Of a stretch of 64,000 nt of DNA, positions 1-64,000 are shown piece after piece. Source of the DNA: Arthrobacter sp. Bz4 (lineage in GTDB: Bacteria > Actinomycetota > Actinomycetes > Actinomycetales > Micrococcaceae); the NCBI RefSeq assembly GCF_003075455.1, contig NZ_QDAE01000004.1, forward strand, positions 62,001 to 126,000, written 5' to 3'. How positions within the stretch are numbered: position 1 is the first letter of the stretch; every line of letters begins with the position of its first letter. A program made the position numbers and the translations under genes. The notes under the pieces were generated by a model that worked only from the letters and a program-made list of their open reading frames with translations, ran no database searches and had not been told where the DNA came from.

Positions 1-738
1 CCACGCCATTGACTCCTCGCCGACGGGTGTCAGGACCGTCTCGAAGAAATCCAGGCTCAGGGCGGGCGCGGTGGCCTCGTATTCCCGTGCACTGATCACT
101 GCCGCTGCCGCGCCGTCGGCGAACAGCGACGACCCAACAATGGTGTCAGGGTTGTTGGAAGACCTGACGTGCAGGGAGCACAGTTCGGCTGCGACCACCA
201 GGACGACTGCGTCCGGCTCGGCCTCACAAAAGGACTTGGCGGCCCGCAGGGCGGGGAAGGCGGCGTAGCAGCCCATGAAGCCGAGGTGGTAGCGCTGCAC
301 GGCCGGGCTCAGCCCGAGCGCGCGAACCACCTTGTAATCCGGTCCGGGGTTGAAAAAGCCGGTGCAGGAGACGGTGATGACGTGCGTGACATCAGCCGGT
401 TCAATGCCCTCGGCGGCTGTCAGGGCCTTGTCGGCTGCCTCGACGAACAGCTTGGTGCCCTCTTCCGCGTACACCTCATTGCGCACCTTGGTGCTGGGGG
501 ACAGGATGCGCCGTTCAGCGGAATCGAAGAAGACCGGGTTCTCGGACGGGGCGTCCAGGGTCATTTCCTTCACCGCGGTGTACCGGGTGTTGATTCCCGA
601 GGAGTCGAAGGCCGCGCCGACCAGACGCGTCCCGAGCCGGTTCAGTCCCGGCTGCGCAGCGAAGACGTCCCTCACATCCGACTGCACCATAACGGTCTCA
701 GGAACTGCGGTTTCTAGGGACCTCATGATTACTGTCAT
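1..738 (-). CDS. Type III polyketide synthase (chalcone synthase-like), C-terminus cut by window edge
   Basis: A minus-strand frame runs off the left edge, leaving 246 residues of a family usually about 350 long. The reading continues through VSCTGFFNPGPDY and GFMGCYAAFPALRAA; the Cys at about residue 157 matches the acyl-accepting cysteine of the thiolase fold. The later GSSLFADGAAAAVIS stretch is also typical of the fold. The catalytic His and Asn lie beyond the edge. Known members condense malonyl-CoA units without an acyl carrier protein, giving quinones, resorcinols or pyrones; the product here cannot be told. The start is set at ATG 738, with an in-frame alternative ATG at 726; neither has a strong ribosome site. 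Transcription points out of the window, so partner methylase or oxidase genes, if present, lie to the left. Confidence 0.85.
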   Translation of the reverse strand, partial: MTVIMRSLETAVPETVMVQSDVRDVFAAQPGLNRLGTRLVGAAFDSSGINTRYTAVKEMTLDAPSENPVFFDSAERRILSPSTKVRNEVYAEEGTKLFVEAADKALTAAEGIEPADVTHVITVSCTGFFNPGPDYKVVRALGLSPAVQRYHLGFMGCYAAFPALRAAKSFCEAEPDAVVLVVAAELCSLHVRSSNNPDTIVGSSLFADGAAAAVISAREYEATAPALSLDFFETVLTPVGEESMAW

Positions 739-813
739 AGTTCATTCTTAGGGACGGGTGCCGGTAAATACAATGAGCGCCCGCCGTGGCTCGACCGGAC
801 GAGCCCGAAATCC

Positions 814-1284
814 CTACTGGTTGCCCGGGGCCGGATACTGGGCGTTGTCATTCTCCAGGAGCGCCTGGAGGTTCGTCAGAATGGGAGCCCAGCTTTTGCC
901 CACGGCTGCCAGCTCCGCCGCCTCCGCAAGCCGGTCCTGCACGAGGCGGAACCGCACCCCGCCGCCGGCCACCTGTTCAACGTCAATCGTGATGCGGGAC
1001 GCAGCATCGTCCTGAGGGTCGGTGTGCCCATCCTCGCCGGCTGGTACTTCGCGGAGCGTGTATGACAACCGCTTCGGCTCGTCTACCTCCAGCACCACCC
1101 CGTGGTGGGTGATTGTCTCCGAACTGCTCTCATAGAAGCGGATGGGGGAGCCCGGCACCCAGGTGGACTCCACCCGGCGTCCGGACCAGTAACGACGCGT
1201 CACGGCACCCTCGGTCAGAGCTTCCCACAGCCGGAGCGGGGAGGTGGAAATCTCGGTGTCGTGCACGAACGCTGGCTCAGTCAT
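814..1284 (-). CDS. SRPBCC / AHSA1-domain protein
   Basis: This 156-residue protein matches the AHSA1 (activator of Hsp90 ATPase homologue 1-like) branch of the START/SRPBCC superfamily. It opens with a beta strand and the WEALTEGAVTRRYWSG segment, continues with a strand-rich middle, and ends in a long helix around KSWAPILTNLQALLE. Such proteins form a helix-grip fold around a hydrophobic cavity; bacterial members are mostly uncharacterised and some accompany polyketide or stress genes. It lies 75 bp upstream of the polyketide synthase on the same strand, so co-transcription is possible but not shown. The start ATG has only a weak upstream purine stretch. Confidence 0.75.
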   Translation of the reverse strand: MTEPAFVHDTEISTSPLRLWEALTEGAVTRRYWSGRRVESTWVPGSPIRFYESSSETITHHGVVLEVDEPKRLSYTLREVPAGEDGHTDPQDDAASRITIDVEQVAGGGVRFRLVQDRLAEAAELAAVGKSWAPILTNLQALLENDNAQYPAPGNQ

Positions 1285-1356
1285 GGGTTCAGCGTAGCCC
1301 AGCGCCTGTACCGTTTAGGGCGCAAAGACTGACCAACACTCTCGCCTAGGAATGAC

Positions 1357-2382
1357 ATGCACCACACCAATCCCTTCGACCACCCGATCAGGGATGCCGG
1401 GGTGCCAATTCTGCTGTCCCTGTGTCTTCTGCTCACCGGCTGCGCGGTCGGTGGTGCGTCCGGTGGTGCGGCCGGAAATGCAGCGACGCCAACGACGACG
1501 ACGGCTCCAGCTGCGGGCGAGTCGATCGCCGTCGACCCCAGCATGGCGCCAAGCGTCGAGCCAACCGCCGTCGTCGAACCCGAACCGCTCGAACTGCCCC
1601 GCGGCGGCACCGACCTGTTCCCTGACTACCGGCTGGTCGGGTTCAGCGGCCATCCGACGTCCGAGGGGATGGGCCGGCTGGGGATCGGTGATATTGACGA
1701 GCGGGTCGAGGAGATGGAACTTCTTGGTGAGCAGTACGCCGACGGACGCAGCATCCTGCCGGTGCTGGAACTGATCACCGTCGTCGTGCAGGCTTCTCCC
1801 GGGGCGGACGGGCTCTACCGCGCCCCAGCCTCGGACGAGTTCATCGAGTCCTACCTGGCGGCGGCCCGGCGGCACGACGCGCTGCTGCTGCTCAATGTCC
1901 AGCCGGGACGCTCCACCATGACTGCAGAAGTTGAACGACTCAAAAAGTGGCTCCTGGAACCCGATGTGGGACTTGCGCTGGACCCGGAATGGGATATCTC
2001 CGGGGAACAGCTTCCGGGTCAGTCCTATGGGCAGACGTCAGGGGAGGAAATTGATCGGATCGCCGGGTACCTCGATGACCTGGTGGCCGAGCACCAGTTG
2101 CCCCAGAAGGCGCTGGTGTTCCACCAGGTTGCCCCGTCGGTGGTGACCAACGAGGGTGCGGTGGGTGAATACGACGGCGTCGAGGTGATCAAGAGTGTCG
2201 ACGGGATCGGTGCGCCCGGCGCGAAAATTGAGACCTACAACCAGTTGATGCTGGAACTCCCGCCGACAGTGAATCCCGGCTTCAAACTCTTCTTCGAAGA
2301 AGACACCGTTCACGGCCCGCTGATGCTGCCACCGGAGGTCCTCGGATTGCAGCCCAAACCGGATTACGTGCTGTACGAGTAG
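1357..2382 (+). CDS. Conserved hypothetical secreted lipoprotein
   Basis: The 341-residue product begins with a lipoprotein signal: a short hydrophilic lead, a hydrophobic run and the lipobox LLTGC with Cys29. A Thr/Ala/Pro-rich linker of about 40 residues follows, then a folded domain of about 260 residues. The folded part alternates strands and helices (DALLLLNVQPGRS, VGLALDPEWDI, KALVFHQVAPS, GFKLFFEEDT), which looks like a TIM-barrel and recalls glycosidase-like folds, but no catalytic signature is recognised. After lipidation it should sit on the outer face of the membrane. It is followed 126 bp downstream by another lipoprotein gene on the same strand. Function unknown. Confidence 0.7.
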   Translation: MHHTNPFDHPIRDAGVPILLSLCLLLTGCAVGGASGGAAGNAATPTTTTAPAAGESIAVDPSMAPSVEPTAVVEPEPLELPRGGTDLFPDYRLVGFSGHPTSEGMGRLGIGDIDERVEEMELLGEQYADGRSILPVLELITVVVQASPGADGLYRAPASDEFIESYLAAARRHDALLLLNVQPGRSTMTAEVERLKKWLLEPDVGLALDPEWDISGEQLPGQSYGQTSGEEIDRIAGYLDDLVAEHQLPQKALVFHQVAPSVVTNEGAVGEYDGVEVIKSVDGIGAPGAKIETYNQLMLELPPTVNPGFKLFFEEDTVHGPLMLPPEVLGLQPKPDYVLYE

Positions 2383-2507
2383 GGGCTTGGCGGGAGATGT
2401 TGCGTGGCTCACCAAACCGCACCGCCACCGGATACGAAGAACAGATAAGCGCAGGCCGGAGTCTCGGCCGCGTCCGGTGGCACTAAAACCCGAGAGCATG
2501 AGGACCC

Positions 2508-3176
2508 ATGGCAAGCAGAACCGCAACGATCCTGGGCAGCTCAGTGCTCGCCGTCGGCCTGATCTCCGGGTGCGGCGGCATGGAAGAGAACCCGTTGAAC
2601 GTCAATGGTGCGCCGCCGGAACAGGCGGTCGCGGACGCTTCCGAGACCGAAGTCATTGCGGCATCGCTCGGCGAGGATCCGCTCCAACTCGGCGTCAACG
2701 GTGCCAAGCTCTGCTCGGTCCAGCCTGCACTCGGCTACCAGGAATACACGGTCCTGATCCACAACGAGACGCTCGAATCGTTCACGATCGACGACGTCAG
2801 CCTCGGTTCGCCCTCCGGCGTCACCCTGAACTCCGCGGAAGTCACGCCAGCCAATCGGGGCGGTCACGGGACCCATGGCATGGAGGACGGGACGGTCATG
2901 GGCGGCGGCGATGAGCACACCGAGGCGCACGGCTCAGGCGACATGGCCGACATGGGGGATATGCCCCAGAATGTGTTCTTCACTGAACCCGTCCCCGCTG
3001 TCGGCTACGAGATCTCCACCCTGGAGTATCTCAACGTGGTGGTCTCGGTTTCCCTCGACGACGACGCCGACAGGGGGACCTCCGAGTACGTCGAGATTGA
3101 CTACTCCACGGCAGACGGATCGTTTACCGGCAAGCATCCGCTGGTCATCACCATGGACCAGGATTCCTGCGCCTAG
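2508..3176 (+). CDS. Hypothetical lipoprotein with His/Met/Asp-rich insert
   Basis: The product has 222 residues, with a signal peptide ending in lipobox LISGC (Cys22). The mature part has two strand-rich blocks that look like a beta-sandwich. They are separated by a low-complexity loop of about 35 residues (roughly 121-155) crowded with His, Met, Asp and Gly, including HGTHGMEDGTVMGGGDEHTE and DMADMGDMP. The first block contains a single Cys in KLCSVQPA and the protein ends in DQDSCA, so a disulfide is possible. The loop resembles metal-binding linkers of extracytoplasmic copper proteins, but no PCuAC or cupredoxin motif is complete. A metal role is inference only. ATG 2508 starts just before the signal peptide. 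Confidence 0.65.
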   Translation: MASRTATILGSSVLAVGLISGCGGMEENPLNVNGAPPEQAVADASETEVIAASLGEDPLQLGVNGAKLCSVQPALGYQEYTVLIHNETLESFTIDDVSLGSPSGVTLNSAEVTPANRGGHGTHGMEDGTVMGGGDEHTEAHGSGDMADMGDMPQNVFFTEPVPAVGYEISTLEYLNVVVSVSLDDDADRGTSEYVEIDYSTADGSFTGKHPLVITMDQDSCA

Positions 3177-3291
3177 CCGATAGCTGGGAAGAGTTCGCGG
3201 CGCAGATGCCGCGAGTCCTCGGAGGGTAGCACCACTGTTTCAGGGCGGGAACTCCGCGCCGGTTGGAACGCAGCCCCCACCGTAGGCGACA

Positions 3292-5616
3292 ATGGCTCAC
3301 GTGCCACATCTGACTTCTGACGCCACCATCTTTGACCTCCTCGCCGACGAACTCGGAGTCCGTGCCTGGCAGGTGAAGGCCGCGGTGGACCTCCTCGACG
3401 CCGGTTCGACTGTCCCTTTCGTGGCCCGATACCGCAAGGAGGCCACCGGTTCACTCGACGACACCCAACTCCGGACCCTCGACGAGCGGCTGAGGTACCT
3501 GCGCGAACTGCAGGACCGCCGTCGGGCCATCCTCGACTCGATCGAGGCGCAGGGGAAGCTCACCGATCAGTTGCGTGCCGCTATTGCGGGCGCCGATACC
3601 AAATCCCGCCTCGAGGACATCTACCTGCCCTTCAAGACCAAACGACGGACCAAGGCACAGATTGCCCGGGAGGCGGGGCTGGAACCGCTTGCTGACGCGC
3701 TGGTGAGGAACCCGTCCCTGGACCCCGCGGCCGAGGCGGCCAGGTACGTCACCGGCGATGTTCCCGATGCTGAGGAAGCGCTGGCCGGCGCCCGGTCGAT
3801 CCTGGTGGAACGCGCCGGCCAGGACGCTGACCTGCTGACCTCGGCCAGGGAGAGACTCTGGAAACAAGGCCTCATGCGGTCGAAGGTCCGGGCCGGTAAG
3901 GAAGCCGAGGGCCAGAAATTTGCCGACTATTTCCAGTTCGCCCAGGCCCCGTCCACCATGCCCTCGCATCGCGTCCTCGCCCTGTTCCGCGGCGAGAAAG
4001 AGGGCGTGCTGGAGTTGGCCATCGCCGAGGGAGACCCGGCAGACGCTGAAGAGTTCGCCAAGGCGCGCACCCGGTACGAAAACTCGGTGGCGGCGGTGCT
4101 GGGAATTGCCCCTGCCGGCCGCCCGGCAGATGCCTGGCTCGCCCAGACGGTCCAGCAATCGTGGCGCCGGATTCTGGCCAAACTATCGCTGGACCTCCGA
4201 GTGCGCCTGTTCGCTGCCGCTGAGACCGAGGCGGTGCGGGTCTTCGCCGCCAATCTCAGGGACGTCCTCCTCGCGGCGCCAGCCGGCGGTAGGACCACGC
4301 TGGGGCTTGACCCGGGGCTCCGCACCGGCGTCAAGGTGGCGGTGGTCGACGGCACCGGCAAGGCTGTTGCCACCGATACCGTGTACCCGCACGCTCCCCT
4401 GAAGAAGTGGGATGCTGCGCTCGCGTCACTCGCGAAACTGGTCACTGACCACGACGTCGAACTCATCGCGATCGGCAACGGAACCGCTTCACGGGAAACT
4501 GACAAGCTCTCCACCGAGTTGATCAAGCGAATGCCCGAGCGGAAGCTGCAGAAACTGGTGGTGTCCGAGGCCGGTGCGTCGGTGTACTCGGCGTCGGCCT
4601 TGGCCTCGGCCGAGCTGCCGGACCTTGATGTGTCCCTGCGGGGTGCGGTGTCAATTGCGCGCCGCCTGCAGGACCCCCTCGCCGAACTGGTGAAAATCGA
4701 CCCCAAATCCATTGGTGTGGGCCAGTACCAGCACGACGTGACAGCAGCCAACCTGGAGCGGTCCCTGAACGCGGTCATCGAAGACTGCGTCAACGCGGTG
4801 GGAGTGGACGTGAACACTGCCTCACCGTCGCTCCTCAGCCGAGTGGCTGGCGTTGGACCGCTGCTCAGCGAAAACATTGTGGCCCACCGCGACGCCAACG
4901 GCCGCTTCACCCGGCGCGCGGATCTCCTGAAGGTGCCACGGCTCGGGGCCAAGGCCTACGAGCAATGCGCAGGCTTCCTGCGGGTCTCGGGCGGCTCGGA
5001 GCCCCTCGACGCCTCAAGCGTCCACCCGGAAGCCTACGGTGTGGCGCGGAAGATTCTCAGCCAGGGCGGCACCGCGCTGCGGGAACTGGACCTGACGGCT
5101 TTCGTGGACGACACCTTCGGGCTTCCCACTATCAAGGACATCGTTGCGGAGCTGGAGAAACCCGGACGGGATCCGCGGCCCGAATTTGTGACTGCCTCCT
5201 TCTCCGAGGGAGTCGAGAAGATATCCGACCTCAAACCCGGCATGACCCTCGACGGAGTGGTGACCAATGTTGCAGCCTTCGGTGCATTCGTCGACGTCGG
5301 AGTGCATCAGGACGGGTTGGTCCACATCTCGGCCATGGCGAACCGTTTCATCAGCGACCCGCACGAGGTGGTGAAGTCGGGGCAGGTCGTCAAGGTTAAG
5401 GTGCTGGAGGCCGACCCGGAGCGCAAACGGATTGCCTTGACACTGCGCCTTGACGACGAGCCGGGCGGGGGACCCCAAAGCAGCCGACCGGAAAAACCTC
5501 GGCCGGATAGGGGAGCGGTCAAGCCGCGTGCGGCAAAGCCACCCGCAGCGCGTACCCCTGCGCCGCCCGCCAACTCCGCGATGGCCGATGCGCTGAAGAA
5601 GGCGGGCCTGGCCTAG
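3292..5616 (+). CDS. tex: Tex family S1 RNA-binding transcription accessory protein
   Basis: The 774-residue length and domain order match Tex: an N-terminal helical region, a YqgF/RNase H-like domain beginning TLGLDPGLRTGVKVAVV (about residue 336), helix-hairpin-helix segments (VNTASPSLLSRVAGVGP and VPRLGAKAYEQCAGFLRV, about 505-565), and a C-terminal S1 domain (TLDGVVTNVAAFGAFVDVGV, about 645-715). A basic Pro/Ala-rich tail of about 55 residues follows. Tex binds nucleic acid and is a highly conserved transcription-associated protein whose exact role is still debated. The gene stands alone and is followed by the repeat-fed hairpin at 5675-5730, which probably terminates it. The start is ATG 3292; the upstream ribosome site is weak. 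Confidence 0.95.
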   Translation: MAHVPHLTSDATIFDLLADELGVRAWQVKAAVDLLDAGSTVPFVARYRKEATGSLDDTQLRTLDERLRYLRELQDRRRAILDSIEAQGKLTDQLRAAIAGADTKSRLEDIYLPFKTKRRTKAQIAREAGLEPLADALVRNPSLDPAAEAARYVTGDVPDAEEALAGARSILVERAGQDADLLTSARERLWKQGLMRSKVRAGKEAEGQKFADYFQFAQAPSTMPSHRVLALFRGEKEGVLELAIAEGDPADAEEFAKARTRYENSVAAVLGIAPAGRPADAWLAQTVQQSWRRILAKLSLDLRVRLFAAAETEAVRVFAANLRDVLLAAPAGGRTTLGLDPGLRTGVKVAVVDGTGKAVATDTVYPHAPLKKWDAALASLAKLVTDHDVELIAIGNGTASRETDKLSTELIKRMPERKLQKLVVSEAGASVYSASALASAELPDLDVSLRGAVSIARRLQDPLAELVKIDPKSIGVGQYQHDVTAANLERSLNAVIEDCVNAVGVDVNTASPSLLSRVAGVGPLLSENIVAHRDANGRFTRRADLLKVPRLGAKAYEQCAGFLRVSGGSEPLDASSVHPEAYGVARKILSQGGTALRELDLTAFVDDTFGLPTIKDIVAELEKPGRDPRPEFVTASFSEGVEKISDLKPGMTLDGVVTNVAAFGAFVDVGVHQDGLVHISAMANRFISDPHEVVKSGQVVKVKVLEADPERKRIALTLRLDDEPGGGPQSSRPEKPRPDRGAVKPRAAKPPAARTPAPPANSAMADALKKAGLA

Positions 5617-5630
5617 CGCCCCGGACCCTC

Positions 5631-5690
5631 AACGCACAACGACGACCCCCAACGCACAACGACGACCCTCAACGTACAACGACGACGGCG
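5631..5690 (+). repeat. Three tandem 20-bp repeats
   Basis: Three consecutive 20-bp units lie just after the tex stop: 5631-5650, 5651-5670 and 5671-5690. Each begins AACG(C/T)ACAACGACGAC. Units 1 and 2 differ at one position; unit 3 differs at its last bases and at one internal base. Each unit carries the sequence ACAACGACGAC, whose complement occurs once downstream at 5719-5730, so any of the three could pair with that single right arm. Confidence 0.9.
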
Positions 5691-5730
5691 GCCGGCCAGG
5701 AAAACCCGGGCGGCCGCCGTCGTCGTTGTG
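5675..5730. terminator. Strong hairpin between convergent tex and rpf
   Basis: The left arm 5675-5694 and right arm 5711-5730 (CGGCCGCCGTCGTCGTTGTG) are complementary at 19 of 20 positions, with a 16-nt loop. It sits between the tex stop (5616) and the rpf stop (5751), which converge, so it is probably a bidirectional terminator. There is no long T tract on either side, only GTTGTTTA after the right arm on the plus strand. Confidence 0.7.
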
Positions 5731-5750
5731 CAGTTGTTTACAGCGTGAGG

Positions 5751-6738
<988 letters not shown>

Positions 6739-7209
6739 ATGGTTTTGGGTGGTCAAACACTGACCTGTTTGGTGCCGATGCGGTGGTCCGATATGGACGC
6801 CTACGGGCACATCAACAATGTACAGGTACTACGGCTTCTGGAGGAAGCGAGAATCCACGCTTTCGGGGCTCCCGGCGGGACGGGAGCCGAGGGTGACCAG
6901 CCTCCGGTTGCACTGTTTTCCTCGGTCAATCCGGGCATCCAGGCGCTCGTGGTCGAGCACCGGGTCAGGTTTGTGGACACCCTCGATTACCGCAACGTTC
7001 CGGCGCGGATCGATGTCTGGGTGAGTGCCCTCAAACCGGCCAGTTTCACCCTCTCCTACCTGGTCCTGGACCCCCTCACCGGGGTGGCCTGTGTAAAGGC
7101 GGAAACGATCCTCGCCTTTGTCGACACGAACTCAGGGAGCGTCCTACGGCTCAGCGAGGAGCAGAAGGACGCCCTGACGCCGTACAGAGGCGCTTCGCTG
7201 TTCCCCTGA
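6739..7209 (+). CDS. Hot-dog fold acyl-CoA thioesterase
   Basis: The 4HBT/YbgC-type hot-dog signature is clear: RWSDMDAYGHINNVQVLRLL near the N-terminus, with the Asp and His-Asn-Asn of the active site, then strands through VEHRVRFVDTLDYRNVPARI. Family members hydrolyse acyl-CoA thioesters in the cytoplasm; the substrate cannot be told. The start is placed at ATG 6739, giving 156 residues, because homologues usually begin a few residues before the first strand. In-frame ATGs at 6691, 6706 and 6712 would add an unconserved tail, and purine-rich GAGAGG precedes the chosen start by about 12 nt. It is transcribed divergently from rpf with no obvious partner. Confidence 0.85.
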   Translation: MVLGGQTLTCLVPMRWSDMDAYGHINNVQVLRLLEEARIHAFGAPGGTGAEGDQPPVALFSSVNPGIQALVVEHRVRFVDTLDYRNVPARIDVWVSALKPASFTLSYLVLDPLTGVACVKAETILAFVDTNSGSVLRLSEEQKDALTPYRGASLFP

Positions 7210-7290
7210 CTCCCCTGACAAACCCGGCCGCTGGCACCTGACACGCAAGGCTGCGGGCACCAGAAGTGGCGCCCGCAGCCCAGATGCGTC

Positions 7291-8508
7291 TTACGAAGCC
7301 ACGTACCCGTGAGGATCGAGCACGTACTTGGTGGCGGCACCGGCGTCGAACTCCTGATAGCCGCGAGGTGCGTCAGTCAGACCGATCGCCTTGGCGTTCA
7401 CCGCCTTGGCAATCTGCACCTTGTCATGCAGGATCGCCATCATGAGGCCCCGGTTGTACTTCATCACCGGACACTGGCCGGTGGTGAAGGACAGGGACTT
7501 GGCCCAGCCAGTTCCGAGGCTGATGGACAGGGACCCGACCTTCGCGGCGTCGTCCACGGCTCCCGGGTCACCCGTCACATACAGGCCAGGGATGCCCAGT
7601 GCGCCGCCAGCAGCGGTGAGGCTCATCAGCGAGTTGAGCACCGTGGCAGGCGCCTCGTGGGATGCATCAGACCCGTGGCCGCGCGCCTCGAAGCCCACCG
7701 CATCCACACCACAGTCCACCTCGGGCACACCGATCAGTTGCTCGATTTGATCCTTCGGATCGCCCTTGGATACGTCCACGGTCTCGCAGCCGAAACTGCG
7801 AGCCTGCGCCAGGCGTTCCTCGTTGAGGTCGCCGACGATCACCACAGCGGCTCCGAGCAGCTGCGCCGATACAGCTGCTGCAAGGCCAACAGGGCCCGCA
7901 CCAGCAACATAGACCGTGGAGCCAACGCCCACCCCCGCGGAGACCGCGCCGTGGAATCCCGTGGGGAAAATGTCCGAGAGCATGGTCAGGTCCAGGATTT
8001 TCTCCAAGGCCTGATCCCGGTCCGGGAATTTGAGTAGATTCCAGTCGGCGTAGGGCACCAGGACGTACTCCGCCTGGCCTCCCACCCAGCCGCCCATGTC
8101 CACGTACCCGTAGGCACTTCCCGGGCGGTCGGGGTTCACATTCAGGCAGATACCCGTCTTGCGTTCCTTGCAGTTTCGGCAGCGTCCGCAGGCAATGTTG
8201 AAGGGCACCGAACAGATGTCGCCCACCTTGATGAATTCGACGTCGCGGCCTACCTCAACGACTTCGCCGGTGATCTCATGGCCCAGCACCAGATCGGAGG
8301 GGGCAGTAGTACGGCCCCGGACCATGTGCTGGTCGGAGCCGCAAATATTCGTAGTGACAGTCTTGAGGATGACACCGTGGTGCACCTGACGGCCCACATT
8401 GGCCGGGTTCACTCCTGGTCCATCTTTTAGCTCGAAGGTGGGATAGTCAATATCGATGACCTCCACTTTCCCGGGTCCTTTGTAAGCAACGGCTTTGTTT
8501 CCAGGCAT
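7291..8508 (-). CDS. fdhA: Glutathione-independent formaldehyde dehydrogenase, zinc-dependent
   Basis: A medium-chain zinc dehydrogenase of 405 residues. The catalytic zinc region is TTNICGSDQHMVRGRT, the structural zinc cysteines are in CGRCRNCKERKTGIC, and the NAD-binding loop is VAGAGPVGLAAAV. The long loop DRPGSAYGYVDMGGW and the C-terminal region place it with the formaldehyde dismutase/dehydrogenase branch that holds NAD tightly and needs no glutathione. It oxidises formaldehyde, or disproportionates it, to formate; a formate dehydrogenase-like molybdoenzyme lies further on at 40.6 kb. ATG 8508 is preceded by GAAGGGAAG; an upstream in-frame start at 8589 would add 27 unconserved residues. 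The three evenly spaced TTGCAACC boxes at 8578-8608 lie just upstream and may control it. Confidence 0.9.
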   Translation of the reverse strand: MPGNKAVAYKGPGKVEVIDIDYPTFELKDGPGVNPANVGRQVHHGVILKTVTTNICGSDQHMVRGRTTAPSDLVLGHEITGEVVEVGRDVEFIKVGDICSVPFNIACGRCRNCKERKTGICLNVNPDRPGSAYGYVDMGGWVGGQAEYVLVPYADWNLLKFPDRDQALEKILDLTMLSDIFPTGFHGAVSAGVGVGSTVYVAGAGPVGLAAAVSAQLLGAAVVIVGDLNEERLAQARSFGCETVDVSKGDPKDQIEQLIGVPEVDCGVDAVGFEARGHGSDASHEAPATVLNSLMSLTAAGGALGIPGLYVTGDPGAVDDAAKVGSLSISLGTGWAKSLSFTTGQCPVMKYNRGLMMAILHDKVQIAKAVNAKAIGLTDAPRGYQEFDAGAATKYVLDPHGYVAS

Positions 8509-8577
8509 GAGCTTCCCTTCCGTTTCCGAACAGCCCTGTCGTCGGTGACCGGGCTCATAGTGAACGTATCGTGATCT

Positions 8578-8608
8578 GGGTTGCACCAAGGTTGCAAGTA
8601 GGTTGCAA
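8578..8608 (-). promoter_or_regulatory. Three TTGCAACC boxes at 11-bp spacing upstream of fdhA
   Basis: On the plus strand GGTTGCA starts at 8579, 8590 and 8601, an exact 11-bp period, close to one helical turn. On the coding strand of fdhA this reads TTGCAACC, TTGCAACC, TGCAACC, about 70-100 nt before its start codon. The regular phasing suggests cooperative binding of an activator or repressor. The cognate regulator is not identified in this window. Confidence 0.45.
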
Positions 8609-8623
8609 TCGCCTTAAACCAGA

Positions 8624-8656
8624 TTGCCTTGCACCAACAGGGTCGGTGCAAGGCAA
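8624..8656. promoter_or_regulatory. 12-bp inverted repeat between DUF4383 gene and fdhA
   Basis: TTGCCTTGCACC (8624-8635) and its perfect complement (8645-8656) enclose a 9-nt loop. It lies 30 bp past the stop of the DUF4383 gene, so it could terminate that transcript. The arm contains TTGCACC, related to the fdhA boxes, so it could instead be an operator. There is no U tract. Confidence 0.45.
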
Positions 8657-8685
8657 CATTTATGATCTGGGCCGTAGGCCGCTGA

Positions 8686-9156
8686 TTAGGTATTGGTTGA
8701 TTGGCCACCTCCACGGGTCCGGGCGATATGCACAATAGCTACGGCGCCCGCGACCAACGCGAGAACCAGGTGCATCCAGTTACCCGCCGCATTGAAGGAC
8801 AGGAAGTTGGCCGTCGAGTTGAGATCGATGACCACCCCGTAGATCCACATGATCAAAAACAGGGCACCGCTGCCCAGCAGGAAATTGCGGGCACCGAAGC
8901 TGTCCCTGCTCATGATGATCCCGGCTGCTCCGACAACCAGATAGACGAGGTTGAGCAGGATGGACACCTGGAAGACGCCGAAGAGCAGCGCCTCCGAGCC
9001 GCTAGCCAAGGCCAGCGAACCATACTGTGTCGTCAGTCCTGGCACAAAGGCCAGAACGCCCAAAAGCAGAAAGACTACTCCCATTCCCATTGAGCCAGCG
9101 CGAACAAGCTCATGGGTCACGTGAAAGTCACGTGCATGGTGTGATGCTGTAGTCAT
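8686..9156 (-). CDS. DUF4383 membrane protein
   Basis: The 156-residue protein has four clear membrane segments: about 22-42 (GMGVVFLLLGVLAFVPGL), 60-80 (FQVSILLNLVYLVVGAAG), 90-110 and 128-146. The arrangement, including the HELVRAGSMGMG opening and the final HLVLALVAGAVAIVHI, matches the DUF4383 family common in Actinobacteria, whose function is unknown. The gene is monocistronic by spacing. The start ATG is preceded by AAGGGAGGGG on the coding strand. Confidence 0.8.
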   Translation of the reverse strand: MTTASHHARDFHVTHELVRAGSMGMGVVFLLLGVLAFVPGLTTQYGSLALASGSEALLFGVFQVSILLNLVYLVVGAAGIIMSRDSFGARNFLLGSGALFLIMWIYGVVIDLNSTANFLSFNAAGNWMHLVLALVAGAVAIVHIARTRGGGQSTNT

Positions 9157-9402
9157 TTCCCCTCCCTTGGATCGAGAAAAGAACCTGATGAAATTGGAAC
9201 CTATTCGCCGGGCTTTTACAGGGCCGCTGGCAGTGGTGTGACTACCGTGCCAGCACTTCTATTTTACCGCTGGTAGAGGAAGCCGGATAGGACGAAAGAC
9301 CTGAAAATACCGCGAAAATATCCTCCCGGACCGTACCCATTGGACCTAAGGATGCTTAGTATGTAGGTACCGTTCAGACATTCCTTACAAGGAGGTAAGA
9401 AA

Positions 9403-9642
9403 GTGTCAGGCTACTTCAAAATAGTGGATGCGCACGACGGCGGGTACCGGATCAAACTCATGGCAGGAGACGGCGCGCTGGTGGCTGTTTCCACCTACTA
9501 CCAGACGAAACCCGAAGCGGTCGCAGGCATCGAAGAAATGCGTGAAATTGCCGGCACCGGCCCGGTCGCCGATCAGAGCCACAGTTACCACCCCAGCGCG
9601 AATGCGGCGGGAAAACAGGCCATCAGCGGGCAGCGCCGCTGA
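9403..9642 (+). CDS. YegP-family DUF1508 small protein
   Basis: A 79-residue protein starting at GTG 9403, directly after a strong AAGGAGGT ribosome site. The sequence GYFKIVDAHDGGYRIKLMAG followed by TKPEAVAGIEEM is one copy of the DUF1508/YegP fold; enterobacterial YegP has two tandem copies. The C-terminal 25 residues are polar and probably disordered. Function is not established. It ends 24 bp before the converging stop of the UvrA-like gene. Confidence 0.8.
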   Translation: MSGYFKIVDAHDGGYRIKLMAGDGALVAVSTYYQTKPEAVAGIEEMREIAGTGPVADQSHSYHPSANAAGKQAISGQRR

Positions 9643-9665
9643 CCAGGTTAGGTGGTTGAACGTCC

Positions 9666-12200
9666 TCAGTCGGCGGTGTTGAGTCTCCGCGTCAGGTAGG
9701 GCGCGGTTCGGCTGACAGTGCTGTCAGCGACCGACGACGGCGTCCCTTCGGCCACGATCCGGCCGCCGTCGTCGCCGCCGGAAGGACCCAGGTCCAGCAC
9801 CCAGTCCGCCGCGGCGATCACCGACATGTCGTGTTCGACGACGACGACGGTGTTGCCGGCGTCGACCAGGTTGTTCAGCTGCGCGAGCAGCAGTTGCACG
9901 TCCGACGGGTGTAACCCGGTGGTGGGCTCATCCAGGAGATACAGGGTGTGGCCGCGGCGGGCGCGTTGCAGCTCGGTGGCGAGCTTGATACGTTGCGCCT
10001 CACCGCCGGAGAGCTCGGTGGCTGGCTGGCCGAGCCGCAGATAGCCCAACCCCACCTGGCGGAGCGTGGTGAGGCTGCGTGCAGCGGCCGGAACGTCGGC
10101 GAGGAATTCCGCGGCGGCGTCGACGGTAAGTCCGAGGACATCGGCGATGGTCCGGCCCTGATAGGTGATCTCAAGGGTCTCCGGATTGTAGCGCGCTCCG
10201 TCGCAGGTGGGGCACGGCCCGTAACTGCCTGGCAGGAACAAAAGCTCGACCGAGACGAATCCCTCGCCGAGACACGTCTCGCAACGGCCGCCGGTCACAT
10301 TGAAGGAGAATCGGCCGGCTCCGTACCCGCGGGCTTTGGCTTCGTCGGTGGCGGCGTACAGCTTGCGCACGGTGTCAAACAGGCCCGTGTAGGTGGCGAG
10401 GTTGGACCGGGGGGTCCTGCCGATCGGGCGCTGATCCACCCGGACCAGCCGGTCGATCAGGTCGAGGCCTTCCACATGGCCCACGGTCATGTGGTCCCCG
10501 GGTGCGCAGTCGCGGCCGCTGCCGTCGTCGTCGGAATCCTCCGCCGGGGCGCCCGCCCGCAGGTAATCGTTGACGACGTCGGCAAGCACCTGGGAGACCA
10601 GCGTGGACTTGCCGGAGCCGGAGACACCGGTAACGGCGGTCAGCACGTTGAGGGGTATGGCCGCGTCAAGGCCGCGGAGGTTGTGCCGGGTGATGTCGCT
10701 GAGCGTGAGCCAGCGGCTGGGTTCCCGCAGTGATGCAGGGGCGGCGGGTGGCGCTTGTTCCGGGAAGAGGAACGGGCGGGTGACTGAGGCTTCGACGTCG
10801 GCCAGTCCCGCCACAGCACCGCTGTAGAGGACTGCGCCGCCAGCTTCGCCGGCTTTGGGTCCCACATCGACCACCCAGTCCGCGCTGCGGACCACGTCCA
10901 TGTCGTGTTCCACCACGAACACCGAGTTACCCGAGGACTTGAGCTGCTGCAGCACCTCCAGCAGCGGTTCCGCGTCGGCGGGATGCAGACCGGCCGAGGG
11001 CTCGTCGAGGACGTAGATCACACCGAACAGGCCGGAACGGAGCTGGGTTGCGATCCGCAACCGCTGCATCTCACCGGGGGACAGGGTGGGGGTGGGTCGG
11101 CGGAGACTGAGGTAGCCCAGCCCCAGGTCCAGCAGCACGCTGACGCGCTGGTGCAGGTCCTTGGTCAGGGTGACGGCAACCTCCGTGGTTTCACCGGAGC
11201 TCAGGGCGCGTGAGCTGGATCCCGCGTGCTGCAGGGTGGCGGTGGGTTCAACGATCGCCGCGAGCTCGGCCAGGGGGACAGCGGTGAGCTCGGCGATCGA
11301 GTACCCGGCGAAGGTCACGGCGAGCGCGGCCTGTTGCAGGCCGCTGCCCTCGCACAGCGGGCAGGGGCCGCTGTGCATGAATTGGAGGACACGTTCCCTC
11401 ATCGACTGGCTGGAGGAGTCGGCGAGCGTGTGGAGCACATAGCTCTTCGCGCTCCAGAAGCGGCCCTTATAGGGCTTGGCGACCCGGTCCCGCTGGGGGG
11501 TGACCTGGACAACCGGCTGCTCTTCGGTGAAAAGGATCCAGTCACGAGATTCCTTCGGGAGCTGGTGCCACGGGGTGTCGATGTCGTGACCAAGTTCGCC
11601 CAGGACGTCGCGAAGGTTTTTGCCCTGCCAGGCTCCCGGCCAGGCGGCGATGGCGCCGTCGCGAATGGTCAGGGACGTGTCCGGAACCAGGGATTCCTCG
11701 CTGACGGTGTGGGCGATGCCCAGTCCGTGGCACTGTGGGCAGGCGCCGGCGGCGGTGTTGGGGGAGAAGGAATCGGAGTCCAGCGACTCGGCGCCCTCAG
11801 GGTAGGTGCCCGCCCGGGAGAAAAGCATCCGCACCGAGTTGGACAGGGTGGTGACGGTGCCCACCGTCGAGCGGGAGCTGGGTGTGCCGCGGCGTTGCTG
11901 GAGGGCGACGGCGGGCGGCAGACCGGTGATTTCGTCGACCCGCGGGTTGGAACCCTGCTGGATCAGACGACGCGCGTAGGGGGCGACGGATTCGAAGAAC
12001 CGGCGCTGCGCTTCGGCGTAGATGGTGCCGAAGGCGAGTGAGGATTTTCCCGAGCCGGAGACACCGGTGAAGGCGACAATTGCATCCCGTGGCACGTCGA
12101 CACTCACGTTGCGGAGATTGTTTTCCCGAGCTCCGCGCACCTGGACAAATCCGGTGGTGGGGGTGGCTGCGGGCAGGTCGGCTGATAGTTGTTGACTCAC
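9666..12200 (-). CDS. UvrA-like ABC ATPase (UvrA2 / drug-resistance type)
   Basis: Two UvrA-type ATPase halves are present. Walker A motifs are [13 protein letters not shown] (about 48) and [13 protein letters not shown] (about 523); ABC signatures are [15 protein letters not shown] (about 370) and [15 protein letters not shown] (about 728). Paired cysteines typical of UvrA zinc modules are visible in [25 protein letters not shown] and CPTCDGARY. At 844 residues it is about 100 shorter than canonical UvrA (about 950), which fits the UvrA2/DrrC-like paralogues that often lack part of the UvrB-binding or insertion regions. It could act in DNA repair or drug tolerance and is unlikely to be the housekeeping uvrA. 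The SNF2 helicase gene lies only 10 bp upstream on the same strand. Confidence 0.88.
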
Positions 12201-12210
12201 CCCTTCGACT

Positions 12211-15200
12211 TTAGCCCTCCAACAGGCCCCGGATGTCGTCGGCGGTCAGGGCTGAGCTGAAGACGGCGTCATCATCGAGCACCGAACTGAACAGTTTGGC
12301 CTTCTGTTCCTTGAGCTTCATCACCTTTTCCTCGATGGTCCCGGTGGCCACCATCCGGTAGACCATGACGTTGCGGGTCTGGCCGATGCGGTGGGTGCGG
12401 TCGACGGCCTGCGCTTCGGTGGCGGGATTCCACCACGGGTCGAGGAGGAACACATAGTCGGCTTCGGTGAGGTTCAGGCCGAACCCGCCGGCCTTGAGGC
12501 TGATCAGGAACACCGGCGCCCGGCCGTCCTTGAACTTGTTGATCACGTCCCCGCGGCGCAGGGTGGACCCGTCGAGGTAGCTGTACTCGATCCCCTGGGC
12601 AGTTAGCCGCTCGGCGGCTTTTTTCAGGAACGAGGTGAACTGGCTGAACACCAGGGCCCGGTGCCCCTCGGCCACCACATCCTCGAGCTGTTCGAACAGG
12701 ACGTCGAGCTTCGCCGACGGGACGCCGTCGTACGCCTGATCCACCAGCGAGGCGTCCAGGCTCAGCATCCGCAGCAGGGTGAGGGACCTGAAGACGATCA
12801 TCCGGTTGCGGTCCAGGTCCTCGATCAGGCCGAGCAGTTTTTGGCGTTCGCGCTGCAGGTGGGTCTGGTAGATCTTCCGGTGCCGGGGATGCAGCTCAAC
12901 CTCCAGGACCTGCTCCTGTTTAGGGGGCAGGTCAGAGGCGACAGCCTCCTTGGTGCGCCGCATCAGCAGCGGCCTGATCCTTCGGCGCAGGCGGGCGAGG
13001 CGTTCGGTGTTGCCGGACTTCTCGATCGGGTTGCGGTAGTCCTCGGTGAACCGGCGGGCCGACGGGAACAGGCCCGGCGCGGTGATGGAGAACAGCGACC
13101 ACAGCTCCATCAGGTTGTTCTCCATCGGCGTGCCGGTAATGGCGAGCTTGAACGGCGCCGAGAATTCCTTGGCGCACAGGTGCACCTTGGCGGTACGGTT
13201 CTTCACGAATTGCGCCTCGTCGAGGATCAGGCCCGCCCATTCCGGTGCCTGGTAGCCCTCGAAGTCGAGCCTGAACAGGGTGTAGGAGGTGACGACGACG
13301 TCGGCCCCCGCCGTCAGGGCCGCCAGATCGCTGCCGCTTTTCGCCTGGGTGTCGGTGACCCCGACGACGGCGAGGCCAGGGGCGAAGCGCTGGGCCTCGG
13401 AAACCCAATTGGGGACCACGGAGGTGGGTGCGACGACGAGGAAGGGTTTGGTTTCGCCGGTTTCTTTGGCATGGGTGAGCAGTGCGAGGGTTTGCAGGGT
13501 CTTGCCGAGGCCCATGTCGTCGCCCAGGACCCCGCCGAGCCCGTGGCGGTAGAGGAACGCCAGCCAGTTGAAGCCGTCCTGCTGGTACGGGCGGAGCGTG
13601 GCGACCAGGGTGGCCGGCAGGGAAGTGGGGGTGATTTCCTGCAGGTCGTTCAGCCCTGCGACAGCGCTCCGCCAGCCCTGAGCCTCCTCGGTTTCCTCGG
13701 CCAGGTCCTCGAACTCGGCCCATAGCCCCGCCTGATACCGGCTGATCTTCAGGCCGGGCTCCCACTCGTTGAGCGCGCGGGCCTCTTCGATCAGCTCGCG
13801 GAGCTGCTCGAAGACGGGCTGGTCCATGGACAGGTAACTGTTGTCCACCAGCTTGATCTTCTTTTTCCCCTGCGCGAGGGCCCGGAAAATGTGGTCGAAG
13901 GGGATCTTGCGCCCCTGCACTGTCACGAGTACGCCGAGGTCAAACCAGTCGCGGTTGTCGGTTTCGACTGTGGTGATGGTCAGCTGGGCCGGCTCGGTCA
14001 GTTCCTCGTAGGTGGGTTGCTCGCCGATCACGTCAACCCTGACGCCAGCCAGTTCCTGGAGCCTGGGCAGGGTGTCTTCGGTGAACTCGACGGCAGCCAT
14101 GTCCTCGAGGGTGAGCGCCTGGAGCGGGGTGGTTCCGAGGTGGGCACGCGCGGTGCGGCTGATCTCCGCTTCGGCGGACGCGTCCCGATAGTCCTGCGCG
14201 CCGGGTTCCGGTCGCAGCGGCTTGCGCGTGGCGTCATCGCCGAGCCGATACTCCCAGTCCCAGGTCAGCTCCAGCCGGTCGCCGGACGTGTAACGGGCGG
14301 TCAGGATCAGCAGGGGAGGGGCGATGTCAGGGAACGTCACCGACCCGTCACTGCTGATCACCTCAATGGCCTGGCGCAGCCGCGGATAGAAACTGTCGAG
14401 GAACAGTGGCTTTTCCCCGGCTGGGACGACCACCGGGGCCGTCTGCAACAGCAACCCGATGTCGTGATCGGTGAGCCGTTTGGAGGTTGGGGCCAGCGTA
14501 ATGACAGTGCTCTGGGTGGGGCTGCCTGGCTGCACCGTGTAGATGCCGTGGGTGCTGATCGGTCGGGCAGTGTCCGCTGGGTGCTGATGGCCGTCGATTT
14601 CCAGCACCGGGCACAGCTGCAACTGGTCCTCCGGGGTGGAGGTCGCATCGAGTTTCAGGCTGGCGGTGCCCGCCAGGACCACTGAGACGCCCTTGGTGGA
14701 GCCGACAAACTCGACGCCGAGGCGCTGTGCTTCGCGCAACAACTGCCACAGCAGCGGGTTGCTGAAGTCCTCAAGGTAGAGCCAGGAATCGTTGTTGCCG
14801 AAGTAGCTGACCCCGGTTCCGCGGTGGAGGGAGGGGAACTGGGAAAACCAGCGGTGCTGGTCGGGGTCGAGGAGGACGCCGTAGGTCTGGTAGCTGATGC
14901 TGCCCCAGGAGAGGTTGTTTTTGACCCAGTTGCCCTTGCTGTTGCGGACCACCGGGCGTACCCCGAGCCGTGGTGTGGCTGCCTTCCGCGATGATCGGGG
15001 TGACCCCCAGCCGTGCTGCGGGCTTGCGGCGGCGCGGAGCTCAAACTGCAGTGCGAGTGGGGTGGGCGGCGTCGGGGTGGTGACGCCGTCGTCGGGCGTT
15101 GGAGTGATCAGCCCGGATAACGAATTTTGCCAGCCGACCTGCTCCGCCTTTCGGATGGGGGTAGTGAGTTCCTGCCGGGAGAGCAGGTGCTCGGTGTTGC

Positions 15201-15492
15201 TTTGCAGCGCCGTGGCGGCCACGTGTTTGCAGTCGAGGCTGATGGGGCAGCTGCAGAAGCTGTCCCTCAGGTGGTACCGCCCGTCGCCCTTTTCGGACAG
15301 GAAGAGGCGGGTGCGGTAGGCGGCGGGGGAGTTTCCCTGCACCCGTGCGTCGAGGGTGTTGCCCGAGGGGTCCCAGGCGAGCTGGCTGACCGCACCCTGT
15401 TTCGCATAGGTTTGCCCGCGCTGGAACGAGGCGCCGCCCACCATGCGAATGATGTCGGTGACATCGATCATGGGGGAGCTAGTCCGTGGCAT
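12211..15492 (-). CDS. SNF2/Rad54-family helicase with N-terminal SWIM zinc finger
   Basis: The product has 1093 residues. Near residue 77 the CSCPISLDCKH motif is a SWIM zinc finger (CxCx5CxH). The middle 500 residues are a strand-rich domain found in bacterial SNF2 proteins. The ATPase starts with GDDMGLGKTLQTLALL (Walker A, about 655), has Walker B LILDEAQ (DEAQ rather than DEAH), and ends with DPWWNPATEAQAVDRTHRIG at about 1020. Bacterial relatives such as HepA/RapA and SWIM-SNF2 proteins remodel DNA-protein or polymerase complexes. An alternative start is Met8 (15471). It is probably co-transcribed with the UvrA-like gene downstream, suggesting a shared role on DNA. Confidence 0.9.
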   Translation of the reverse strand: MPRTSSPMIDVTDIIRMVGGASFQRGQTYAKQGAVSQLAWDPSGNTLDARVQGNSPAAYRTRLFLSEKGDGRYHLRDSFCSCPISLDCKHVAATALQSNTEHLLSRQELTTPIRKAEQVGWQNSLSGLITPTPDDGVTTPTPPTPLALQFELRAAASPQHGWGSPRSSRKAATPRLGVRPVVRNSKGNWVKNNLSWGSISYQTYGVLLDPDQHRWFSQFPSLHRGTGVSYFGNNDSWLYLEDFSNPLLWQLLREAQRLGVEFVGSTKGVSVVLAGTASLKLDATSTPEDQLQLCPVLEIDGHQHPADTARPISTHGIYTVQPGSPTQSTVITLAPTSKRLTDHDIGLLLQTAPVVVPAGEKPLFLDSFYPRLRQAIEVISSDGSVTFPDIAPPLLILTARYTSGDRLELTWDWEYRLGDDATRKPLRPEPGAQDYRDASAEAEISRTARAHLGTTPLQALTLEDMAAVEFTEDTLPRLQELAGVRVDVIGEQPTYEELTEPAQLTITTVETDNRDWFDLGVLVTVQGRKIPFDHIFRALAQGKKKIKLVDNSYLSMDQPVFEQLRELIEEARALNEWEPGLKISRYQAGLWAEFEDLAEETEEAQGWRSAVAGLNDLQEITPTSLPATLVATLRPYQQDGFNWLAFLYRHGLGGVLGDDMGLGKTLQTLALLTHAKETGETKPFLVVAPTSVVPNWVSEAQRFAPGLAVVGVTDTQAKSGSDLAALTAGADVVVTSYTLFRLDFEGYQAPEWAGLILDEAQFVKNRTAKVHLCAKEFSAPFKLAITGTPMENNLMELWSLFSITAPGLFPSARRFTEDYRNPIEKSGNTERLARLRRRIRPLLMRRTKEAVASDLPPKQEQVLEVELHPRHRKIYQTHLQRERQKLLGLIEDLDRNRMIVFRSLTLLRMLSLDASLVDQAYDGVPSAKLDVLFEQLEDVVAEGHRALVFSQFTSFLKKAAERLTAQGIEYSYLDGSTLRRGDVINKFKDGRAPVFLISLKAGGFGLNLTEADYVFLLDPWWNPATEAQAVDRTHRIGQTRNVMVYRMVATGTIEEKVMKLKEQKAKLFSSVLDDDAVFSSALTADDIRGLLEG

Positions 15493-15640
15493 GGATTAAT
15501 GCTCTCACGCGCCACCGACGGATCGAGTGAGCTAGGGAGGGGCAGCTCGAGAGCACTCGCGGCGATGAGATGGCGGTCAGAAAACCGGTGACTTGTGCCC
15601 GCCCCGGGCGTAAAATTTGGGGGAGGGCAGGGAGCAGGCC

Positions 15641-16864
15641 ATGAAGCCAGGCACGGGTGTACGGCGCAAATTGGTAGGTTGCGTGGTGGCGTTGCTGCTC
15701 ATCGCTCCGACCCTCTCCACTGCCGCAGCAGCGGCACCGCCCGGCGGTACGCAGCTAAGTGAGCTGCGGTATTACCAGGCCGCGGTCAATCTTTTCCCGG
15801 AGACGGACGGAGCCTATGCGGGTGCCGTCTCCTTCCGGCAGGACGTCAAAGGCGAGGCAACCGTCGATGTGTTCTTGTCCCGGGCTGCCACGATTAGCTG
15901 TCCGGACCTGAGTGAGGACATCGCTACCACCACGATCCAGACCGAAGGCAGGGGATCGCGGGAGCCCGGTCCGGTGGAGCTCGACATTGGGCACAGCCTC
16001 GAGGAGGCTTTGGGGCACGCAGTCGTGGACCTGACAGTGACCGATAGCCCGGGATGCGGCGAACCTGAGTCGGTGTCGGTGCTGCCCGCACAGGACGTCC
16101 AGATCACAGTTACCGGGACGACGCCAAGGTTCTTCACGGGCATTGGCGGCACTACCTCGTCGGGCTCCGACCGGTCGAGCGGACGATTCTACGACTTCTC
16201 GCGCGATGGCACCGGCACCCTCAGCGTTGGTTCGCTCATCGTCGGCGTCGAGAGCCCCGCCGCGTTCCTGAAATTCGCCGTCGAACGGCAGCGTACCCAC
16301 GGCGAAGCTCCGGTTGCGCCGGATCCGGTCGCCCCGCCAGGTGGCACCGGCGCGCGGGGAGATTACAGCGCCGAGTTTGAGCCCACCGGTGGCCTCGGGG
16401 TTCTCTTCGAGGACGCGATAGTGCAGGCCAGCACCAGCAGCCCACCGGAGCGAGCAACGACGGTCAGCGCGTCGAGCCTCACCGTCGAACTGGTTGACTG
16501 CGGTGACGGCACCACCGCCATCCGCGAGCAATTCGTTGTCGGGTCCGGGCCGGGTGTGCTGACCATCGGCCGCAAGCTGGGAACAGCCACCGCATCGGGG
16601 TCCATCCAGTTCGACCGATTCGTTAGCGACGGATGCCAGGGTGGCGAGCCGGTAACCGACACCGTCGTTCTTCCGGTGGATCTCAACCTCGCGGCGTCAG
16701 CACCGCTCGTGCGGGTCAGCGATACCCGCTGGCAGATCCGGCCAGGCGAAGGCGCTGAACGCACGAAAGGGTGGTACCTGGGGCGAGAGGCAACCGGCAC
16801 CGTAGCGGTCGGGGCGGTGGCCGGGACGACGAATCTGGCCGCGATCGGCTCCTCCGGACCCTGA
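15641..16864 (+). CDS. Secreted hypothetical protein
   Basis: The 407-residue protein has a signal peptide (basic start KPGTGVRRK, hydrophobic core VGCVVALLLIAPTLS, likely cleavage after AAAA). The remainder is rich in Gly, Thr, Val and Asp with alternating strands, suggesting extracellular beta domains. Cysteines occur in pairs that may form disulfides (SCPDLSED with SPGCGEPE; VDCGDGTT with DGCQGGEP). There is no anchor or sortase signal. I do not recognise the family. ATG 15641 follows GGGAGCAGGCC; an in-frame ATG at 15617 would place eight charged residues before the signal. It converges with the frameshifted peptidase gene. Confidence 0.6.
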   Translation: MKPGTGVRRKLVGCVVALLLIAPTLSTAAAAAPPGGTQLSELRYYQAAVNLFPETDGAYAGAVSFRQDVKGEATVDVFLSRAATISCPDLSEDIATTTIQTEGRGSREPGPVELDIGHSLEEALGHAVVDLTVTDSPGCGEPESVSVLPAQDVQITVTGTTPRFFTGIGGTTSSGSDRSSGRFYDFSRDGTGTLSVGSLIVGVESPAAFLKFAVERQRTHGEAPVAPDPVAPPGGTGARGDYSAEFEPTGGLGVLFEDAIVQASTSSPPERATTVSASSLTVELVDCGDGTTAIREQFVVGSGPGVLTIGRKLGTATASGSIQFDRFVSDGCQGGEPVTDTVVLPVDLNLAASAPLVRVSDTRWQIRPGEGAERTKGWYLGREATGTVAVGAVAGTTNLAAIGSSGP

Positions 16865-16885
16865 CCCGCGATGTGGGTCAGGATG

Positions 16886-17655
16886 TTAGCCGGGGCTTCC
16901 ACCGAGCACATCCACGTGCACGTGGTCGAGGTGGCGCAGGATCTCATTACCCGGGGCTGGCGCTTCGTAGTGGTGCCAGCGCCCCGGGATAGATGAGCGC
17001 TCCAGAACTCGTCGTCGAAAATGACGTACTGGATGTCCAGATCCTCCGCGTGCGCAACGAGCCAATGGGACAGGATCCAGCCCTGGCGCCGGTTGTCATC
17101 GGTGACCGGGCGGAAGAAGATGTCGATGGCACGGCCGTCGTAGTGAGTGGACTCTCCGCCGTGTCCCTGGCCGATCCCACCCGGAGCGAACCCACCCAGG
17201 CTCTGGTCGCCGAAGACCTCGGTCATTGCCGCCCGCACCTGTTCGGCGCGGGACGTGAGCCCGGAGCCGGTCAGTTCCTGTTCCTCGAGGTCGCTGGCTG
17301 CCGACCCCCGGCAGCTCAGGCTGGGGCCCGCGTCACTGGCCGGCCCGTCGGTCAGTTGTTGGAGCACCGCAGCGTCAATGTCAGTGGTGTCGGGGGCTTC
17401 CAGTCCCCTGAGGCGGAGCGCAACAGCTGTGGTGGCCAGCTTCGCCTCGTCGCGGTCAAGCCCGACGTCGCCCTCAGCCGTTTCGACAGTGCAATCCGGA
17501 CCGGCCAGGAGCGAACTGCCCTCCACTCGCAAGCCACCGGCCAGGCCGGGTCCCAGGAACACCAGTACCGATCCGGCCACCCCGAGCAGGAGAATCCACA
17601 GGACCACCCACTGCGGCCGACGTCGTCGCCCGCCCACCTCGCCCCTTGCGATCAC
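16886..17655 (-). pseudogene. Membrane-anchored M15-like zinc peptidase, single-base frameshift
   Basis: The frame opens at GTG 17655 (preceded by GGAAGGGG) with a basic stretch, a membrane anchor (about 17-40) and an extracytoplasmic domain. It contains STHYDGRAIDIFF, matching the HxxGxAxD zinc-site pattern of VanY/M15-type DD-carboxypeptidase folds. Around 16990-17000 the frame changes. The original frame drifts into unrelated sequence past 16886, antisense to the secreted gene. The -1 frame immediately continues with WHHYEAPAPGNEILRHLDHV and HVDVLGGSPG and then stops at 16886. That HxDHVHVDV block would carry the last zinc ligands, so the unshifted product would be inactive. One missing C or G in the CCCGGGG run would explain it. 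It is either a recent pseudogene or a sequence error. Confidence 0.7.
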
Positions 17656-17774
17656 ACACCCCTTCCGTCAACAAAAACGCGTCAACGGGTTTAACTGGGT
17701 GGCCTGCCCGAATGGTTCCCTCCACCTATAGGGGTGTTGACCGGGCAACTGAGAGCGCCTGGCGCAGTGCCCGG

Positions 17775-17803
17775 TTTTACCTTCGGCGAATTCCATGTAG
17801 ACT
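17775..17803 (+). promoter_or_regulatory. Candidate cspA promoter
   Basis: TTTTAC (17775-17780) and TAGACT (17798-17803) are separated by 17 nt and resemble a housekeeping -35/-10 pair. Transcription would start near 17810 and give a leader of about 145 nt, in the range known for cold-shock mRNAs. Assigned by eye only. Confidence 0.35.
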
Positions 17804-17838
17804 CGTACGCAGTTGTAGTGTTGCGCATTTTGTATTTC

Positions 17839-17872
17839 AAGCGGCGAAACCCAGACGGGCCAGCCGCTTTTT
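17839..17872 (+). promoter_or_regulatory. Terminator-like hairpin in the cspA leader
   Basis: AAGCGGC (17839-17845) pairs with GCCGCTT (17863-17869), with an inner CCC/GGG pair, followed by TTTC. This looks like a weak intrinsic terminator or attenuator inside the presumed 5' leader, about 85 nt before the start codon. Confidence 0.45.
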
Positions 17873-17901
17873 CTGTAGAAGCGGGAAACGAACGCCGCGA
17901 C

Positions 17902-17932
17902 TGAAACTACCCGACAGTCGGGATCAGTTTCA
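17902..17932 (+). promoter_or_regulatory. Two-tier hairpin just upstream of the cspA ribosome site
   Basis: The outer stem TGAAACT/AGTTTCA (17902-17908 with 17926-17932) surrounds an inner stem CCCGA/TCGGG (17910-17914 with 17918-17922). It ends about 10 nt before the AAGGA ribosome site. The position suits temperature-dependent control of ribosome access, as known for other csp mRNAs; that role is inferred. Confidence 0.5.
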
Positions 17933-17955
17933 TATTTCCAGAAGGATGATTAAAA

Positions 17956-18159
17956 ATGGCAACAGGTACCGTGAAATGGTTCAACGCTGACAAGGGCTTC
18001 GGCTTCATCGAGCCAGAAGATGGCAGCGCCGATGTGTTCGCTCACTTCTCAGCTATCAACTCGAGCGGCTTCAAGTCCCTCGACGAGAACCAGAAGGTTA
18101 GCTTTGAGACCGAGCAGGGCCCCAAGGGTCCTCAGGCCGTAAACATCCAGGTCGTCTAG
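17956..18159 (+). CDS. cspA: Cold-shock protein CspA family
   Basis: The 67 residues are a complete cold-shock domain. RNP1-like KGFGFIE and RNP2-like DVFAHFS motifs sit in the expected order, opening with [17 protein letters not shown]. These proteins bind single-stranded RNA and DNA, act as RNA chaperones and anti-terminators, and are often among the most abundant cytoplasmic proteins. ATG 17956 follows AAGGATGATTAAAA. The long AT-richer leader with two hairpins, and a strong terminator right after the stop, indicate a highly expressed single-gene transcript. Confidence 0.96.
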
Positions 18160-18185
18160 TTCGACTTAGTGGTCAATGACCACTG

Positions 18186-18217
18186 AAATAGGGCGGGAAG
18201 CAATTCCCGCCCTATTT
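18186..18217 (+). terminator. Rho-independent terminator of cspA
   Basis: A perfect 14-bp stem (18186-18199 with 18204-18217) closed by a GCAA tetraloop (GNRA type). The right arm ends in TATTTTG, giving a short U run. It lies 27 nt after the cspA stop. Confidence 0.92.
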
Positions 18218-18279
18218 TGCGTTAAAGGACAAAACCCCGATCCAGAGGTGGGTGGGGTGCACCCGATCCGGGGGTCGGG

Positions 18280-19509
18280 CTATGGGCGCGGCTGATCGAT
18301 TGACCGGCGCTCCAGCACCCAGCGGACCAGCAGGCCGGCGATCAGGGCCCAGAAGGCGCCGCCAACCCCTGCCAGGGTCAGCCCCGACGCGGCGACGAGA
18401 AAAGTCACGACGGCGCTCATCCGCTGCCCAACCTCTGCCAGTGCAGCAGCCAGCGCCGTCGCCATGGTCCCCATCAACGCCAGCCCGGCCACCGTCTCGA
18501 TCAGGCCGGGAGGTGCTGCGGCGACCACAGTTACCAGCGCCGCTGACACGCTGGCCAGCACCAGATAGCAACAGCCCGCGCTAACGGCCGCGATCCACCG
18601 GCGGCTGCGATCGTGCCCGGCCGTCTCGCCAGCGGACAGTGCCGCCGACAGTGCCGCGAGATTCATGGCATGACCGCCGAAGGGCGCTGCCGCCGCGGTG
18701 CCGAGACCGGTGACGAACATCGACGCCCGCCACGGTGTCCGGTACCCAAAGGAAGCAAGAACCGCCACCCCGGGCACATTCTGTGAAGCCATCGTCACGA
18801 TGTACAGCGGCAAAGCGATGCTGGCCATCGCCTGCACGCTGAATTCGGGGGTGGTGAGCTCAACCGTCGGTGCTGCGGCAGCCCAGTCGAGGGTGATCCG
18901 GTTGATCACCAGATAACCGGCGATCACCAGCAGGGCGCCCAGCAGGGTCAGGGGTACCGCCCACCGTGGGGCGAACCGTGTTCCCGCCAGCCAGATCAGG
19001 ATCAAGGGCAGCACCAGGAGGGGAATACTCCCCAAAGCCTGGAACGGCGCGAGGCACAGCGGGAGTAGCACCCCAGCGAGCATTGCCTGCGCCAGAGCGG
19101 TCGGAATGCGGCCGATCAACCGGCCCAGGGCAGGGATCGTGCCGGTGGCAACGATCAGCGCGCCCGTGACAATAAACGCGCCGACGGCGGCGGGCCACCC
19201 GCCGTCGTATGAGGCCGCACCCGCCAGCAGCGCTGCGCCGGGGGTGGACCAGGCCAGGGTGATCGGAAGCCGGTAGACGGTGGAGAGCAGGATCATTCCG
19301 GCGCCGAAGATGACAGTCAACGCAAGGAGCCCCGACGCAGCCTGCTGCTCGGTGGCGCCAGCCGCTCGCAAGCCGGCTAGCACCACCGCGAATGACGAGG
19401 TGAAACCAGCCAGTGCGGTCACCACTCCGGCGAGCACTGGTTCCCGGAGGGTCGGGTGTGTTGCGGTGGGCGGCACGGGTGTGGTCTCGCAATCTGTGCG
19501 GCTGTTCAA
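18280..19509 (-). CDS. BenE-family benzoate/H+ symporter-like permease
   Basis: A 409-residue membrane protein with about 11-12 hydrophobic helices covering almost the whole length. Family-typical sequence includes LAGFTSSFAVVLAGLRAAGA, ITLAWSTPGAALLAG, GQNVPGV-like MASQNVPGVAVLASFGYRTP and FGGHAMNLAALSAAL. BenE proteins import benzoate with protons, but many homologues sit away from aromatic pathways and their substrates are unknown; there are no benzoate genes here. The frame opens at TTG 19509, with GTG 19476 as an alternative start. It is divergent from an XRE-cupin regulator, and the palindrome in the shared gap suggests that regulator controls it. Confidence 0.85.
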   Translation of the reverse strand: MNSRTDCETTPVPPTATHPTLREPVLAGVVTALAGFTSSFAVVLAGLRAAGATEQQAASGLLALTVIFGAGMILLSTVYRLPITLAWSTPGAALLAGAASYDGGWPAAVGAFIVTGALIVATGTIPALGRLIGRIPTALAQAMLAGVLLPLCLAPFQALGSIPLLVLPLILIWLAGTRFAPRWAVPLTLLGALLVIAGYLVINRITLDWAAAAPTVELTTPEFSVQAMASIALPLYIVTMASQNVPGVAVLASFGYRTPWRASMFVTGLGTAAAAPFGGHAMNLAALSAALSAGETAGHDRSRRWIAAVSAGCCYLVLASVSAALVTVVAAAPPGLIETVAGLALMGTMATALAAALAEVGQRMSAVVTFLVAASGLTLAGVGGAFWALIAGLLVRWVLERRSIDQPRP

Positions 19510-19528
19510 AGACGTCCCGAAAACACCA

Positions 19529-19544
19529 GTTCTGTATACGGAAC
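19529..19544. promoter_or_regulatory. Palindromic operator candidate between benE-like and XRE-cupin genes
   Basis: GTTCTGTATACGGAAC is a 16-bp inverted repeat with a single mismatched pair. It lies 20 nt outside the benE-like start and 30 nt before the XRE-cupin start. This is the usual place for an operator bound by the divergently encoded regulator. Confidence 0.5.
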
Positions 19545-19573
19545 GCTGTTATCCTAGCCGGAGGAGGCCTTCA

Positions 19574-20116
19574 ATGACCACTAGATCCACCCCCGATCGG
19601 CTGACCGCAGTGGGACGGACCATCCGGACGCTACGTTCAGAGCAGGGCCTCTCCCTGACGGGTTTGGCGGCGCAGGCCGGGATCGGTAAGGGAACGCTAT
19701 CCGAGCTGGAGACCGGCCAACGCAACCCCACGCTCGAAACGCTGTATGCACTGGCCGCGCCATTGCACGTGCCGCTCGCGGTGCTCCTCGGCGAGGAACC
19801 AGGTGCGGAGGCCAGCGACGAAGCGGTCAGCGCTCGGCTGATGGGGATCCGCCATCACGACGACGGCGGCATCACCGAGGTGTACTGGCTCACCATTGCG
19901 CCGGACGGTTCGCGGGTGTCACCCCCGCACGGCCCGGGCGTCGTCGAACACCTGCTGGTGGTCCGCGGCAGTGCGAGGGTGGGTCGCGCCGCCGAGGAGC
20001 TCACGATCACGGCCGGTGAGTCTCATTCGTGGCGCAGCGACGATCACCACTCCTACACCGCAGCAGGGGAGGGCGCCGTTGCGGTCCTGACCATCAGCTC
20101 ACCGCCGCCCGGCTAA
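19574..20116 (+). CDS. XRE-family regulator with C-terminal cupin domain
   Basis: The 180-residue protein has an N-terminal helix-turn-helix (LSLTGLAAQAGIGKGTLSEL with ETGQRNPTLETLYALA, about 24-65). A cupin-2 sensor barrel follows at about 100-178 (PPHGPGVVEHLLVVRGSARV, then a buried His-containing strand). XRE-cupin proteins usually repress an adjacent transporter or catabolic gene and sense a small ligand in the cupin. ATG 19574 follows a strong GGAGGAGG site. It is divergent from the BenE-like permease and is the obvious candidate to regulate it. Confidence 0.9.
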   Translation: MTTRSTPDRLTAVGRTIRTLRSEQGLSLTGLAAQAGIGKGTLSELETGQRNPTLETLYALAAPLHVPLAVLLGEEPGAEASDEAVSARLMGIRHHDDGGITEVYWLTIAPDGSRVSPPHGPGVVEHLLVVRGSARVGRAAEELTITAGESHSWRSDDHHSYTAAGEGAVAVLTISSPPPG

Positions 20117-20138
20117 GGCAGGGCCCGGCTAAGGGCCA

Positions 20139-23100
20139 CTACAGCAGGACACCCGTCCGCGCGGTGCACAAACCAATAAACGCACCCAACTCCTCAAGCT
20201 GTTCTGGCCGGGACGGTAAATGGTGGGTGAGTTCGGGGGAGCGGATCACGACTGCCCGCCATTGCCCCCGCGATACTGCAACGTTGATCCGGTTGCGGTT
20301 CAGCAAGAAGCCGATCCCTCGCGGCGCCTCGGCTGCGGCGGAGCAGGCCATCGACACGAGGACCACCGGGGCTTCCTGACCCTGGAACCTGTCGACGGTT
20401 CCCACCCTGACACCGCTCAGGCCAGCTGCCGCAAGGTGGTCCTGGATCAGCTGGACCTGCGCGTTATACGCAGCCACCACCAGAATGTCTTCCGGCTCCA
20501 GGGGGCGCGGCAGCTCAGCCGCCCCGCCGGTCCACGACAGGCCCAGGTGGCGGTGGACCTGAAGGACTACCTCGCCGGCCTCCTCGGGTGATGAAGTAGT
20601 TCTCCCGGTGTGCGCCACCGCGATGCATTCCACCCCTGCTGGAGGTCCGTCGAGGAATCGTTGGGTAGCGGCCGGCGCCGACTCGAGTTTCCCGTCGTAC
20701 GACAGCCGGGATACCGCTGCACAGACGTCGGGGTGCAGCCGCCAACTGTCGGCCAGGAAGTAGCCCAGCTCGGGCGAGAGCGTGGCGTGGCCTGCCGAAA
20801 GCCAGCCCAGCGCCGACGTGTCCACAGGTTCGGGGTGGGTTCCCTGGGTGACTTGCGGGAGCTGCTGCGGATCGCCGAGCAACAACAGCCGCGAGGCGGC
20901 ACGGGAAACGGCCAGCGTATTGGCCAGCGAGTATTGCCCGGCTTCGTCGATGACCAGCAGATCCAGTGAGCCAGGCGGAACCTTGCTTCCCGTCATGGTC
21001 CAGGCGGTGCCGCCGACCAGCGCTCCGCCCGGAGAACCCAGGAGCGTTGCAACGCCGTCGTCGGTGGCATGCGACCAGGGTGCGTGGGGATCCTTGGTCT
21101 TCTTCGCGGTGCGCTCGGCCGGGACGCCCGCGGCCAGGGCCCGCCGGATCAGGTGCTCCACCACCTTGTGGGACTGCCCCACCACACCCACCTTCCAGCC
21201 GCGCGCCACGAGGGCCGCGATGACGTGGGAGCCGACATAGGTCTTTCCGGTGCCCGGGGGGCCCTGCACCGCCAGGTAGGAGTTGTCCAGGGCGGTCACG
21301 GCTTCGGTGATGGCGGTGACGTAGTCGCCGTCGACCACCACCGGCAGGGCCCGCAGACCAGACAGCGTGGGGTTGGCCCGACGCAGCACTTCCAGCCCGG
21401 GGCTGGGGGGAAGGCCGGGCAGGGCAGAGCCCACCTGGTGGGCCAGTTCGGACAGGGCAGCGCGGATGGTTTTTGTGGCGATGGGCTGATCGGGGGTCAA
21501 CGCGACGGGAACCTGACTGTATTCGGCGCCGTTTTTCCTGAGCTTTTCCCGGACCTCCAGCACATCCCTGACCCCGTCGTGGTCCCGGCGGATCACTTCG
21601 GTGCCGAACCAGCCAGCCCTGAGCGAGGTCCCAGCATCCTCGGCTGCCAGGTCGTCAGGCAACGGCTGGTCATACATGCGGAACAGGGACTTGCCCGGCT
21701 CGAAGTCCGACCCCTCGGCGGCTACTCCGGACAACCGGAGGGTGCGGACCGGGTTGCTGCGGGGGGTGGGCTTTTCCCAGTCGGTGAGCACCTCGGCCCG
21801 CTGCACCACGAAAACGTTCCGGGTGTCCGCCCAGTCCTCGACAGCCCTGTCCAGCCGGTCAAAGTGCTCCCACCAGAACTGCTTGTCTTCGCGGCGGTGA
21901 TAGCCCACCGCGGCGGCGACCATCGCCACCGCCTGCTCGTCGTCGGTGAGTGGGCGGGTGGCCGGTATGCCCTCCAGATAGTCCAGGAGCCGGGTTTCCT
22001 CCGGGCTGGGCTCCGCCAACTCGCCCGGGAGGTCAGCCCGCGGAGCGGGGGGAGCGGCGATGCCCCGCTCCGCGGCACGGTCCAGTAGCCAGTTACGCAG
22101 GCGCAGGGTCGACAGGCAGTCGTACTCGTTGTAGTCGCGGATCCCGGCCAGGATCTCGGCGGCCAGGGCGTCGTTCCCGGAATCCCGTGCCGTGCAATAG
22201 TCGGCATAGGCAACCACTGATGCTCCGGCGTCGGTCACGTCCCCGCTGCGCAGGTGCTCGCCCATGTAGAGGGGCTCAAGCTTCTTGATGCTGTAGGAGT
22301 GCTCCGAAATGCGCAGGCTGTGGCGCACGGTCTCGTAGAGGTCCACCAGAACGCCCTCCCGGAGCAGGGTGTCCACTGCGTCCTCGCCCACCACATGGGC
22401 GAGCGACAGGTTGCGCAGCGCCGTCTTCTCATAGGAGGCGTAATGGTAGATGTGCAGGTCGGGGTACAGGGCGCGGCGCCGCGCAACGTATTCCAGGAAG
22501 TCGGTGAAGGCATGACGTTCCTCGACGCGCGAGTGGGCCCACAGCGGCAGGAACGGCGGAGGGTCGCCGGCACGGTCCGGGTTCTCGACGACGCCGAACA
22601 GGTACTCCAGCCCCCACCGTCCGGCGCTGTCCTGCCACAGGGGGTCGCCCTCGAAATCAAAGAAGATGTCGCCCTGGCTCGGCGCCGGGAGCGTGGCCAG
22701 CGTGTGATCGGGAAGTACCCGGTAGCTCAGTGTGGTGGGCACGCCGTCCTTGCCGGTGTACTCGACGCTGCCATCAGGGTGGGCGGTATTGGTCTGCATG
22801 CGGGCCTGGTCACGGAGCCGGAGCAGGCTCTTGTCCGTCGCGGGAACCTCCATGGCAGCGAGCTGGTCAATGGTCCTGATGTTGATCTCGTGCAGCTTCG
22901 CCCGACGGGTGGTGCTCATCCCGCCCACCAGCAGCAGGTCCCGGGTCTCGGCGACTTTCAGCTGGCAGTAGTTGCAGCGGCCGCAGGAAGAATGCGTGGG
23001 GCTGCCCCACAACACCGGCTCGGGCTGGCTGCGGTGGGTGTCGATCAGGCGCAGGAACCGGTCGCGGCGCTCGCGAAACACGGGCAGGATGTCCAACAGG

Positions 23101-23681
23101 CTGTGGACGCTATGGGCGCCGTTGCCCAGGACCAGGGTGACCTCGGGTGCCGTGGGGATGCCCGCCGCGAGTAGCTGGTCGCCGTAGGCCGCCAACTGCA
23201 GGAGAGCGCTCACCTTCGCGTGGCGGGCCAGTTTGGTGTCCCACACCGCATAGGAGCTTTCGGCGGTTTTCACCAGGAAATCGGATCTGCCATGGAACTG
23301 GCCGTCGAAAAACGCGGCCTGAAAGACGACGTCGGCGCCCGACCGGAGTGCGGCTATCGACTCCCGGTGCTTGGTTTCCAGCAGGGCACGTTCCATGCCC
23401 GCAGCGGGTACGACGTCGTACACGCCAGTCCCGGCAGCCGGATTCCACGGTCCGTGCTCGGCCACCAGGGCATCAAGGACCTTGCGTTCATGAACGTCAC
23501 CCAGGACGGCGGTGCGCTCCAGCATGGCGTCGACGTCGAACTCCGGTTTGGTGGAGCGGCCCAGCTTCTCGTCGAGGACGGAGAGCAGCCGGTACTCACA
23601 TTCGGCGGCAGTCACCAGATCGGTGGCCGAAAAAACCAGGTCCGGCAATGCACCGGGGACCGTCGGGTCGAGAAGAAACAC
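20139..23681 (-). CDS. TM0106-type RecB-like nuclease fused to UPF1/DNA2-like helicase
   Basis: A multidomain protein of about 1180 residues. The N-terminal third is a RecB/Cas4-like nuclease with VWDTKLARHAKVSALLQLAA (about 145) and the cysteine cluster CGRCNYC (about 232), which may ligate an Fe-S cluster. FFDFEGDPLW with LEYLFGV (about 338) looks like an RNase H-type exonuclease core. The C-terminal third is a superfamily 1 helicase: GPPGTGKTYVGSHVIAALV (about 805), VIDEAGQYSLAN, LLGDPQQLPQV and VDRFQGQEAPVVLVS. The family is annotated TM0106 RecB-like; its biology is poorly known, with DNA processing or defence possible. GTG 23681 is preferred because GGGAGGC stands just upstream; TTG 23702 is the longest option. 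Confidence 0.88.
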   Translation of the reverse strand: MFLLDPTVPGALPDLVFSATDLVTAAECEYRLLSVLDEKLGRSTKPEFDVDAMLERTAVLGDVHERKVLDALVAEHGPWNPAAGTGVYDVVPAAGMERALLETKHRESIAALRSGADVVFQAAFFDGQFHGRSDFLVKTAESSYAVWDTKLARHAKVSALLQLAAYGDQLLAAGIPTAPEVTLVLGNGAHSVHSLLDILPVFRERRDRFLRLIDTHRSQPEPVLWGSPTHSSCGRCNYCQLKVAETRDLLLVGGMSTTRRAKLHEINIRTIDQLAAMEVPATDKSLLRLRDQARMQTNTAHPDGSVEYTGKDGVPTTLSYRVLPDHTLATLPAPSQGDIFFDFEGDPLWQDSAGRWGLEYLFGVVENPDRAGDPPPFLPLWAHSRVEERHAFTDFLEYVARRRALYPDLHIYHYASYEKTALRNLSLAHVVGEDAVDTLLREGVLVDLYETVRHSLRISEHSYSIKKLEPLYMGEHLRSGDVTDAGASVVAYADYCTARDSGNDALAAEILAGIRDYNEYDCLSTLRLRNWLLDRAAERGIAAPPAPRADLPGELAEPSPEETRLLDYLEGIPATRPLTDDEQAVAMVAAAVGYHRREDKQFWWEHFDRLDRAVEDWADTRNVFVVQRAEVLTDWEKPTPRSNPVRTLRLSGVAAEGSDFEPGKSLFRMYDQPLPDDLAAEDAGTSLRAGWFGTEVIRRDHDGVRDVLEVREKLRKNGAEYSQVPVALTPDQPIATKTIRAALSELAHQVGSALPGLPPSPGLEVLRRANPTLSGLRALPVVVDGDYVTAITEAVTALDNSYLAVQGPPGTGKTYVGSHVIAALVARGWKVGVVGQSHKVVEHLIRRALAAGVPAERTAKKTKDPHAPWSHATDDGVATLLGSPGGALVGGTAWTMTGSKVPPGSLDLLVIDEAGQYSLANTLAVSRAASRLLLLGDPQQLPQVTQGTHPEPVDTSALGWLSAGHATLSPELGYFLADSWRLHPDVCAAVSRLSYDGKLESAPAATQRFLDGPPAGVECIAVAHTGRTTSSPEEAGEVVLQVHRHLGLSWTGGAAELPRPLEPEDILVVAAYNAQVQLIQDHLAAAGLSGVRVGTVDRFQGQEAPVVLVSMACSAAAEAPRGIGFLLNRNRINVAVSRGQWRAVVIRSPELTHHLPSRPEQLEELGAFIGLCTARTGVLL

Positions 23682-23864
23682 TGTGCCTCCCAGCGGCTGC
23701 AACCTTGGAGCTGTTCACGGTATCAGGACGCTCTCAGCTAACCATTTCCCCCTGACAGTTTGGCGGGCGGCCCGGTCGGGTGTGACATGTCCAACGCCAG
23801 CCCGGTGGGGTCCGGCGGGCCGGGCTGCGGTAATTTGGAAGGACCGACCCCTTTGGAGAAACCG

Positions 23865-24323
23865 ATGAGCCCCCGCATCCTGTTCCGCACCGTCGCCGTT
23901 GCCGAGGCGCTGACCTGGGCCTTCCTGCTCCTGGCGATGTTCCTCAAATACGTCACCCAGACAACCGAGGCGCTCATCTCGCCGGCGGGCGGGATCCACG
24001 GCTTCGTGTTCCTCATGTTCGTGGTGGTCACCATCTTCGTCTGGGTGAACCAGCGCTGGTCACCCAAGGTGGGTTTGCTCGGACTGCTCTCCGCAGTGGT
24101 GCCGCTCGCGTCGGTCGTGTTCGACCAGACCATGGAACGCCGCGGGAAGCTCGACGGCGGCTGGCGGCTCGCTCCCGGAGCTGACACCCCGCGCGGCCCA
24201 ATCGAACAGCTGCAGGCCTGGGTGCTGCGCAAGCCGCTGATCGCCGCCGTGGTGTCAGTGGCAGGCATCGCCGTGGTCTTCGCCGCCCTGCTCGTCATCG
24301 GCCCGCCGGTCCCCAGCAGCTAG
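23865..24323 (+). CDS. DUF3817 membrane protein
   Basis: A 152-residue protein with four hydrophobic segments. The first half, ILFRTVAVAEALTWAFLLLA, then GGIHGFVFLMFVVVTIFVWV and LLGLLSAVVPLASVVFDQTM, matches DUF3817, a widespread actinobacterial membrane family of unknown function. A fourth helix lies near residues 128-147. ATG 23865 is preceded by TTTGGAG. The longer in-frame opening at 23760 is not supported. It is 36 bp from the next gene, probably one transcript. Confidence 0.8.
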   Translation: MSPRILFRTVAVAEALTWAFLLLAMFLKYVTQTTEALISPAGGIHGFVFLMFVVVTIFVWVNQRWSPKVGLLGLLSAVVPLASVVFDQTMERRGKLDGGWRLAPGADTPRGPIEQLQAWVLRKPLIAAVVSVAGIAVVFAALLVIGPPVPSS

Positions 24324-24359
24324 TAAGTTGATACCACACCACTTCACTGATAGGCGGGC

Positions 24360-24755
24360 ATGACCAGCACACCCCAGACGCCCGACGACGACCGGTTCTT
24401 CCTGCACGAAGGCAGGAAATGGCGCCGCGCCGATCCGACGCTGCCCGACGATGTCGAGAAGCAGCTGCTGTCCCAACTGGGCCGAGGCCGCTCGGCAGTC
24501 AACAAATACCGCAAGGCCAAACAGGAACCCAAGGTGAAGGACGCGCGACGCCGCGTGCAGCTCGCCAAGGAGGGCCTCGGTGAGCGCGGCACCCCCTGGT
24601 GGGAGCAGTCACCCGCCGAACGGCAGAAACGCTGGGAAAAAGCCCTGAAGGCCCTCGACGACCTGAGGACTCCCGACGAACCCGCAGCGGACGCCGCACC
24701 AGCCAAGGAACCAGCCCAGGCCGCACCCCAGGATGGGCCGGCCAAGGACAGCTAG
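24360..24755 (+). CDS. Small charged conserved hypothetical protein
   Basis: 131 residues, highly charged, predicted mostly helical. The N-terminal half (RFFLHEGRKWRRADPTLPDD, then LLSQLGRGRSAVNKYRKA) looks structured. The C-terminal 40 residues are Ala/Pro/Glu-rich and probably disordered. There is no membrane segment or catalytic motif. Similar proteins beside DUF3817 genes in Arthrobacter-type genomes are annotated only by location, as far as I recall. Its stop overlaps the converging metallo-hydrolase stop by 4 nt. Confidence 0.6.
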   Translation: MTSTPQTPDDDRFFLHEGRKWRRADPTLPDDVEKQLLSQLGRGRSAVNKYRKAKQEPKVKDARRRVQLAKEGLGERGTPWWEQSPAERQKRWEKALKALDDLRTPDEPAADAAPAKEPAQAAPQDGPAKDS

Positions 24756-25393
24756 CGGGTCCGGGTTTTCGCCGGGGCGTTGTGGCCGGCGCAGATCCAC
24801 CGCACCGAGCCGCCAGCGATCCTGGCCCTGAGGACTTCCTCGGTCTGCCGGGCCTGTGCCGCGTCGCTGATCGTGAGCCGGTAGAACTGCCTGAGCTCAC
24901 CGTGTGTGGAGACGGACACCGCGTCGCCCGAGAAGAGCACCTCACCGAACTGGAACGCCATGTGCCCGGGGGTGTGGCCCGGCGTCGGGAAGGCCACGAG
25001 GCCGTCGAAGATGCTCTGCTCGCCGGTCAGTTCGGTCACCCGCGCCGGATAGTCGGTGGGGAACACCCTGGCCAGGAAGCGCCTGAAACGGGTTGGTGGC
25101 GGAACGTCGCCGCGCAGGATCGCCGCGTCCTCGGCGCCGAGCCAGACCGGCACTCCCAGGGTCTGCTGCAGGCGTTTCGCCACCCGGGTGTGATCGGCGT
25201 CGTAGTGAGTCAGCAGAATGTCAGTGACCGGGCCAATGACCGGCTCCGCGTCCCGCAGCTCGTCGAGCAACCGGGCATACCCGCCCGGCATGCCCGGGTC
25301 GATGATCGCTGTGGACCCGTTGGCGCTGACCAGATACCCGTTTGCACCCTTCGAATTTTCGAGCTGGTAGCAATTCGGGGCGATCAGTCGCAT
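24752..25393 (-). CDS. Metallo-beta-lactamase fold hydrolase
   Basis: 213 residues with the MBL-fold order: IIDPGMPGGYARLLDEL, the metal loop ILLTHYDADHTRVAKRL, GHTPGHMAFQFGEVLFSGDA and a final ICAGHNAPAK. The usual HxHxDH motif reads HYDADH here, so the second His ligand is Asp while the last Asp-His and the later His, Asp and His are kept. Some glyoxalase II-like subfamilies vary here. A soluble hydrolase of unknown substrate. Its start overlaps the end of the upstream FAD/Fe-S dehydrogenase by 10 nt, so the two are translationally coupled in an operon with glycerol dehydrogenase. Confidence 0.85.
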   Translation of the reverse strand: MRLIAPNCYQLENSKGANGYLVSANGSTAIIDPGMPGGYARLLDELRDAEPVIGPVTDILLTHYDADHTRVAKRLQQTLGVPVWLGAEDAAILRGDVPPPTRFRRFLARVFPTDYPARVTELTGEQSIFDGLVAFPTPGHTPGHMAFQFGEVLFSGDAVSVSTHGELRQFYRLTISDAAQARQTEEVLRARIAGGSVRWICAGHNAPAKTRTR

Positions 25394-28230
25394 GGGGGGA
25401 TCCTCGTTCTTTCCTCTAGTAGTTCAAGGATATGGCGATAGTCCTCCCCGGTGGCCCGGGTCATCCCCAGTTCGCAGGTGCGGTTGCACGAGGCGTGGGC
25501 CGAGGCGTTGAAGCCGGCAACATCGACGGCTTGCCGGCTCGTGGCGGACGCGGTGAGCTCGGGGTGAAGCATCCCGCGGTCACCGGCGAAGGCGCAGCAC
25601 CCCCACGTTTCAGGGACCAGCACTTCACTCGCGACGACGCCGGCCACCGCCTCCAGGGCCGGGTTCAGGCCCAGCCGCGTCGAGGAACAGGTGGGATGCA
25701 GCGCCAGCGACTCGAGCGGTTCGACGGCGCCCAGCAGGGGCAGCACCCGGTCGGCCACAAACTGCACTGCATCCAGCACCACCAGGGGTGGCCTGCCGGA
25801 CGACTCCAGTTCACGAGAGGCCTGTTCAAGCGCGCCGTTGAGCCCCTCCGTGCAGGAGGAGGCGTCGCAGACGATCGGGAGCTCGCCGTCGTGCGTGGCT
25901 TCCCGCAACGCTGCGACAGTCTTCGCCCGCATCGTCGCCTCACCGGCGGCCATGCCCTTCGACGACCACGGCGTCCCGCAGCACAGCCCGTCAATCCCAG
26001 CCGGTACCAGCAGTGAAAGCCCCGCGCGCTCGCAGAGCAACGCGAAACTCGTCTGTACTCCCGAACCGGTCCCGGCCGGGCCAAACATCGTCCCCACGCA
26101 GGCCGGAAAGTACACGGCGTCGGGTGCTGCGGTGGGGGTGGGCCGCGCCCGCCGGGCCCCACCTGACGGCAGCTCGGCAGAATACAGGGGCACCGAGTCG
26201 TGCCCCAGCACCGTCCGGGCCAGCCGGTTCGCCGGGACGACGACGGCGTCGGGAACCTTCGCTGCGGCGTCGAGTACCAGCCCACCGCCGCGCGTGACCA
26301 GGTTCCACCGGTGCGCTGCCCCGCCCCACGCCAGGTTCGCGGCTCGTCCGGCACCGTCGCGGCGCAGCCGTTTGACCAGTGACCCCGTGTTGATTTCCAC
26401 CGGGCACGCGGTCTGGCACATGCCGTCGACGGCGCAGGTCTGGACCGATTCGTAGTCGTAATCGTCCTCGAGCCGCGCCGCCAAGCCGGGGTCGCCGTCG
26501 AGCCGTGCCTGCTCGATGGCGCGCAGGGTCACGATGCGCTGGCGCGGGGTAAGGGTGATGTCCTTGCTGGGGCAGACCGGTTCGCAGAAGCCGCAGGAGA
26601 CGCAGCGGTCCACCTCGGGGGCCACCGGTGGCGCGGTCTTGATGTGGCGGAGGTGGGCCTCCGGGTCGTCGTCGAGGATGATTCCCGGGTTGAGCATGCC
26701 GGCCGGGTCGAACAACTGCTTGAGTTCACGCATGATCGAGTACAGCTCAGCGCCGTACTGCCGGCGGACGTACGGCGACATCATGCGGCCGGTGCCATGC
26801 TCGGCCTTCAGCGACCCGTTCTCGCCCAGCACCAGATCCACCATGTCCTCGGTAAATGCCCGGTACCGCTCCAGCTCGTCGGGGGCAGCGAACCGGTCGG
26901 TGAGCATGAAATGGATGTTGCCGTCCTTGGCATGCCCGAAAATCACGCTGTCGCTGTAACGGTGCTCGCCGAACAGCCTGGTCAGTTCGGTGCAGGTGCG
27001 CGCCAGCGCCGGGACGGGGACCACCACATCCTCCAGCAGGGCAGTGGTGCCCGGCGGTCTGGCCCCCGACACCGACGCGTAGAGGCCCTTGCGGAGTTGC
27101 CACAGGCTCGCCCGGGCCGCCGGGTCGGAGCTGAAACGGGCAGGTTCGCTCAACCCGAGACCTGCGAGCAGCGGCGGCTGGTCGCGTTGCAGGTCGTCGA
27201 GTTCAGCCGCCGACGACGCCGAATACTCCACCAGCAGCGCGCAGTGCTGCAGAATGTTGAGGCCGCGGACGACGTCGGGAGCCCCCGTCAGGGTCTGGCC
27301 CACCTTCAGGGAGACGGCGTCCATCAGCTCGGCGGTCGCCGCTCCCGAATCGACCAGGGTGGGCAGGGCTGCAGTCGCGGTTTCCAGGTCCGGGAACACC
27401 AGCAGGCCCGTCGCCGCGAACGCCGGGCGGGGAATGGTGCGGAACACCGCCTCGGCGATGAAGCCCAGGGTGCCCTCGCTGCCCACAATCAGGTGGGCCA
27501 GCATGTCGGCGGGGGTGTTGAAGTCGAGCAGGGAGTTCAGCCCGTACCCCATGGTGTTCTTCATGGAGAACTGGTGGCGCACCGTCCGCACGGACGCCGG
27601 GTTGTCCCGCAGCCGTGCGGATAAGCGCAGCAACCCGTCAAAAAGGTCAGGTTCCAGGGCCCGTAACCTGGGGTTCGCGTCGGCGGCCGCGGTGTCGACG
27701 ACGGTGCCGCTGGGCAACACCACCGTCACCGACTCAAGGGTCCGATAGGCGTTGTCAGTGGTGCCGCAGTTCATTCCTGACGAGTTGTTAGCCACCACCC
27801 CGCCGATGGTGCACGCCGCTTCGCTGGCGGGGTCCGGGCCGAACTTCCGCCCGTACCGGGCCAGCCGGGCGTTGAGTGCCCTCACAGTGACGCCCGGCTG
27901 AACCCGCACCCGGGCGCCGTCGTCGAGCACCTCGATCTCCCGGAAGTTCCTGCGTACGTCGACCAACACGCTGTCGGTGACAGCCTGCCCGCTGAGGCTG
28001 GTGCCTCCCGAGCGGAGGGTCAACGGAAGGCCCTGCGCGGCGCTGGCCCGCAGCAAGGCCCCCACCTCGGCAGCGTCGGAGGGCACCACCACCGCCTGGG
28101 GGATGAGCAGGAAGTGCGAGGCGTCGTGGGCGTTGGCGTGCAGGTCGATGGCGCGGGTCTTGACCTGCCCCGGGTCGGCGACTGCCGCGCGCAGGGCGTC
28201 GAGTATCTGCGGCGCCGGCCGGGTGCTCAG
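25384..28230 (-). CDS. YdiJ-like FAD and Fe-S dehydrogenase (2-hydroxyacid type), probable CTG start
   Basis: About 948 residues in three parts. An FAD-binding PCMH domain (RSGGTSLSGQAVTDSVLVD near 70) is followed by an FAD-oxidase C domain to about 470. A dicluster 4Fe-4S region follows (CVSCGFCEPVCPS about 540, CAVDGMCQTACPV about 598), then two CCG-type cysteine domains (CCGTPW, GCCAFAGDRG). This is the order of E. coli YdiJ, a D-2-hydroxyglutarate dehydrogenase, and of related D-lactate/glycolate dehydrogenases. The first conventional start, GTG 28092, cuts off conserved N-terminal sequence (TRAIDLHANAHDASHFLLIP). Extending upstream, the only start-like codon is CTG 28230, which overlaps the gldA stop as CTGA, with AAGGCG before it. 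Confidence 0.85.
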   Translation of the reverse strand: MSTRPAPQILDALRAAVADPGQVKTRAIDLHANAHDASHFLLIPQAVVVPSDAAEVGALLRASAAQGLPLTLRSGGTSLSGQAVTDSVLVDVRRNFREIEVLDDGARVRVQPGVTVRALNARLARYGRKFGPDPASEAACTIGGVVANNSSGMNCGTTDNAYRTLESVTVVLPSGTVVDTAAADANPRLRALEPDLFDGLLRLSARLRDNPASVRTVRHQFSMKNTMGYGLNSLLDFNTPADMLAHLIVGSEGTLGFIAEAVFRTIPRPAFAATGLLVFPDLETATAALPTLVDSGAATAELMDAVSLKVGQTLTGAPDVVRGLNILQHCALLVEYSASSAAELDDLQRDQPPLLAGLGLSEPARFSSDPAARASLWQLRKGLYASVSGARPPGTTALLEDVVVPVPALARTCTELTRLFGEHRYSDSVIFGHAKDGNIHFMLTDRFAAPDELERYRAFTEDMVDLVLGENGSLKAEHGTGRMMSPYVRRQYGAELYSIMRELKQLFDPAGMLNPGIILDDDPEAHLRHIKTAPPVAPEVDRCVSCGFCEPVCPSKDITLTPRQRIVTLRAIEQARLDGDPGLAARLEDDYDYESVQTCAVDGMCQTACPVEINTGSLVKRLRRDGAGRAANLAWGGAAHRWNLVTRGGGLVLDAAAKVPDAVVVPANRLARTVLGHDSVPLYSAELPSGGARRARPTPTAAPDAVYFPACVGTMFGPAGTGSGVQTSFALLCERAGLSLLVPAGIDGLCCGTPWSSKGMAAGEATMRAKTVAALREATHDGELPIVCDASSCTEGLNGALEQASRELESSGRPPLVVLDAVQFVADRVLPLLGAVEPLESLALHPTCSSTRLGLNPALEAVAGVVASEVLVPETWGCCAFAGDRGMLHPELTASATSRQAVDVAGFNASAHASCNRTCELGMTRATGEDYRHILELLEERTRIPPCD

Positions 28231-29378
28231 TGTTTCGCCTTGTACTGCACTGGTTCGGGCAGTCCCGCCTGGCGACGGATGCCAGCCGACAGCCGTTCGA
28301 TCGATTTCAGGGCGCTGGTGAGGTCGTCGACCCCCACGGGGAAGGGCATGTTGTGGATGGTCTCGCCGGGCACGGTTGCCGCTTCGGCTACCCGCCGCAG
28401 GTCCTCGTCATCGTCGGTGGACAGGCCTATCTCGGTCAGCGTGTTCGGCAGCCCCACCCGGGTGGTGAATTCGACGAAGTCCCGGATGTCGGCGCTGGGT
28501 GCGCCCTCGAGGACCAGTTGGGTGAGGGACCCAATGTTGACTTTCTGCCCGTGCGCCAGGCCGTGGGTCTGGTTGGCGGCGGTCAGCCCGTTGTGGATGG
28601 CGTGGGCGGCGGCCAGCCCGCCGGACTCGAACCCGAGCCCGGACAGCAGCGTGTTGGCCTCCACCACCTTTTCCAGGGCGGGGGTGACCACGTTGTCGCG
28701 GACGGCGTCGAGCGCCGGGAGCGCGTTTTCCCACAGCACGTCCCAGGACAGCCGGGCCAGGGCTGTGCCGGTCACGGTGGGCAGGCCACCGGCCATGGTG
28801 TTGGCGAAGGACTGGCTGGTGGCCCGGGCCTCCAGCCAGGTGGCGAGGGCGTCGCCCACTCCTGCGGCGAGGAACGACGCCGGCGCGTTGGCGACCAGCT
28901 GCGTGTCCACCAGCACCAGGTCCGGGTTGCGGGGGAAGAAGCGGTACTCCTCGAAGACGCCGTCGTCCGTGTAGATCACCGACAGGGCAGAGGTCGGTGC
29001 GTCGGTGGAGGCGACGGTGGGGACGGTGACCCAGCGGATCCCCGCCGCGAAGCCCGACGCTTTGACCGCGTCGATGGTGCTGCCGCCGCCCACTGCCACG
29101 ATCACGTCGGCCTGGTGCTCGGAGATCAGGGCGGTCAACCGGTTGACCTCGTTGGCGCTGGGGACCCCGCCGAACCCCACCCGGGTGGTCGGTAGGTTGG
29201 CTGCAGTCATGGAGGCTTCGACGTCGTGCGCTACGAAACCCCAGACCAGATCGTCCGCCACGATCAACGGCTTGCTGCCCAGCGGCGTGAGGAATTCGCC
29301 CACCCGGTGGATGGCGCCTTTGCCCTGGACGTACCGGGCCGGGCTGATCATGGTGCGGACCTGCATCGGACTACTCAT
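28227..29378 (-). CDS. gldA: Glycerol dehydrogenase (iron-containing ADH superfamily)
   Basis: 383 residues of the GldA branch of metal-dependent polyol dehydrogenases. The NAD-binding loop is VIVAVGGGSTIDAVKA. Metal ligands fall at Asp about 172 (AAGVGDALATWLEA), His about 258 (AAHAIHNGLT) and His about 275 (QTHGLAHGQKV), close to positions 171/254/271 in known enzymes. It oxidises glycerol or related vicinal diols to ketones such as dihydroxyacetone. ATG 29378 sits 6 nt after AAGGAG; the longer upstream frame lacks conservation. It is the first gene of an operon continuing into the FAD/Fe-S dehydrogenase and MBL hydrolase. Divergent from the ABM-IclR pair, it is a plausible IclR target. Confidence 0.92.
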   Translation of the reverse strand: MSSPMQVRTMISPARYVQGKGAIHRVGEFLTPLGSKPLIVADDLVWGFVAHDVEASMTAANLPTTRVGFGGVPSANEVNRLTALISEHQADVIVAVGGGSTIDAVKASGFAAGIRWVTVPTVASTDAPTSALSVIYTDDGVFEEYRFFPRNPDLVLVDTQLVANAPASFLAAGVGDALATWLEARATSQSFANTMAGGLPTVTGTALARLSWDVLWENALPALDAVRDNVVTPALEKVVEANTLLSGLGFESGGLAAAHAIHNGLTAANQTHGLAHGQKVNIGSLTQLVLEGAPSADIRDFVEFTTRVGLPNTLTEIGLSTDDDEDLRRVAEAATVPGETIHNMPFPVGVDDLTSALKSIERLSAGIRRQAGLPEPVQYKAKH

Positions 29379-29545
29379 CTCAATCTCCTTCGATAGAGGG
29401 TTGTTCCACTGCCAGCGTAGGCGTGCAACGCCTGACGGGCACCACGCATTCTCACAAGGCGAGAACCGAAGTTGGAGGCTGCGGTGATTAACGGCAGACT
29501 GCTGGAAACACGAGCCCCATCCCACGACCCAAAGGCAGGCCCGCA

Positions 29546-29866
29546 ATGATCTTCATCGTCGTCAAATTCAACGTCAAACCGGACTGGACCGACCGGTGGC
29601 TCGACCTCACCCGCCAATTCACCGAATCCACCCGCAACGAGCCGGGGAACCTGTGGTTCGACTGGTCGCGCAGCGTCGAGAACCCCAACGAGTTCGTCCT
29701 GGTCGAAGCGTTCCAGGACGACGCCGCCGGGGACCACGTCAACAGCGCCCACTTCCAGCAGGCGATGAAGGACATGCCGCAGGCACTCGTGGAGACCCCG
29801 CAGATCATCAGCGAGAAGATCGCCGCCGACGGTTGGGGTCGCATGGGTGAGCTGACCGTCGAGTAG
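29546..29866 (+). CDS. ABM-domain quinol monooxygenase-like protein
   Basis: A 106-residue single ABM (antibiotic biosynthesis monooxygenase) domain, a ferredoxin-like dimeric alpha-beta barrel. The pattern IFIVVKFNVKPDWTDRWLDL, NEPGNLWFDWSRS, FVLVEAFQDDAAGDHV and SAHFQQAMKDM is typical of YgiN-like quinol monooxygenases and LsrG-like isomerases. The reaction here is unknown. It is divergent from gldA and 37 bp upstream of an IclR gene, so it is probably co-transcribed with it. Confidence 0.85.
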   Translation: MIFIVVKFNVKPDWTDRWLDLTRQFTESTRNEPGNLWFDWSRSVENPNEFVLVEAFQDDAAGDHVNSAHFQQAMKDMPQALVETPQIISEKIAADGWGRMGELTVE

Positions 29867-29903
29867 GTTGCCCCTGACTTGACGGACCGGCGAAGATGGG
29901 GGC

Positions 29904-30698
29904 ATGGGACGCAACGATGCTCTTACCGGTATGGCTTCGGTGCAGAAGGCTTTTGCGCTGCTCGACGTCGTTGCCGCCGACGAGCGTGGACTGTCCGCCA
30001 AGGAAATTGCGGCAGCTTTGGACATGCCGCTCCCCAGTGTGTACCGGCTCCTGAAAACCCTGGTGGAATCACGGCATCTGGTTCATTTGAAGGATGAGAG
30101 CCGCTACGCCCTCGGCTACAAACTGCATGCCCTGGATGCGTCGCTGCACCGCCAGATCGGAACACCGTCGGCCGTTGCCAGGCTGGTACTCGAACTGCAT
30201 TCGAGGGGCGACGCCGCCGCCTACTATGCGGTGCACCGCGGCGATCACATTGTGGTGGCCCACGTGGTGGATTCCCCGACCCGGCGACGCATCACCCCCA
30301 TGGGCTTCGGCTTCAACGACGCCGCGCACGCCACCGCCTTCGGAAAGATCCTCCTCGCCGGGATGGACCCCACGCGGCGGCGGGCGTTCCTGACCAGGCA
30401 GGGGCTGCCCGCCATGACGTCCAATACCATCAGGACCCGCGACGACCTGGAGCGGGAACTGGAGAAGGTCAGCGCGGGTGGCATCGCCGTCGAGCGCGAA
30501 GAGTTCATGATCGGGTCATCCTGCCTGGGTGCGCCGGTGCGGAACGCGGCCGGGCAGATCGTGGGATCCGTTGCGGTTTCCCTCGACGCCGCGGACTTTG
30601 ATCGGCGGTCCGGGCAGATCGCCGTGCTGCTGCGTGACACGGCCGACAAGGTGGGCCGCGCGCTCCGGGCCACCTCGGTGTTACCGCAGCGTCAATAG
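29904..30698 (+). CDS. IclR-family transcriptional regulator
   Basis: 264 residues. An N-terminal winged helix (GLSAKEIAAALDMPLPSVYR with LLKTLVESRHL) is followed by an IclR effector domain. The effector domain includes HATAFGKILLAGMDP, GGIAVEREEF and GSSCLGAPVRNAAGQIVGSV. IclR proteins commonly control catabolic genes for small acids or aromatics and sense a pathway metabolite. The divergent gldA operon and the ABM gene upstream are the obvious candidate targets. ATG 29904 gives a normal N-terminus. Confidence 0.93.
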   Translation: MGRNDALTGMASVQKAFALLDVVAADERGLSAKEIAAALDMPLPSVYRLLKTLVESRHLVHLKDESRYALGYKLHALDASLHRQIGTPSAVARLVLELHSRGDAAAYYAVHRGDHIVVAHVVDSPTRRRITPMGFGFNDAAHATAFGKILLAGMDPTRRRAFLTRQGLPAMTSNTIRTRDDLERELEKVSAGGIAVEREEFMIGSSCLGAPVRNAAGQIVGSVAVSLDAADFDRRSGQIAVLLRDTADKVGRALRATSVLPQRQ

Positions 30699-30718
30699 AT
30701 TCTCGATAGCATCAAGCT

Positions 30719-31117
30719 ATGGAGAACCAGTCCCAGTTGTGGGGTGTCATCACTGAGGTGCTGACGTGGGTGGGGCTGGTACCGGGGATTCTGTTGATCC
30801 TGGTCGCCTGGATTATCCGTACCTCCCAACTCGGCTGGACCGCCACTGACGCAGTGGTTTTCGTCTCCGGGGAGGGCATCGGCTATCGCTGGCATGACCA
30901 GGAATACGAGATCCGGGAGACCCTGTTCTCTTTCAGGGAGGGCAAGGACCTGGTGCCGGGCACCGAATTTATCCTCTACTACAACCGGCGGGACCCTGAC
31001 GAGTACTCCCTGAGCGAACCGGTACCGCCAGCGCACTCGCTCAGGATCCTGGGCTGGGTCCTGACCGGGATTGGCGCGGCGGCCGCGGTGGTGGGGTTTG
31101 TGCTGATCTTCGTGTGA
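30719..31117 (+). CDS. Two-helix membrane protein, DUF3592-like
   Basis: 132 residues with a membrane helix at each end (about 10-30, ITEVLTWVGLVPGILLILVA, and about 108-130, LGWVLTGIGAAAAVVGFVLI). Between them is an extracytoplasmic or cytoplasmic strand-rich domain, including YRWHDQEYEIRETLFSF and FILYYNRRDPDEY. The layout resembles DUF3592 proteins, whose role is unknown. It is 20 bp after the iclR stop, so possibly on the same transcript, but no functional link is evident. Confidence 0.65.
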   Translation: MENQSQLWGVITEVLTWVGLVPGILLILVAWIIRTSQLGWTATDAVVFVSGEGIGYRWHDQEYEIRETLFSFREGKDLVPGTEFILYYNRRDPDEYSLSEPVPPAHSLRILGWVLTGIGAAAAVVGFVLIFV

Positions 31118-31184
31118 TGTGCCGAGGGTGGGTCCCGTGCCGGGGCCCGGGACCCCACCCGCCAGGTTTACAGGGCCGGCAGCT

Positions 31185-32783
31185 TTACAGGGCCGACGTC
31201 GCCAGCTGCTCCGCGATGTACTCCGCCTGCCGGATCGCCAGCGCCACGATGGTGAGGGTCGGGTTGGCTGCCGCGCCGGTGGTGAATTGCGAACCGTCCG
31301 ACACGAACAGGTTCTTCACGTCGTGGGTCTGACCCCACTGATTGACGACGCCGTCTTCCGGACGCTCGCTCATCCGCGCCGTTCCCATGTTGTGGGTCGC
31401 CGGGTACGGCGGGGTGTGGTGCGAGGACAACGCGCCCACCGCCTCGTAGAGCAGCGACGCCTGCTGGTAGCCGTGATTGCGCATCGCTGTGTCGTTGGGG
31501 TGGTCATCGAAATGCACATTCGGCACGGGCAGTCCCAGCCGGTCCGTCACACTGGTGTTCAACGTGACCCGGTTGGTTTCCTGCGGCATGTCCTCGCCGA
31601 CAATCCACAACCCGGCTGTGTTTTCGTAGTCGTCGAGCAGTGACGCGAAGTTCGGTCCCCAGGCTCCGGGGTCCGCGAAGCTGGCCAGGAACGCCGGGCC
31701 CAACGCGATGGTTTCCAGATAGTAGCCACCCGAGAAGCCGCGGTCCACGTCGTGCCGGGACTCGTCAGCCACTAGACCGGCCATCGTTTCCCCGCGGTAC
31801 ATGTGAACCGGTTTGTCGAACTTGGCGTACACCGAGCCGGTGGTGTGGCGCATGTAGTTGCGGCCCAGCTGGCCGGATGAATTGGCCAGCCCATCAGGGA
31901 ACAGGGGAGACCCAGAGAGCAGCAGCAGGCGCGGCGTCTCGATCGAGTTTCCAGCCACCGCCACGAGGCGGGCCTGCTGGCGTTGGAGGTTCCCGGCGTC
32001 GTCGATGTACATGACGCTGTCCACGGTGCCTTCGGGGGTGTGGGTGATTTGCACGGCGTGGCAGTTGGGGCGGAGGTCCAGTTTCCCCGTGCGCAGCGCC
32101 TTGGGGATTTCGGACACCAGAGTGGACCATTTGGACTTGTTCTTGTCGCCCTGGAAGTTGAAGCCGTCCTGGATAGAGGCGGGCCGGCCGTCATAGGGTT
32201 CGGCGTTGGTGCCGTACGGGCCGGTGGCGTAATGCCGGTAACCGATCCGCTCGGCGCCGGCCGCGAGCACCTTGTAGTTGTTGTTGGCGGGCAACGCCGG
32301 CCGGCCGTGGCGGTGGGTGCTGCCGATCTTCTGCTCGGCCTTGTCGTAATACGGTGCCAGGTCGTCGAGGGTGATGGGCCAGTCCAGCAGGTTGGCGCCG
32401 TCGATCCGCCCGTAGGTGCTGCGGGTCTTGAACTCGTGGGCCTTGAACCGCGGGGTGGCGCCGGACCAGTGGGTGGTGGTGCCGCCCACCGCCTTCACCA
32501 GCCAGGCGGGCAGGTTGGGGAAGTCGCGCGCAATCCGCCAGGTGCCCGACGTCGTCCGCGGGTCCAGCCAGGCCATCTGGTTGAACGATTCCCACTCGTG
32601 GTTGATGTACTCGTCGTGTTTGATGTGGCCGCCCGCTTCGAGGACCACCACCTTGATGCCCTTCGCGGTAAGTTCGTGGGCGAGGGTGCCGCCGCCCGCG
32701 CCGGAGCCGATAATGACGACCACCGAGTCGTCGTCCAGGTCGAAGTGTGCGCTGTCAGAGTGCTCAGCTGTCTCGTTGCTCAT
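31185..32783 (-). CDS. GMC-family oxidoreductase (gluconate/sorbitol dehydrogenase large-subunit type)
   Basis: A 532-residue FAD flavoprotein. The dinucleotide-binding motif VVVIIGSGAGGGTLAHEL is near residue 20; the C-terminal GMC domain carries HNMGTARMSERPEDGVVN and VSDGSQFTTGAAANPTLT. It resembles the catalytic subunit of membrane-bound gluconate 2-dehydrogenase and related polyol/aldose dehydrogenases, which pass electrons to a quinone. No signal peptide is visible. The upstream subunit 3 gene overlaps it by 4 nt (ATGA), strongly implying one complex. The usual third subunit, a multiheme cytochrome c, is absent from the window. Confidence 0.88.
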   Translation of the reverse strand: MSNETAEHSDSAHFDLDDDSVVVIIGSGAGGGTLAHELTAKGIKVVVLEAGGHIKHDEYINHEWESFNQMAWLDPRTTSGTWRIARDFPNLPAWLVKAVGGTTTHWSGATPRFKAHEFKTRSTYGRIDGANLLDWPITLDDLAPYYDKAEQKIGSTHRHGRPALPANNNYKVLAAGAERIGYRHYATGPYGTNAEPYDGRPASIQDGFNFQGDKNKSKWSTLVSEIPKALRTGKLDLRPNCHAVQITHTPEGTVDSVMYIDDAGNLQRQQARLVAVAGNSIETPRLLLLSGSPLFPDGLANSSGQLGRNYMRHTTGSVYAKFDKPVHMYRGETMAGLVADESRHDVDRGFSGGYYLETIALGPAFLASFADPGAWGPNFASLLDDYENTAGLWIVGEDMPQETNRVTLNTSVTDRLGLPVPNVHFDDHPNDTAMRNHGYQQASLLYEAVGALSSHHTPPYPATHNMGTARMSERPEDGVVNQWGQTHDVKNLFVSDGSQFTTGAAANPTLTIVALAIRQAEYIAEQLATSAL

Positions 32784-33382
32784 ATGGTCCGTCCTTCTTC
32801 AACTTTGTCCTGGCCCTTGAAGAGGTCCTCGACGGGCTCCTCGCCGGTGCTGTCTGCGGCGTCCCTGACCCGCTGCGGTGCCTGCTGCGCGATGTCGTAG
32901 CCGAGCGGCCCGATCTCGGTGAGCGGTTCGTCCGCCTCCTCGACCCGGGGGCTGGGAAGCCAGTCCAGATCATCGAATCCGCGGTGCAGGTAGCCGCCCT
33001 TGGAGAATGACTCGCCCTCGTAGCCGAAGACGTCCCAGACCTCGGGGTCGTCATAGAAGTTCAGGACGGTGGTCCGCCGGATGAAGCCGAAGAAGTCGAG
33101 GTCAGCGATGCGCTGCAGCACGGCGAGGGCGCGGTCATCGGAGAGGTCGAGGAAGTTCTCGCCGCCCTGCTGATTTAGCGTCAGCAGCCCCTGGGTCAGG
33201 GCCACCCTGAACCAGGTGGATTCGTTGGACTCGGCGATGATCTTGTCGGCCATCCGCTCGTACGGCCCGTCCGGGATCTTCGGGTGCGGGAACGCCACCC
33301 GGATAATCCGGACCAGGATCCGCCGGGCCTCCTGCGTGAGTTGAAGCTCATTGAGCGTCGAATACTTAGCGGGATACGCCAT
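32780..33382 (-). CDS. Gluconate 2-dehydrogenase subunit 3 family protein
   Basis: A 200-residue helical protein with the subunit 3 pattern: an N-terminal LTQEARRILVRIIRVAFPH, a central LSDDRALAVLQRIADLDFFG and VWDVFGYEGESFSKGGYLHR near the end. In known systems this subunit matures or anchors the GMC flavoprotein and may carry the Tat signal for both; I see no twin-arginine signal here, so the complex may be cytoplasmic. It overlaps the GMC gene by 4 nt and is separated by only 2 nt from the alcohol dehydrogenase stop upstream. The three genes form one operon. Confidence 0.85.
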   Translation of the reverse strand: MAYPAKYSTLNELQLTQEARRILVRIIRVAFPHPKIPDGPYERMADKIIAESNESTWFRVALTQGLLTLNQQGGENFLDLSDDRALAVLQRIADLDFFGFIRRTTVLNFYDDPEVWDVFGYEGESFSKGGYLHRGFDDLDWLPSPRVEEADEPLTEIGPLGYDIAQQAPQRVRDAADSTGEEPVEDLFKGQDKVEEGRTI

Positions 33383-33384
33383 TG

Positions 33385-34425
33385 TTATCTCCCTTGGGTG
33401 GTGAGGTTGGGGACGAGGATGCCACGGCCGACCAGCTTGCCGCTGTCCAGGTCATGCATCGCCTGGACAGCGTCTTCGAGGTCGTACGTCTGGGTGTGCA
33501 GGGTGACCTGGCCCTGTGCGGTGAGGGTCATGAGTTCCACGAGGTCGAGGTAGGTGCCCACGAGGTTTCCCACGATGTTGATCTCCCGGGAAATGATCTC
33601 GATGGTGTCGATATTCACTGCCCCGCCGTAACCGATCGTGTAGTAGCTGCCCCGATTGCGCAGCACGTTCAGGCCGAGCGCTTCGGTGCCGTGCTCGCCG
33701 ACGAAGTCGAAAACCACGTGCGCGCCGCCGCCGGTGATCTCGAGGAGCTTCCCGCCGTCGCCCGCCTGGGACAGGGTGTGGTCGGCGCCGAGCGCCGTCG
33801 CCAGCTCGAGCGCCTCCTCGGACGTGTCGACGACGGTGATCTGCGCCGAGGTAAGCGCCTTCAGGGACTGGATGCCGATGTGGCCCAGCCCGCCGCTTCC
33901 GATCACGACGGCGTGGGTTCCGGGGTGCAGCAGCGGTGCGGCTTTGCGGACCGCGTGATAGGCGGTGAGGCCGGCGTCGGCGAGGGCGGCGATGTCGGCG
34001 GGCCTGAGCGACGGGTCGAGTTTCACGACCGAGCGGGCGTTGGTCTTCATCATCTCGGCCATCCCGCCGTCGACGTTCAGGCCGGGGAAGGTGGAGTTTT
34101 CGCAGTGGGAGTCCTGGCCCTCGCGGCAGGCCAGGCACAGGCCGCAGGTGACGATGGGGTGCATGATCACGGTGTCGCCGGGCTGGACGTTGGTGACGGC
34201 GGAGCCCACCTCGCGGACCCACCCCGCGTTCTCGTGCCCGAGAATGTAGGGGAGTTTGGGGTGCTGGATGGCGTCCCATTGCCCCTCGATGACGTGCAGG
34301 TCGGTGCGGCACAGGCCCGCGGCGCCGATCTCGACGACGACGTCCCACGGACCGGTTGCCGTGGGTTCCGCCACGTCGTCGATCAGCGGGTCTTCCTGGT
34401 AGCGGTGTACCCGAACGGCTCTCAT
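33385..34425 (-). CDS. Zinc-dependent medium-chain alcohol dehydrogenase, NAD(P)-dependent
   Basis: 346 residues. The catalytic zinc Cys is in GLCRTDLHVIEG and the conserved GHENAGWV loop follows. Four structural-zinc cysteines occur in CGLCLACREGQDSHC, and the nucleotide-binding loop is GSGGLGHIGIQ. It oxidises primary or secondary alcohols or reduces aldehydes; the substrate is not predictable. ATG 34425 follows GAGGACC, and the longer frame reaching 34647 runs into repeat copy A and is not real. It is the first gene of the operon with the GMC dehydrogenase, so a stepwise alcohol or polyol oxidation is possible. Confidence 0.9.
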   Translation of the reverse strand: MRAVRVHRYQEDPLIDDVAEPTATGPWDVVVEIGAAGLCRTDLHVIEGQWDAIQHPKLPYILGHENAGWVREVGSAVTNVQPGDTVIMHPIVTCGLCLACREGQDSHCENSTFPGLNVDGGMAEMMKTNARSVVKLDPSLRPADIAALADAGLTAYHAVRKAAPLLHPGTHAVVIGSGGLGHIGIQSLKALTSAQITVVDTSEEALELATALGADHTLSQAGDGGKLLEITGGGAHVVFDFVGEHGTEALGLNVLRNRGSYYTIGYGGAVNIDTIEIISREINIVGNLVGTYLDLVELMTLTAQGQVTLHTQTYDLEDAVQAMHDLDSGKLVGRGILVPNLTTQGR

Positions 34426-34607
34426 GGTCCTCCTCGGCGATGACGTCCGCAGGCAGGTTCCGACGGACTTCCGTCGCTCTCCCAGCGGTGAACGAGTGCT
34501 CATGCCAGTGTGCCCGGCGTCACATCGATACGGAAGGGGGCTTATCGCGGGGTGAGAATCCCGCTGCCGCGCTGCGAAGGTTCCGGTTGGGGTGGGCTGA
34601 CGGCCCA

Positions 34608-34671
34608 GAAAAGTGGCCGACCCGCATTGCAGCGGTGGGGCCACCACTAGCCTGCGGGGCCGCCACTTTTC
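34608..34671. repeat. 64-bp palindromic element, copy A
   Basis: Begins GAAAAGTGG and ends CCACTTTTC, with internal ACCCGCA, ACCACT and TGCGG blocks in the same positions as copies B, C and D. It lies in a divergent promoter region, unlike the other three, which lie between converging genes. Confidence 0.85.
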
Positions 34672-34695
34672 CGGGGCGCCACGCTAGTGTGTACG

Positions 34696-34707
34696 ACTGT
34701 ATACAGT
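34696..34707. promoter_or_regulatory. Perfect 12-bp palindrome upstream of acnA
   Basis: ACTGTATACAGT lies about 18 bp upstream of a TATGAT -10 box and so overlaps the expected -35 region. The TGTATACA core is of the kind bound by FadR/VanR-type GntR regulators, one of which is encoded just downstream of acnA. Confidence 0.45.
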
Positions 34708-34770
34708 ATTCTTGCGTTTCGGGATATGATGGGTTCAAAGGCGTAACCAATCCTGGAAGGGATACTAGCA

Positions 34771-37602
34771 ATGACTGCTGTCGACACATTCGGTTCCAAA
34801 GACGTACTCGAGGTAGCGGGAGCTGAGTATCAGATCTTCCGCCTCGACGCTGTAGAGGGATCAGAGAAGCTTCCCTACAGTCTCAAGGTGCTCCTGGAGA
34901 ACCTGCTCCGCACCGAGGACGGAATGAACATCACCGCCGGGCAGGTGCGTGCCCTGGCCAACTGGGACCCCGAAGCTGAGCCCGACACCGAAATCCAGTT
35001 CACCCCGGCCCGCGTGATCATGCAGGACTTCACCGGTGTGCCCTGCGTCGTCGACCTCGCCACCATGCGCGAGGCAGTCGTCGAACTCGGTGGAGACCCC
35101 AAGCGCGTCAACCCGCTGGCGCCCGCCGAACTGGTCATTGACCACTCGGTGCAGATCGACTTCGCCGGCAACGCCAACGCACTCGAGCGCAACATCGAGA
35201 TCGAGTACCAGCGCAACGGCGAGCGGTACCAGTTCCTGCGCTGGGGTCAGACCGCGTTCGACGACTTCCTGGTGGTGCCGCCCGGCATGGGCATTGTCCA
35301 CCAGGTCAACCTCGAGTACCTGGCCCGCACGGTGATGACCCGTGAGGTCACCACCGACGGCACCACCGCCCTGCAGGCCTACCCCGACACCTGCGTCGGC
35401 ACCGACTCGCACACCACCATGGTCAACGGGCTCGGCGTCCTCGGCTGGGGGGTCGGCGGCATCGAAGCCGAGGCTGCCATGCTGGGCCAGCCCGTCTCCA
35501 TGCTGATCCCTCGGGTGGTGGGCTTCAAGCTCACCGGTGAGATCCCCGCCGGCGCCACCGCGACCGACGTCGTGCTCACCATCACCGAGAAGCTGCGCAA
35601 GCACGGCGTCGTCGGCAAGTTCGTCGAGTTCTACGGCGAAGGCGTCAGCGCTGTGCCCCTGGCCAACCGCGCCACCATCGGCAACATGAGCCCGGAGTTC
35701 GGCTCCACCGCTGCCATGTTCCCAATCGACGAAGTCACCATGGACTACCTGCGGCTGACCGGCCGCTCGGAGGAGAACCTGGCACTGGTCGAGGCCTACG
35801 CCAAGGCTCAGGGCATGTGGCATGACCCCAGCAAGGAGATCGCCTTCTCCGAGTACCTGGAACTGGACCTTTCGACGGTGGTCTCCTCGATCGCCGGCCC
35901 GAAGCGTCCCCAGGACCGCGTCGAGCTGACCAACGCCAAGCCGCAGTTCCGCAGCGACCTGGAAAACTACGTGCACCGCTCGGTCGAGGAAGAGGGCGCG
36001 ACCGTCGACGAGGCACTCGAGGAATCCTTCCCCGCCTCCGACCCACCCTCATCCACCGGTGCGGCCACCAAGATCGACGATCACCCGCACGAGACGGTCA
36101 CCAAGACCGAACCAGACCGCGACTCCAGCCCGATCGACGTCGTTACCGCCGACGGCCGCAGCTTCACCCTGGACCACGGGGCGGTCACCATCGCGTCGAT
36201 CACCTCGTGCACCAACACGTCCAACCCGTCAGTGATGATGGCAGCAGCAGTGCTGGCCCGCAACGCCGTCGAGAAGGGCCTGACCTCCAAGGCCTGGGTC
36301 AAGACCTCGGTCGCCCCCGGCTCGAAGGTGGTCACCGACTACTACGAGAAGTCAGGACTGATCCCGTACCTGGAGAAGCTCGGCTTCTACGTGGTCGGCT
36401 ACGGTTGCGCCACCTGCATCGGCAACTCGGGTCCCCTCGATGAGGAGATCACCCAGGCCATCCACGACGCCGATCTCGCGGTCACCGCGGTCCTCTCCGG
36501 TAACCGCAACTTCGAGGGCCGGATCAACCCGGACGTGAAGATGAACTACCTGGCCTCCCCGCCGCTGGTGGTCGCTTACGCCCTCGCCGGCACCATGGAC
36601 TTCGATTTCGCTGCCGATCCACTGGGCCAGGACGACGACGGCAACGACGTCTTCCTGAAGGACATCTGGCCGAACCCGGTTGAGGTGCAGCAGATCATCG
36701 ACGAGTCGATCGACAAGGAAATGTTCAAGGCCAGCTACTCGACCATCTTCGATGGCGACGAGCGCTGGCAGTCCCTGCCCACCCCGGCAGGGGACACCTT
36801 CGAGTGGGATCCGGAATCCACCTACGTCCGGAAGCCTCCATACTTCGAGGGCATGAAGGCCGAACCGGAACCCGTCACCGACATCGAGGGTGCACGCGTT
36901 CTGCTGAAGCTGGGGGATTCGGTCACCACCGACCACATCTCACCGGCCGGCTCCTTCAAGTCCGATACTCCAGCGGGTCGCTACCTGCTCGAGCACGGTG
37001 TGGAGCGCAAGGACTTCAACTCCTTCGGCTCACGCCGTGGCAACCACGAAGTGATGATCCGTGGCACGTTCGCGAACATCCGGATCCGCAACCAGCTCCT
37101 CGAGGACGTCGAGGGCGGCTTCACCCGCGACTTCAGCCAGGCCGACGCGCCACAGGCTGCCGTCTACGATGCGGCGATGAACTACCAGGCCGCTGGCACG
37201 CCGCTAGTGATCCTGGCCGGCAAGGAATATGGTTCGGGTTCATCCCGTGACTGGGCTGCCAAGGGCACCGCACTCCTGGGCGTCCGTGCGGTCATCACCG
37301 AGAGCTACGAGCGGATCCACCGCTCCAACCTCATCGGCATGGGTGTGCTTCCCCTGCAGTTCCCTCAGGGCCAGAACGCCGAGACGCTGGGTCTCACCGG
37401 CACCGAGACCTTCGCGGTGTCCGGCGTGACCGAGCTGAACAACGGCACCACCCCGAAGACCGTCACCGTCACGGCGACCCCCGAGGGTGGCGGCGAGCCC
37501 ATCACCTTCGAGGCTGTCCTGCGGATCGACACTCCGGGTGAAGCCGAGTACTACCGCAACGGTGGCATCCTGCAGTACGTGCTGCGCCAGATCGCCGTCT
37601 AG
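34771..37602 (+). CDS. acnA: Aconitate hydratase
   Basis: A 943-residue AcnA/IRP-type aconitase, the TCA-cycle enzyme interconverting citrate and isocitrate through a 4Fe-4S cluster. Cluster cysteines are in [13 protein letters not shown] (about 480) and [12 protein letters not shown] (about 546, two Cys). Other signatures are [20 protein letters not shown] and the swivel-domain [13 protein letters not shown]. An acidic, disordered insert (about 415-455, containing [11 protein letters not shown]) precedes the cluster domain and is seen in actinobacterial homologues. ATG 34771 follows GGAAGGGA. A candidate operator overlaps its promoter, and a GntR regulator follows 135 bp downstream. Confidence 0.97.
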
Positions 37603-37737
37603 CAGTTCCACCCGAGTCGCTCGTCGACGCGTCCGAATGGCTGTTCCATGAGTAATGTCCTAGCCCACACCCGTGGATAGGGTGCCTAAAATTCAGGTCC
37701 TACTTAGAGGAGCACCAAGTGTCTGAACCGGTTGAAA

Positions 37738-38406
37738 GTGTCTGATCCGGCAGATTCGACGGGACGCGTCGACGGCTCAGTGGTCTTCCGCGTGCTGCGC
37801 AGCGAGATTCTGGCAGGGGTCCATCCTCCCGGGACCCCGCTGCGCGAGGTGGGCCTTTCGGAGCGCTTTGGCGTCTCGCGGACTCCCATCCGCGAGGCGC
37901 TCAGCCGGCTCCAGCACGAGCGTCTGCTGGAGCGGGCCGCGCGGGGCCTTCAGGTGCCGCAGATTGACCCCCAGGAAGTCATCCAGATCTATGACCTGCG
38001 GGTGATGCTCGAACAGGAAGCTGCCGGACAGGCGTCCAGCAGCAGGACGGCCTCGGACATCATGCGCCTTGAGGCACTGGTTGAGCGGGACCGGGAACTC
38101 GATTCCCCGGATGACCAGACCCGGATCCGCTGCAACGTCGAGTTCCATGCGGCTGTCAGTACGGCCGCGCACAACCGGGTGTTGCAGGACCTGCTGGAGC
38201 GGCTCTCCACCCACCTCATCAACACGCCTCGGTCGACCCTGTCCGTTGGCAACCGATGGGAAGATGCGCTGGACGAGCATGAGGCGCTGGTGCGGGCCAT
38301 CATCGATCAGCGCGCCGACGACGCCCGGCAGATCGCCCGGCAGCACATGGAAACCGCCCGCGCACTGCGGCTGGATTTGTTGAAGTCGGCCGCGAAGACC
38401 GAATAG
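37738..38406 (+). CDS. GntR-family (FCD domain) transcriptional regulator, start uncertain
   Basis: 222-224 residues. A winged helix ([20 protein letters not shown] with [11 protein letters not shown]) is followed by an all-helical FCD sensor domain with Asp/His metal-site residues ([16 protein letters not shown]). FadR-subfamily regulators respond to organic acids. The start is unclear. GTG 37738 and TTG 37732 are in frame but lack a good ribosome site. The only strong site, GAGGAG, precedes GTG 37719, which is in another frame and stops after eight codons. Removing one A from the AAA at 37735-37737 would join the two. The location after acnA suggests control of TCA-related genes. Confidence 0.82.
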
Positions 38407-38464
38407 CGGCTCCCCACCTCGCCGTCGATGCCGGTTTCGGAGCCTGCGGGGCGGCCCCTCCCGG

Positions 38465-38532
38465 CAGAAAAGTGGTCCAGCCCCAGAGCAGTGGTGGGGC
38501 AACCACTTGCGTGCGGCCAGGCCACTTTTCTG
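38465..38532. repeat. 64-bp palindromic element, copy B
   Basis: The core 38467-38530 runs from GAAAAGTGG to CCACTTTTC, and the arms extend two bases each way (CAG/CTG). It lies between the converging GntR and monooxygenase genes, so it may also act as a terminator. Shares block spacing with copies A, C and D. Confidence 0.88.
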
Positions 38533-38547
38533 CGGCCAGACGTGCAG

Positions 38548-40050
38548 TTACGCCACTTTTTTGCGCTGCCGGGTGGAGCCTCGACCGGGAACCGCGTCGA
38601 ACGCCATCTGCTTGCTGACTTTGCCCAGCAGCACCAGCGGCAGATCCAGGAGATAGTTGGCGCCCAGCGTCCAGGGGGTGCCCGAACCCTGACGCGGAAA
38701 CACCTTCACGGCCCGCAGCATGAAGTTCGACGACAGGGCCAGCAGTGGCCGCCGCGCCATACCTGAGGCCGGCACCGGGACTGCCGCCGTGTGCCCGTTG
38801 CGGTCCATGTGCTTGAGCAGCCGGCACACGTACCGGGCGCTGAGGTCCGAGCGTAATGTCCAGGACGCATTCGTGTACCCCAGGGAGTAGCCAAAGTTCG
38901 GTACCCCGCTGACCAGGACGCCACGGTAGATCAACGACTCACCGAGTTCCACGGGGACGCCGTCAACACTCAGGTTCGAGCCGCCGAGGGATTGCAGGGC
39001 CAGCCCGGTAGCGGTGACGACGACGTCGGCCGCCAGCTCCCGCCCCGACGCAAGCCGGACCCCGCCGGCAGTGAACCGGTCGATCCGATCCGTCACCACC
39101 GACGCCTTCCCCGACGCCAGCGACCGATAGAAGTCACCGTCCGGCGCAGCACACACCCGTTGCTCCCACGGGTTGTAGGCAGGGGTGAAATGGTCACGGA
39201 TCTGCTGTTCGTCCTTGAGGATGCCGCGCGCCTTGTACCTCAGGTACGCCTTCGCCACCCGGGGCAGCCTCATGCACAGCTGGTAGAACCCCAGCGGGTA
39301 GAGAACATTGCGGGCCCGGGCCACCCGGTGGGCCGGACCCGCCGGCAGGATCTTCCGTGCGGCGTCGGAGAACCGGTCCCGGCGCGGCACCGTCACCACG
39401 TAGGACGGCGATCGCTGCAGCATGGTGACGTGGGCGGCGTCGTCGGTCATTGCCGGGACCAGCGTGATAGTGGTGGCGCCGCTCCCAACCACGACCACCC
39501 GCTTGCCCGTGTAATCGAAGCCAGCCGGCCAGAACTGGGGGTGGATCACATCGCCGGTGAAGTCCTCAAGGCCCGGGAGGTCAGGCTGGTACGGCTGGGT
39601 GTAGTTGTAGTACCCGGTGCAGGCGTACAGGAACGAGCAGGTGACGGTGCGGCGGTGGGTGGCGCCGTCGTCGTCGGTGTCCAGGTGCAGCGTCCAGCGG
39701 GAGGTTTCCGAGGAAAAGTCTGCACTCACCATGCGGGTGGCGAAGCGGATGTGTGGCGTCACGCCCGATTCCTCGGCTGCGTCCTGCAGGTAGTTCAGGA
39801 TGGCTGGCTGGTCGCCGATGGATTCCGGTACGGTCCAGGGCCGCCAGGGGTAGGAGAGGGTGAACATGTCGGAATCGGACCTGGCGCCCGGGTAGCGGAA
39901 GAGGTCCCAGGTGCCGCCGACCGCGTCGCGCGCCTCAAAGATGGCGAACGACTTGCCGGGACATTCGGTGCGCAGCCGGTGGGCGGCGCCGATGCCCGAG
40001 AGCCCCGCCCCGATGATCGCGACGTCGAGGTGCTCTATGGGGGAGGCCAT
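38548..40050 (-). CDS. Flavin-dependent monooxygenase, Baeyer-Villiger type
   Basis: 500 residues. The FAD-binding motif VAIIGAGLSGIGAAHRL is at the N-terminus, the NADPH-binding motif VVVVGSGATTITLVPAM near 175, and between them FTGDVIHPQFWPAG fits the Baeyer-Villiger/FMO fingerprint FxGxxxHxxxW(P/D). Such enzymes insert oxygen into ketones or oxygenate heteroatoms; the substrate is unknown. ATG 40050 is preceded by purine-poor DNA; the longer frame to 40140 is not supported. It is divergent from the DUF6457 gene and converges on the GntR gene across repeat copy B. Confidence 0.88.
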   Translation of the reverse strand: MASPIEHLDVAIIGAGLSGIGAAHRLRTECPGKSFAIFEARDAVGGTWDLFRYPGARSDSDMFTLSYPWRPWTVPESIGDQPAILNYLQDAAEESGVTPHIRFATRMVSADFSSETSRWTLHLDTDDDGATHRRTVTCSFLYACTGYYNYTQPYQPDLPGLEDFTGDVIHPQFWPAGFDYTGKRVVVVGSGATTITLVPAMTDDAAHVTMLQRSPSYVVTVPRRDRFSDAARKILPAGPAHRVARARNVLYPLGFYQLCMRLPRVAKAYLRYKARGILKDEQQIRDHFTPAYNPWEQRVCAAPDGDFYRSLASGKASVVTDRIDRFTAGGVRLASGRELAADVVVTATGLALQSLGGSNLSVDGVPVELGESLIYRGVLVSGVPNFGYSLGYTNASWTLRSDLSARYVCRLLKHMDRNGHTAAVPVPASGMARRPLLALSSNFMLRAVKVFPRQGSGTPWTLGANYLLDLPLVLLGKVSKQMAFDAVPGRGSTRQRKKVA

Positions 40051-40157
40051 GAGTCCATTATTGGGTACCGTCCGCTCGACTGGCCAACGTTGTGGAAAGT
40101 GCCCGCAGGTGCTAATTCTTGAGGGCACCAAACTTCCCACAATTTACGGAGTCCCAT

Positions 40158-40475
40158 ATGACAGGCATCGACGACGAACTGCGCACTCTCAGCGAATGGA
40201 GCCGCCAGCTCACCCAGGCACTGCAGATCCTCGACCTGGAGGTGGACCACGAGCGGATCGTTGAGGTCGCCGCCCAGACGTCCGAGACGGTGTCCCCCAA
40301 CGCCGGGGCAATCAGCGCGTTCCTGATCGGCTATGCGGCGGGCACGGCTGACACCAGCGGCCGTAAAGGTGCCGACGACGCCGTGCAGTCCGCGGCCGAC
40401 GTCGTCATGCAGGTCCGTGCGAAAGGCCTCGAAGACGGCCCGGACGCCAACGGCTGGACGAAGACCGCCCAGTAA
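40158..40475 (+). CDS. DUF6457 small protein
   Basis: 105 residues, predicted helical: LSEWSRQLTQALQILDLEV at the N-terminus, then AISAFLIGYAAGTAD and AVQSAADVVMQVRAKGLED. This matches DUF6457, which in Actinobacteria is found next to or fused with molybdopterin cofactor genes. Here it converges on an FdhF/YdeP molybdoenzyme, consistent with a cofactor-related role, although no function is proven. The ATG at 40158 has ACGGAG upstream. Confidence 0.75.
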   Translation: MTGIDDELRTLSEWSRQLTQALQILDLEVDHERIVEVAAQTSETVSPNAGAISAFLIGYAAGTADTSGRKGADDAVQSAADVVMQVRAKGLEDGPDANGWTKTAQ

Positions 40476-40485
40476 CAGGGGTTTT

Positions 40486-40543
40486 TGCCCGGTCAGTCGC
40501 GGTAGCTGCCCGGTCAGTCGCGGTAGCTGCCCGGACGGTCACC
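40486..40543 (+). repeat. 21-bp tandem repeat beside copy C
   Basis: TGCCCGGTCAGTCGCGGTAG plus C occurs twice exactly (40486-40506, 40507-40527), followed by a degenerate third unit starting TGCCCGGACGGTCACC. It directly abuts the left end of palindromic copy C. Confidence 0.88.
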
Positions 40544-40609
40544 AAAAAAGTGGCTCACCCGCAGGAAAGTGGTTGCTAGACCACGATCCTGCGGGTGAGC
40601 CACTTTTTT
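40544..40609. repeat. 64-bp palindromic element, copy C (near-perfect hairpin)
   Basis: The arms of 23 bp (40544-40566 and 40587-40609) are perfectly complementary, from AAAAAAGTGG to CCACTTTTTT. The 20-nt centre contains a small GTGGT/ACCAC stem. The aligned core 40545-40608 is again 64 bp. With poly-T on one side on each strand it is also a good bidirectional terminator for DUF6457 and the molybdoenzyme gene. Confidence 0.92.
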
Positions 40610-40645
40610 GCGTCCTGTGGTGGACGCTGGACGCTACGAGATGGG

Positions 40646-42985
40646 CTACGAGATGGAAGCCTTCGCGGCTGCGGCGGATGACGTCGCGTCGCCCTTGGTC
40701 GGTTCCAGCCGCACGATCACTGCTTTCGACATGGGCGTGTTGCTGCCCTCGGCCAGCTCCTCCAGGGGGACCAGCACGTTGGCCTCCGGGTAATACGCGG
40801 CGGCACAGCCACGGGCACTCGGGTAGGACACCACGCGCCAGTTCCGCAGCACGCGTTCCCGGCCGTCCTGATATTCGCCGCGGATGTCCACGTACTGGCC
40901 GTCAGAGAAGCCCAGCTCGGCCAGGTCCTCCGGGTTCACGAACACCACGTGGCGGCCCTTCTTGATGCCACGGTAGCGGTCGTTGTGACCGTAGATGGTG
41001 GTGTTGAACTGGTCGTGAGAGCGGAGGGTCTGCAGGATCAGGGTGCCTGCGGGACGCTCGACCGGCTGCAGGTCGTTCACCGTGATGATCGCCTTGCCGG
41101 TGGGGGTACTGAAGGTCCGTGAATCGCGTGGTCCGTTCGGCAGTACAAACCCGCCTTCCCGGCGAACCTTCTCGTTGTAGTTCTCGCACCCGTCCACCAC
41201 GTGCGAGATGTGCTCGCGGATCACGTCGTAGTTGGCCTCGAAACCGGCCCAGTCCACGTTCACCTTGTCGCCGAGCACGGCCCGCGCAAGACGGCTGACA
41301 ATGGCCACCTCGGAGAGCAGATTCGGCGCTACCGGGTCAACGGTGCCGTGCGATGGGTGCACGGCGCAAACCGTGTCCTCCACCGTGACGAACTGCGGAC
41401 CGTTGGCCTGCATGTCGATCTCGGACCGGCCGATGGTCGGGAAGATCAGCGCTTCCTTGCCGATTACCGCATGCGACCGGTTCAGTTTGGTGGAGATCTG
41501 TACGGTCATCTCGGTGGCCTGCATGGCTTCTTCGGCGACCAGGGTGTCAGAGATCGCTGCCACGAAGTTTCCGCCCAGTGCAACGAAAACCTTGACCTCG
41601 CCGTCGCGCATCTGGCGTACGGTTTCCACAGCGTCAATGCCATGATCCCGAGGCGGGTCGAAACCAAACTCCTCCTCGAGGGCGTCAAGGAATGCCGGCG
41701 GCATCTGCTCCCAGATGCCCATGGTCCGGTCGCCCTGGACGTTGCTGTGCCCGCGAATCGGGGAGGCACCGGCGCCTGGCTTGCCGATGTTGCCGCGCAG
41801 CAGGAGCAGGTTGATGATCTCCTTGATGGTGGCCACGCCCTTTTTCTGCTGCGTGATGCCCATCGCCCAGGTGATGATGACCTTGTCGGCCTTGATGTAG
41901 CGGGCCGCCAACTCGTCGATTTCCTCGACAGTCAGTCCTGTTGCCTGAAGGACCGCGCCCTCGTCCAGCTGGGTCAGACTGACTTTGAGCTCGTCAAGAC
42001 CCTGGGTGTGCTTTTCCAGGAAGTCGTGGTCCAGGACCGTTCCCGGGTTCTCCGCTTCGGCGTCGAGGACCCGCCGGCAGATCGCCTGCATGAGGGCCAT
42101 GTCGCCGCCGATGCGGATCTGCATGAACTGGTCGGCGATCTCGGTGCCGCGGCCAAGGACTCCCTTGACCTCCTGCGGGTTCTTGTACCGTTTCAGGCCA
42201 GCTTCGGGCAGGGGATTGATGGCGACGATTTCGGCGCCGTTCTCCTTGGCGTGCTCCAGCGCTGTGAGCATCCGGGGGTGGTTGGTGCCCGGGTTCTGCC
42301 CCATGATGATGATCAGGTCGGCTTTGGCGAAGTCATCGTAGGCGACTGTGGCTTTGCCGATTCCGATGGTCTGTCCCATGGCCCAGCCCGAGGACTCGTG
42401 GCACATGTTGGAGCAGTCGGGAAGGTTGTTGGTGCCGAAGGCCCTGACGAACAGCTGGTACGCGAACGCAGCCTCGTTCGAAGCGCGGCCACTGGTGTAG
42501 AACGCCGACTGATGCGGGCTCTCCAGACCGTTGAGCTTATCGGCGACCAGCGAGAACGCCTTGTCCCAGCTGACCGGCTGGTAATGATCGCTGTCGGCAG
42601 GCTTGTAGACGGGCTCGGTGAGACGCCCCTGCATGCCCAGCCAGTATTCGCTTCTGGTGAGCAGGTCAGTGATCGAATGCTCAGCCCAGAACTCGGAGGC
42701 CACCAGCACTGGAGTTGCTTCCCAGGTGACAGCTTTGGCACCGTTCTCGCAAAACTCGAAGTTGCTACGCTTCCCGGGATCGGGCCAGGCGCAACTCATA
42801 CAGTCGAAACCATCTTTCTGGTTCAGTGCGAGCAGGGTCTTCCGTGTCCGGTTAGGGCCCATATGCTTGATCGCCGGCTGCATCGAGTGAATGACACCCG
42901 GGACACCAGCGGCCCATTCCTTGGGTTTGCCAACCTCGATGTCACTCTCGTCGGCTTCTTCTACGTGCGGATTTGTGCGGACCAT
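40646..42985 (-). CDS. FdhF/YdeP-family molybdopterin oxidoreductase
   Basis: 779 residues. The N-terminal 4Fe-4S site is FDCMSCAWPDPGKRSN followed by FEFCENGAKAV. The molybdenum-bis-MGD core includes TSGRASNEAAFAYQLFVRAF, and SNMCHESSGWAMGQTIG supplies a Cys as likely Mo ligand. A C-terminal molydop-binding barrel follows (LRSHDQFNTTIYGHNDRYRG). It belongs to the FdhF/YdeP group, called formate dehydrogenase-like, though E. coli YdeP is linked to acid resistance and its reaction is unproven. It could oxidise formate from fdhA. ATG 42985 follows GAGAAGTGG. DUF6457 converges on it across copy C; a class I amidotransferase is divergent. Confidence 0.9.
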   Translation of the reverse strand: MVRTNPHVEEADESDIEVGKPKEWAAGVPGVIHSMQPAIKHMGPNRTRKTLLALNQKDGFDCMSCAWPDPGKRSNFEFCENGAKAVTWEATPVLVASEFWAEHSITDLLTRSEYWLGMQGRLTEPVYKPADSDHYQPVSWDKAFSLVADKLNGLESPHQSAFYTSGRASNEAAFAYQLFVRAFGTNNLPDCSNMCHESSGWAMGQTIGIGKATVAYDDFAKADLIIIMGQNPGTNHPRMLTALEHAKENGAEIVAINPLPEAGLKRYKNPQEVKGVLGRGTEIADQFMQIRIGGDMALMQAICRRVLDAEAENPGTVLDHDFLEKHTQGLDELKVSLTQLDEGAVLQATGLTVEEIDELAARYIKADKVIITWAMGITQQKKGVATIKEIINLLLLRGNIGKPGAGASPIRGHSNVQGDRTMGIWEQMPPAFLDALEEEFGFDPPRDHGIDAVETVRQMRDGEVKVFVALGGNFVAAISDTLVAEEAMQATEMTVQISTKLNRSHAVIGKEALIFPTIGRSEIDMQANGPQFVTVEDTVCAVHPSHGTVDPVAPNLLSEVAIVSRLARAVLGDKVNVDWAGFEANYDVIREHISHVVDGCENYNEKVRREGGFVLPNGPRDSRTFSTPTGKAIITVNDLQPVERPAGTLILQTLRSHDQFNTTIYGHNDRYRGIKKGRHVVFVNPEDLAELGFSDGQYVDIRGEYQDGRERVLRNWRVVSYPSARGCAAAYYPEANVLVPLEELAEGSNTPMSKAVIVRLEPTKGDATSSAAAAKASIS

Positions 42986-43112
42986 TTTCCACTTCTCTTT
43001 CTTACTTCGATACCCCAGACTTAGCAGGCAGCGCCGCGTACCGCAAGGCCCGGTCGATGTCGCGGGCCGAGTCTCGTGCATATCTGACCCATCAGGGCAG
43101 TAGTCTCGACAG

Positions 43113-43847
43113 GTGAAACCGTTTCTGCTGATTGCCACCCGTGCCGAGGACGCCGCCGCCGACGGCGAGTACCAGGCGTTCCAGCGTTTCGGCGGGCTTG
43201 AGCCGCACCAGCTACGCCGTGTGCGCGCCGAATCCGGCCCTCTGCCGCATGTCGACCTGGAGCACTACTCGGGCATAATGGTGGGTGGCAGCCCGTTCAA
43301 CTCATCCGACCCGGAACACCAGAAGTCCGAGGTCCAGCGGCGGGTGGAACGCGATATCGGCGGGTTGCTGGATCGGGTTGTCGCCGCCGACTTCCCCTTC
43401 CTCGGCGCCTGCTACGGGGTGGGCACCCTGGGGCGTCATCAGGGTGCGGTGATTGACCGCACCTTTTCCGAACCAATCGGGGCGGTGCCCATCACGCTGG
43501 CCGCCGAGGGCGCTGTGGATCCGCTGCTGGCCGGGCTGCCGTCGTCGTTCGATGCCTTCGTGGGGCACAAGGAAGCCTGCACCACCCTGCCCGACGGCGC
43601 GGTGCTGCTTGCGTCATCGGCAACCTGTCCGGTCCAGATGTTCCGGATCCGCACCAACCTTTATGCCACCCAGTTCCATCCAGAGCTCGACGTCGACGGA
43701 CTGATCCAGCGCATCGACATCTACCGCGACGCCGGGTACTTCCCTCCGGCTGAAGCTGAAGACTATATGGGTCGCGCCCGCTCGGCGCGGGTCGAGTGGC
43801 CGGCGACGATCCTGCGGAACTTTGTCAGCCGGTACGCGACCGCGTAG
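43113..43847 (+). CDS. Class I glutamine amidotransferase
   Basis: 244 residues of the GATase1/GMP-synthase-like fold. The nucleophile elbow is FLGACYGVGTLG (Cys about 95) and the catalytic His-Glu pair is in YATQFHPELDVDG. There is no synthetase domain, so it is a stand-alone amidotransferase or gamma-glutamyl hydrolase whose partner is unknown. It starts at GTG 43113, divergent from the molybdoenzyme. Confidence 0.88.
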   Translation: MKPFLLIATRAEDAAADGEYQAFQRFGGLEPHQLRRVRAESGPLPHVDLEHYSGIMVGGSPFNSSDPEHQKSEVQRRVERDIGGLLDRVVAADFPFLGACYGVGTLGRHQGAVIDRTFSEPIGAVPITLAAEGAVDPLLAGLPSSFDAFVGHKEACTTLPDGAVLLASSATCPVQMFRIRTNLYATQFHPELDVDGLIQRIDIYRDAGYFPPAEAEDYMGRARSARVEWPATILRNFVSRYATA

Positions 43848-44157
43848 CTAAGCGGGCTCTGACGCTCCGTGCCTTCGGTTCGTTGGTGAACAATCGCGGC
43901 GAATCGTTGGGCCTGCGGACCCCGTGGGGCAAGGCGCTAGGGTTTTTCGCTACCTGTTTCGCCATTAGTCTGGCCCTTTAGAAGGCCTTGAGCCGGGGTG
44001 TCGTCCAGAAACGTGCATGCAATGCATGCGTTGCATGCATCTACCGAAACCGGAAGTGCATGCAGTGCAGGCGTTGCATGCATCATTTGAAACGGATACT
44101 TATCCGCACCTAGCGAACGCCAGCCGCTTCAGTCCAAGGACGAGCCTCGGACGGGAT
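43848..44157. other. Intergenic region with TGCATGC repeat element
   Basis: 310 bp after the amidotransferase. The first 160 bp show no gene I can support, although a frame running to 43981 translates into a hydrophobic tail. The rest is the repeat element at 44011-44083 and its A/T-rich right flank ending near the converging gntR stop. Confidence 0.5.
44011..44083. repeat. TGCATGC element, site 1
   Basis: Two 30-bp units (44011-44040 and 44054-44083) identical at 27 positions, separated by 13 bp. Each contains three TGCATGC-like words spaced by 9-10 bp, such as GTGCATGCAATGCATGCG. The flank after unit 2 is CATTTGAAAC, resembling the TTTAAAA flanks at site 2. Confidence 0.85.
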
Positions 44158-45210
44158 CTATTCGGTAGCTGCGTCCGCCGTGGGGGTTCGTTCGGCGGCA
44201 GCGTTCGAAGGGTGGCCTCGTTCGGCAGCAGCGATGTCGTCGGCCAGGTGCTGGAGCTTTAGGCTGAGCTCGCGCGCACGGGTGCTCAACTGTGCGGGGG
44301 AGCCCAACGGCGCGAGGGAGCCCATCGACGCCGGATCGGCCGGTAAAGCCGGGGTGCTCGCCGTTGGCCCAGCCGGCCGCACGGGCAGGTGGGGCACCGC
44401 GGGCCGCGACGTGTCCGCCGCGAGATCGCTGGTTCCAGCACCTCGGGAGGGTGGCTGCGAGGCGGAGTCGTGGACTACCTCGATGTCGAAGACCATCTGG
44501 TCCGCATGGTGCCAGGTGGTGAAGACCTCCACGGGTCGTCCTGCTGCGTCGAGGCTGGTTCCCTCAAGGACCAGCACCGGGGCGTGTGGCGCCATGTGCA
44601 GCAGGGCAAGCAGTTCGGCGTCGGCCGGTGCTGCCCTGATCTGGCGCTTGCCAGCGACGATCTCGATACCGTACTTCTGGCGCAGCACTGAATGCAGTGA
44701 GGTGTCCTGCAGCTCTTCGGCGGTCAGCGTGGAACACAGGGGGAGCGCAAGCCATGTGTGGATCAGGGCGAGGGGAGCCCCCTCGACCGAACGCAGCCGC
44801 TCGATGGCCAGCACCTCGGGGGTGCCAAGCGCCGTCGCGATGCCCTGCGCCGGTTCCACGCTGAAGGACAGCACCTCGGTGGTCACGGACACGCCGGTTT
44901 CGGCGATCTGCGTGGACAGGCCGGGCATCCGGTGCACCAGCCGGTGATGTTCCCGGCGGGGCGCGACAATACTGCCGCGCCCACGCCCGCGATCGATGAG
45001 CCCCTCCGAGGTGAGAGCCCCCAACGCCTGGCGGACCACCGAACGCGAGACACCGTACCGTTCCTGCAGCTGGGCCTCGCTGGGAAGCAGCGTGCCCGGC
45101 GGCAGCGAGTGGTTAACAATCTGGGCTCGCAGATGTGCGCTCAGCTGGTGGTGCAGGGGCAGGCTCTTGCTGGGATCGACCGGTCGTTCCTCAAACTGAT
45201 AAGTCTTCAT
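44158..45210 (-). CDS. GntR/HutC-family regulator with UTRA domain and long C-terminal extension
   Basis: 350 residues. The GntR winged helix (LLPSEAQLQERYGVSRSVVR with QALGALTSEGLIDRG) is at about 15-80, and a UTRA effector domain at about 95-245 (LAIERLRSVEGAPLALIHTW, VLVLEGTSLDAAGRPVEVF). HutC-type regulators are normally about 240-260 residues. Here about 100 more follow: a Pro/Ala/Ser linker and a final helix with LSTRARELSLKLQHLADDIA, a possible dimerisation coil. It lies 117 bp downstream of the pdxA2-kinase-kdgT operon on the same strand and probably regulates it. ATG 45210 is used; GTG 45216 is also possible. Confidence 0.88.
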   Translation of the reverse strand: MKTYQFEERPVDPSKSLPLHHQLSAHLRAQIVNHSLPPGTLLPSEAQLQERYGVSRSVVRQALGALTSEGLIDRGRGRGSIVAPRREHHRLVHRMPGLSTQIAETGVSVTTEVLSFSVEPAQGIATALGTPEVLAIERLRSVEGAPLALIHTWLALPLCSTLTAEELQDTSLHSVLRQKYGIEIVAGKRQIRAAPADAELLALLHMAPHAPVLVLEGTSLDAAGRPVEVFTTWHHADQMVFDIEVVHDSASQPPSRGAGTSDLAADTSRPAVPHLPVRPAGPTASTPALPADPASMGSLAPLGSPAQLSTRARELSLKLQHLADDIAAAERGHPSNAAAERTPTADAATE

Positions 45211-45276
45211 TTGCACTCATCATCCCAAATTCTGGGCGTCTCTCAATCCGGCTGTTGTCCGTTGGCTGTTTGTTGT

Positions 45277-45324
45277 CCGCCGGGTGCTTGCCGCCGGGTG
45301 CTTGCCGCTAGGTGTACTCAGTAC
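45277..45324. promoter_or_regulatory. Tandem 14-bp repeats and GTGTACT box upstream of gntR
   Basis: CCGCCGGGTGCTTG repeats at 45277-45290 and 45291-45304 with a third partial copy, followed by AGGTGTACTCAGTACA (45310-45325). Its AGGTGTAC part matches the AGGTGTACCT box in the kdgT promoter (48797-48806), suggesting autoregulation by the GntR protein. Confidence 0.4.
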
Positions 45325-45333
45325 AGCTAGGTG

Positions 45334-46359
45334 CTAGCCCTGCTGGGCGGTCTGCCACACATGGTCCCACCCGGGAGCGAGCTGGGCTGCCCGACGGAGG
45401 GACAGCACCAGGCTCGCCTCGCGGGCAATGCCCTGGCCGGCAATGTCGAACGCCGTGCCATGATCAACCGACACGCGGACGACTGGAAGGCCGACGGTGA
45501 TGTTGACGCCGTCGTCGCCGTACACGGCCTTGAACGGAGCGTGACCCTGATCGTGATAACAGACGATCACCATGTTCCACTTGCCCTTGACAGCAGCCGG
45601 GATGAGCGCGTCGGCGGGCAGCGGGCCGGTCACGTTGATGCCCGCCGCGCGGGCGGCTTCGACAGTGGGTGCCAGGATGTCGGCGTCTTCGTTGCCGAAC
45701 AAACGGTTCTCGCCGGCATGGGGGTTCAGGCCGGCCAGCCCGATGGGCTCGTCCGGGTTTCCGAGCGCCTTGGTGAACGCGCTGACCAGGTCGATGACGC
45801 TACGGGTGCGCTTCGGGGTGATGTCCTCGATGGCCTGGCGCAGCGACACGTGGGTGGTCAGGTGGAAGAAGTACAGTTCCCCCGCGGAGAGCACCAGCGA
45901 GAAGTTCTCAACGCCGAATTCGTGGGCGAGCAGCTCGGTGTGCCCGGGCCACTTGTGCCCGCCGGCGTGCATGGCTGCTTTATTCAGCGGGGCGGTGACG
46001 ATGCCGTCCACCTGACCCTCGCGGGCCAGCCGGCAGGCCTCGACGACGAAACGGTAGGAACCGTCGCCGGCGTCGGGGTGGATCTCGCCCAGGGGCACGT
46101 GCGCAAGGGACTGCCCGGTCTGGAGTAGCTCGATCGTGCCGGGCTCGTTGGTGGCTTCGGCGACGGAACCGATGACGCGGACCTTGTCCGGGTCCCCGCC
46201 CACGTTGACGACGCCGGCGCGCATCGCAGCCTCGTCGCCTATCACGATCGGGCGGCATTCGGTGCGGAGGTCGTCGTGGCCGAGCAGCGACTTAGCGGTG
46301 ATCTCTGGGCCGATACCTGCCACATCACCGATGGTTAGGGCAAGAGTAGGGATGGTCAT
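45334..46359 (-). CDS. pdxA2: PdxA2-type 4-phosphoerythronate/threonate dehydrogenase
   Basis: 341 residues of the PdxA family: ALTIGDVAGIGPEITAKSLL at the N-terminus, and metal-ligand histidines in HKWPGHTELLAHEFG, GLNPHAGENRLFG and CYHDQGHAPFKAVYG. True PdxA makes vitamin B6. Paralogues encoded beside a DUF1537 kinase instead oxidise 4-phospho-D-threonate or -erythronate and decarboxylate it to dihydroxyacetone phosphate. The adjacent kinase, overlapping by 4 nt, strongly favours this catabolic role. ATG 46359 has CCGGAGGCA upstream. Confidence 0.9.
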   Translation of the reverse strand: MTIPTLALTIGDVAGIGPEITAKSLLGHDDLRTECRPIVIGDEAAMRAGVVNVGGDPDKVRVIGSVAEATNEPGTIELLQTGQSLAHVPLGEIHPDAGDGSYRFVVEACRLAREGQVDGIVTAPLNKAAMHAGGHKWPGHTELLAHEFGVENFSLVLSAGELYFFHLTTHVSLRQAIEDITPKRTRSVIDLVSAFTKALGNPDEPIGLAGLNPHAGENRLFGNEDADILAPTVEAARAAGINVTGPLPADALIPAAVKGKWNMVIVCYHDQGHAPFKAVYGDDGVNITVGLPVVRVSVDHGTAFDIAGQGIAREASLVLSLRRAAQLAPGWDHVWQTAQQG

Positions 46360-47666
46360 GGAAGTGCCTCCGGGGACAGTGGGGATGATGTGCAAAGTTG
46401 GTGAACAATATCGGTCAGCGAATCGGGGTTTCCGAATCCGCCTGCTTTGGTGACGACGCGCAGCCCGTGGGCGGTGCCGCCGTCGACGACGCCGACCGGG
46501 ACGCCTTCCTGCAGGGCACCTGAGACGACCACGGATTGCGCCGCGGTCTCCCGCAGGACCGCCCGTGCGCCGTCCCCGCCCATCAGGACGAGCGCCGCCG
46601 CATCGGGCTGGGGCAGGATTGCGTCGGTCAGGACGACGCTGGCAATCGCCGAGAGCCCCTCCGCGATTTCGGCGCCGGTCAGGGCGTCAGGGGTGCTTCC
46701 CCGATCGGTGGGTGAGAGCAGGAGGGTGGCCCGCTGCGCAACGGACAGCTTCTGGGCGGCAGCCCACGCCAGGGCCGAGGCCCGGCTGCGGACGTCGGCG
46801 AGGGTGGGACGCAGCACCAGCAGATCGTCGTCGGCCGATTCGTTGATCAGCCGTTCGGCCTGTCCGCGGGACACGTCATGCAACGAGCTGACCACAATCA
46901 GGACCTGTCCAGCGGGGGAGGTGGTCGATCCCGTCCGGCCGGGCAATCCGGCGTCGGATCCCCAGCGTGACGCCAAAGCTGCCGCTAGGCCGGCCGAGCC
47001 GACCGGCACCGCCCGGGGACCCAGTTCGCTGAGCGCTGCGGCCAGTTGGCCGAGGTCGGCGTCGGTGACCGCGTCGACGACGACGGTGGCCCCCTCCATT
47101 CCGGCCGTTTCGCCCAGGCGGTGCGCGTGCTCCGTCGCTGTGCCCGCGCCGAGGCGGATGCTGCGGCTGCCCGGGATCAGGGTGGGCAGATCGCTGGTGC
47201 TGACCGGGGTCACCGGATCACGTCCAACGGACGTGGATTCGACCGGTTCGCCGTTGACGCGCAGCTGGCCCTGGTCGACCGTGCGGCCCATAGCCGGGTA
47301 GGCGGGGCAGACGACGGCGAACGCGCCCACGTGATTCCGCCGCCAGGCACGCAGCGCGCCGTCGATCTGAGCGGGAATGCTGCCGCGCATGGTTGAGTCG
47401 ATTTTGACGTACAACCGGTCGGCGCAGGCAACTAGGAGCTGCGCGACGGCGTCAGCGGTGACAGTGCCAGCGGCGTCGTGTGGCAGCGCCCGGGAGTCCG
47501 TCACCGTGGCGAGCGTGCTGCCCGTGCGCTGGCTGTCGAGCCCCCCGAGGGCGAGGCGGGAGGTCCACCCCGCCCCGGCGAACTGGACCAGCGAATCGTT
47601 GGCTCCAGTCAGGTCATCGGCTGCGATACCGATGACCTGCGGTGGGTCTGAGGGGGCAGAGGTCAC
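46356..47666 (-). CDS. dtnK: Four-carbon acid sugar kinase (DUF1537 family)
   Basis: 436 residues. The N-terminal SBD domain opens VIGIAADDLTGANDSLVQFA with the conserved DDLTGAxD motif, and the C-terminal NBD domain includes LVLMGGDGARAVL. Family members phosphorylate D-threonate, D-erythronate or related acids at C4 with ATP, feeding PdxA2. The acid preferred here is not predictable from sequence, so the symbol is provisional. It starts at GTG 47666 inside the kdgT stop (GTGA overlap) and ends overlapping pdxA2, so all three are tightly coupled. Confidence 0.88.
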   Translation of the reverse strand: MTSAPSDPPQVIGIAADDLTGANDSLVQFAGAGWTSRLALGGLDSQRTGSTLATVTDSRALPHDAAGTVTADAVAQLLVACADRLYVKIDSTMRGSIPAQIDGALRAWRRNHVGAFAVVCPAYPAMGRTVDQGQLRVNGEPVESTSVGRDPVTPVSTSDLPTLIPGSRSIRLGAGTATEHAHRLGETAGMEGATVVVDAVTDADLGQLAAALSELGPRAVPVGSAGLAAALASRWGSDAGLPGRTGSTTSPAGQVLIVVSSLHDVSRGQAERLINESADDDLLVLRPTLADVRSRASALAWAAAQKLSVAQRATLLLSPTDRGSTPDALTGAEIAEGLSAIASVVLTDAILPQPDAAALVLMGGDGARAVLRETAAQSVVVSGALQEGVPVGVVDGGTAHGLRVVTKAGGFGNPDSLTDIVHQLCTSSPLSPEALP

Positions 47667-48734
47667 GGATCGGCCTGTGGTGAGTTGTGGGTTCCGGCGG
47701 GACGGCCGTCGTCGTGCGGAGCCGCGGCGGCGTGCTCGTCGCCGTCTGGGGCGTCATCCTCACCGTAGAGGCCTCCCTGACGCTTGAGAACCCAGGTGGC
47801 CAGCAGTGGCGCGAAAATCGCCGTGACGAGGACCGCCGAGGCGACCTGTGCCGTGGCAACTTCAACGAAGGGAGCGAAGGTGGGGTCGGCTGCAGCGACG
47901 ACGGCAGGAGTGGCGATCGAGTTGCCGGCGGTGGTGGCGGAGGCGATGCCAATGCCGGCCTTGTTGCCGCGGCGCAGGATGAAGCGGTAACCGAAATAGA
48001 CCAGGCGCCGGTGATCAGAGTCGCCGCGATGCCGACAAAGATGCCCGAAAGACCGCCGGTGAGGACGTTGCCGAGGTTGATGCCGGTGCCGAGGGCGAAG
48101 GCGAAGAACGGGATCACAATGTTCGGAACCGGGCGCATGACCTCGGTCCATTTGCGGTCCAGGTTGCCTACGATGAAGCCGAGGACCAGGGGGATGATGG
48201 CGGCCAGCAGCACGAGGAACGGGATGTTGCCGAGACCTGAGATGCCGAGGAACAGCAACGTGAAGAACGGGCCGTCGTTGACCGCGGAGGCCATGTAGGC
48301 ACCGCGGTCGCGGCTGTCGCCGTAGCGCCCGGTGAACGCGAGCCAGAGACCGCCGTTGCTGTTATCGAAGGAGGCCAGCAGGGCAAGGATGGAGATGCCG
48401 AGGATCCCGTCGATGCCGACCATCAGGCCCAACGCTGCAACCAGCGCGGCCGGGATGATGGTTTTGAAGAGGAGGATGACTCCGGTGGTTGCGAGGACGG
48501 GGCCGGAGGTCTTGGCAGTGATCTGCATGCCGGTGGCGAAGATCAGAATTGCAATCAGGGGGAGTGCCGAGTCCTTGAAGAGGGCGGTGGTGAAGCTGCC
48601 CATTTCCAGGAAAGCGGGGAAGAAGGTTCCGACGATCGACCCCAGGATCAGGGGAATCAGCATCAACCCCCCGGGGATGCGGTTCATGCTGTCGAACAGG
48701 GGGACGCGGGACTGGGAAGGGATTCGGCTACCAT
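47663..48734 (-). pseudogene. kdgT: KdgT-type 2-keto-3-deoxygluconate permease, frameshifted
   Basis: The frame encodes a KdgT permease of about 10 helices: NRIPGGLMLIPLILGSIVGT, FDNSNGGLWLAFTGRYGD, GNLDRKWTEVMRPVPN. At about 47998-48003 it shifts. After LITGAW the homologous sequence VYFGYRFILRRGNKAGIGIA continues in the next frame to the end, and that frame's TGA overlaps the kinase GTG as GTGA, showing it is the natural C-terminus. Restoring one G (TGG GTC TAT) repairs it. The N-terminus also looks shifted: ATG 48734, with AGAGAG upstream, joins the main frame if one C is added to the C5 run near 48700. Unrepaired, the likeliest start is ATG 48687. It would import the sugar acid used by the kinase. 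Confidence 0.72.
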
Positions 48735-48796
48735 GGCGAATCTTCTCTCTGGTCGGGGCTGTCGCAAAGGAACAGCAACTCAAAGTTGTACGGACA

Positions 48797-48806
48797 AGGT
48801 GTACCT
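48797..48806. promoter_or_regulatory. AGGTGTACCT operator candidate upstream of kdgT
   Basis: A 10-bp near-palindrome (one mismatched pair) located 63 nt upstream of the kdgT ATG at 48734 and 80 nt upstream of the divergent amidase. It resembles GntR/HutC sites. A related AGGTGTACT occurs upstream of the gntR gene at 45310. Confidence 0.42.
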
Positions 48807-48885
48807 ACACTAGGTCTGGTTCCCGGAAGTGGCAAGTGCTGGATGTGAGTACGGTCACGGGAGGAGTGCATCGTAGGCTGAACCC

Positions 48886-49857
48886 ATGACTGACCCCAGG
48901 GCTGCCACCGAGACTGCCAGCGAGGCCCACCTGCTTGAGCCGACGCTGACCACCGCCACGCAGATCTTCTCCCGCGATACCCCACCGGTGCTCACGGTGC
49001 ACCCGGGCGACTCGGTGCGGGTCAGGTCTCTCGACGCCTGGGGGCATCTGGAGCGGCAGACCGTTCCTGGGGAGGGTAAACCGCAGCTCTTCGCCGAACG
49101 GAAGGGTCACTGCCTCACCGGGCCCATTGCCGTCGCGGGCGCCAAGCCCGGGGATATGCTGGCCGTCACCTTCGTCTCGCTCACGCCCGACCCGTGGGGC
49201 TTCACGAACGCCGGGCGGAAAGACGACAGCTTCACCCGGCTGCTCGACGTCGACGGCGGGGTCCCACAGTGGCTCCTGTGGGATGTCGATGTGCAGCAGG
49301 GGACAGCCTCCAACCAGCTGGGCCAGACGGTGACGCTGAACCCGTTCCTCGGCGTCGTGGGCGTGCCGCCAAACAGCCCCGGCGACTTCACCACTACTCC
49401 GCCGCGCGCCGATGGCGGTGGCAACATCGACTGTAAGGAACTGACCGCCGGGTCCACCCTGTTCCTCCCGGTGACCGTGCCAGGTGCGCTGCTCAGTGTC
49501 GGCGACGGGCATGCCGCGCAGGGCGACGGCGAGGTCGGCGGCACTGCGATCGAGTGCGGAATGACCACGGACCTGGTGCTCGACGTCGTCGTCGATGCAC
49601 CCCTGCAGACCATCCATGCGATCACGCCGACGGCGCGGATCACCTTTGGCTTCAACGCCGACCTCAATCTCGCGACCGCTGAAGCACTCAAGGCCATGTT
49701 GACCTGGATGCAGGACCTGTACACCATGGAACGCACGCATGCGCTGGCCCTGGCGAGTACGGTCGTGGACCTGCGGATTACGCAGATCGCCAATGAAACC
49801 TGGGGCGTGCATGCAGTGCTCGGCCGCGACGCGGTGCGGGAGTCGCCGGCGGTGTGA
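48886..49857 (+). CDS. Acetamidase/formamidase family protein
   Basis: 323 residues of the FmdA_AmdA family. The beta-rich N-terminal half has VLTVHPGDSVRVRSLDAWGH and GPIAVAGAKPGDMLAVTFVS. The metal-site region is GGNIDCKELTAGSTLFLPV followed by GALLSVGDGHAAQGDGEVGG, the most diagnostic motif. It hydrolyses short amides such as formamide or acetamide to ammonia and the acid. It is divergent from kdgT, with no link to sugar-acid metabolism evident. ATG 48886 is chosen because the conserved part begins about 20 residues later. Confidence 0.9.
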   Translation: MTDPRAATETASEAHLLEPTLTTATQIFSRDTPPVLTVHPGDSVRVRSLDAWGHLERQTVPGEGKPQLFAERKGHCLTGPIAVAGAKPGDMLAVTFVSLTPDPWGFTNAGRKDDSFTRLLDVDGGVPQWLLWDVDVQQGTASNQLGQTVTLNPFLGVVGVPPNSPGDFTTTPPRADGGGNIDCKELTAGSTLFLPVTVPGALLSVGDGHAAQGDGEVGGTAIECGMTTDLVLDVVVDAPLQTIHAITPTARITFGFNADLNLATAEALKAMLTWMQDLYTMERTHALALASTVVDLRITQIANETWGVHAVLGRDAVRESPAV

Positions 49858-49897
49858 TGGGCCTATCGGCGCCCACCCCGCTGGATAGCAAGTATGC

Positions 49898-49917
49898 TTA
49901 GGACTTGGTATACCTAA
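49898..49917. promoter_or_regulatory. TTAGG-N10-CCTAA box upstream of the diiron gene
   Basis: A 20-bp element running TTAGGACTTGGTATACCTAA with an inner GGTATACC palindrome, 31 nt before the GTG start. The TTAGG/CCTAA ends resemble DtxR/IdeR iron boxes, but the spacing is one base longer than the 19-bp consensus. The inner GGTATACC could alternatively be a GntR-type site. Confidence 0.4.
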
Positions 49918-49948
49918 TATTTGACTGCCCAACGATAGGGGTCCCGTC

Positions 49949-50992
49949 GTGAAACAACCTCAGCCACGCGGTCCGGTGAGCTCCCTGCTCCTGGACATCC
50001 TGACCGGTCCGGAGCAGAGCAGCTCCGACGTCCCGGCGCCGGCCGCCGCGCTCGCCGGCGCGGTGCGGGATGCGCTTGCAGCAACCAGCGACTTCGCCTT
50101 CGACGAAGACCTCCAGCTCACCCTGTTTTGCCTGTTCGAACTGCACTACAGCGGCATCGACGGTGCCAGCGGCCACTGGGAATGGAATCCTGACCTGATC
50201 GCTGCCCGCCGCCTCCTGGAGCACGCCTATGAGGCGCAACTGCACTCCGCGGTGACCTTGCCGGAGTTGCCAGCACCCACCAGCGCCGGTGTCGCTGCTG
50301 GCCTCTTTGAGCTGACCGGCGCCGACGGCGGCCCGAGCATGTCGAAGTATGTGGCGAAGCAAGCCACCGAGGAGCAAATCCGTGAGTTCCTGATCCAGAA
50401 GTCGATTTACACGCTGAAGGAAGCCGACCCGCACACCTGGGCGATTCCCCGCCTCACCGGCCGGGCCAAGGCCGCCATGGTGGAGATCCAGGCGGACGAA
50501 TACGGCGGCGGAGCCCCCGACCGGATGCACTCGGCCCTTTTCGCCCAGTCGATGCGCGGCGTTGGGCTCGACGACGGCTACGGCCACTACGTCGACGACG
50601 TCCCCGCGATCACCCTCGCGTCGTCGAACCTGATGTCGATGTTTGGGCTCAACCGGCGGCTGCGCGGCGCAATCGTGGGGCACCTGGCGTCCTACGAAAT
50701 GACTTCATCGTTGGCGAACCGGATGTATGCGAGGGGTTTCCGGCGGTTGGGGTACAACGACGCGGTCGCCGCCTACTTCGACGAGCATGTGGAGGCCGAC
50801 GCCGTGCACGAGCAGATCGCCGGCAGGGATCTCGCCGGCGGGTTGGTTGAGGCCGAACCCGAACTGCTGGCGGACGTGTTCTTCGGTGCTGCGGCGGCTG
50901 TCGTCGTCGACACCTGGATGACCGCTCACATCCTCGACGCGTGGAACGCCGACGCGTCGTCGCTGTACTCGGCCGCCGCGGTCTCCGCATGA
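49949..50992 (+). CDS. Heme-oxygenase-like diiron (HDO) protein
   Basis: 347 residues annotated in databases as iron-containing redox enzyme family. The helical C-terminal two thirds carries likely iron ligands: FELHYSGIDGASGHWEW, MVEIQADEYGGGAPDRMHSA, GHLASYEMTSSLANRM and YFDEHVEADAVHEQIAG. The last is a DxxxH-type helix seen in heme-oxygenase-like diiron oxidases and oxygenases, which make alkenes, N-oxides or azoxy groups in known cases. The substrate here is unknown. It starts at GTG 49949, and its stop overlaps the CDGSH gene (ATGA), so the Fe-S protein is a likely electron donor. Confidence 0.82.
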   Translation: MKQPQPRGPVSSLLLDILTGPEQSSSDVPAPAAALAGAVRDALAATSDFAFDEDLQLTLFCLFELHYSGIDGASGHWEWNPDLIAARRLLEHAYEAQLHSAVTLPELPAPTSAGVAAGLFELTGADGGPSMSKYVAKQATEEQIREFLIQKSIYTLKEADPHTWAIPRLTGRAKAAMVEIQADEYGGGAPDRMHSALFAQSMRGVGLDDGYGHYVDDVPAITLASSNLMSMFGLNRRLRGAIVGHLASYEMTSSLANRMYARGFRRLGYNDAVAAYFDEHVEADAVHEQIAGRDLAGGLVEAEPELLADVFFGAAAAVVVDTWMTAHILDAWNADASSLYSAAAVSA

Positions 50993-51267
50993 GTGGGTGT
51001 GCGCAGGAGGGGTGCGACGACGACGCTTCGGTTGACGGACCTGCTGGGGGCACTCGCGATTCGGCCGGTCCGCGGCAGACGATCGTCGCATTCCCGAACG
51101 GCCCGCTGCTGGTTCGCGGGGACTTCGACATCGTCGATCCGGACGGCAATCAGCTGCGTCGCAGCCGCAAGACCGTTGCCCTGTGCCGGTGTGGCGCGTC
51201 GACGCTCAAACCGTATTGCGATGGCAGCCACAAGATGATCAACTTCAGGACTGAACCCGAAAACTAG
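50989..51267 (+). CDS. CDGSH iron-sulfur domain protein
   Basis: 92 residues. The C-terminal half carries one CDGSH 2Fe-2S motif, CRCGASTLKPYCDGSH, with the 3-Cys-1-His ligand set. It is preceded by a strand region PNGPLLVRGDFDIVDPDGN typical of the bacterial single-domain type. The first 35 residues are acidic and Gly/Cys-containing. Such clusters are redox-active and pH-labile and can transfer electrons or clusters. The ATG lies within the stop of the HDO gene (4-nt overlap), pointing to obligate co-expression. It ends 4 nt into the converging GNAT gene. Confidence 0.9.
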   Translation: MSGCAQEGCDDDASVDGPAGGTRDSAGPRQTIVAFPNGPLLVRGDFDIVDPDGNQLRRSRKTVALCRCGASTLKPYCDGSHKMINFRTEPEN

Positions 51268-51818
51268 GCTGGCGGTGTCGGCAGGACCAGTTCGAGGATG
51301 TAGTCGTTTTCGACGCCGGCGCCGAGCCGGAACGTCTTCACTCCCACCTTGGTGAAGCCGTGCTTCTCGTAGAACCGCACCGCCCGGTGGTTTTCGTCAT
51401 TGGTGCCCAACCAGACCGCACGGGCGCCAGTCTGTGCTGCGGTCTCAAGGGTTGCCTGCATCAGGGCGGAGGCTTGTCCGCGGCCGTGGTGGTCGGGGTG
51501 GACGTAGAACTTGCTCAGCTCAATGGTGGGGAACGTCGACAGGGACGACCGAACGCCGGCATCGGTGGGGTCGCCGGCGATGAGCATGCTGTAGGCGTCG
51601 AGGCGGTCCTTTTCGCGTAGGCACAGCAGGGTTTTGCCCGGGTCCGCTAAATGTTCGAGGAACCGGGCCGATGAGAGTTCGGTAGCAATGTGGTGCTCAA
51701 TGTCTTCGGGTCGCGACGACGCGGGGCACGCGAGTGGGAAGGTGACGGCGGCGAGCTCGGTGAGCTGGTCGGCGTCGTCGGCGGTGGCCCGGTCGATGAG
51801 TAGCTTCACGGGATTCAT
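51264..51818 (-). CDS. GNAT-family N-acetyltransferase
   Basis: 184 residues of the GNAT fold. The acetyl-CoA pyrophosphate loop is in KFYVHPDHHGRGQASALM and the later strand is ARAVWLGTNDENHRAVRFYE with KHGFTKVGVKTF. The substrate is unknown; the layout fits general amine or protein acetyltransferases of the RimI type. ATG 51818 is selected because the upstream part of the frame (to 51941) translates the TGCATGC repeat element and the 27-bp repeats and is not protein-like. Confidence 0.88.
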   Translation of the reverse strand: MNPVKLLIDRATADDADQLTELAAVTFPLACPASSRPEDIEHHIATELSSARFLEHLADPGKTLLCLREKDRLDAYSMLIAGDPTDAGVRSSLSTFPTIELSKFYVHPDHHGRGQASALMQATLETAAQTGARAVWLGTNDENHRAVRFYEKHGFTKVGVKTFRLGAGVENDYILELVLPTPPA

Positions 51819-51836
51819 ATTCTGATGCCACAGACC

Positions 51837-51890
51837 CAGCCTCGCTGGATGGCGCCGCGGCATCAGCCTTGCCGGATGATGCCGCAGCAT
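51837..51890 (+). repeat. Two tandem imperfect 27-bp repeats
   Basis: Units 51837-51863 and 51864-51890, both opening CAGCCT(C/T)GC and ending GCAT, match at about 22 of 27 positions. They lie between the GNAT start and the TGCATGC element, within the GNAT upstream region. Confidence 0.75.
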
Positions 51891-51908
51891 CAGGTAGCGG
51901 CGTAGTGG

Positions 51909-51997
51909 TTTTAAAAGGTGCATGCACTGCATGCAATGCATGCAGTTCGAGGAACTCAGAGTGCATGCATTGCCTGCAGTGCATGCACTCTTTAAAA
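51909..51997. repeat. TGCATGC element, site 2 (large inverted repeat)
   Basis: The left arm 51909-51948 (TTTTAAAAGGTGCATGCACT onward) and right arm 51959-51997 are nearly complementary over about 37 bp, with a 10-bp centre. Each arm carries three TGCATGC-type words and is bounded by TTTAAAA. The best-formed copy of the family; it lies between the GNAT and Old Yellow Enzyme genes. Confidence 0.88.
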
Positions 51998-52110
51998 AGC
52001 GTACCCACCCGAGGCCAACTATTCAGGGCGGGTTGTGCGCACCCAGCCCCGCCAGTCCGGCGCCGTTGGAATGTTGCGACAGGCGGGCGGAACGGTGCAG
52101 GGCTATTGGG

Positions 52111-53199
52111 CTAAGAGGAGGTGACGAGGGTGGGGTAGTCGGTGTAGCCTACCTCGGTGCCACCGTAGAAGGTGCTGCCGTCAGCTTCGTTAAGCGGGGC
52201 GTCGACCGCAAGCCTCTCGACGAAGTCGGGGTTGGCGATGAACATGCGGCCGAACGCAATGAGGTCTGCGCCCCGAGCAAGCCACACGTCGGCACGCTCC
52301 TTATCTGCAGCTTCCTGGTTTTGCACCAGCGGCGACGGGTTGACAATGAGCACGCCCTCCCAGAGGTCCAGGATGCGCTGGTTGACCTCGTCCTCGCGCG
52401 CTTCGACGATGTGGAGATACGCGGGGCCCAGCGGAATTAGCTGTTCTAGGACCGACGTGTACGTTTCCAGGACGTCATCTTCGGAAATGTCATTGAAGTC
52501 ATTGCCGGGGGAGAGCCGTAAACCAACCCGCTCCGCGCCGATGGCTTCCACGACTGCCTGCATGACTTCGACGAGGAAGCGGGTGCGGGCAACGGGGGAT
52601 CCGCCGTATTCGTCAGTGCGCTGGTTGGTGCCGCTCGCGAGGAACTGGTGAGGAAGGTAGCCATTGGCGCCGTGAATTTCGACGCCGTCAAACCCGGCTT
52701 CGACGGCGAGGCGAGCAGCCGTGGCGTAGTCGGCGACAGTGTCGGTGATGTCCTGCACGGTCATGGCCTGTGGGACCACAAAGTCTTGCATCCCGTCGGC
52801 GGTGAAGACCTGGCCAGCCGGGCGGACAGCTGAGGGTGCGAGCGGGACCTGACCGGCGGGCAGCAGGCTGGGGTGGCCGATGCGGCCGGTGTGCATGATC
52901 TGGGCGAAGATCTTGCCGCCTTCGGCGTGCACGGCGTCAGTGACCGAGCGCCAGCCAGCAACCTGCTCAGTGGTGTGCAGACCGGGGGTGAACGGGTAAC
53001 CCTGGCCCAGGGCATTGGGCTGCGTCCCCTCGGAGATGATCAATCCGGCCGACGCGCGCTGCGCGTAATAGGTGGCCATCATGTCGGTGGGAACGCCGTC
53101 GTCGTCGGCCCGGGAGCGGGTCATCGGCGCCATGACGGCGCGGTTGGCGAGCTGGAGACCCCCGACGGTGGTGGTGTCAAAAAGTGTTGCGTCAGCCAT
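52111..53199 (-). CDS. Old Yellow Enzyme family alkene reductase
   Basis: 362 residues, a TIM-barrel FMN flavoprotein. Features are LANRAVMAPMTRSRADDDGV at the N-terminus, the substrate-binding EIHGANGYLPHQFL with the His/Asn pair position occupied by H-G-A-N, and DEYGGSPVARTRFLVEVM. RGADLIAFGRMFIANPDF is the phosphate-binding end. NemA-type members reduce activated alkenes, nitro-esters and N-ethylmaleimide with NADPH. ATG 53199 is used. It is divergent from an ArsR-family regulator with two palindromes in between, as in electrophile-sensing reductase/regulator pairs. Confidence 0.93.
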   Translation of the reverse strand: MADATLFDTTTVGGLQLANRAVMAPMTRSRADDDGVPTDMMATYYAQRASAGLIISEGTQPNALGQGYPFTPGLHTTEQVAGWRSVTDAVHAEGGKIFAQIMHTGRIGHPSLLPAGQVPLAPSAVRPAGQVFTADGMQDFVVPQAMTVQDITDTVADYATAARLAVEAGFDGVEIHGANGYLPHQFLASGTNQRTDEYGGSPVARTRFLVEVMQAVVEAIGAERVGLRLSPGNDFNDISEDDVLETYTSVLEQLIPLGPAYLHIVEAREDEVNQRILDLWEGVLIVNPSPLVQNQEAADKERADVWLARGADLIAFGRMFIANPDFVERLAVDAPLNEADGSTFYGGTEVGYTDYPTLVTSS

Positions 53200-53221
53200 A
53201 GCGATGCCTATCGGTCGATTG

Positions 53222-53278
53222 GTTGGTACGATAAACAACGTACAACGATGAAAGCCTTAGTACAACTTTCGTCGTACT
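53222..53278. promoter_or_regulatory. Paired palindromes between OYE and ArsR genes
   Basis: AGTACAACTTTCGTCGTACT (53259-53278) is a 20-bp inverted repeat with one mismatch. A looser GTTGGTAC...GTACAAC pair spans 53222-53246. Both lie in the 103-bp divergent gap and are likely operators for the ArsR-type regulator. Confidence 0.55.
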
Positions 53279-53302
53279 AGATCTCGATCGAAGGACTCAT
53301 TC

Positions 53303-53635
53303 ATGAGTGCAGAACCTCTCCCGCGGCAGGTCGGGCACCCGCTGTCCGACGAGTTCCGTCTAACCGAGGTATTGCATGCACTCTCGGATCCGCTCCGGCT
53401 GAGCATCGTGGCAGCCCTGGCGGAATCCGGCGCCGAATTATCCTGCAGCGCTTTCCACCTTCCTGTCACCAAATCAACCAGCACGCACCACTTCCGTGTT
53501 CTTCGCGAGGCGGGCATCGTGCGACAGCGGTACGAAGGGACAGCTCGGATGAACAGTCTGCGCCGGGAAGACCTCGACGCCGTCTTTCCAGGGCTGCTGA
53601 CGTCAGTGCTCGCGTCGGCGGGCCAGAACCAATAG
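53303..53635 (+). CDS. ArsR-type winged-helix regulator
   Basis: 110 residues with the ArsR winged helix: VLHALSDPLRLSIVAALAES, the recognition region PVTKSTSTHHFRVLREAGIV, then the wing with RQRYEGTARMNSL. The CVC metal-binding box of ArsR/SmtB is absent; a single Cys (ELSCSAF, about 53) precedes the recognition helix and could sense electrophiles or thiol stress. It is divergent from the OYE gene with palindromes between, so it probably represses that gene. Confidence 0.9.
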   Translation: MSAEPLPRQVGHPLSDEFRLTEVLHALSDPLRLSIVAALAESGAELSCSAFHLPVTKSTSTHHFRVLREAGIVRQRYEGTARMNSLRREDLDAVFPGLLTSVLASAGQNQ

Positions 53636-53691
53636 ATATTGAAGGCGATAACATTCGATTTTGATTATGCTCAATACCCGCGCGATTAGAG

Positions 53692-54753
53692 ATGACAGTG
53701 AATACTAAACCCACACAGGAGATCACTCCCTGGCGTGGTCTTTTCGGCATCCCGTTGATCACCACGGTGACCTTCATGGGACTGATGCTGATCACTGCTG
53801 TCATTAGCGGGCTGCCGGTGCGTGATCCTGACGGCTTCCTGGGCCCCAGCTATGTGCGGCTGCCGCTAATCGTTTTCCTGGTGATGATCGCCGATGTTGT
53901 GCCACGAGTGATCGCACAGCGACCTTCGGTCAAGGGCATGCTGGGTACCGCCGGAGGGGTCATCAAGTCACGCTGGACGCTGCAGCGAATTGCTGCGATT
54001 ACTGCCGGGATGGCGAGTTTTTACCTCGCGTATGTGGCGTATCGGAATTTGAAAAGCTTTTTGCCCTTTCTTAGGGATCGTCTGACGGACTCCATGCTGG
54101 TAACCACCGATCGATGGTTCGCTGGGGGTGGTAACCCGGGTGACGTCCTTCACGATTTGTTGGGAACGGGCTTCGCAGCGGAATTCCTCTCGGTCGTTTA
54201 CGTGTCTTTCCTGATTTTTGTCCCCGTGTCGCTTGCCGTCGCGATGGTCTGGTCCGATGACCTCTCCCGCGGAGCCTGGTACGTAAGCGCTCTCTGTTTC
54301 AACTGGATTCTCGGTACGGCCGCCTACTATCTGCTTCCGTCCTTGGGCCCGATCTACGTAGAGGAGTCGTCCTTCACCGACCTGCCGGTCACCGCGACGT
54401 CGGACTTGCAGGATTCGCTCTACGACAACCGGCTGGCTGTCCTTGTCGATCCTCATGCGACGGAGTCGGTCCAGGGCATCGCGGCGTTCGCCTCGCTGCA
54501 TGTGTCCATCGTGTTCACGGCGGCCCTGATGGCGCAGCTAGTCCGTTTGCCCAGGCCGGTTCGTTGGTTGTTGTGGGCCTACGTTGCCCTGACGGGACTG
54601 GCGACCGTGTATTTCGGTTGGCACTACATTCTCGATGTTCCGGCAGGCCTTGCAATCGGGGGCTTGTCCGTCTGGTTGGCGGCCTTGGCCACCGGCATCA
54701 TCCGTTTCCCGGGTCGGAGCCGGGACATCGCGAAGCTTCGTCCGATGGCCTAG
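53692..54753 (+). CDS. PAP2-superfamily membrane phosphatase/transferase
   Basis: 353 residues with about six to seven membrane helices. The C-terminal PAP2-type active-site motifs are GIAAFASLHVSIVFTAAL and YFGWHYILDVPAGLAIG; the two histidines correspond to the phosphatase triad. The long central part and the charged loop resemble the PAP2_3 (Aur1/inositol phosphotransferase-like) group that remodels membrane lipids or polyprenyl phosphates. The actual substrate is unknown. It stands alone 56 bp after the ArsR gene. Confidence 0.82.
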   Translation: MTVNTKPTQEITPWRGLFGIPLITTVTFMGLMLITAVISGLPVRDPDGFLGPSYVRLPLIVFLVMIADVVPRVIAQRPSVKGMLGTAGGVIKSRWTLQRIAAITAGMASFYLAYVAYRNLKSFLPFLRDRLTDSMLVTTDRWFAGGGNPGDVLHDLLGTGFAAEFLSVVYVSFLIFVPVSLAVAMVWSDDLSRGAWYVSALCFNWILGTAAYYLLPSLGPIYVEESSFTDLPVTATSDLQDSLYDNRLAVLVDPHATESVQGIAAFASLHVSIVFTAALMAQLVRLPRPVRWLLWAYVALTGLATVYFGWHYILDVPAGLAIGGLSVWLAALATGIIRFPGRSRDIAKLRPMA

Positions 54754-54851
54754 TCAAGTTACTGAATTCCTGACGCACTCCTGAGCGAATATTGCACCTC
54801 CGAGGTAGGTCGCCAATCTAGGCTAAGTCGAGAGTCTCACGGGGGAGAGAT

Positions 54852-55844
54852 ATGACTGCTGGTGCGGGCGCTGCTGAACAGGCGCGGCGGGCGTCACAGC
54901 GGGTGGTGCGCCTTCAGAATGAGTTGGCGCAGGCTACTGAAACCGTGGCTCGGTTGCAGAGTCAGCTTCGGCATGCCGAACGGACGCACCGGGCCTGGAA
55001 CGCTGGGGCTGCTGGGGAGTTGCTGGTAGCAGACCGCCTTGACCTGCTTGAAAGCCATGGCTGGCTTGTGCTTCACGATCTGCGCTGGCCGGGGAGACCT
55101 AAAGCCAACCTCGACCACGTAATTGTTGGGCCCGGCGGGGTGCTGGTGATCGATGCGAAGAATTGGGCTGGTGACGTTCACCTGCGGCGCGGAGAACTGG
55201 TCCAGAACGGGTATCTCAGGGTCAAAGAGTCGGCGGCTGCCCTGGAGCAAGCGAGTGCTATCGCAGCCCTGCTCGAACCCCAGCACAGACAGTTTGTTCA
55301 GACGTGGATTTGTCTGGTCGGTCAGCCAGATCTGAAAGGAGTGACCGCTTTGGGTGTGCGGATTGAGGGGCTGAACACAATCGCACCGTCTGTTAAGGCT
55401 CTCCCGAGAGTTTTAGAGCCGGAGTTTGTCCGCGCAATTTACCACTATCTCTCACGACTGCTGGCCGGAAACACGAGCCCTGTGCTGCTGACAACCGCAG
55501 GGGCCGGAGCCGAGGATGCGGCCGTCTCAACCTTGCGCCGACGTCGGACAGGTCCGGGGCGCTCCGGACGTATCCCGGTTGGGCGGTCTGCGCAGACAAA
55601 TGACTCCGGCAACCCCAGCAACCCCGGATGCTCACGCGCCGCGGGTCCGCATCGCCGGTCGGGTAAATCCACAAAAGTGACGAAGGGGTATGGCTGTCTG
55701 GGAGTATCCGTACGACTGGCAGGAGTCGCCCTGGCATTAGCCATCACCGTTAACCTTTTGAGTGGACTGGCTCAATCGCAGTTAATCCAACCGCAACCCG
55801 ATCCGACAATCACCAACCAGACGGCGAGCCCTGGTGCTGGGTAG
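54852..55844 (+). CDS. NERD-domain protein with coiled coil and C-terminal membrane helix
   Basis: 330 residues. An N-terminal coiled coil (about 8-45, VVRLQNELAQATETVARLQS) leads into a NERD nuclease-related domain with GAAGELLVADRLDLLESHGW, LDHVIVGPGGVLVIDAKN and LEQASAIAALL; the Glu, Asp and Asp-x-Lys residues match the endonuclease-like core. A basic Ser/Gly/Arg-rich linker (about 230-282) and a hydrophobic segment (about 286-306) follow, suggesting a membrane-tethered protein. Biological role unknown; DNA processing or defence is possible. ATG 54852 follows GGGGGAGAG. Confidence 0.83.
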   Translation: MTAGAGAAEQARRASQRVVRLQNELAQATETVARLQSQLRHAERTHRAWNAGAAGELLVADRLDLLESHGWLVLHDLRWPGRPKANLDHVIVGPGGVLVIDAKNWAGDVHLRRGELVQNGYLRVKESAAALEQASAIAALLEPQHRQFVQTWICLVGQPDLKGVTALGVRIEGLNTIAPSVKALPRVLEPEFVRAIYHYLSRLLAGNTSPVLLTTAGAGAEDAAVSTLRRRRTGPGRSGRIPVGRSAQTNDSGNPSNPGCSRAAGPHRRSGKSTKVTKGYGCLGVSVRLAGVALALAITVNLLSGLAQSQLIQPQPDPTITNQTASPGAG

Positions 55845-55882
55845 CAAAGATTAACTAAGCACCGAGATCCTCGGGGTCCCGA

Positions 55883-55907
55883 TTTAAAACGTGCATGCAC
55901 CATTTAA
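55883..55907. repeat. TGCATGC element, site 3 (minimal copy)
   Basis: TTTAAAAC, then GTGCATGCAC (55891-55900), then CATTTAA. It looks like both flanks of the larger elements around a single TGCATGC core, as if the interior had been lost. It lies between the converging NERD and HNH genes. Confidence 0.6.
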
Positions 55908-55918
55908 TTCGGACATAA

Positions 55919-56749
55919 CTAGTCTGCGGGTCCCAAGATCCGCTGCGCGTCGGCTTGAGACAGCAACTCCTCAGGACTGACGACCGCGCCCCGCAGAGAT
56001 GAAGAGCCGCGGAGTAGTCGGCGAAGCTCGGCTGGCGAATAGGGATTAGGCGCCCGGAGATGCGCCATTTCATGGCAGTTGGCGCACATCGGGACCAGGT
56101 CGGTCAGTGGGTCCAGCACATAGTCGGCGGTCAGTTGCGGGCCGGGCACGATGTGGTGGACCTGGATGAAGCCAGCACCAAGGGCGCCATAGGTCTCCTC
56201 GAAGTTGAAGCGGCAGACGGTACAGCTGCTGCCATGGTGGGCGATGCTTTGACGGTGAGCTTCGGGGTCGTGCTCGTAGCGGTTGACGCGGCTTCGCAGC
56301 AGGGCGCTGGCGGGAAGTGTGCCAGCGGTCGGGTCGACGGGATGAGCCTCCGACGACGGCGCATAGTCGGCCCACACGGCCCGGAGGAGCTGTTCATGGT
56401 CGACGGTGAGAACGGCCGCGCCATCGTCGAAGGGGAGGCCCGGCACGCGGCCGAACAGCACTGCCTCGGGGATGTGTTCGCCGCGGGGGAGGAGGAGGTC
56501 GACGTCGAGGAGTCCGCCGTCGTCGGGCGTCGTGACGACAGTCCCGTGACCGAACAGGCCTCGTTCGTTGGCGCCCTGCAGAACCAGCCAGACATCAGTG
56601 CCGGGGGGAACGGGCGGAACGACGGCGGGCCACCGAACGGAAGCGAATCCGGCGTCGTGCACGGCATCCTGCACCGAAGAGTAGGCGAACTGCCACCCCT
56701 CCCGCAGATCGGGATTCCAGCCGAGCATGATTGCCGTCATGGCACTCAT
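55919..56749 (-). CDS. HNH endonuclease-domain protein
   Basis: 276 residues. The C-terminal third is an HNH nuclease: the CTVC knuckle, IQVHHIVPGPQLTADYVLDP, then CANCHEMAHLR, giving the two His and the zinc cysteine pairs. The N-terminal 170 residues (LREGWQFAYSSVQDAVHDAG, then VPPVPPGTDVWLVLQGANER) form a separate strand-rich domain I do not recognise, perhaps for target recognition as in McrA-like or YDG-linked restriction enzymes. The start is ATG 56749; the frame continues upstream to 57337 but there it is antisense to the DoxX gene. Confidence 0.85.
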   Translation of the reverse strand: MSAMTAIMLGWNPDLREGWQFAYSSVQDAVHDAGFASVRWPAVVPPVPPGTDVWLVLQGANERGLFGHGTVVTTPDDGGLLDVDLLLPRGEHIPEAVLFGRVPGLPFDDGAAVLTVDHEQLLRAVWADYAPSSEAHPVDPTAGTLPASALLRSRVNRYEHDPEAHRQSIAHHGSSCTVCRFNFEETYGALGAGFIQVHHIVPGPQLTADYVLDPLTDLVPMCANCHEMAHLRAPNPYSPAELRRLLRGSSSLRGAVVSPEELLSQADAQRILGPAD

Positions 56750-56822
56750 TGTGCCACCAGCCTTAACGGCGTTGGCCGTGAACCGAACGTCCGGTGCACG
56801 GCCAACGCGATGGTGCGGCTGT

Positions 56823-57401
56823 TTAGGCTGGGTCGGTCGAGCCTTCGGCTGCCGGGGTGGCGTCCGACGCTGACGCGGCGTCGGCTGCCAGGGTCTTCCG
56901 GCGACGGTAGAGCTGAACACCGATCGCAACGGGGATCGCGGCCAGCGCGGTGGCACGCATCCAGGGCCGGTCGAGGACGTGGCCGGTAACCGAGTCCAGG
57001 GACACAGCGCCAGCGCCCGCGATGGCGAATGAGGTGGCAGCGAGTCCCAGCACGGCCGGGTATTCGAAGCCTCCCTCTGTCGCGAAGAAACCGTTTGGCG
57101 TGTGGACGCTTGCCGCGACACCCATGGTCGTCGCGGCAGCAGCACCGGCAGCCGGGGTACCGAGCCCGACGGCGAGTGCCAGACCCGCGCCAGCCTCACC
57201 CAATCCGGCAAGGACGGCGCTGGTCTTTGCCGGGCGGAAACCCATGGCGTCCATACCCTTGCTGGTTCCGTCGATGCCTCCTCCGCCGAACCAGCCGAAC
57301 AGTTTCTGTGAACCGTGGGCGACGAGGACGCCGCCAAGGGCTACCCGGAAGATGGTCTGCGCGGCGGTTGCTGCAACCGGCGTGTTTGTTTGATACGTCA
57401 T
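56823..57401 (-). CDS. DoxX-family membrane protein
   Basis: 192 residues with four membrane helices. The DoxX signature is IFRVALGGVLVAHGSQKLFG followed by MGFRPAKTSAVLAGLGEAGA; a hydrophilic Ala/Ser/Thr tail of about 30 residues ends the protein. DoxX-type proteins are linked to quinone-associated oxidoreductase or redox-stress complexes in actinobacteria. ATG 57401 follows GAAGGAATTCC. The gene appears to be monocistronic. Confidence 0.88.
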   Translation of the reverse strand: MTYQTNTPVAATAAQTIFRVALGGVLVAHGSQKLFGWFGGGGIDGTSKGMDAMGFRPAKTSAVLAGLGEAGAGLALAVGLGTPAAGAAAATTMGVAASVHTPNGFFATEGGFEYPAVLGLAATSFAIAGAGAVSLDSVTGHVLDRPWMRATALAAIPVAIGVQLYRRRKTLAADAASASDATPAAEGSTDPA

Positions 57402-57493
57402 GGAATTCCTTCGGTGGGGGGTGTGGTGCTGCGGACAGCTCTCCTTCTATAAGGCATCCCGGAGCCAGTTTCTTCCCCGGAAGCCGAAACCGG

Positions 57494-58159
57494 TCAGGAC
57501 CTCCGGCGGGCGCGCAGCACCGCATCGTGGATGGTCAGGGCCTCGCCGTCGTGAGTCTGCACCCGTTCCCGCGACTCGGTCACCATGTCCCACTGCCCCG
57601 GATCCAGGAGCAAACCAATCTCCTCGGCGGTGTAGAAGAGGTCGGAGCGGGGAGGCCGGTGCGCGCCAGATTCCATGTCGGTCGGGTGGTGGCCCACGAT
57701 CAGCAGGGTGCCGCCGGGCGCGACGGCGGCCGCCAGCCGGGTAAATAACGGTTCACGCTCTTCCTTGGGCAGGTGCATGAACTGGGCTGAGATGAGGTCG
57801 AAGGAGGACACTGGGGGAGCCCACTCCAGCAGGTTCTGGCGGGTCCAGGTGATCCGGGCGGCCGACGCCTGATCGGTTGCAGCATTCTCGGCACCGCGGG
57901 TGAGGGCCACCTGGGAGATGTCGACGGCGGTCACCGTCCACCCCTGGCGGGCGAGCCAGATGGCGTCTGCGCCTTCTCCGCAGCCGACGTCGAGCGCAGT
58001 TCCCGGCGTCAGGTCGGCTACCTCGGTGACGAGTTGTGCGTTGGGCTGTCCGCTCCAGACGGAGGGCCGATCGTTGTAGAACGCGTCCCAGTACGTCTGG
58101 TCGTATTCGGTGAACGCCTGCTCGGGGGTGTCGTGCGGCTGGTGGTCGTGGGAGGTCAT
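57494..58159 (-). CDS. Class I SAM-dependent methyltransferase
   Basis: 221 residues of the Methyltransf_25/11 type. Motif I is ALDVGCGEGADAIWLARQG, followed by acidic VTAVDISQVALTRG; later parts are SFDLISAQFMHLPKEEREPL and LLIVGHHPTDMESG. The N-terminal YWDAFYNDRPSVWSGQPNAQ is characteristic of the tellurite-resistance/thiol methyltransferase-like group. Substrate unknown. The start overlaps the stop of the small upstream gene by 4 nt. Confidence 0.88.
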   Translation of the reverse strand: MTSHDHQPHDTPEQAFTEYDQTYWDAFYNDRPSVWSGQPNAQLVTEVADLTPGTALDVGCGEGADAIWLARQGWTVTAVDISQVALTRGAENAATDQASAARITWTRQNLLEWAPPVSSFDLISAQFMHLPKEEREPLFTRLAAAVAPGGTLLIVGHHPTDMESGAHRPPRSDLFYTAEEIGLLLDPGQWDMVTESRERVQTHDGEALTIHDAVLRARRRS

Positions 58160-58377
58160 GAGGCGGTCACCTTCGAGGTTGAGTTGGTTTGGTCGAGGCC
58201 GCGGTGCGCTGCGAGGTCGCGCTGCAGTTCCTCTTCCATAAGGACCATGTTAATCATCGCGCCGGTCCACGAGCCATCGGCCGCCGACCCGAGCACCCGC
58301 GGCAGATATCCGACGGCGACTAGCCGGACGACCGCTCGTCGCACCACACCCGCAGATGGGCCCAATCTGTCAGCCAC
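58156..58377 (-). CDS. Small winged-helix-like protein, possibly N-terminally truncated
   Basis: 73 residues from GTG 58377. VADRLGPSAGVVRRAVVRLV with AVGYLPRVLG looks like the recognition part of a winged helix, but the first helix would lie upstream. The frame does continue 11 codons before the GTG, reading SDHRNSQW, until a TAA, without a start codon. It may be a decayed regulator, a gene with a shifted N-terminus, or a small protein in its own right. It overlaps the methyltransferase start by 4 nt, so the two are coupled. I do not recognise the C-terminal half. Confidence 0.5.
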   Translation of the reverse strand: MADRLGPSAGVVRRAVVRLVAVGYLPRVLGSAADGSWTGAMINMVLMEEELQRDLAAHRGLDQTNSTSKVTAS

Positions 58378-58398
58378 CCATTGACTGTTCCTGTGGTC

Positions 58399-58411
58399 AG
58401 ACCTAAGGTCT
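58399..58411. promoter_or_regulatory. Palindrome AGACCTAAGGTCT upstream of lctP
   Basis: A perfect 6+1+6 inverted repeat 22 bp from the GTG of the small gene and 120 bp before lctP. It is a possible operator for a GntR-type lactate regulator or the promoter region of the divergent gene. Confidence 0.4.
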
Positions 58412-58432
58412 TATTCGTTGGTAGAAATCTTA

Positions 58433-58447
58433 TTCCACAATGTGGAA
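58433..58447. promoter_or_regulatory. Palindrome TTCCACAATGTGGAA upstream of lctP
   Basis: A perfect 7+1+7 inverted repeat 84 bp before the lactate permease start. A related sequence (TTCGCATTGTGGAA at 62180-62193) lies upstream of the GlcD-type oxidase, suggesting both are controlled by one regulator, perhaps of the IclR or GntR type. Confidence 0.55.
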
Positions 58448-58530
58448 GTGCTTCGTCGTGTGAAACGCGCGGTCGGTGGCGTTCATAGTCGTGGAGTCAT
58501 TCGGTAGCCTCAGTCAAAGGGGACTGGTTT

Positions 58531-60462
58531 ATGGACAATCTTGCGGTGCTTAGTTTGTTGGCGTTGGCGCCGATCCTGGTAGTGGGGGTATTGCTGGCGG
58601 GGTTCCGCTGGCCAGCGAAATACGCCATGCCGGTCGGCTACGTTTTAGCAGTGCTGGTGGCACTGCTGGTTTGGGAGATGGATTTCACGGGCGTTCTCGC
58701 GGCGTCGCTCGAAGGGTTGATCGTCGCCGCGACCCTGCTCTATATCGTCTTCGGTGCGCTGCTGTTGCTCTCGACGCTCACCATCGGTGGCGCCATGGCG
58801 ACCATCAGGGCGGGCTTCAATAACATCTCGGCCGACCGCCGGGTGCAGGCCATCATCATCGGCTGGCTGTTCGGCAGCTTCATCGAGGGTGCGTCGGGCT
58901 TCGGTACGCCGGCCGCCGTCGTCGCCCCGTTGTTGCTGGCCATGGGCTTCCCGGCGATGGCAGCCGTCATGGTGGGTCTGATCATCCAGAGCACGCCGGT
59001 GAGCTTCGGCGCAGTCGGTACGCCCATCCTGGTGGGTGTGACCAATGGGCTGGGTGGAGACCCGGCAGTGGGCGAGCGTATCGCCGTGCTCGGGCTGACC
59101 ATGCCGGAGTACGTCTCGAACATCGGTTTCCAGGTCGCAGCCATCCACGCAATTGTCGGCATCCTGATCCCGCTGATCCTGGTCTGCATGCTCACCGGTT
59201 TCTTTGGCCCGGAGCGGCGTTTCCGTGACGGCCTGGCCGTCTGGCCGTTCGCCATTTACGCGTCGCTCGCGATGACCATCCCGTATGTGACCGTTGCGCG
59301 TTTCCTCGGACCGGAGTTCCCGTCCCTGTTCGGTGGACTGATCGGGCTGATGCTGGTCATGTTCACCTCCAGCAAGGGCTTCCTGATGCCGAAGGACACC
59401 TTCGACTTCGGGCCGCGCTCCTCCTGGTCCGACCGCTGGATGGGCACCATCGAACCGTCCGAGGCAACTGACGTCCGGACCCACATGAGCATCATCAGCG
59501 CCTGGTCGCCCTACGTGCTGATGGCGGTCCTGCTGGTCGGCACCCGGGTGATCGCTCCGCTGAAGGAGTTCCTGACCGGAATCCAGATTCCCTTTGAGAA
59601 CATCCTCGGCACGAGCATCACCACCAATGTGCAGCCGTTCTACTCGCCGGCGTTCCTGATGATCCTCGCCGCCATCTTCGGTTACCTGATTCACCGGATG
59701 AACGGGCAGCAGATTGCCCAGACGCTGAAGGTGTCAGGAAAGCAGTTGGCTGGCACCGCCGTCGCCCTGCTGTTCGCCGTCCCGCTGGTGCGGGTGCTGA
59801 TCCAGTCGGGTCCGGACCTCAACGACTCGGGTCTCTCAAGCATGCCGGTCACCCTGGCCGAGGGCGCCGCAGCCATCTCCGGTGTCTCGTGGCCGGTCAT
59901 CGCGCCGTTCATCGGCGCGCTGGGGGCGTTTGTTGCCGGGTCGAACACCGTGTCGAACCTGACCTTCGCCCAGTTCCAGTTCTCCACCGGTGTGGCCATC
60001 GGTGTTCCGCCTGAGCAGGTTGTCGCTGCACAGGCGGTGGGCGGTGCCGGTGGTAACCCGATTGCGATCCACAACATCGTTGCGGCCTCCGCGACCGTGG
60101 GCCTGCTGGGCAGGGAGGGTGACCTGCTCCGCAAGACCATCCTCGTGACCCTGTACTACTGTCTCGCGGCCGGTGCCGTGGCGTCGCTGTTCATCTTCGG
60201 CTTCGGCCTGAACCTTGGCACCTTTGTGCTGGTGGGGCTGCTGATCGGACTGGTCTTCCTGGCCCGATGGATGATGCGCTTCCAGGGCAAGGATGCGCTC
60301 TCGCTGGTCGGCGGTGGATCCGGGAATGGTGATGGTGCTGTCAATAGTGCTGGTGCGACGACCGGTAGCGGCTCGACCACCCGCCGGTCGACCGGACGCG
60401 GTTCGACTGGGCGCGATTCGGCACCGGGTGACGACGACGTCGACAACCGGGATCGGCTCTAA
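58531..60462 (+). CDS. lctP: L-lactate permease family transporter
   Basis: 643 residues with about 14 membrane helices. LctP/LldP signatures include [60 protein letters not shown] and [20 protein letters not shown]. These proton symporters take up lactate and glycolate. The usual length is about 550; the extra C-terminal 55 residues are a Gly/Ser/Thr/Arg tail ending in acidic [12 protein letters not shown] 58531 follows AAAGGGGA. The GlcD-type FAD oxidase lies convergently downstream and shares an operator-like motif, so they probably form a lactate or glycolate utilisation unit. Confidence 0.94.
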
Positions 60463-60510
60463 GCCACACCGGCGTGTCTAGGTCACTCAGCAGGGCCTAG
60501 GCACGACCAA

Positions 60511-60551
60511 CGAAGGGGCGGCATCCACAGAACCCGGATGCCGTCCCTTCG
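60511..60551 (+). terminator. Hairpin after lctP
   Basis: The left arm 60511-60526 (CGAAGGGGCGGCATCC) pairs with 60536-60551 at 15 of 16 positions, the remaining one a G-U pair, with a 9-nt loop. It is 48 nt after the lctP stop. No U tract follows, so it may stabilise or terminate the transcript. Confidence 0.6.
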
Positions 60552-60590
60552 CACGTCACAAAGAAGTGCACGAACCGCACGGCGTCCACG

Positions 60591-60654
60591 GAAAAGTGGT
60601 CAACCCGCAGGATTGCTGTTGGGCGACCACTCTTGTGCGGCTACGGCACTTCTC
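60591..60654. repeat. 64-bp palindromic element, copy D
   Basis: Runs from GAAAAGTGG to GCACTTCTC with internal ACCCGCAG, ACCACT and TGCGG in the same register as the other copies. The right arm has diverged (CACTTCTC for CACTTTTC), making it the weakest hairpin. Lies between converging lctP and the FAD oxidase. Confidence 0.8.
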
Positions 60655-60712
60655 TGCGCGCCAGCCTGTTCGTCTTCGACACCCGGGCTGGCCCGCACCA
60701 GGAAAAGCGCAC

Positions 60713-60750
60713 AAAAAAGAGGGGCGGCCCGGGTAGCCGGGCCGCCCCTC
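60713..60750 (-). terminator. Rho-independent terminator of the GlcD-type gene
   Basis: A 14-bp perfect G/C stem (60719-60732 with 60737-60750) and GTAG loop. On the minus strand it is followed by TTTTTTGT (60718-60711). It lies 9 nt past the oxidase stop. Confidence 0.93.
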
Positions 60751-60759
60751 GCGAGAGAC

Positions 60760-62124
60760 CTAGATGGCCTTGCCGGGGTTGAGGAGTCCGTGTGGGTCGA
60801 TAGCGTCCTTGATGGACCGCATCACGTCGAGGGATACCTCGCCCAGTTCGGGCAGCAGCCAGTCACGCTTGAGCAGCCCGATGCCGTGTTCCCCGGTGAG
60901 GGTGCCGCCGAGGCTCTTCGCCAGGTAGAACATCTCGCCGAGTGCGACCTTCGCCGGCCCCTCGGTGACCGAGTCCTCGGGATTCAGGACCAGCATGGGG
61001 TGCAGATTGCCGTCCGACGCGTGGACCACCGAGTAGATCCGCACCCCGGTGCGCTCGGAAATGTCCTTCAACCCGACCGCCACCTCGGCCAGCCGGCCCC
61101 GCGGCACGCCGATATCGCCGATGGACACCCGGCCCAGTTTCTCCAGGCAGGGAATGGCTTCCCGGCGGGCGGTAATGAGTTCCGCGGCGTGTTCGTCGTC
61201 CTTCGCTTTCTCAATCGAGGTGGCGAACGGCCTGATGGCCTCGATCAGCACATCCTGTTCCAGATGGGCGCCGTACCCGTCGGTCTGAGCCAGCAGGAAC
61301 GCTCCGCCCTGCGACCGGTAGGTGGTGCCCATCGCCATATCAATCGCCTCGAGCGTCTGGCCGTCGATCAGCTCCAGCATGGACGGCTGAATCCGGGACG
61401 CGATGACCGCCGATGCCGCCTGCGCCGCGGTGGCGAAGTCCGGGAAAAAGGCCGCGACGGTCGCCGTCGCCACCGGGAGCGGGCGGAGCCGCAGCGTCGC
61501 CTCGGTGACGACGCCGAGCGTACCCTCGGAGCCGACGATCAAGGCGTTGAGGTCATACCCCGAGACGCCTTTCATGGTTTCGCGGCCGGTCCGGAGCTGA
61601 CGGCCATCGGCGAGCACCACGTTCAGTGACAGCACCGCGTCCCGGGTGACACCGTATTTCGCGCAGCGCATGCCGCCGGCGTTGGTGGCGACGTTGCCGC
61701 CGATCGAGCAGATGGATGTGCTGGCCGGATCCGGCGCGTAGAACAGTCCGTATTCTCCGACGGCGGCGTTCAGGTCGGCGTTCAGGACTCCGGGTTCGAC
61801 GACGGCGAGCTGCTCTACCGGGTCGATGCGCAGGATTTTGTTCATCCGGGATACGTCGAGGACCACCTCGCCGGACCGTGCGGAGGCACCGGCGGCCAGC
61901 CCGGTGCCAGCACCACGCGTGACGATCGGGGTACGGTGGGCGGCGGCCAGCCGGAGGGTGGAAACGACGTCGTCGGTGGTCTCGGCGAAGACAACCCCGT
62001 CCGGCAGGGACTGCGAAACGTAGCCGGAGCGGTCGGTACTCGCATCGCGCCGGTCTGCTTCGGACAGGGAAGCTGACCGTGCCCCGGCCAGGACGGCTGA
62101 TGTGGAGCTGGTGTGCAGTGACAT
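60760..62124 (-). CDS. GlcD/D-lactate dehydrogenase-type FAD-linked oxidase
   Basis: 454 residues. The FAD-binding PCMH domain has VTRGAGTGLAAGASARSGEV, PDPASTSICSIGGNVATNAG and ALIVGSEGTLGVVTEATL. The FAD-oxidase C domain has VHASDGNLHPMLVLNP and the catalytic GGTLTGEHGIGLLKRDWLLP, ending DPHGLLNPGKAI. It oxidises D-lactate, glycolate or another 2-hydroxyacid; no GlcE/GlcF partners are adjacent, so it probably acts alone like D-lactate dehydrogenase. It is convergent with lactate permease and shares a TTCCACA-type motif with it, supporting a lactate/glycolate role. Confidence 0.9.
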   Translation of the reverse strand: MSLHTSSTSAVLAGARSASLSEADRRDASTDRSGYVSQSLPDGVVFAETTDDVVSTLRLAAAHRTPIVTRGAGTGLAAGASARSGEVVLDVSRMNKILRIDPVEQLAVVEPGVLNADLNAAVGEYGLFYAPDPASTSICSIGGNVATNAGGMRCAKYGVTRDAVLSLNVVLADGRQLRTGRETMKGVSGYDLNALIVGSEGTLGVVTEATLRLRPLPVATATVAAFFPDFATAAQAASAVIASRIQPSMLELIDGQTLEAIDMAMGTTYRSQGGAFLLAQTDGYGAHLEQDVLIEAIRPFATSIEKAKDDEHAAELITARREAIPCLEKLGRVSIGDIGVPRGRLAEVAVGLKDISERTGVRIYSVVHASDGNLHPMLVLNPEDSVTEGPAKVALGEMFYLAKSLGGTLTGEHGIGLLKRDWLLPELGEVSLDVMRSIKDAIDPHGLLNPGKAI

Positions 62125-62179
62125 TGGCGTAAAACCCCTTTGTTGTACGGATCAGCGGTGATCAATGACGATGCGTTTA

Positions 62180-62193
62180 TTCGCATTGTGGAA
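62180..62193. promoter_or_regulatory. TTCGCATTGTGGAA motif upstream of the GlcD-type gene
   Basis: Its right half TTGTGGAA matches the palindrome before lctP (ATGTGGAA); the left half is degenerate. It is 56 nt upstream of the oxidase start. The rest of the 240-bp gap up to 62364 shows only the presumed promoter and two copies of GGGTCAATG. Confidence 0.45.
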
Positions 62194-62364
62194 GAACACT
62201 TCTGCTGATTGGATAAAATCCTAGGGGGTCTCACGGGGTGGGTCAATGTAGCTGCGCCGAATGCCCTCGCCTGTGCGACGGAAGGATGCCACTGCCCCGA
62301 ACCCAGGACCAAACCGGGCGGGTCAATGAAACGCGGCCGGGGGTCGCGCTGCGGCGCAGTTCGC

Positions 62365-63066
62365 CTACGCTACAGCCGAGGCCTGACTATTCGCCGGGCT
62401 GTACTCGGCCCGGACCAGGATGGGGAGGTGGTCTGAAGCGCCGCGCGGCAGGGTCTCAACGCTCTGGATGTCCAGCCCGCGGGAGGTCGCGAAATCGAAG
62501 TGCCCCCGGAAGACTCGGTACCGGGTATAGGTCCTCAGATCGCTGAGCGACAGGTCGTACCCGGAGTCCTTCATATGCCTGGTGAGACGCTGCGTGAAGA
62601 ACGGGTAGTTGAAATCGCCCAGCATGAGGGTCGCCACTCCAGTGCCCATCCCGAGGAGCTCGGCGTGCGAGGCATGGATCTGTTTGCGGCGCAACGAATT
62701 CGACGCCGTCAGCGGAGCAGCGTGGAAGGATCCCACCACGAGGCCTTGATTGGTCTGGTTCTCGATCAACTGGAGGCCGATCAGTCGCTCATGTGCGGGA
62801 GCGAGCACTCGGTCGTGAAGCGACTTTTTCAGCATCATCGCCCTGGTATGAAGGGCGGTGAAGCGCTCTTCCCGATAGTAGAGGGCAAGCCCGAGCCGGT
62901 TTTCCCGCGTGGCAATCGCCAACTGCAGGTCGCCCACGGTTGCCGGCAGATCGGAGGCATCGCACTCCTGAAGGCACAGCAGATCGACTGCGTACCGCTG
63001 GACAAGGTCCTCCAGCTCATCGCTGGCCTTGTGTTCGCGCAGGTTGTAACTGATGGCCCGTATCAG
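62365..63066 (-). CDS. Endonuclease/exonuclease/phosphatase (EEP) family protein, probable CTG start
   Basis: 233 residues of the EEP fold: ISYNLREHKASDELEDL, DLLCLQECD with the metal-binding Glu, MLGDFNYPFFTQRL with Asp-Asn, and the terminal GASDHLPILVRAEY with Asp-His. The first conventional start (GTG 62937) would delete the Asn and Glu metal-site motifs. Reading back, the conserved N-terminus begins LIRAISYNL at CTG 63066, placed 7 nt after a perfect AAGGAG, with no ATG, GTG or TTG in between. CTG is therefore the likely start codon. It could act on DNA, RNA or phospholipid; function unknown. Divergent from mscS. Confidence 0.83.
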   Translation of the reverse strand: MIRAISYNLREHKASDELEDLVQRYAVDLLCLQECDASDLPATVGDLQLAIATRENRLGLALYYREERFTALHTRAMMLKKSLHDRVLAPAHERLIGLQLIENQTNQGLVVGSFHAAPLTASNSLRRKQIHASHAELLGMGTGVATLMLGDFNYPFFTQRLTRHMKDSGYDLSLSDLRTYTRYRVFRGHFDFATSRGLDIQSVETLPRGASDHLPILVRAEYSPANSQASAVA

Positions 63067-63243
63067 GTGAACACTCCTTCATCTGGCTGATGACAGCAGG
63101 ATTATTGTACGCACCTCAACGATAGACAGGGTAGGAGGGCTAATTGGTCTGGCGGCAGAAAACAGATCACTGACTGAGCTTGCCGCCCGGGTCGTCTCGG
63201 CGCGCCTTCGTGGCATCGAAGCATGCTGTGCTTGGCTCAGCAG

Positions 63244-64000
63244 ATGGGTGATGAGCAAACCAGTGCCGCGGTCGAAGTTTTTGGTACGTCGATTAGCCTG
63301 ATTGATGTGCTGACCGCCGTTGGCATCCTGGTTGCGGCTGGTGTGACGGCGTTCGTGCTGCGCAGAATCATTTTGCGTCGCTCCCGCACCCAGCAGAGCA
63401 CCCATCTCTCAACCTGGTACACCCTGTCACGGCTGGTTGCCTACACCGTTCTGGCGGTCGGCTTCTTCCTGGCGATTTCAGCGCTCGGGGTGCCGCTGAG
63501 TGACTTCGCCGTGTTGGCTGGCGCACTGGGGGTGGGCCTCGGTTTTGGGCTACAGGCAATATTCAGCAACTTCATTTCGGGCGTGGTGCTGCTGCTCGAT
63601 AAGTCGCTGAAGATCGGCGATTTTGTGGAACTCGAGTCCGGCGTGACCGGCGAGGTGCGCGACATCAAGATCCGAGCGACGACGATCGTCACCAACGACA
63701 ACATTGACATCCTGGTTCCGAACTCCGAGTTTGTCTCCGGCCGGGTGGTGAACTGGACTCACCGTGACGTGCTGCGGCGACTTCGCGTGCCCTTTGGGGT
63801 TGCCTACGGCACGGAAAAGAACGTGGTGAAGAAAGCGGCCCTCGAAGCGGCCGCAGCCGTGCCCTTCACCCTTCACCTCGACGGCCCCCAGCGGCCGCAA
63901 GTCTGGCTCAGCAAGTTCGATACGAGCTCGCTGAACTTCGAACTGGTCGTCTGGCTCAACCCCGAGGCCACCAAGAAACCGGTGGCCGTGACGGCGGCGT
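63244..64000 (+). CDS. MscS-type mechanosensitive channel, C-terminus cut by window edge
   Basis: About 252 residues are visible. An N-terminal helix (LIDVLTAVGILVAAGVTAFV) and a second (LVAYTVLAVGFFLAISALGV) precede the pore helix DFAVLAGALGVGLGFGLQAI with its Gly/Ala packing pattern. The beta domain follows, including LDKSLKIGDFVELESGVTGE and ILVPNSEFVSGRVVNWTHRD. MscS channels open under membrane tension to release osmolytes. ATG 63244 is used; an in-frame ATG at 63223 is possible, and neither has a clear ribosome site. The frame is open at the window end. Confidence 0.9.
   Translation, partial: MGDEQTSAAVEVFGTSISLIDVLTAVGILVAAGVTAFVLRRIILRRSRTQQSTHLSTWYTLSRLVAYTVLAVGFFLAISALGVPLSDFAVLAGALGVGLGFGLQAIFSNFISGVVLLLDKSLKIGDFVELESGVTGEVRDIKIRATTIVTNDNIDILVPNSEFVSGRVVNWTHRDVLRRLRVPFGVAYGTEKNVVKKAALEAAAAVPFTLHLDGPQRPQVWLSKFDTSSLNFELVVWLNPEATKKPVAVTAA

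Follow-up and report, generated by a model that had tools for sequence, protein, structure and literature searches.

Four 64-bp palindromes lie scattered over a 64,000-nucleotide stretch of the Arthrobacter sp. Bz4 genome (hereafter the window). This raises the question of whether they are chance terminators or copies of a defined dispersed element and, if the latter, which gene might be responsible for them.

The window palindromes and their copies in related genomes

Reading and alignment confirmed four gapless 64-bp palindromes, at 34608-34671 (copy 1), 38467-38530 (copy 2), 40545-40608 (copy 3) and 60591-60654 (copy 4). The original prediction needed correction at several points. The start held to be common, AAAAGTGG, begins one base further on, the first listed base being G in three copies and A in one; the ACCCGCA-like block is ACCCGCA in three copies and AGCCCCA in copy 2; and copy 4 lacks the proposed common end and instead ends GCACTTCTC. 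Judged from open reading frames, NCBIfam matches and a rough gene caller, copy 1 (77.9 bits with a covariance model) indeed lies between divergent genes, an adhP-like gene on the reverse strand and the aconitase gene acnA on the forward strand (34771-37602). Copies 2 and 4 lie between convergent genes as predicted, copy 2 (72.0 bits) between a forward gene for a GntR-type regulator and a reverse FAD monooxygenase-like gene (38548-40140) that separates it from copy 3, and the imperfect copy 4 (63.2 bits) between forward lctP and a reverse glcD-like oxidase gene (60760-62124). Copy 3 (84.4 bits), a near-perfect stem with a z-score of -12, directly follows the 3' end of a reverse FdhF/YdeP-type oxidoreductase gene (40646-43138); its predicted convergent setting stands only if the small forward ORF 40158-40475, which has no NCBIfam family match, is real.

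The half-site pattern occurs six times in the window against 0.01 expected, a number equalled in none of 100 shuffles. Three copies fold as RNA into single hairpins (z -3.9, -4.3 and -12.1); copy 4 does not fold as one hairpin (z -2.6). No known RNA family matched the window in Rfam at the gathering threshold. On the window alone, the covariance model also matched 51905-52001 (30.6 bits), which is a different palindrome.

Further copies of the window element, termed type 1, are present in the same genome. A pattern search gave 18 strand matches (reversed control, 7) at 14 places, of which C1:377621 is not an element; two of the remaining 13 contain an indel and were excluded from the covariance model R1, which was trained on the other 11. 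R1 found 24 places at E<=1, 21 of them at 1e-4. Across ten genomes, none of 73 places read lies wholly within a called gene, and 18 of 23 places in the Bz4 genome have a counterpart at the same position in a related species; the totals of 24, 23 and 18 each include a 58-bp hairpin at C6:78366, and the 73 includes it together with its two counterparts, three places in all, although its stem looks ordinary. For copy 1, the same position carries a copy in genome G009 and a degenerate copy in G007, and G057 lacks it within a larger deletion. Copy 2 has counterparts in G007, G009 and G057, and copy 4 in G007 and G009; copy 3 is matched by an identical 64 bp in G009 and by a G057 copy broken by a run of N. 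Neither a target duplication nor a clean empty site was seen, the single closely read absence (G057, acnA) being the larger deletion. Among the matches listed for 38 genomes of the genus, at least 11 type-1 places occur only in G000, G007, G009 and G057, and 1-8 strand matches occur in 11 other genomes. Of the weak R1 matches in other families, the five loci read (L043, L044, L046, L050 and L052) form hairpins that lack the complete set of boxes. In assemblies of Desulfobacteraceae, two exact-pattern matches contain half-sites but no palindrome and were judged to be chance.

The element has a regular grammar. Each arm contains two copies of a box of about 10 bp, 19 bp (about two helix turns) apart, so that the whole element of about 50-90 bp comprises four boxes, two in each orientation. 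Over 106 arms, self-match at a shift of 19 is 5.78 of 9 against 3.25 in shuffled arms (sd 0.13), with nothing comparable at the other shifts from 11 to 25, and the arms of the four window copies likewise peak at 19. The box positions are near-invariant in sequence, beyond mere pairing, and base pairs in the variable spacers show complementarity more often than after shuffling (0.50 vs 0.35; 0.51 vs 0.38). Further copies, boxes conserved beyond the stem, intergenic location and shared positions together support the original view of a defined dispersed element rather than chance terminators.

These palindromes might nevertheless form a family of bidirectional intrinsic terminators, in which a long stem with an A-tract and a T-tract stops transcription both ways and the boxes reflect common origin only. 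The spacer complementarity and the folding of three window copies fit this reading, as do the A/T tracts of type 1 and of the related type 2 (see below) and the placement of the elements: 34 of the 73 places are convergent, against 43 of 227 intergenic gaps of at least 80 bp in clade-A loci (rough gene caller), 52 are no more than 50 bp from a stop codon, and those that touch genes, seven in all, only slightly overlap a gene end. However, pairing alone does not account for near-invariant boxes, several variants have no T-tract (e.g. L226, L237 and L238), and five of the 73 places are divergent, with copy 1 and its G009 counterpart in a divergent promoter region. As a terminator family would also leave the 19-bp grammar and the nuclease gene and co-divergence described below unexplained, we consider this reading improbable; termination may be a by-product of the palindromes.

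A probable nuclease gene bracketed by palindromes

A sister clade carries elements of the same layout with different box sequences, that is, a 'dialect' of its own (type 2). Type 2 has 12-21 strand matches each in G002, G004, G021, G022, G024 and G034 and two each in G017 and G028, and none was found in the type-1 genomes. Among the matches listed, two palindrome copies in both clades, with starts 1068-1148 bp apart, bracket one gene between tgt and yhhQ, outside the window. In the Bz4 genome, what appears between tgt and yhhQ, on contig C6, is a broken remnant of this gene.

The bracketed gene encodes a probable DNA-binding nuclease, with an AbiEi-type winged helix and a Vsr/MTES_1575-type nuclease domain. 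At E<=0.01, Pfam AbiEi_4 was matched by 10 and MTES_1575 by 13 of 14 proteins, and PADLOC assigned AbiEi to all 14; the MTES_1575 match of the first member is under the Pfam cut-off. Residues E207, D238, E249, D251 and K255 (L180 numbering) are present in 49 of 49 proteins and, in our reading, probably form the active site. Here and in the identity comparisons below, each protein was taken from its matched start, which in some cases differs from the real one; the L194 protein is fragmentary, and that of L208 runs only to its stop. The protein is under purifying selection (dN/dS 0.09-0.31 across six pairs), and the gene is present in 24 of 109 sampled genera. Locus L061 carries its first 419 bases. 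In the G002 and G000 loci, where the neighbours are tgt and yhhQ, reading showed no further gene inside the palindrome pair. The nuclease had no phage match, two scans of viral contigs gave no relative, and two of the proteins had no PHROG match. Plasmid matches numbered three, all weak, and a phage or plasmid origin was rejected. A sequence search for a relative with a solved structure gave two matches (E 0.35 and 0.65), neither of them credible.

The pairing of gene and palindromes extends beyond the genus. Left and right gene flanks match each other (score >40) at 40 of 49 homologue loci, made up of 21 that reached 225 bits or more and 28 others, the latter without the Bz4 genome and one same-genus locus. 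Outside the genus, 26 of 28 loci match, and matching flanks occur in all 12 genera from which such loci were examined. None of 55 control genes, drawn solely from clade-A loci, matches (maximum 30), nor do the far flanks of the same homologue loci (0/47); of 763 arbitrary segments, one passes 40, being N aligned to N. Palindromes stand on both sides at 29 of the 49 loci and at none of the 55 controls, whereas loci with a single flanking palindrome are not enriched over controls (12/49 vs 14/55). Nine of the 49 loci score 40 or less: in L183, L188, L194, L208 and L212, inspection by eye or a model still reveals the element on at least one side, and L189, L205, L206 and L220 have no clear element. 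A first cross-locus control had its 99th percentile at 129, passed by none of the 49 loci, a value this high because some sampled loci have common neighbours. Of the 756 cross pairs formed among the 28 loci from outside the genus, 19 exceed 40, mostly within one neighbourhood or one dialect. In 400 kb each, G264, of another genus, holds the flanking pair plus two solo copies, and G306 the flanking pair with no solo copy. We found no description of this nuclease gene paired with its own flanking palindromes in the open-access literature.

Taken alone, the pairing could partly represent an operator plus a terminator. The AbiEi-type module might autoregulate through a flanking palindrome, with solo copies as regulatory sites and the nuclease serving elsewhere, for example in defence. 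AbiEi-family proteins do autoregulate through inverted repeats, four of them in the case of Rv2827c according to the available part of the source (PMC7319586), and one palindrome of each pair mostly lies about 70-300 bp ahead of the matched gene start. This reading is unlikely in our estimation. The second, matching palindrome sits after the gene, just five of the 73 places are divergent (33 tandem places being ambiguous), and the position groups among fetched copies, 17 in clade A only, 13 in clade B only and 3 in both, point to turnover rather than to a stable regulon.

Co-divergence of protein and palindromes

Protein and palindrome change together. When locus pairs are compared, the flanking elements resemble each other in 18 of 20 pairs with protein identities of at least 70%, in 8 of 30 at 55-70% and in none of 985 below 55%. 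At the conserved tgt-yhhQ locus, gene and palindromes change dialect jointly, and 17 loci in two genera are linked by common neighbours on both flanks, yet include several dialects. Among the matches listed, no close cognate gene was found for the type-4 copies of G024 or the type-5-like copies of G000. A third kind of palindrome is located after purM in G008, G011 and G018.

This co-divergence also bears on the possibility of a canonical REP or MITE mobilised by a transposase, of the Y1 or another kind, the nuclease gene being a passenger. Copies are indeed dispersed, intergenic, palindromic and lineage-specific. However, nuclease and palindromes co-diverge; the Bz4 genome has no match to the Y1 transposase (PF01797), which was detected in 5 of 14 control genomes; and two alignments of 11 copies each have no conserved GTAG or CGTC columns at the palindrome foot. 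With no such foot, and no Y1 transposase in the Bz4 genome, canonical REP/RAYT was rejected, and the broader reading is very improbable.

Gene-palindrome pairing, the 19-bp grammar, the co-divergence and solo copies, elsewhere in the same genomes, of a gene's own dialect point to a partnership resembling REPIN-RAYT but built on an unrelated enzyme, and the window repeats are probably solo copies of such nuclease-partnered four-box palindromes. The sequence comparisons strongly suggest that the partner protein recognises the palindrome. Its winged-helix modules would bind the four boxes; with less certainty, the nuclease might nick or cut the palindrome, either in duplex form or as an extruded hairpin, copies might spread through repair, and they might then persist mainly near gene 3' ends, through least harm or two-way terminator action. 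More tentatively, with the balance slightly against it, these proteins may define a new class of repeat system, in which AbiEi-winged-helix/Vsr-fold nucleases, long resident at one locus, both recognise the four-box palindromes of their own dialect and disperse them, specificity and copies shifting jointly. If so, the REPIN-RAYT way of life would have been invented independently and would be widespread in the order. A second such partnership, based on an unrelated enzyme and offering a clear grammar and many dialects, several of which share one syntenic locus, would allow tests of whether such repeats are selfish, regulatory or protective. For an AbiEi-type module, the dialects would provide a ready collection of natural protein-DNA specificity pairs; the pairing also offers a clue to the role of a large, poorly annotated group of actinobacterial genes.

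Comparison with known systems

DNA uptake sequences come in lineage dialects. They differ from the present element in number and form, hundreds to thousands of words per genome against 24 element-level places, and a conserved word against a 64-bp four-box unit. In Neisseria and Pasteurellaceae, inverted pairs of the conserved word are reported in terminators after genes in the part of the source available (PMC1852404). The RepRanger table includes predicted REPs for Arthrobacter livingstonensis (PMC12306157) but, in its available portion, as a count of predicted palindromes, without a family, dialect or partner gene like the present one. The MTES_1575/Vsr-type nuclease domain was named from giant HEPN proteins (PMC3710099); here it occurs in a stand-alone gene of about 310 aa with an AbiEi winged helix and flanking palindromes, an arrangement not mentioned in the accessible text.

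With the AbiEi type IV antitoxins AbiEi and Rv2827c, the partner protein shares the N-terminal winged-helix family; in the portion of the source available, these antitoxins bind sets of inverted repeats, four for Rv2827c by EMSA (PMC7319586). Unlike them, it has a C-terminal nuclease domain and putative sites also dispersed genome-wide. An adjacent DUF1814 toxin gene marks AbiE type IV toxin-antitoxin systems; in the two loci read, no toxin gene was seen next to the partner gene.

REPs differ in having a GTAG foot and lacking the four boxes at 19-bp spacing in an element of about 50-90 bp. CGTC-tagged REPs are said, in the part of the source available, to be short palindromic repeats without a dedicated transposase (PMC3733652), whereas here the CGTC tag is absent and a partner gene exists. 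RAYTs are HUH/Y1 enzymes, unlike the present combination of AbiEi winged helix and PD-(D/E)XK-type nuclease. To our knowledge, RAYTs are the main known case of a bacterial nuclease in lasting partnership with a dispersed palindrome. In both systems, dispersed extragenic palindromes coexist with a gene that has its own repeats beside it, the repeat-bracketed gene being here a nuclease gene and not a RAYT. The exact function of RAYTs is described as unknown in the section available (PMC8049555), and their genes are described, likewise in part, as inherited vertically over long periods (PMC8049555, PMC3733652), a trait that the partner gene of the present palindromes shares.

Type-1 palindromes in Arthrobacter sp. 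Bz4 and its relatives

The coordinates of the four 64-bp palindromes of the original prediction (34608-34671, 38467-38530, 40545-40608 and 60591-60654) and their gapless alignment were reproduced, and their half-site pattern was found six times in the window versus 0.01 expected. Three copies fold as single hairpins far above shuffles and the copy at 60591 does not fold as a single hairpin, while an Rfam scan of the window returned no family at the gathering score. A separate palindrome at 51909-51997, with 43-bp arms that are 86% complementary, consists of TGCATGCA words flanked by A/T tracts and is distinct from this family.

A search of the 3.41-Mb Bz4 genome allowing up to three mismatches gave 18 strand matches versus 7 with the reversed pattern, and 11 of the 13 elements read out were used to train a covariance model. 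Their palindromic consensus (type 1) is roughly CNGAAAAGTGGC..ACCCGCA....AGTGGTTG..CAACCACT....TGCGGGT..GCCACTTTTCNG. The expectation of further copies was borne out, as the model gave 47 strand matches at E ≤ 1, which manual merging reduced to 24 places (21 at E ≤ 1e-4), a count that takes in the 11 training copies by construction and an ordinary-looking short hairpin at C6:78366. Two copies about 173 bp apart (contig C5, 37738 and 37911), where the relatives G009 and G057 list a single copy, are perhaps a local duplication. Assemblies also break at these palindromes (locus L087 near 10500, L017 at the start of contig C16 and the start of L062), with an N run inside one G057 copy and other copies at contig ends.

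Among 38 genomes of the genus, the type-1 model matched 15 at E ≤ 0.001, and at least 11 places among the matches listed were found only in Bz4, G007, G009 and G057. Comparison of orthologous loci, as proposed originally, showed that 18 of 23 Bz4 places are at positions common to at least one of these three relatives and one, on C16, to the sister clade only; for the other four, the fetched loci include no counterpart, though this is no proof of absence from relatives. In the acnA promoter, the copy is missing from G057 within a larger deletion and is retained in degenerate form in G007. A rough gene caller placed 73 read places from ten genomes in 34 convergent, 33 tandem and 5 divergent gaps and at 1 contig end, compared with 43 convergent among the 227 gaps between genes that are 80 bp or longer in type-1 (clade A) loci. 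The check on intergenic location, also proposed originally, showed that none of the 73 lies wholly within a gene and that seven extend into a gene end; a stop codon occurs within 50 bp of 52 of them.

A second dialect and further palindrome kinds

Weak type-1 matches in other species represent a different consensus with the same layout, CGCAAAAGCGCCGG.....GCAGGATCGTGGGGACGTCCCCACGATCCTGC.....CCGGCGCTTTTGCG (type 2, clade B). The type-2 model has no match in the type-1 genomes. It gave 12-21 strand matches each in G002, G004, G021, G022, G024 and G034, and G017 and G028 have two each. Among the fetched copies, which cover part of the type-2 copies, 17 position groups are confined to clade A and 13 to clade B; the partner-gene locus described below and a solo copy (away from that gene) behind purM are common to both clades, as probably is the C16 locus, where the nearest shared gene is about 1 kb away. 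A type-4 model, which also reaches some type-1 and type-2 copies, yielded candidate solos, judged by score, in G002, G017, G024 and G034.

The covariance model R3 gave 35 strand matches in Bz4, with at least nine non-type-1 places (for example C2:196623, C2:47818, C1:311073 and C22:29687) and none of those listed in the window. The single Bz4 place that was read has a CAGAAACGGCCC arm in common with type 5, as do one place in G009 and another in G057. The search for a close cognate gene of the type-5-like copies found none in the Bz4 genome. Behind purM in G008, G011 and G018, another kind of palindrome, roughly TCCCACTGATCG..GTGGGCAGGTTCGAACATTCCCAC..CGATCAGTGGGA, lies near the position of the type-1/type-2 solo. 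Type-1 and type-2 copies are possibly biased toward the replication origin: all ten listed type-2 places in G004 lie within about 0.9 Mb of a contig start with a DnaA-like motif (half-genome, 1.65 Mb). In G009, whose origin position was not located, the stretch from 0.89 to 2.74 Mb contains none of the 16 listed type-1 places but does include one R3 match of another dialect (1632557).

A nuclease-type gene and the palindromes that flank it

In both clades, two copies about 1.1 kb apart enclose one gene between tgt and yhhQ, outside the window. Its protein of about 310 aa matches AbiEi_4, a winged-helix (wHTH) domain, while its match to the MTES_1575 nuclease domain falls short of the curated cut-off; among 14 homologues, Pfam detected MTES_1575 in 13 and AbiEi_4 in 10, and PADLOC AbiEi in all 14. 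The gene is split over more than one frame in Bz4, possibly by sequencing error, and is open in G009 and G057. Homologues are present in 25 of 38 genus genomes (E ≤ 1e-5) and, order-wide, in 58 of 396 genomes and 24 of 109 genera (E ≤ 1e-30). In six pairs, dN/dS of 0.09-0.31 indicates purifying selection on the partner protein, and the proposed active-site residues are present in 49 of 49 homologues.

The 350 bp on each side of the matched gene were compared at 49 loci, 21 within the genus and 28 from 12 genera outside it. Flank scores exceeded 40 at 40 loci (14 of 21 and 26 of 28, respectively), versus 0 of 47 far-flank pairs, and 0 of 55 control genes scored above 30; one of 763 arbitrary segments passed, with N aligned to N. 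The matching flanks are mostly palindromes, present on both sides at 29 of 49 loci versus 0 of 55 controls and on a single side at 12 of 49 versus 14 of 55, and each homologue subfamily has its own palindrome. Cross-locus comparison is a weaker control because some loci have neighbours or a dialect in common: in the first such control the 99th percentile (129) exceeds all 49 loci, and 19 of 756 cross pairs of outside loci score above 40, the top eight all among L212, L215, L217 and L218, which have one common neighbourhood. In G264, from a further genus, the 400 kb around the partner gene contain the flanking pair and two solos (E = 5e-24 and 2e-19), with no match to a reversed control or another genome's dialect; the 400 kb in G306 contain the flanking pair and no solo.

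Elements are alike (score above 40) in 18 of 20 locus pairs at 70% protein identity or more, 8 of 30 at 55-70% and 0 of 985 below 55% (element-protein Mantel rho 0.29; 0 of 999 permutations). Moreover, among 17 loci from two genera linked by common neighbours on both flanks (of 18 loci where at least one of tgt and yhhQ was matched, 17 have tgt and 14 have yhhQ), elements are alike only at about 67% identity or more, showing that, at a single place, a difference in the gene goes with a difference in palindrome dialect. Replacement of the whole cassette is a possible source of this joint difference.

Box spacing and comparison with known systems

Palindrome arms self-repeat at exactly 19 bp, with 5.78 of 9 matches versus 3.25 in shuffled arms (sd 0.13), and no other shift from 11 to 25 gives a comparable signal across these 106 partly non-independent arms from 46 loci. 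Shift 19 is also the peak in the four window copies (z 5.4; runner-up shift 22, z 3.6) and in 52 type-1 copies (z 23; shift 22, z 7.9). In 35 type-2 copies it has the highest z (13.5), but shift 11 comes close (11.0) and exceeds it slightly in mean matches. Within each dialect, box positions are almost invariant and spacer covariation is partial, which speaks for recognition of the boxes by a protein on duplex DNA; a possible alternative is a palindrome that works in hairpin form.

In summary, the palindromes form one defined family whose four-box layout is fixed; it brackets a nuclease-type gene, co-diverges with it and also occurs as dispersed solos. No description of this gene-palindrome pairing was found in the open-access literature covered. 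By analogy with the AbiEi-family biochemistry in PMC7319586, the wHTH modules would bind the boxes. No dated insertion was found, and a stronger claim is also opposed by palindrome families that have survived where no close gene is intact, Bz4 itself being an example; on the model of the REPIN-RAYT system (PMC8049555), the nuclease may help to spread or maintain the palindrome copies.
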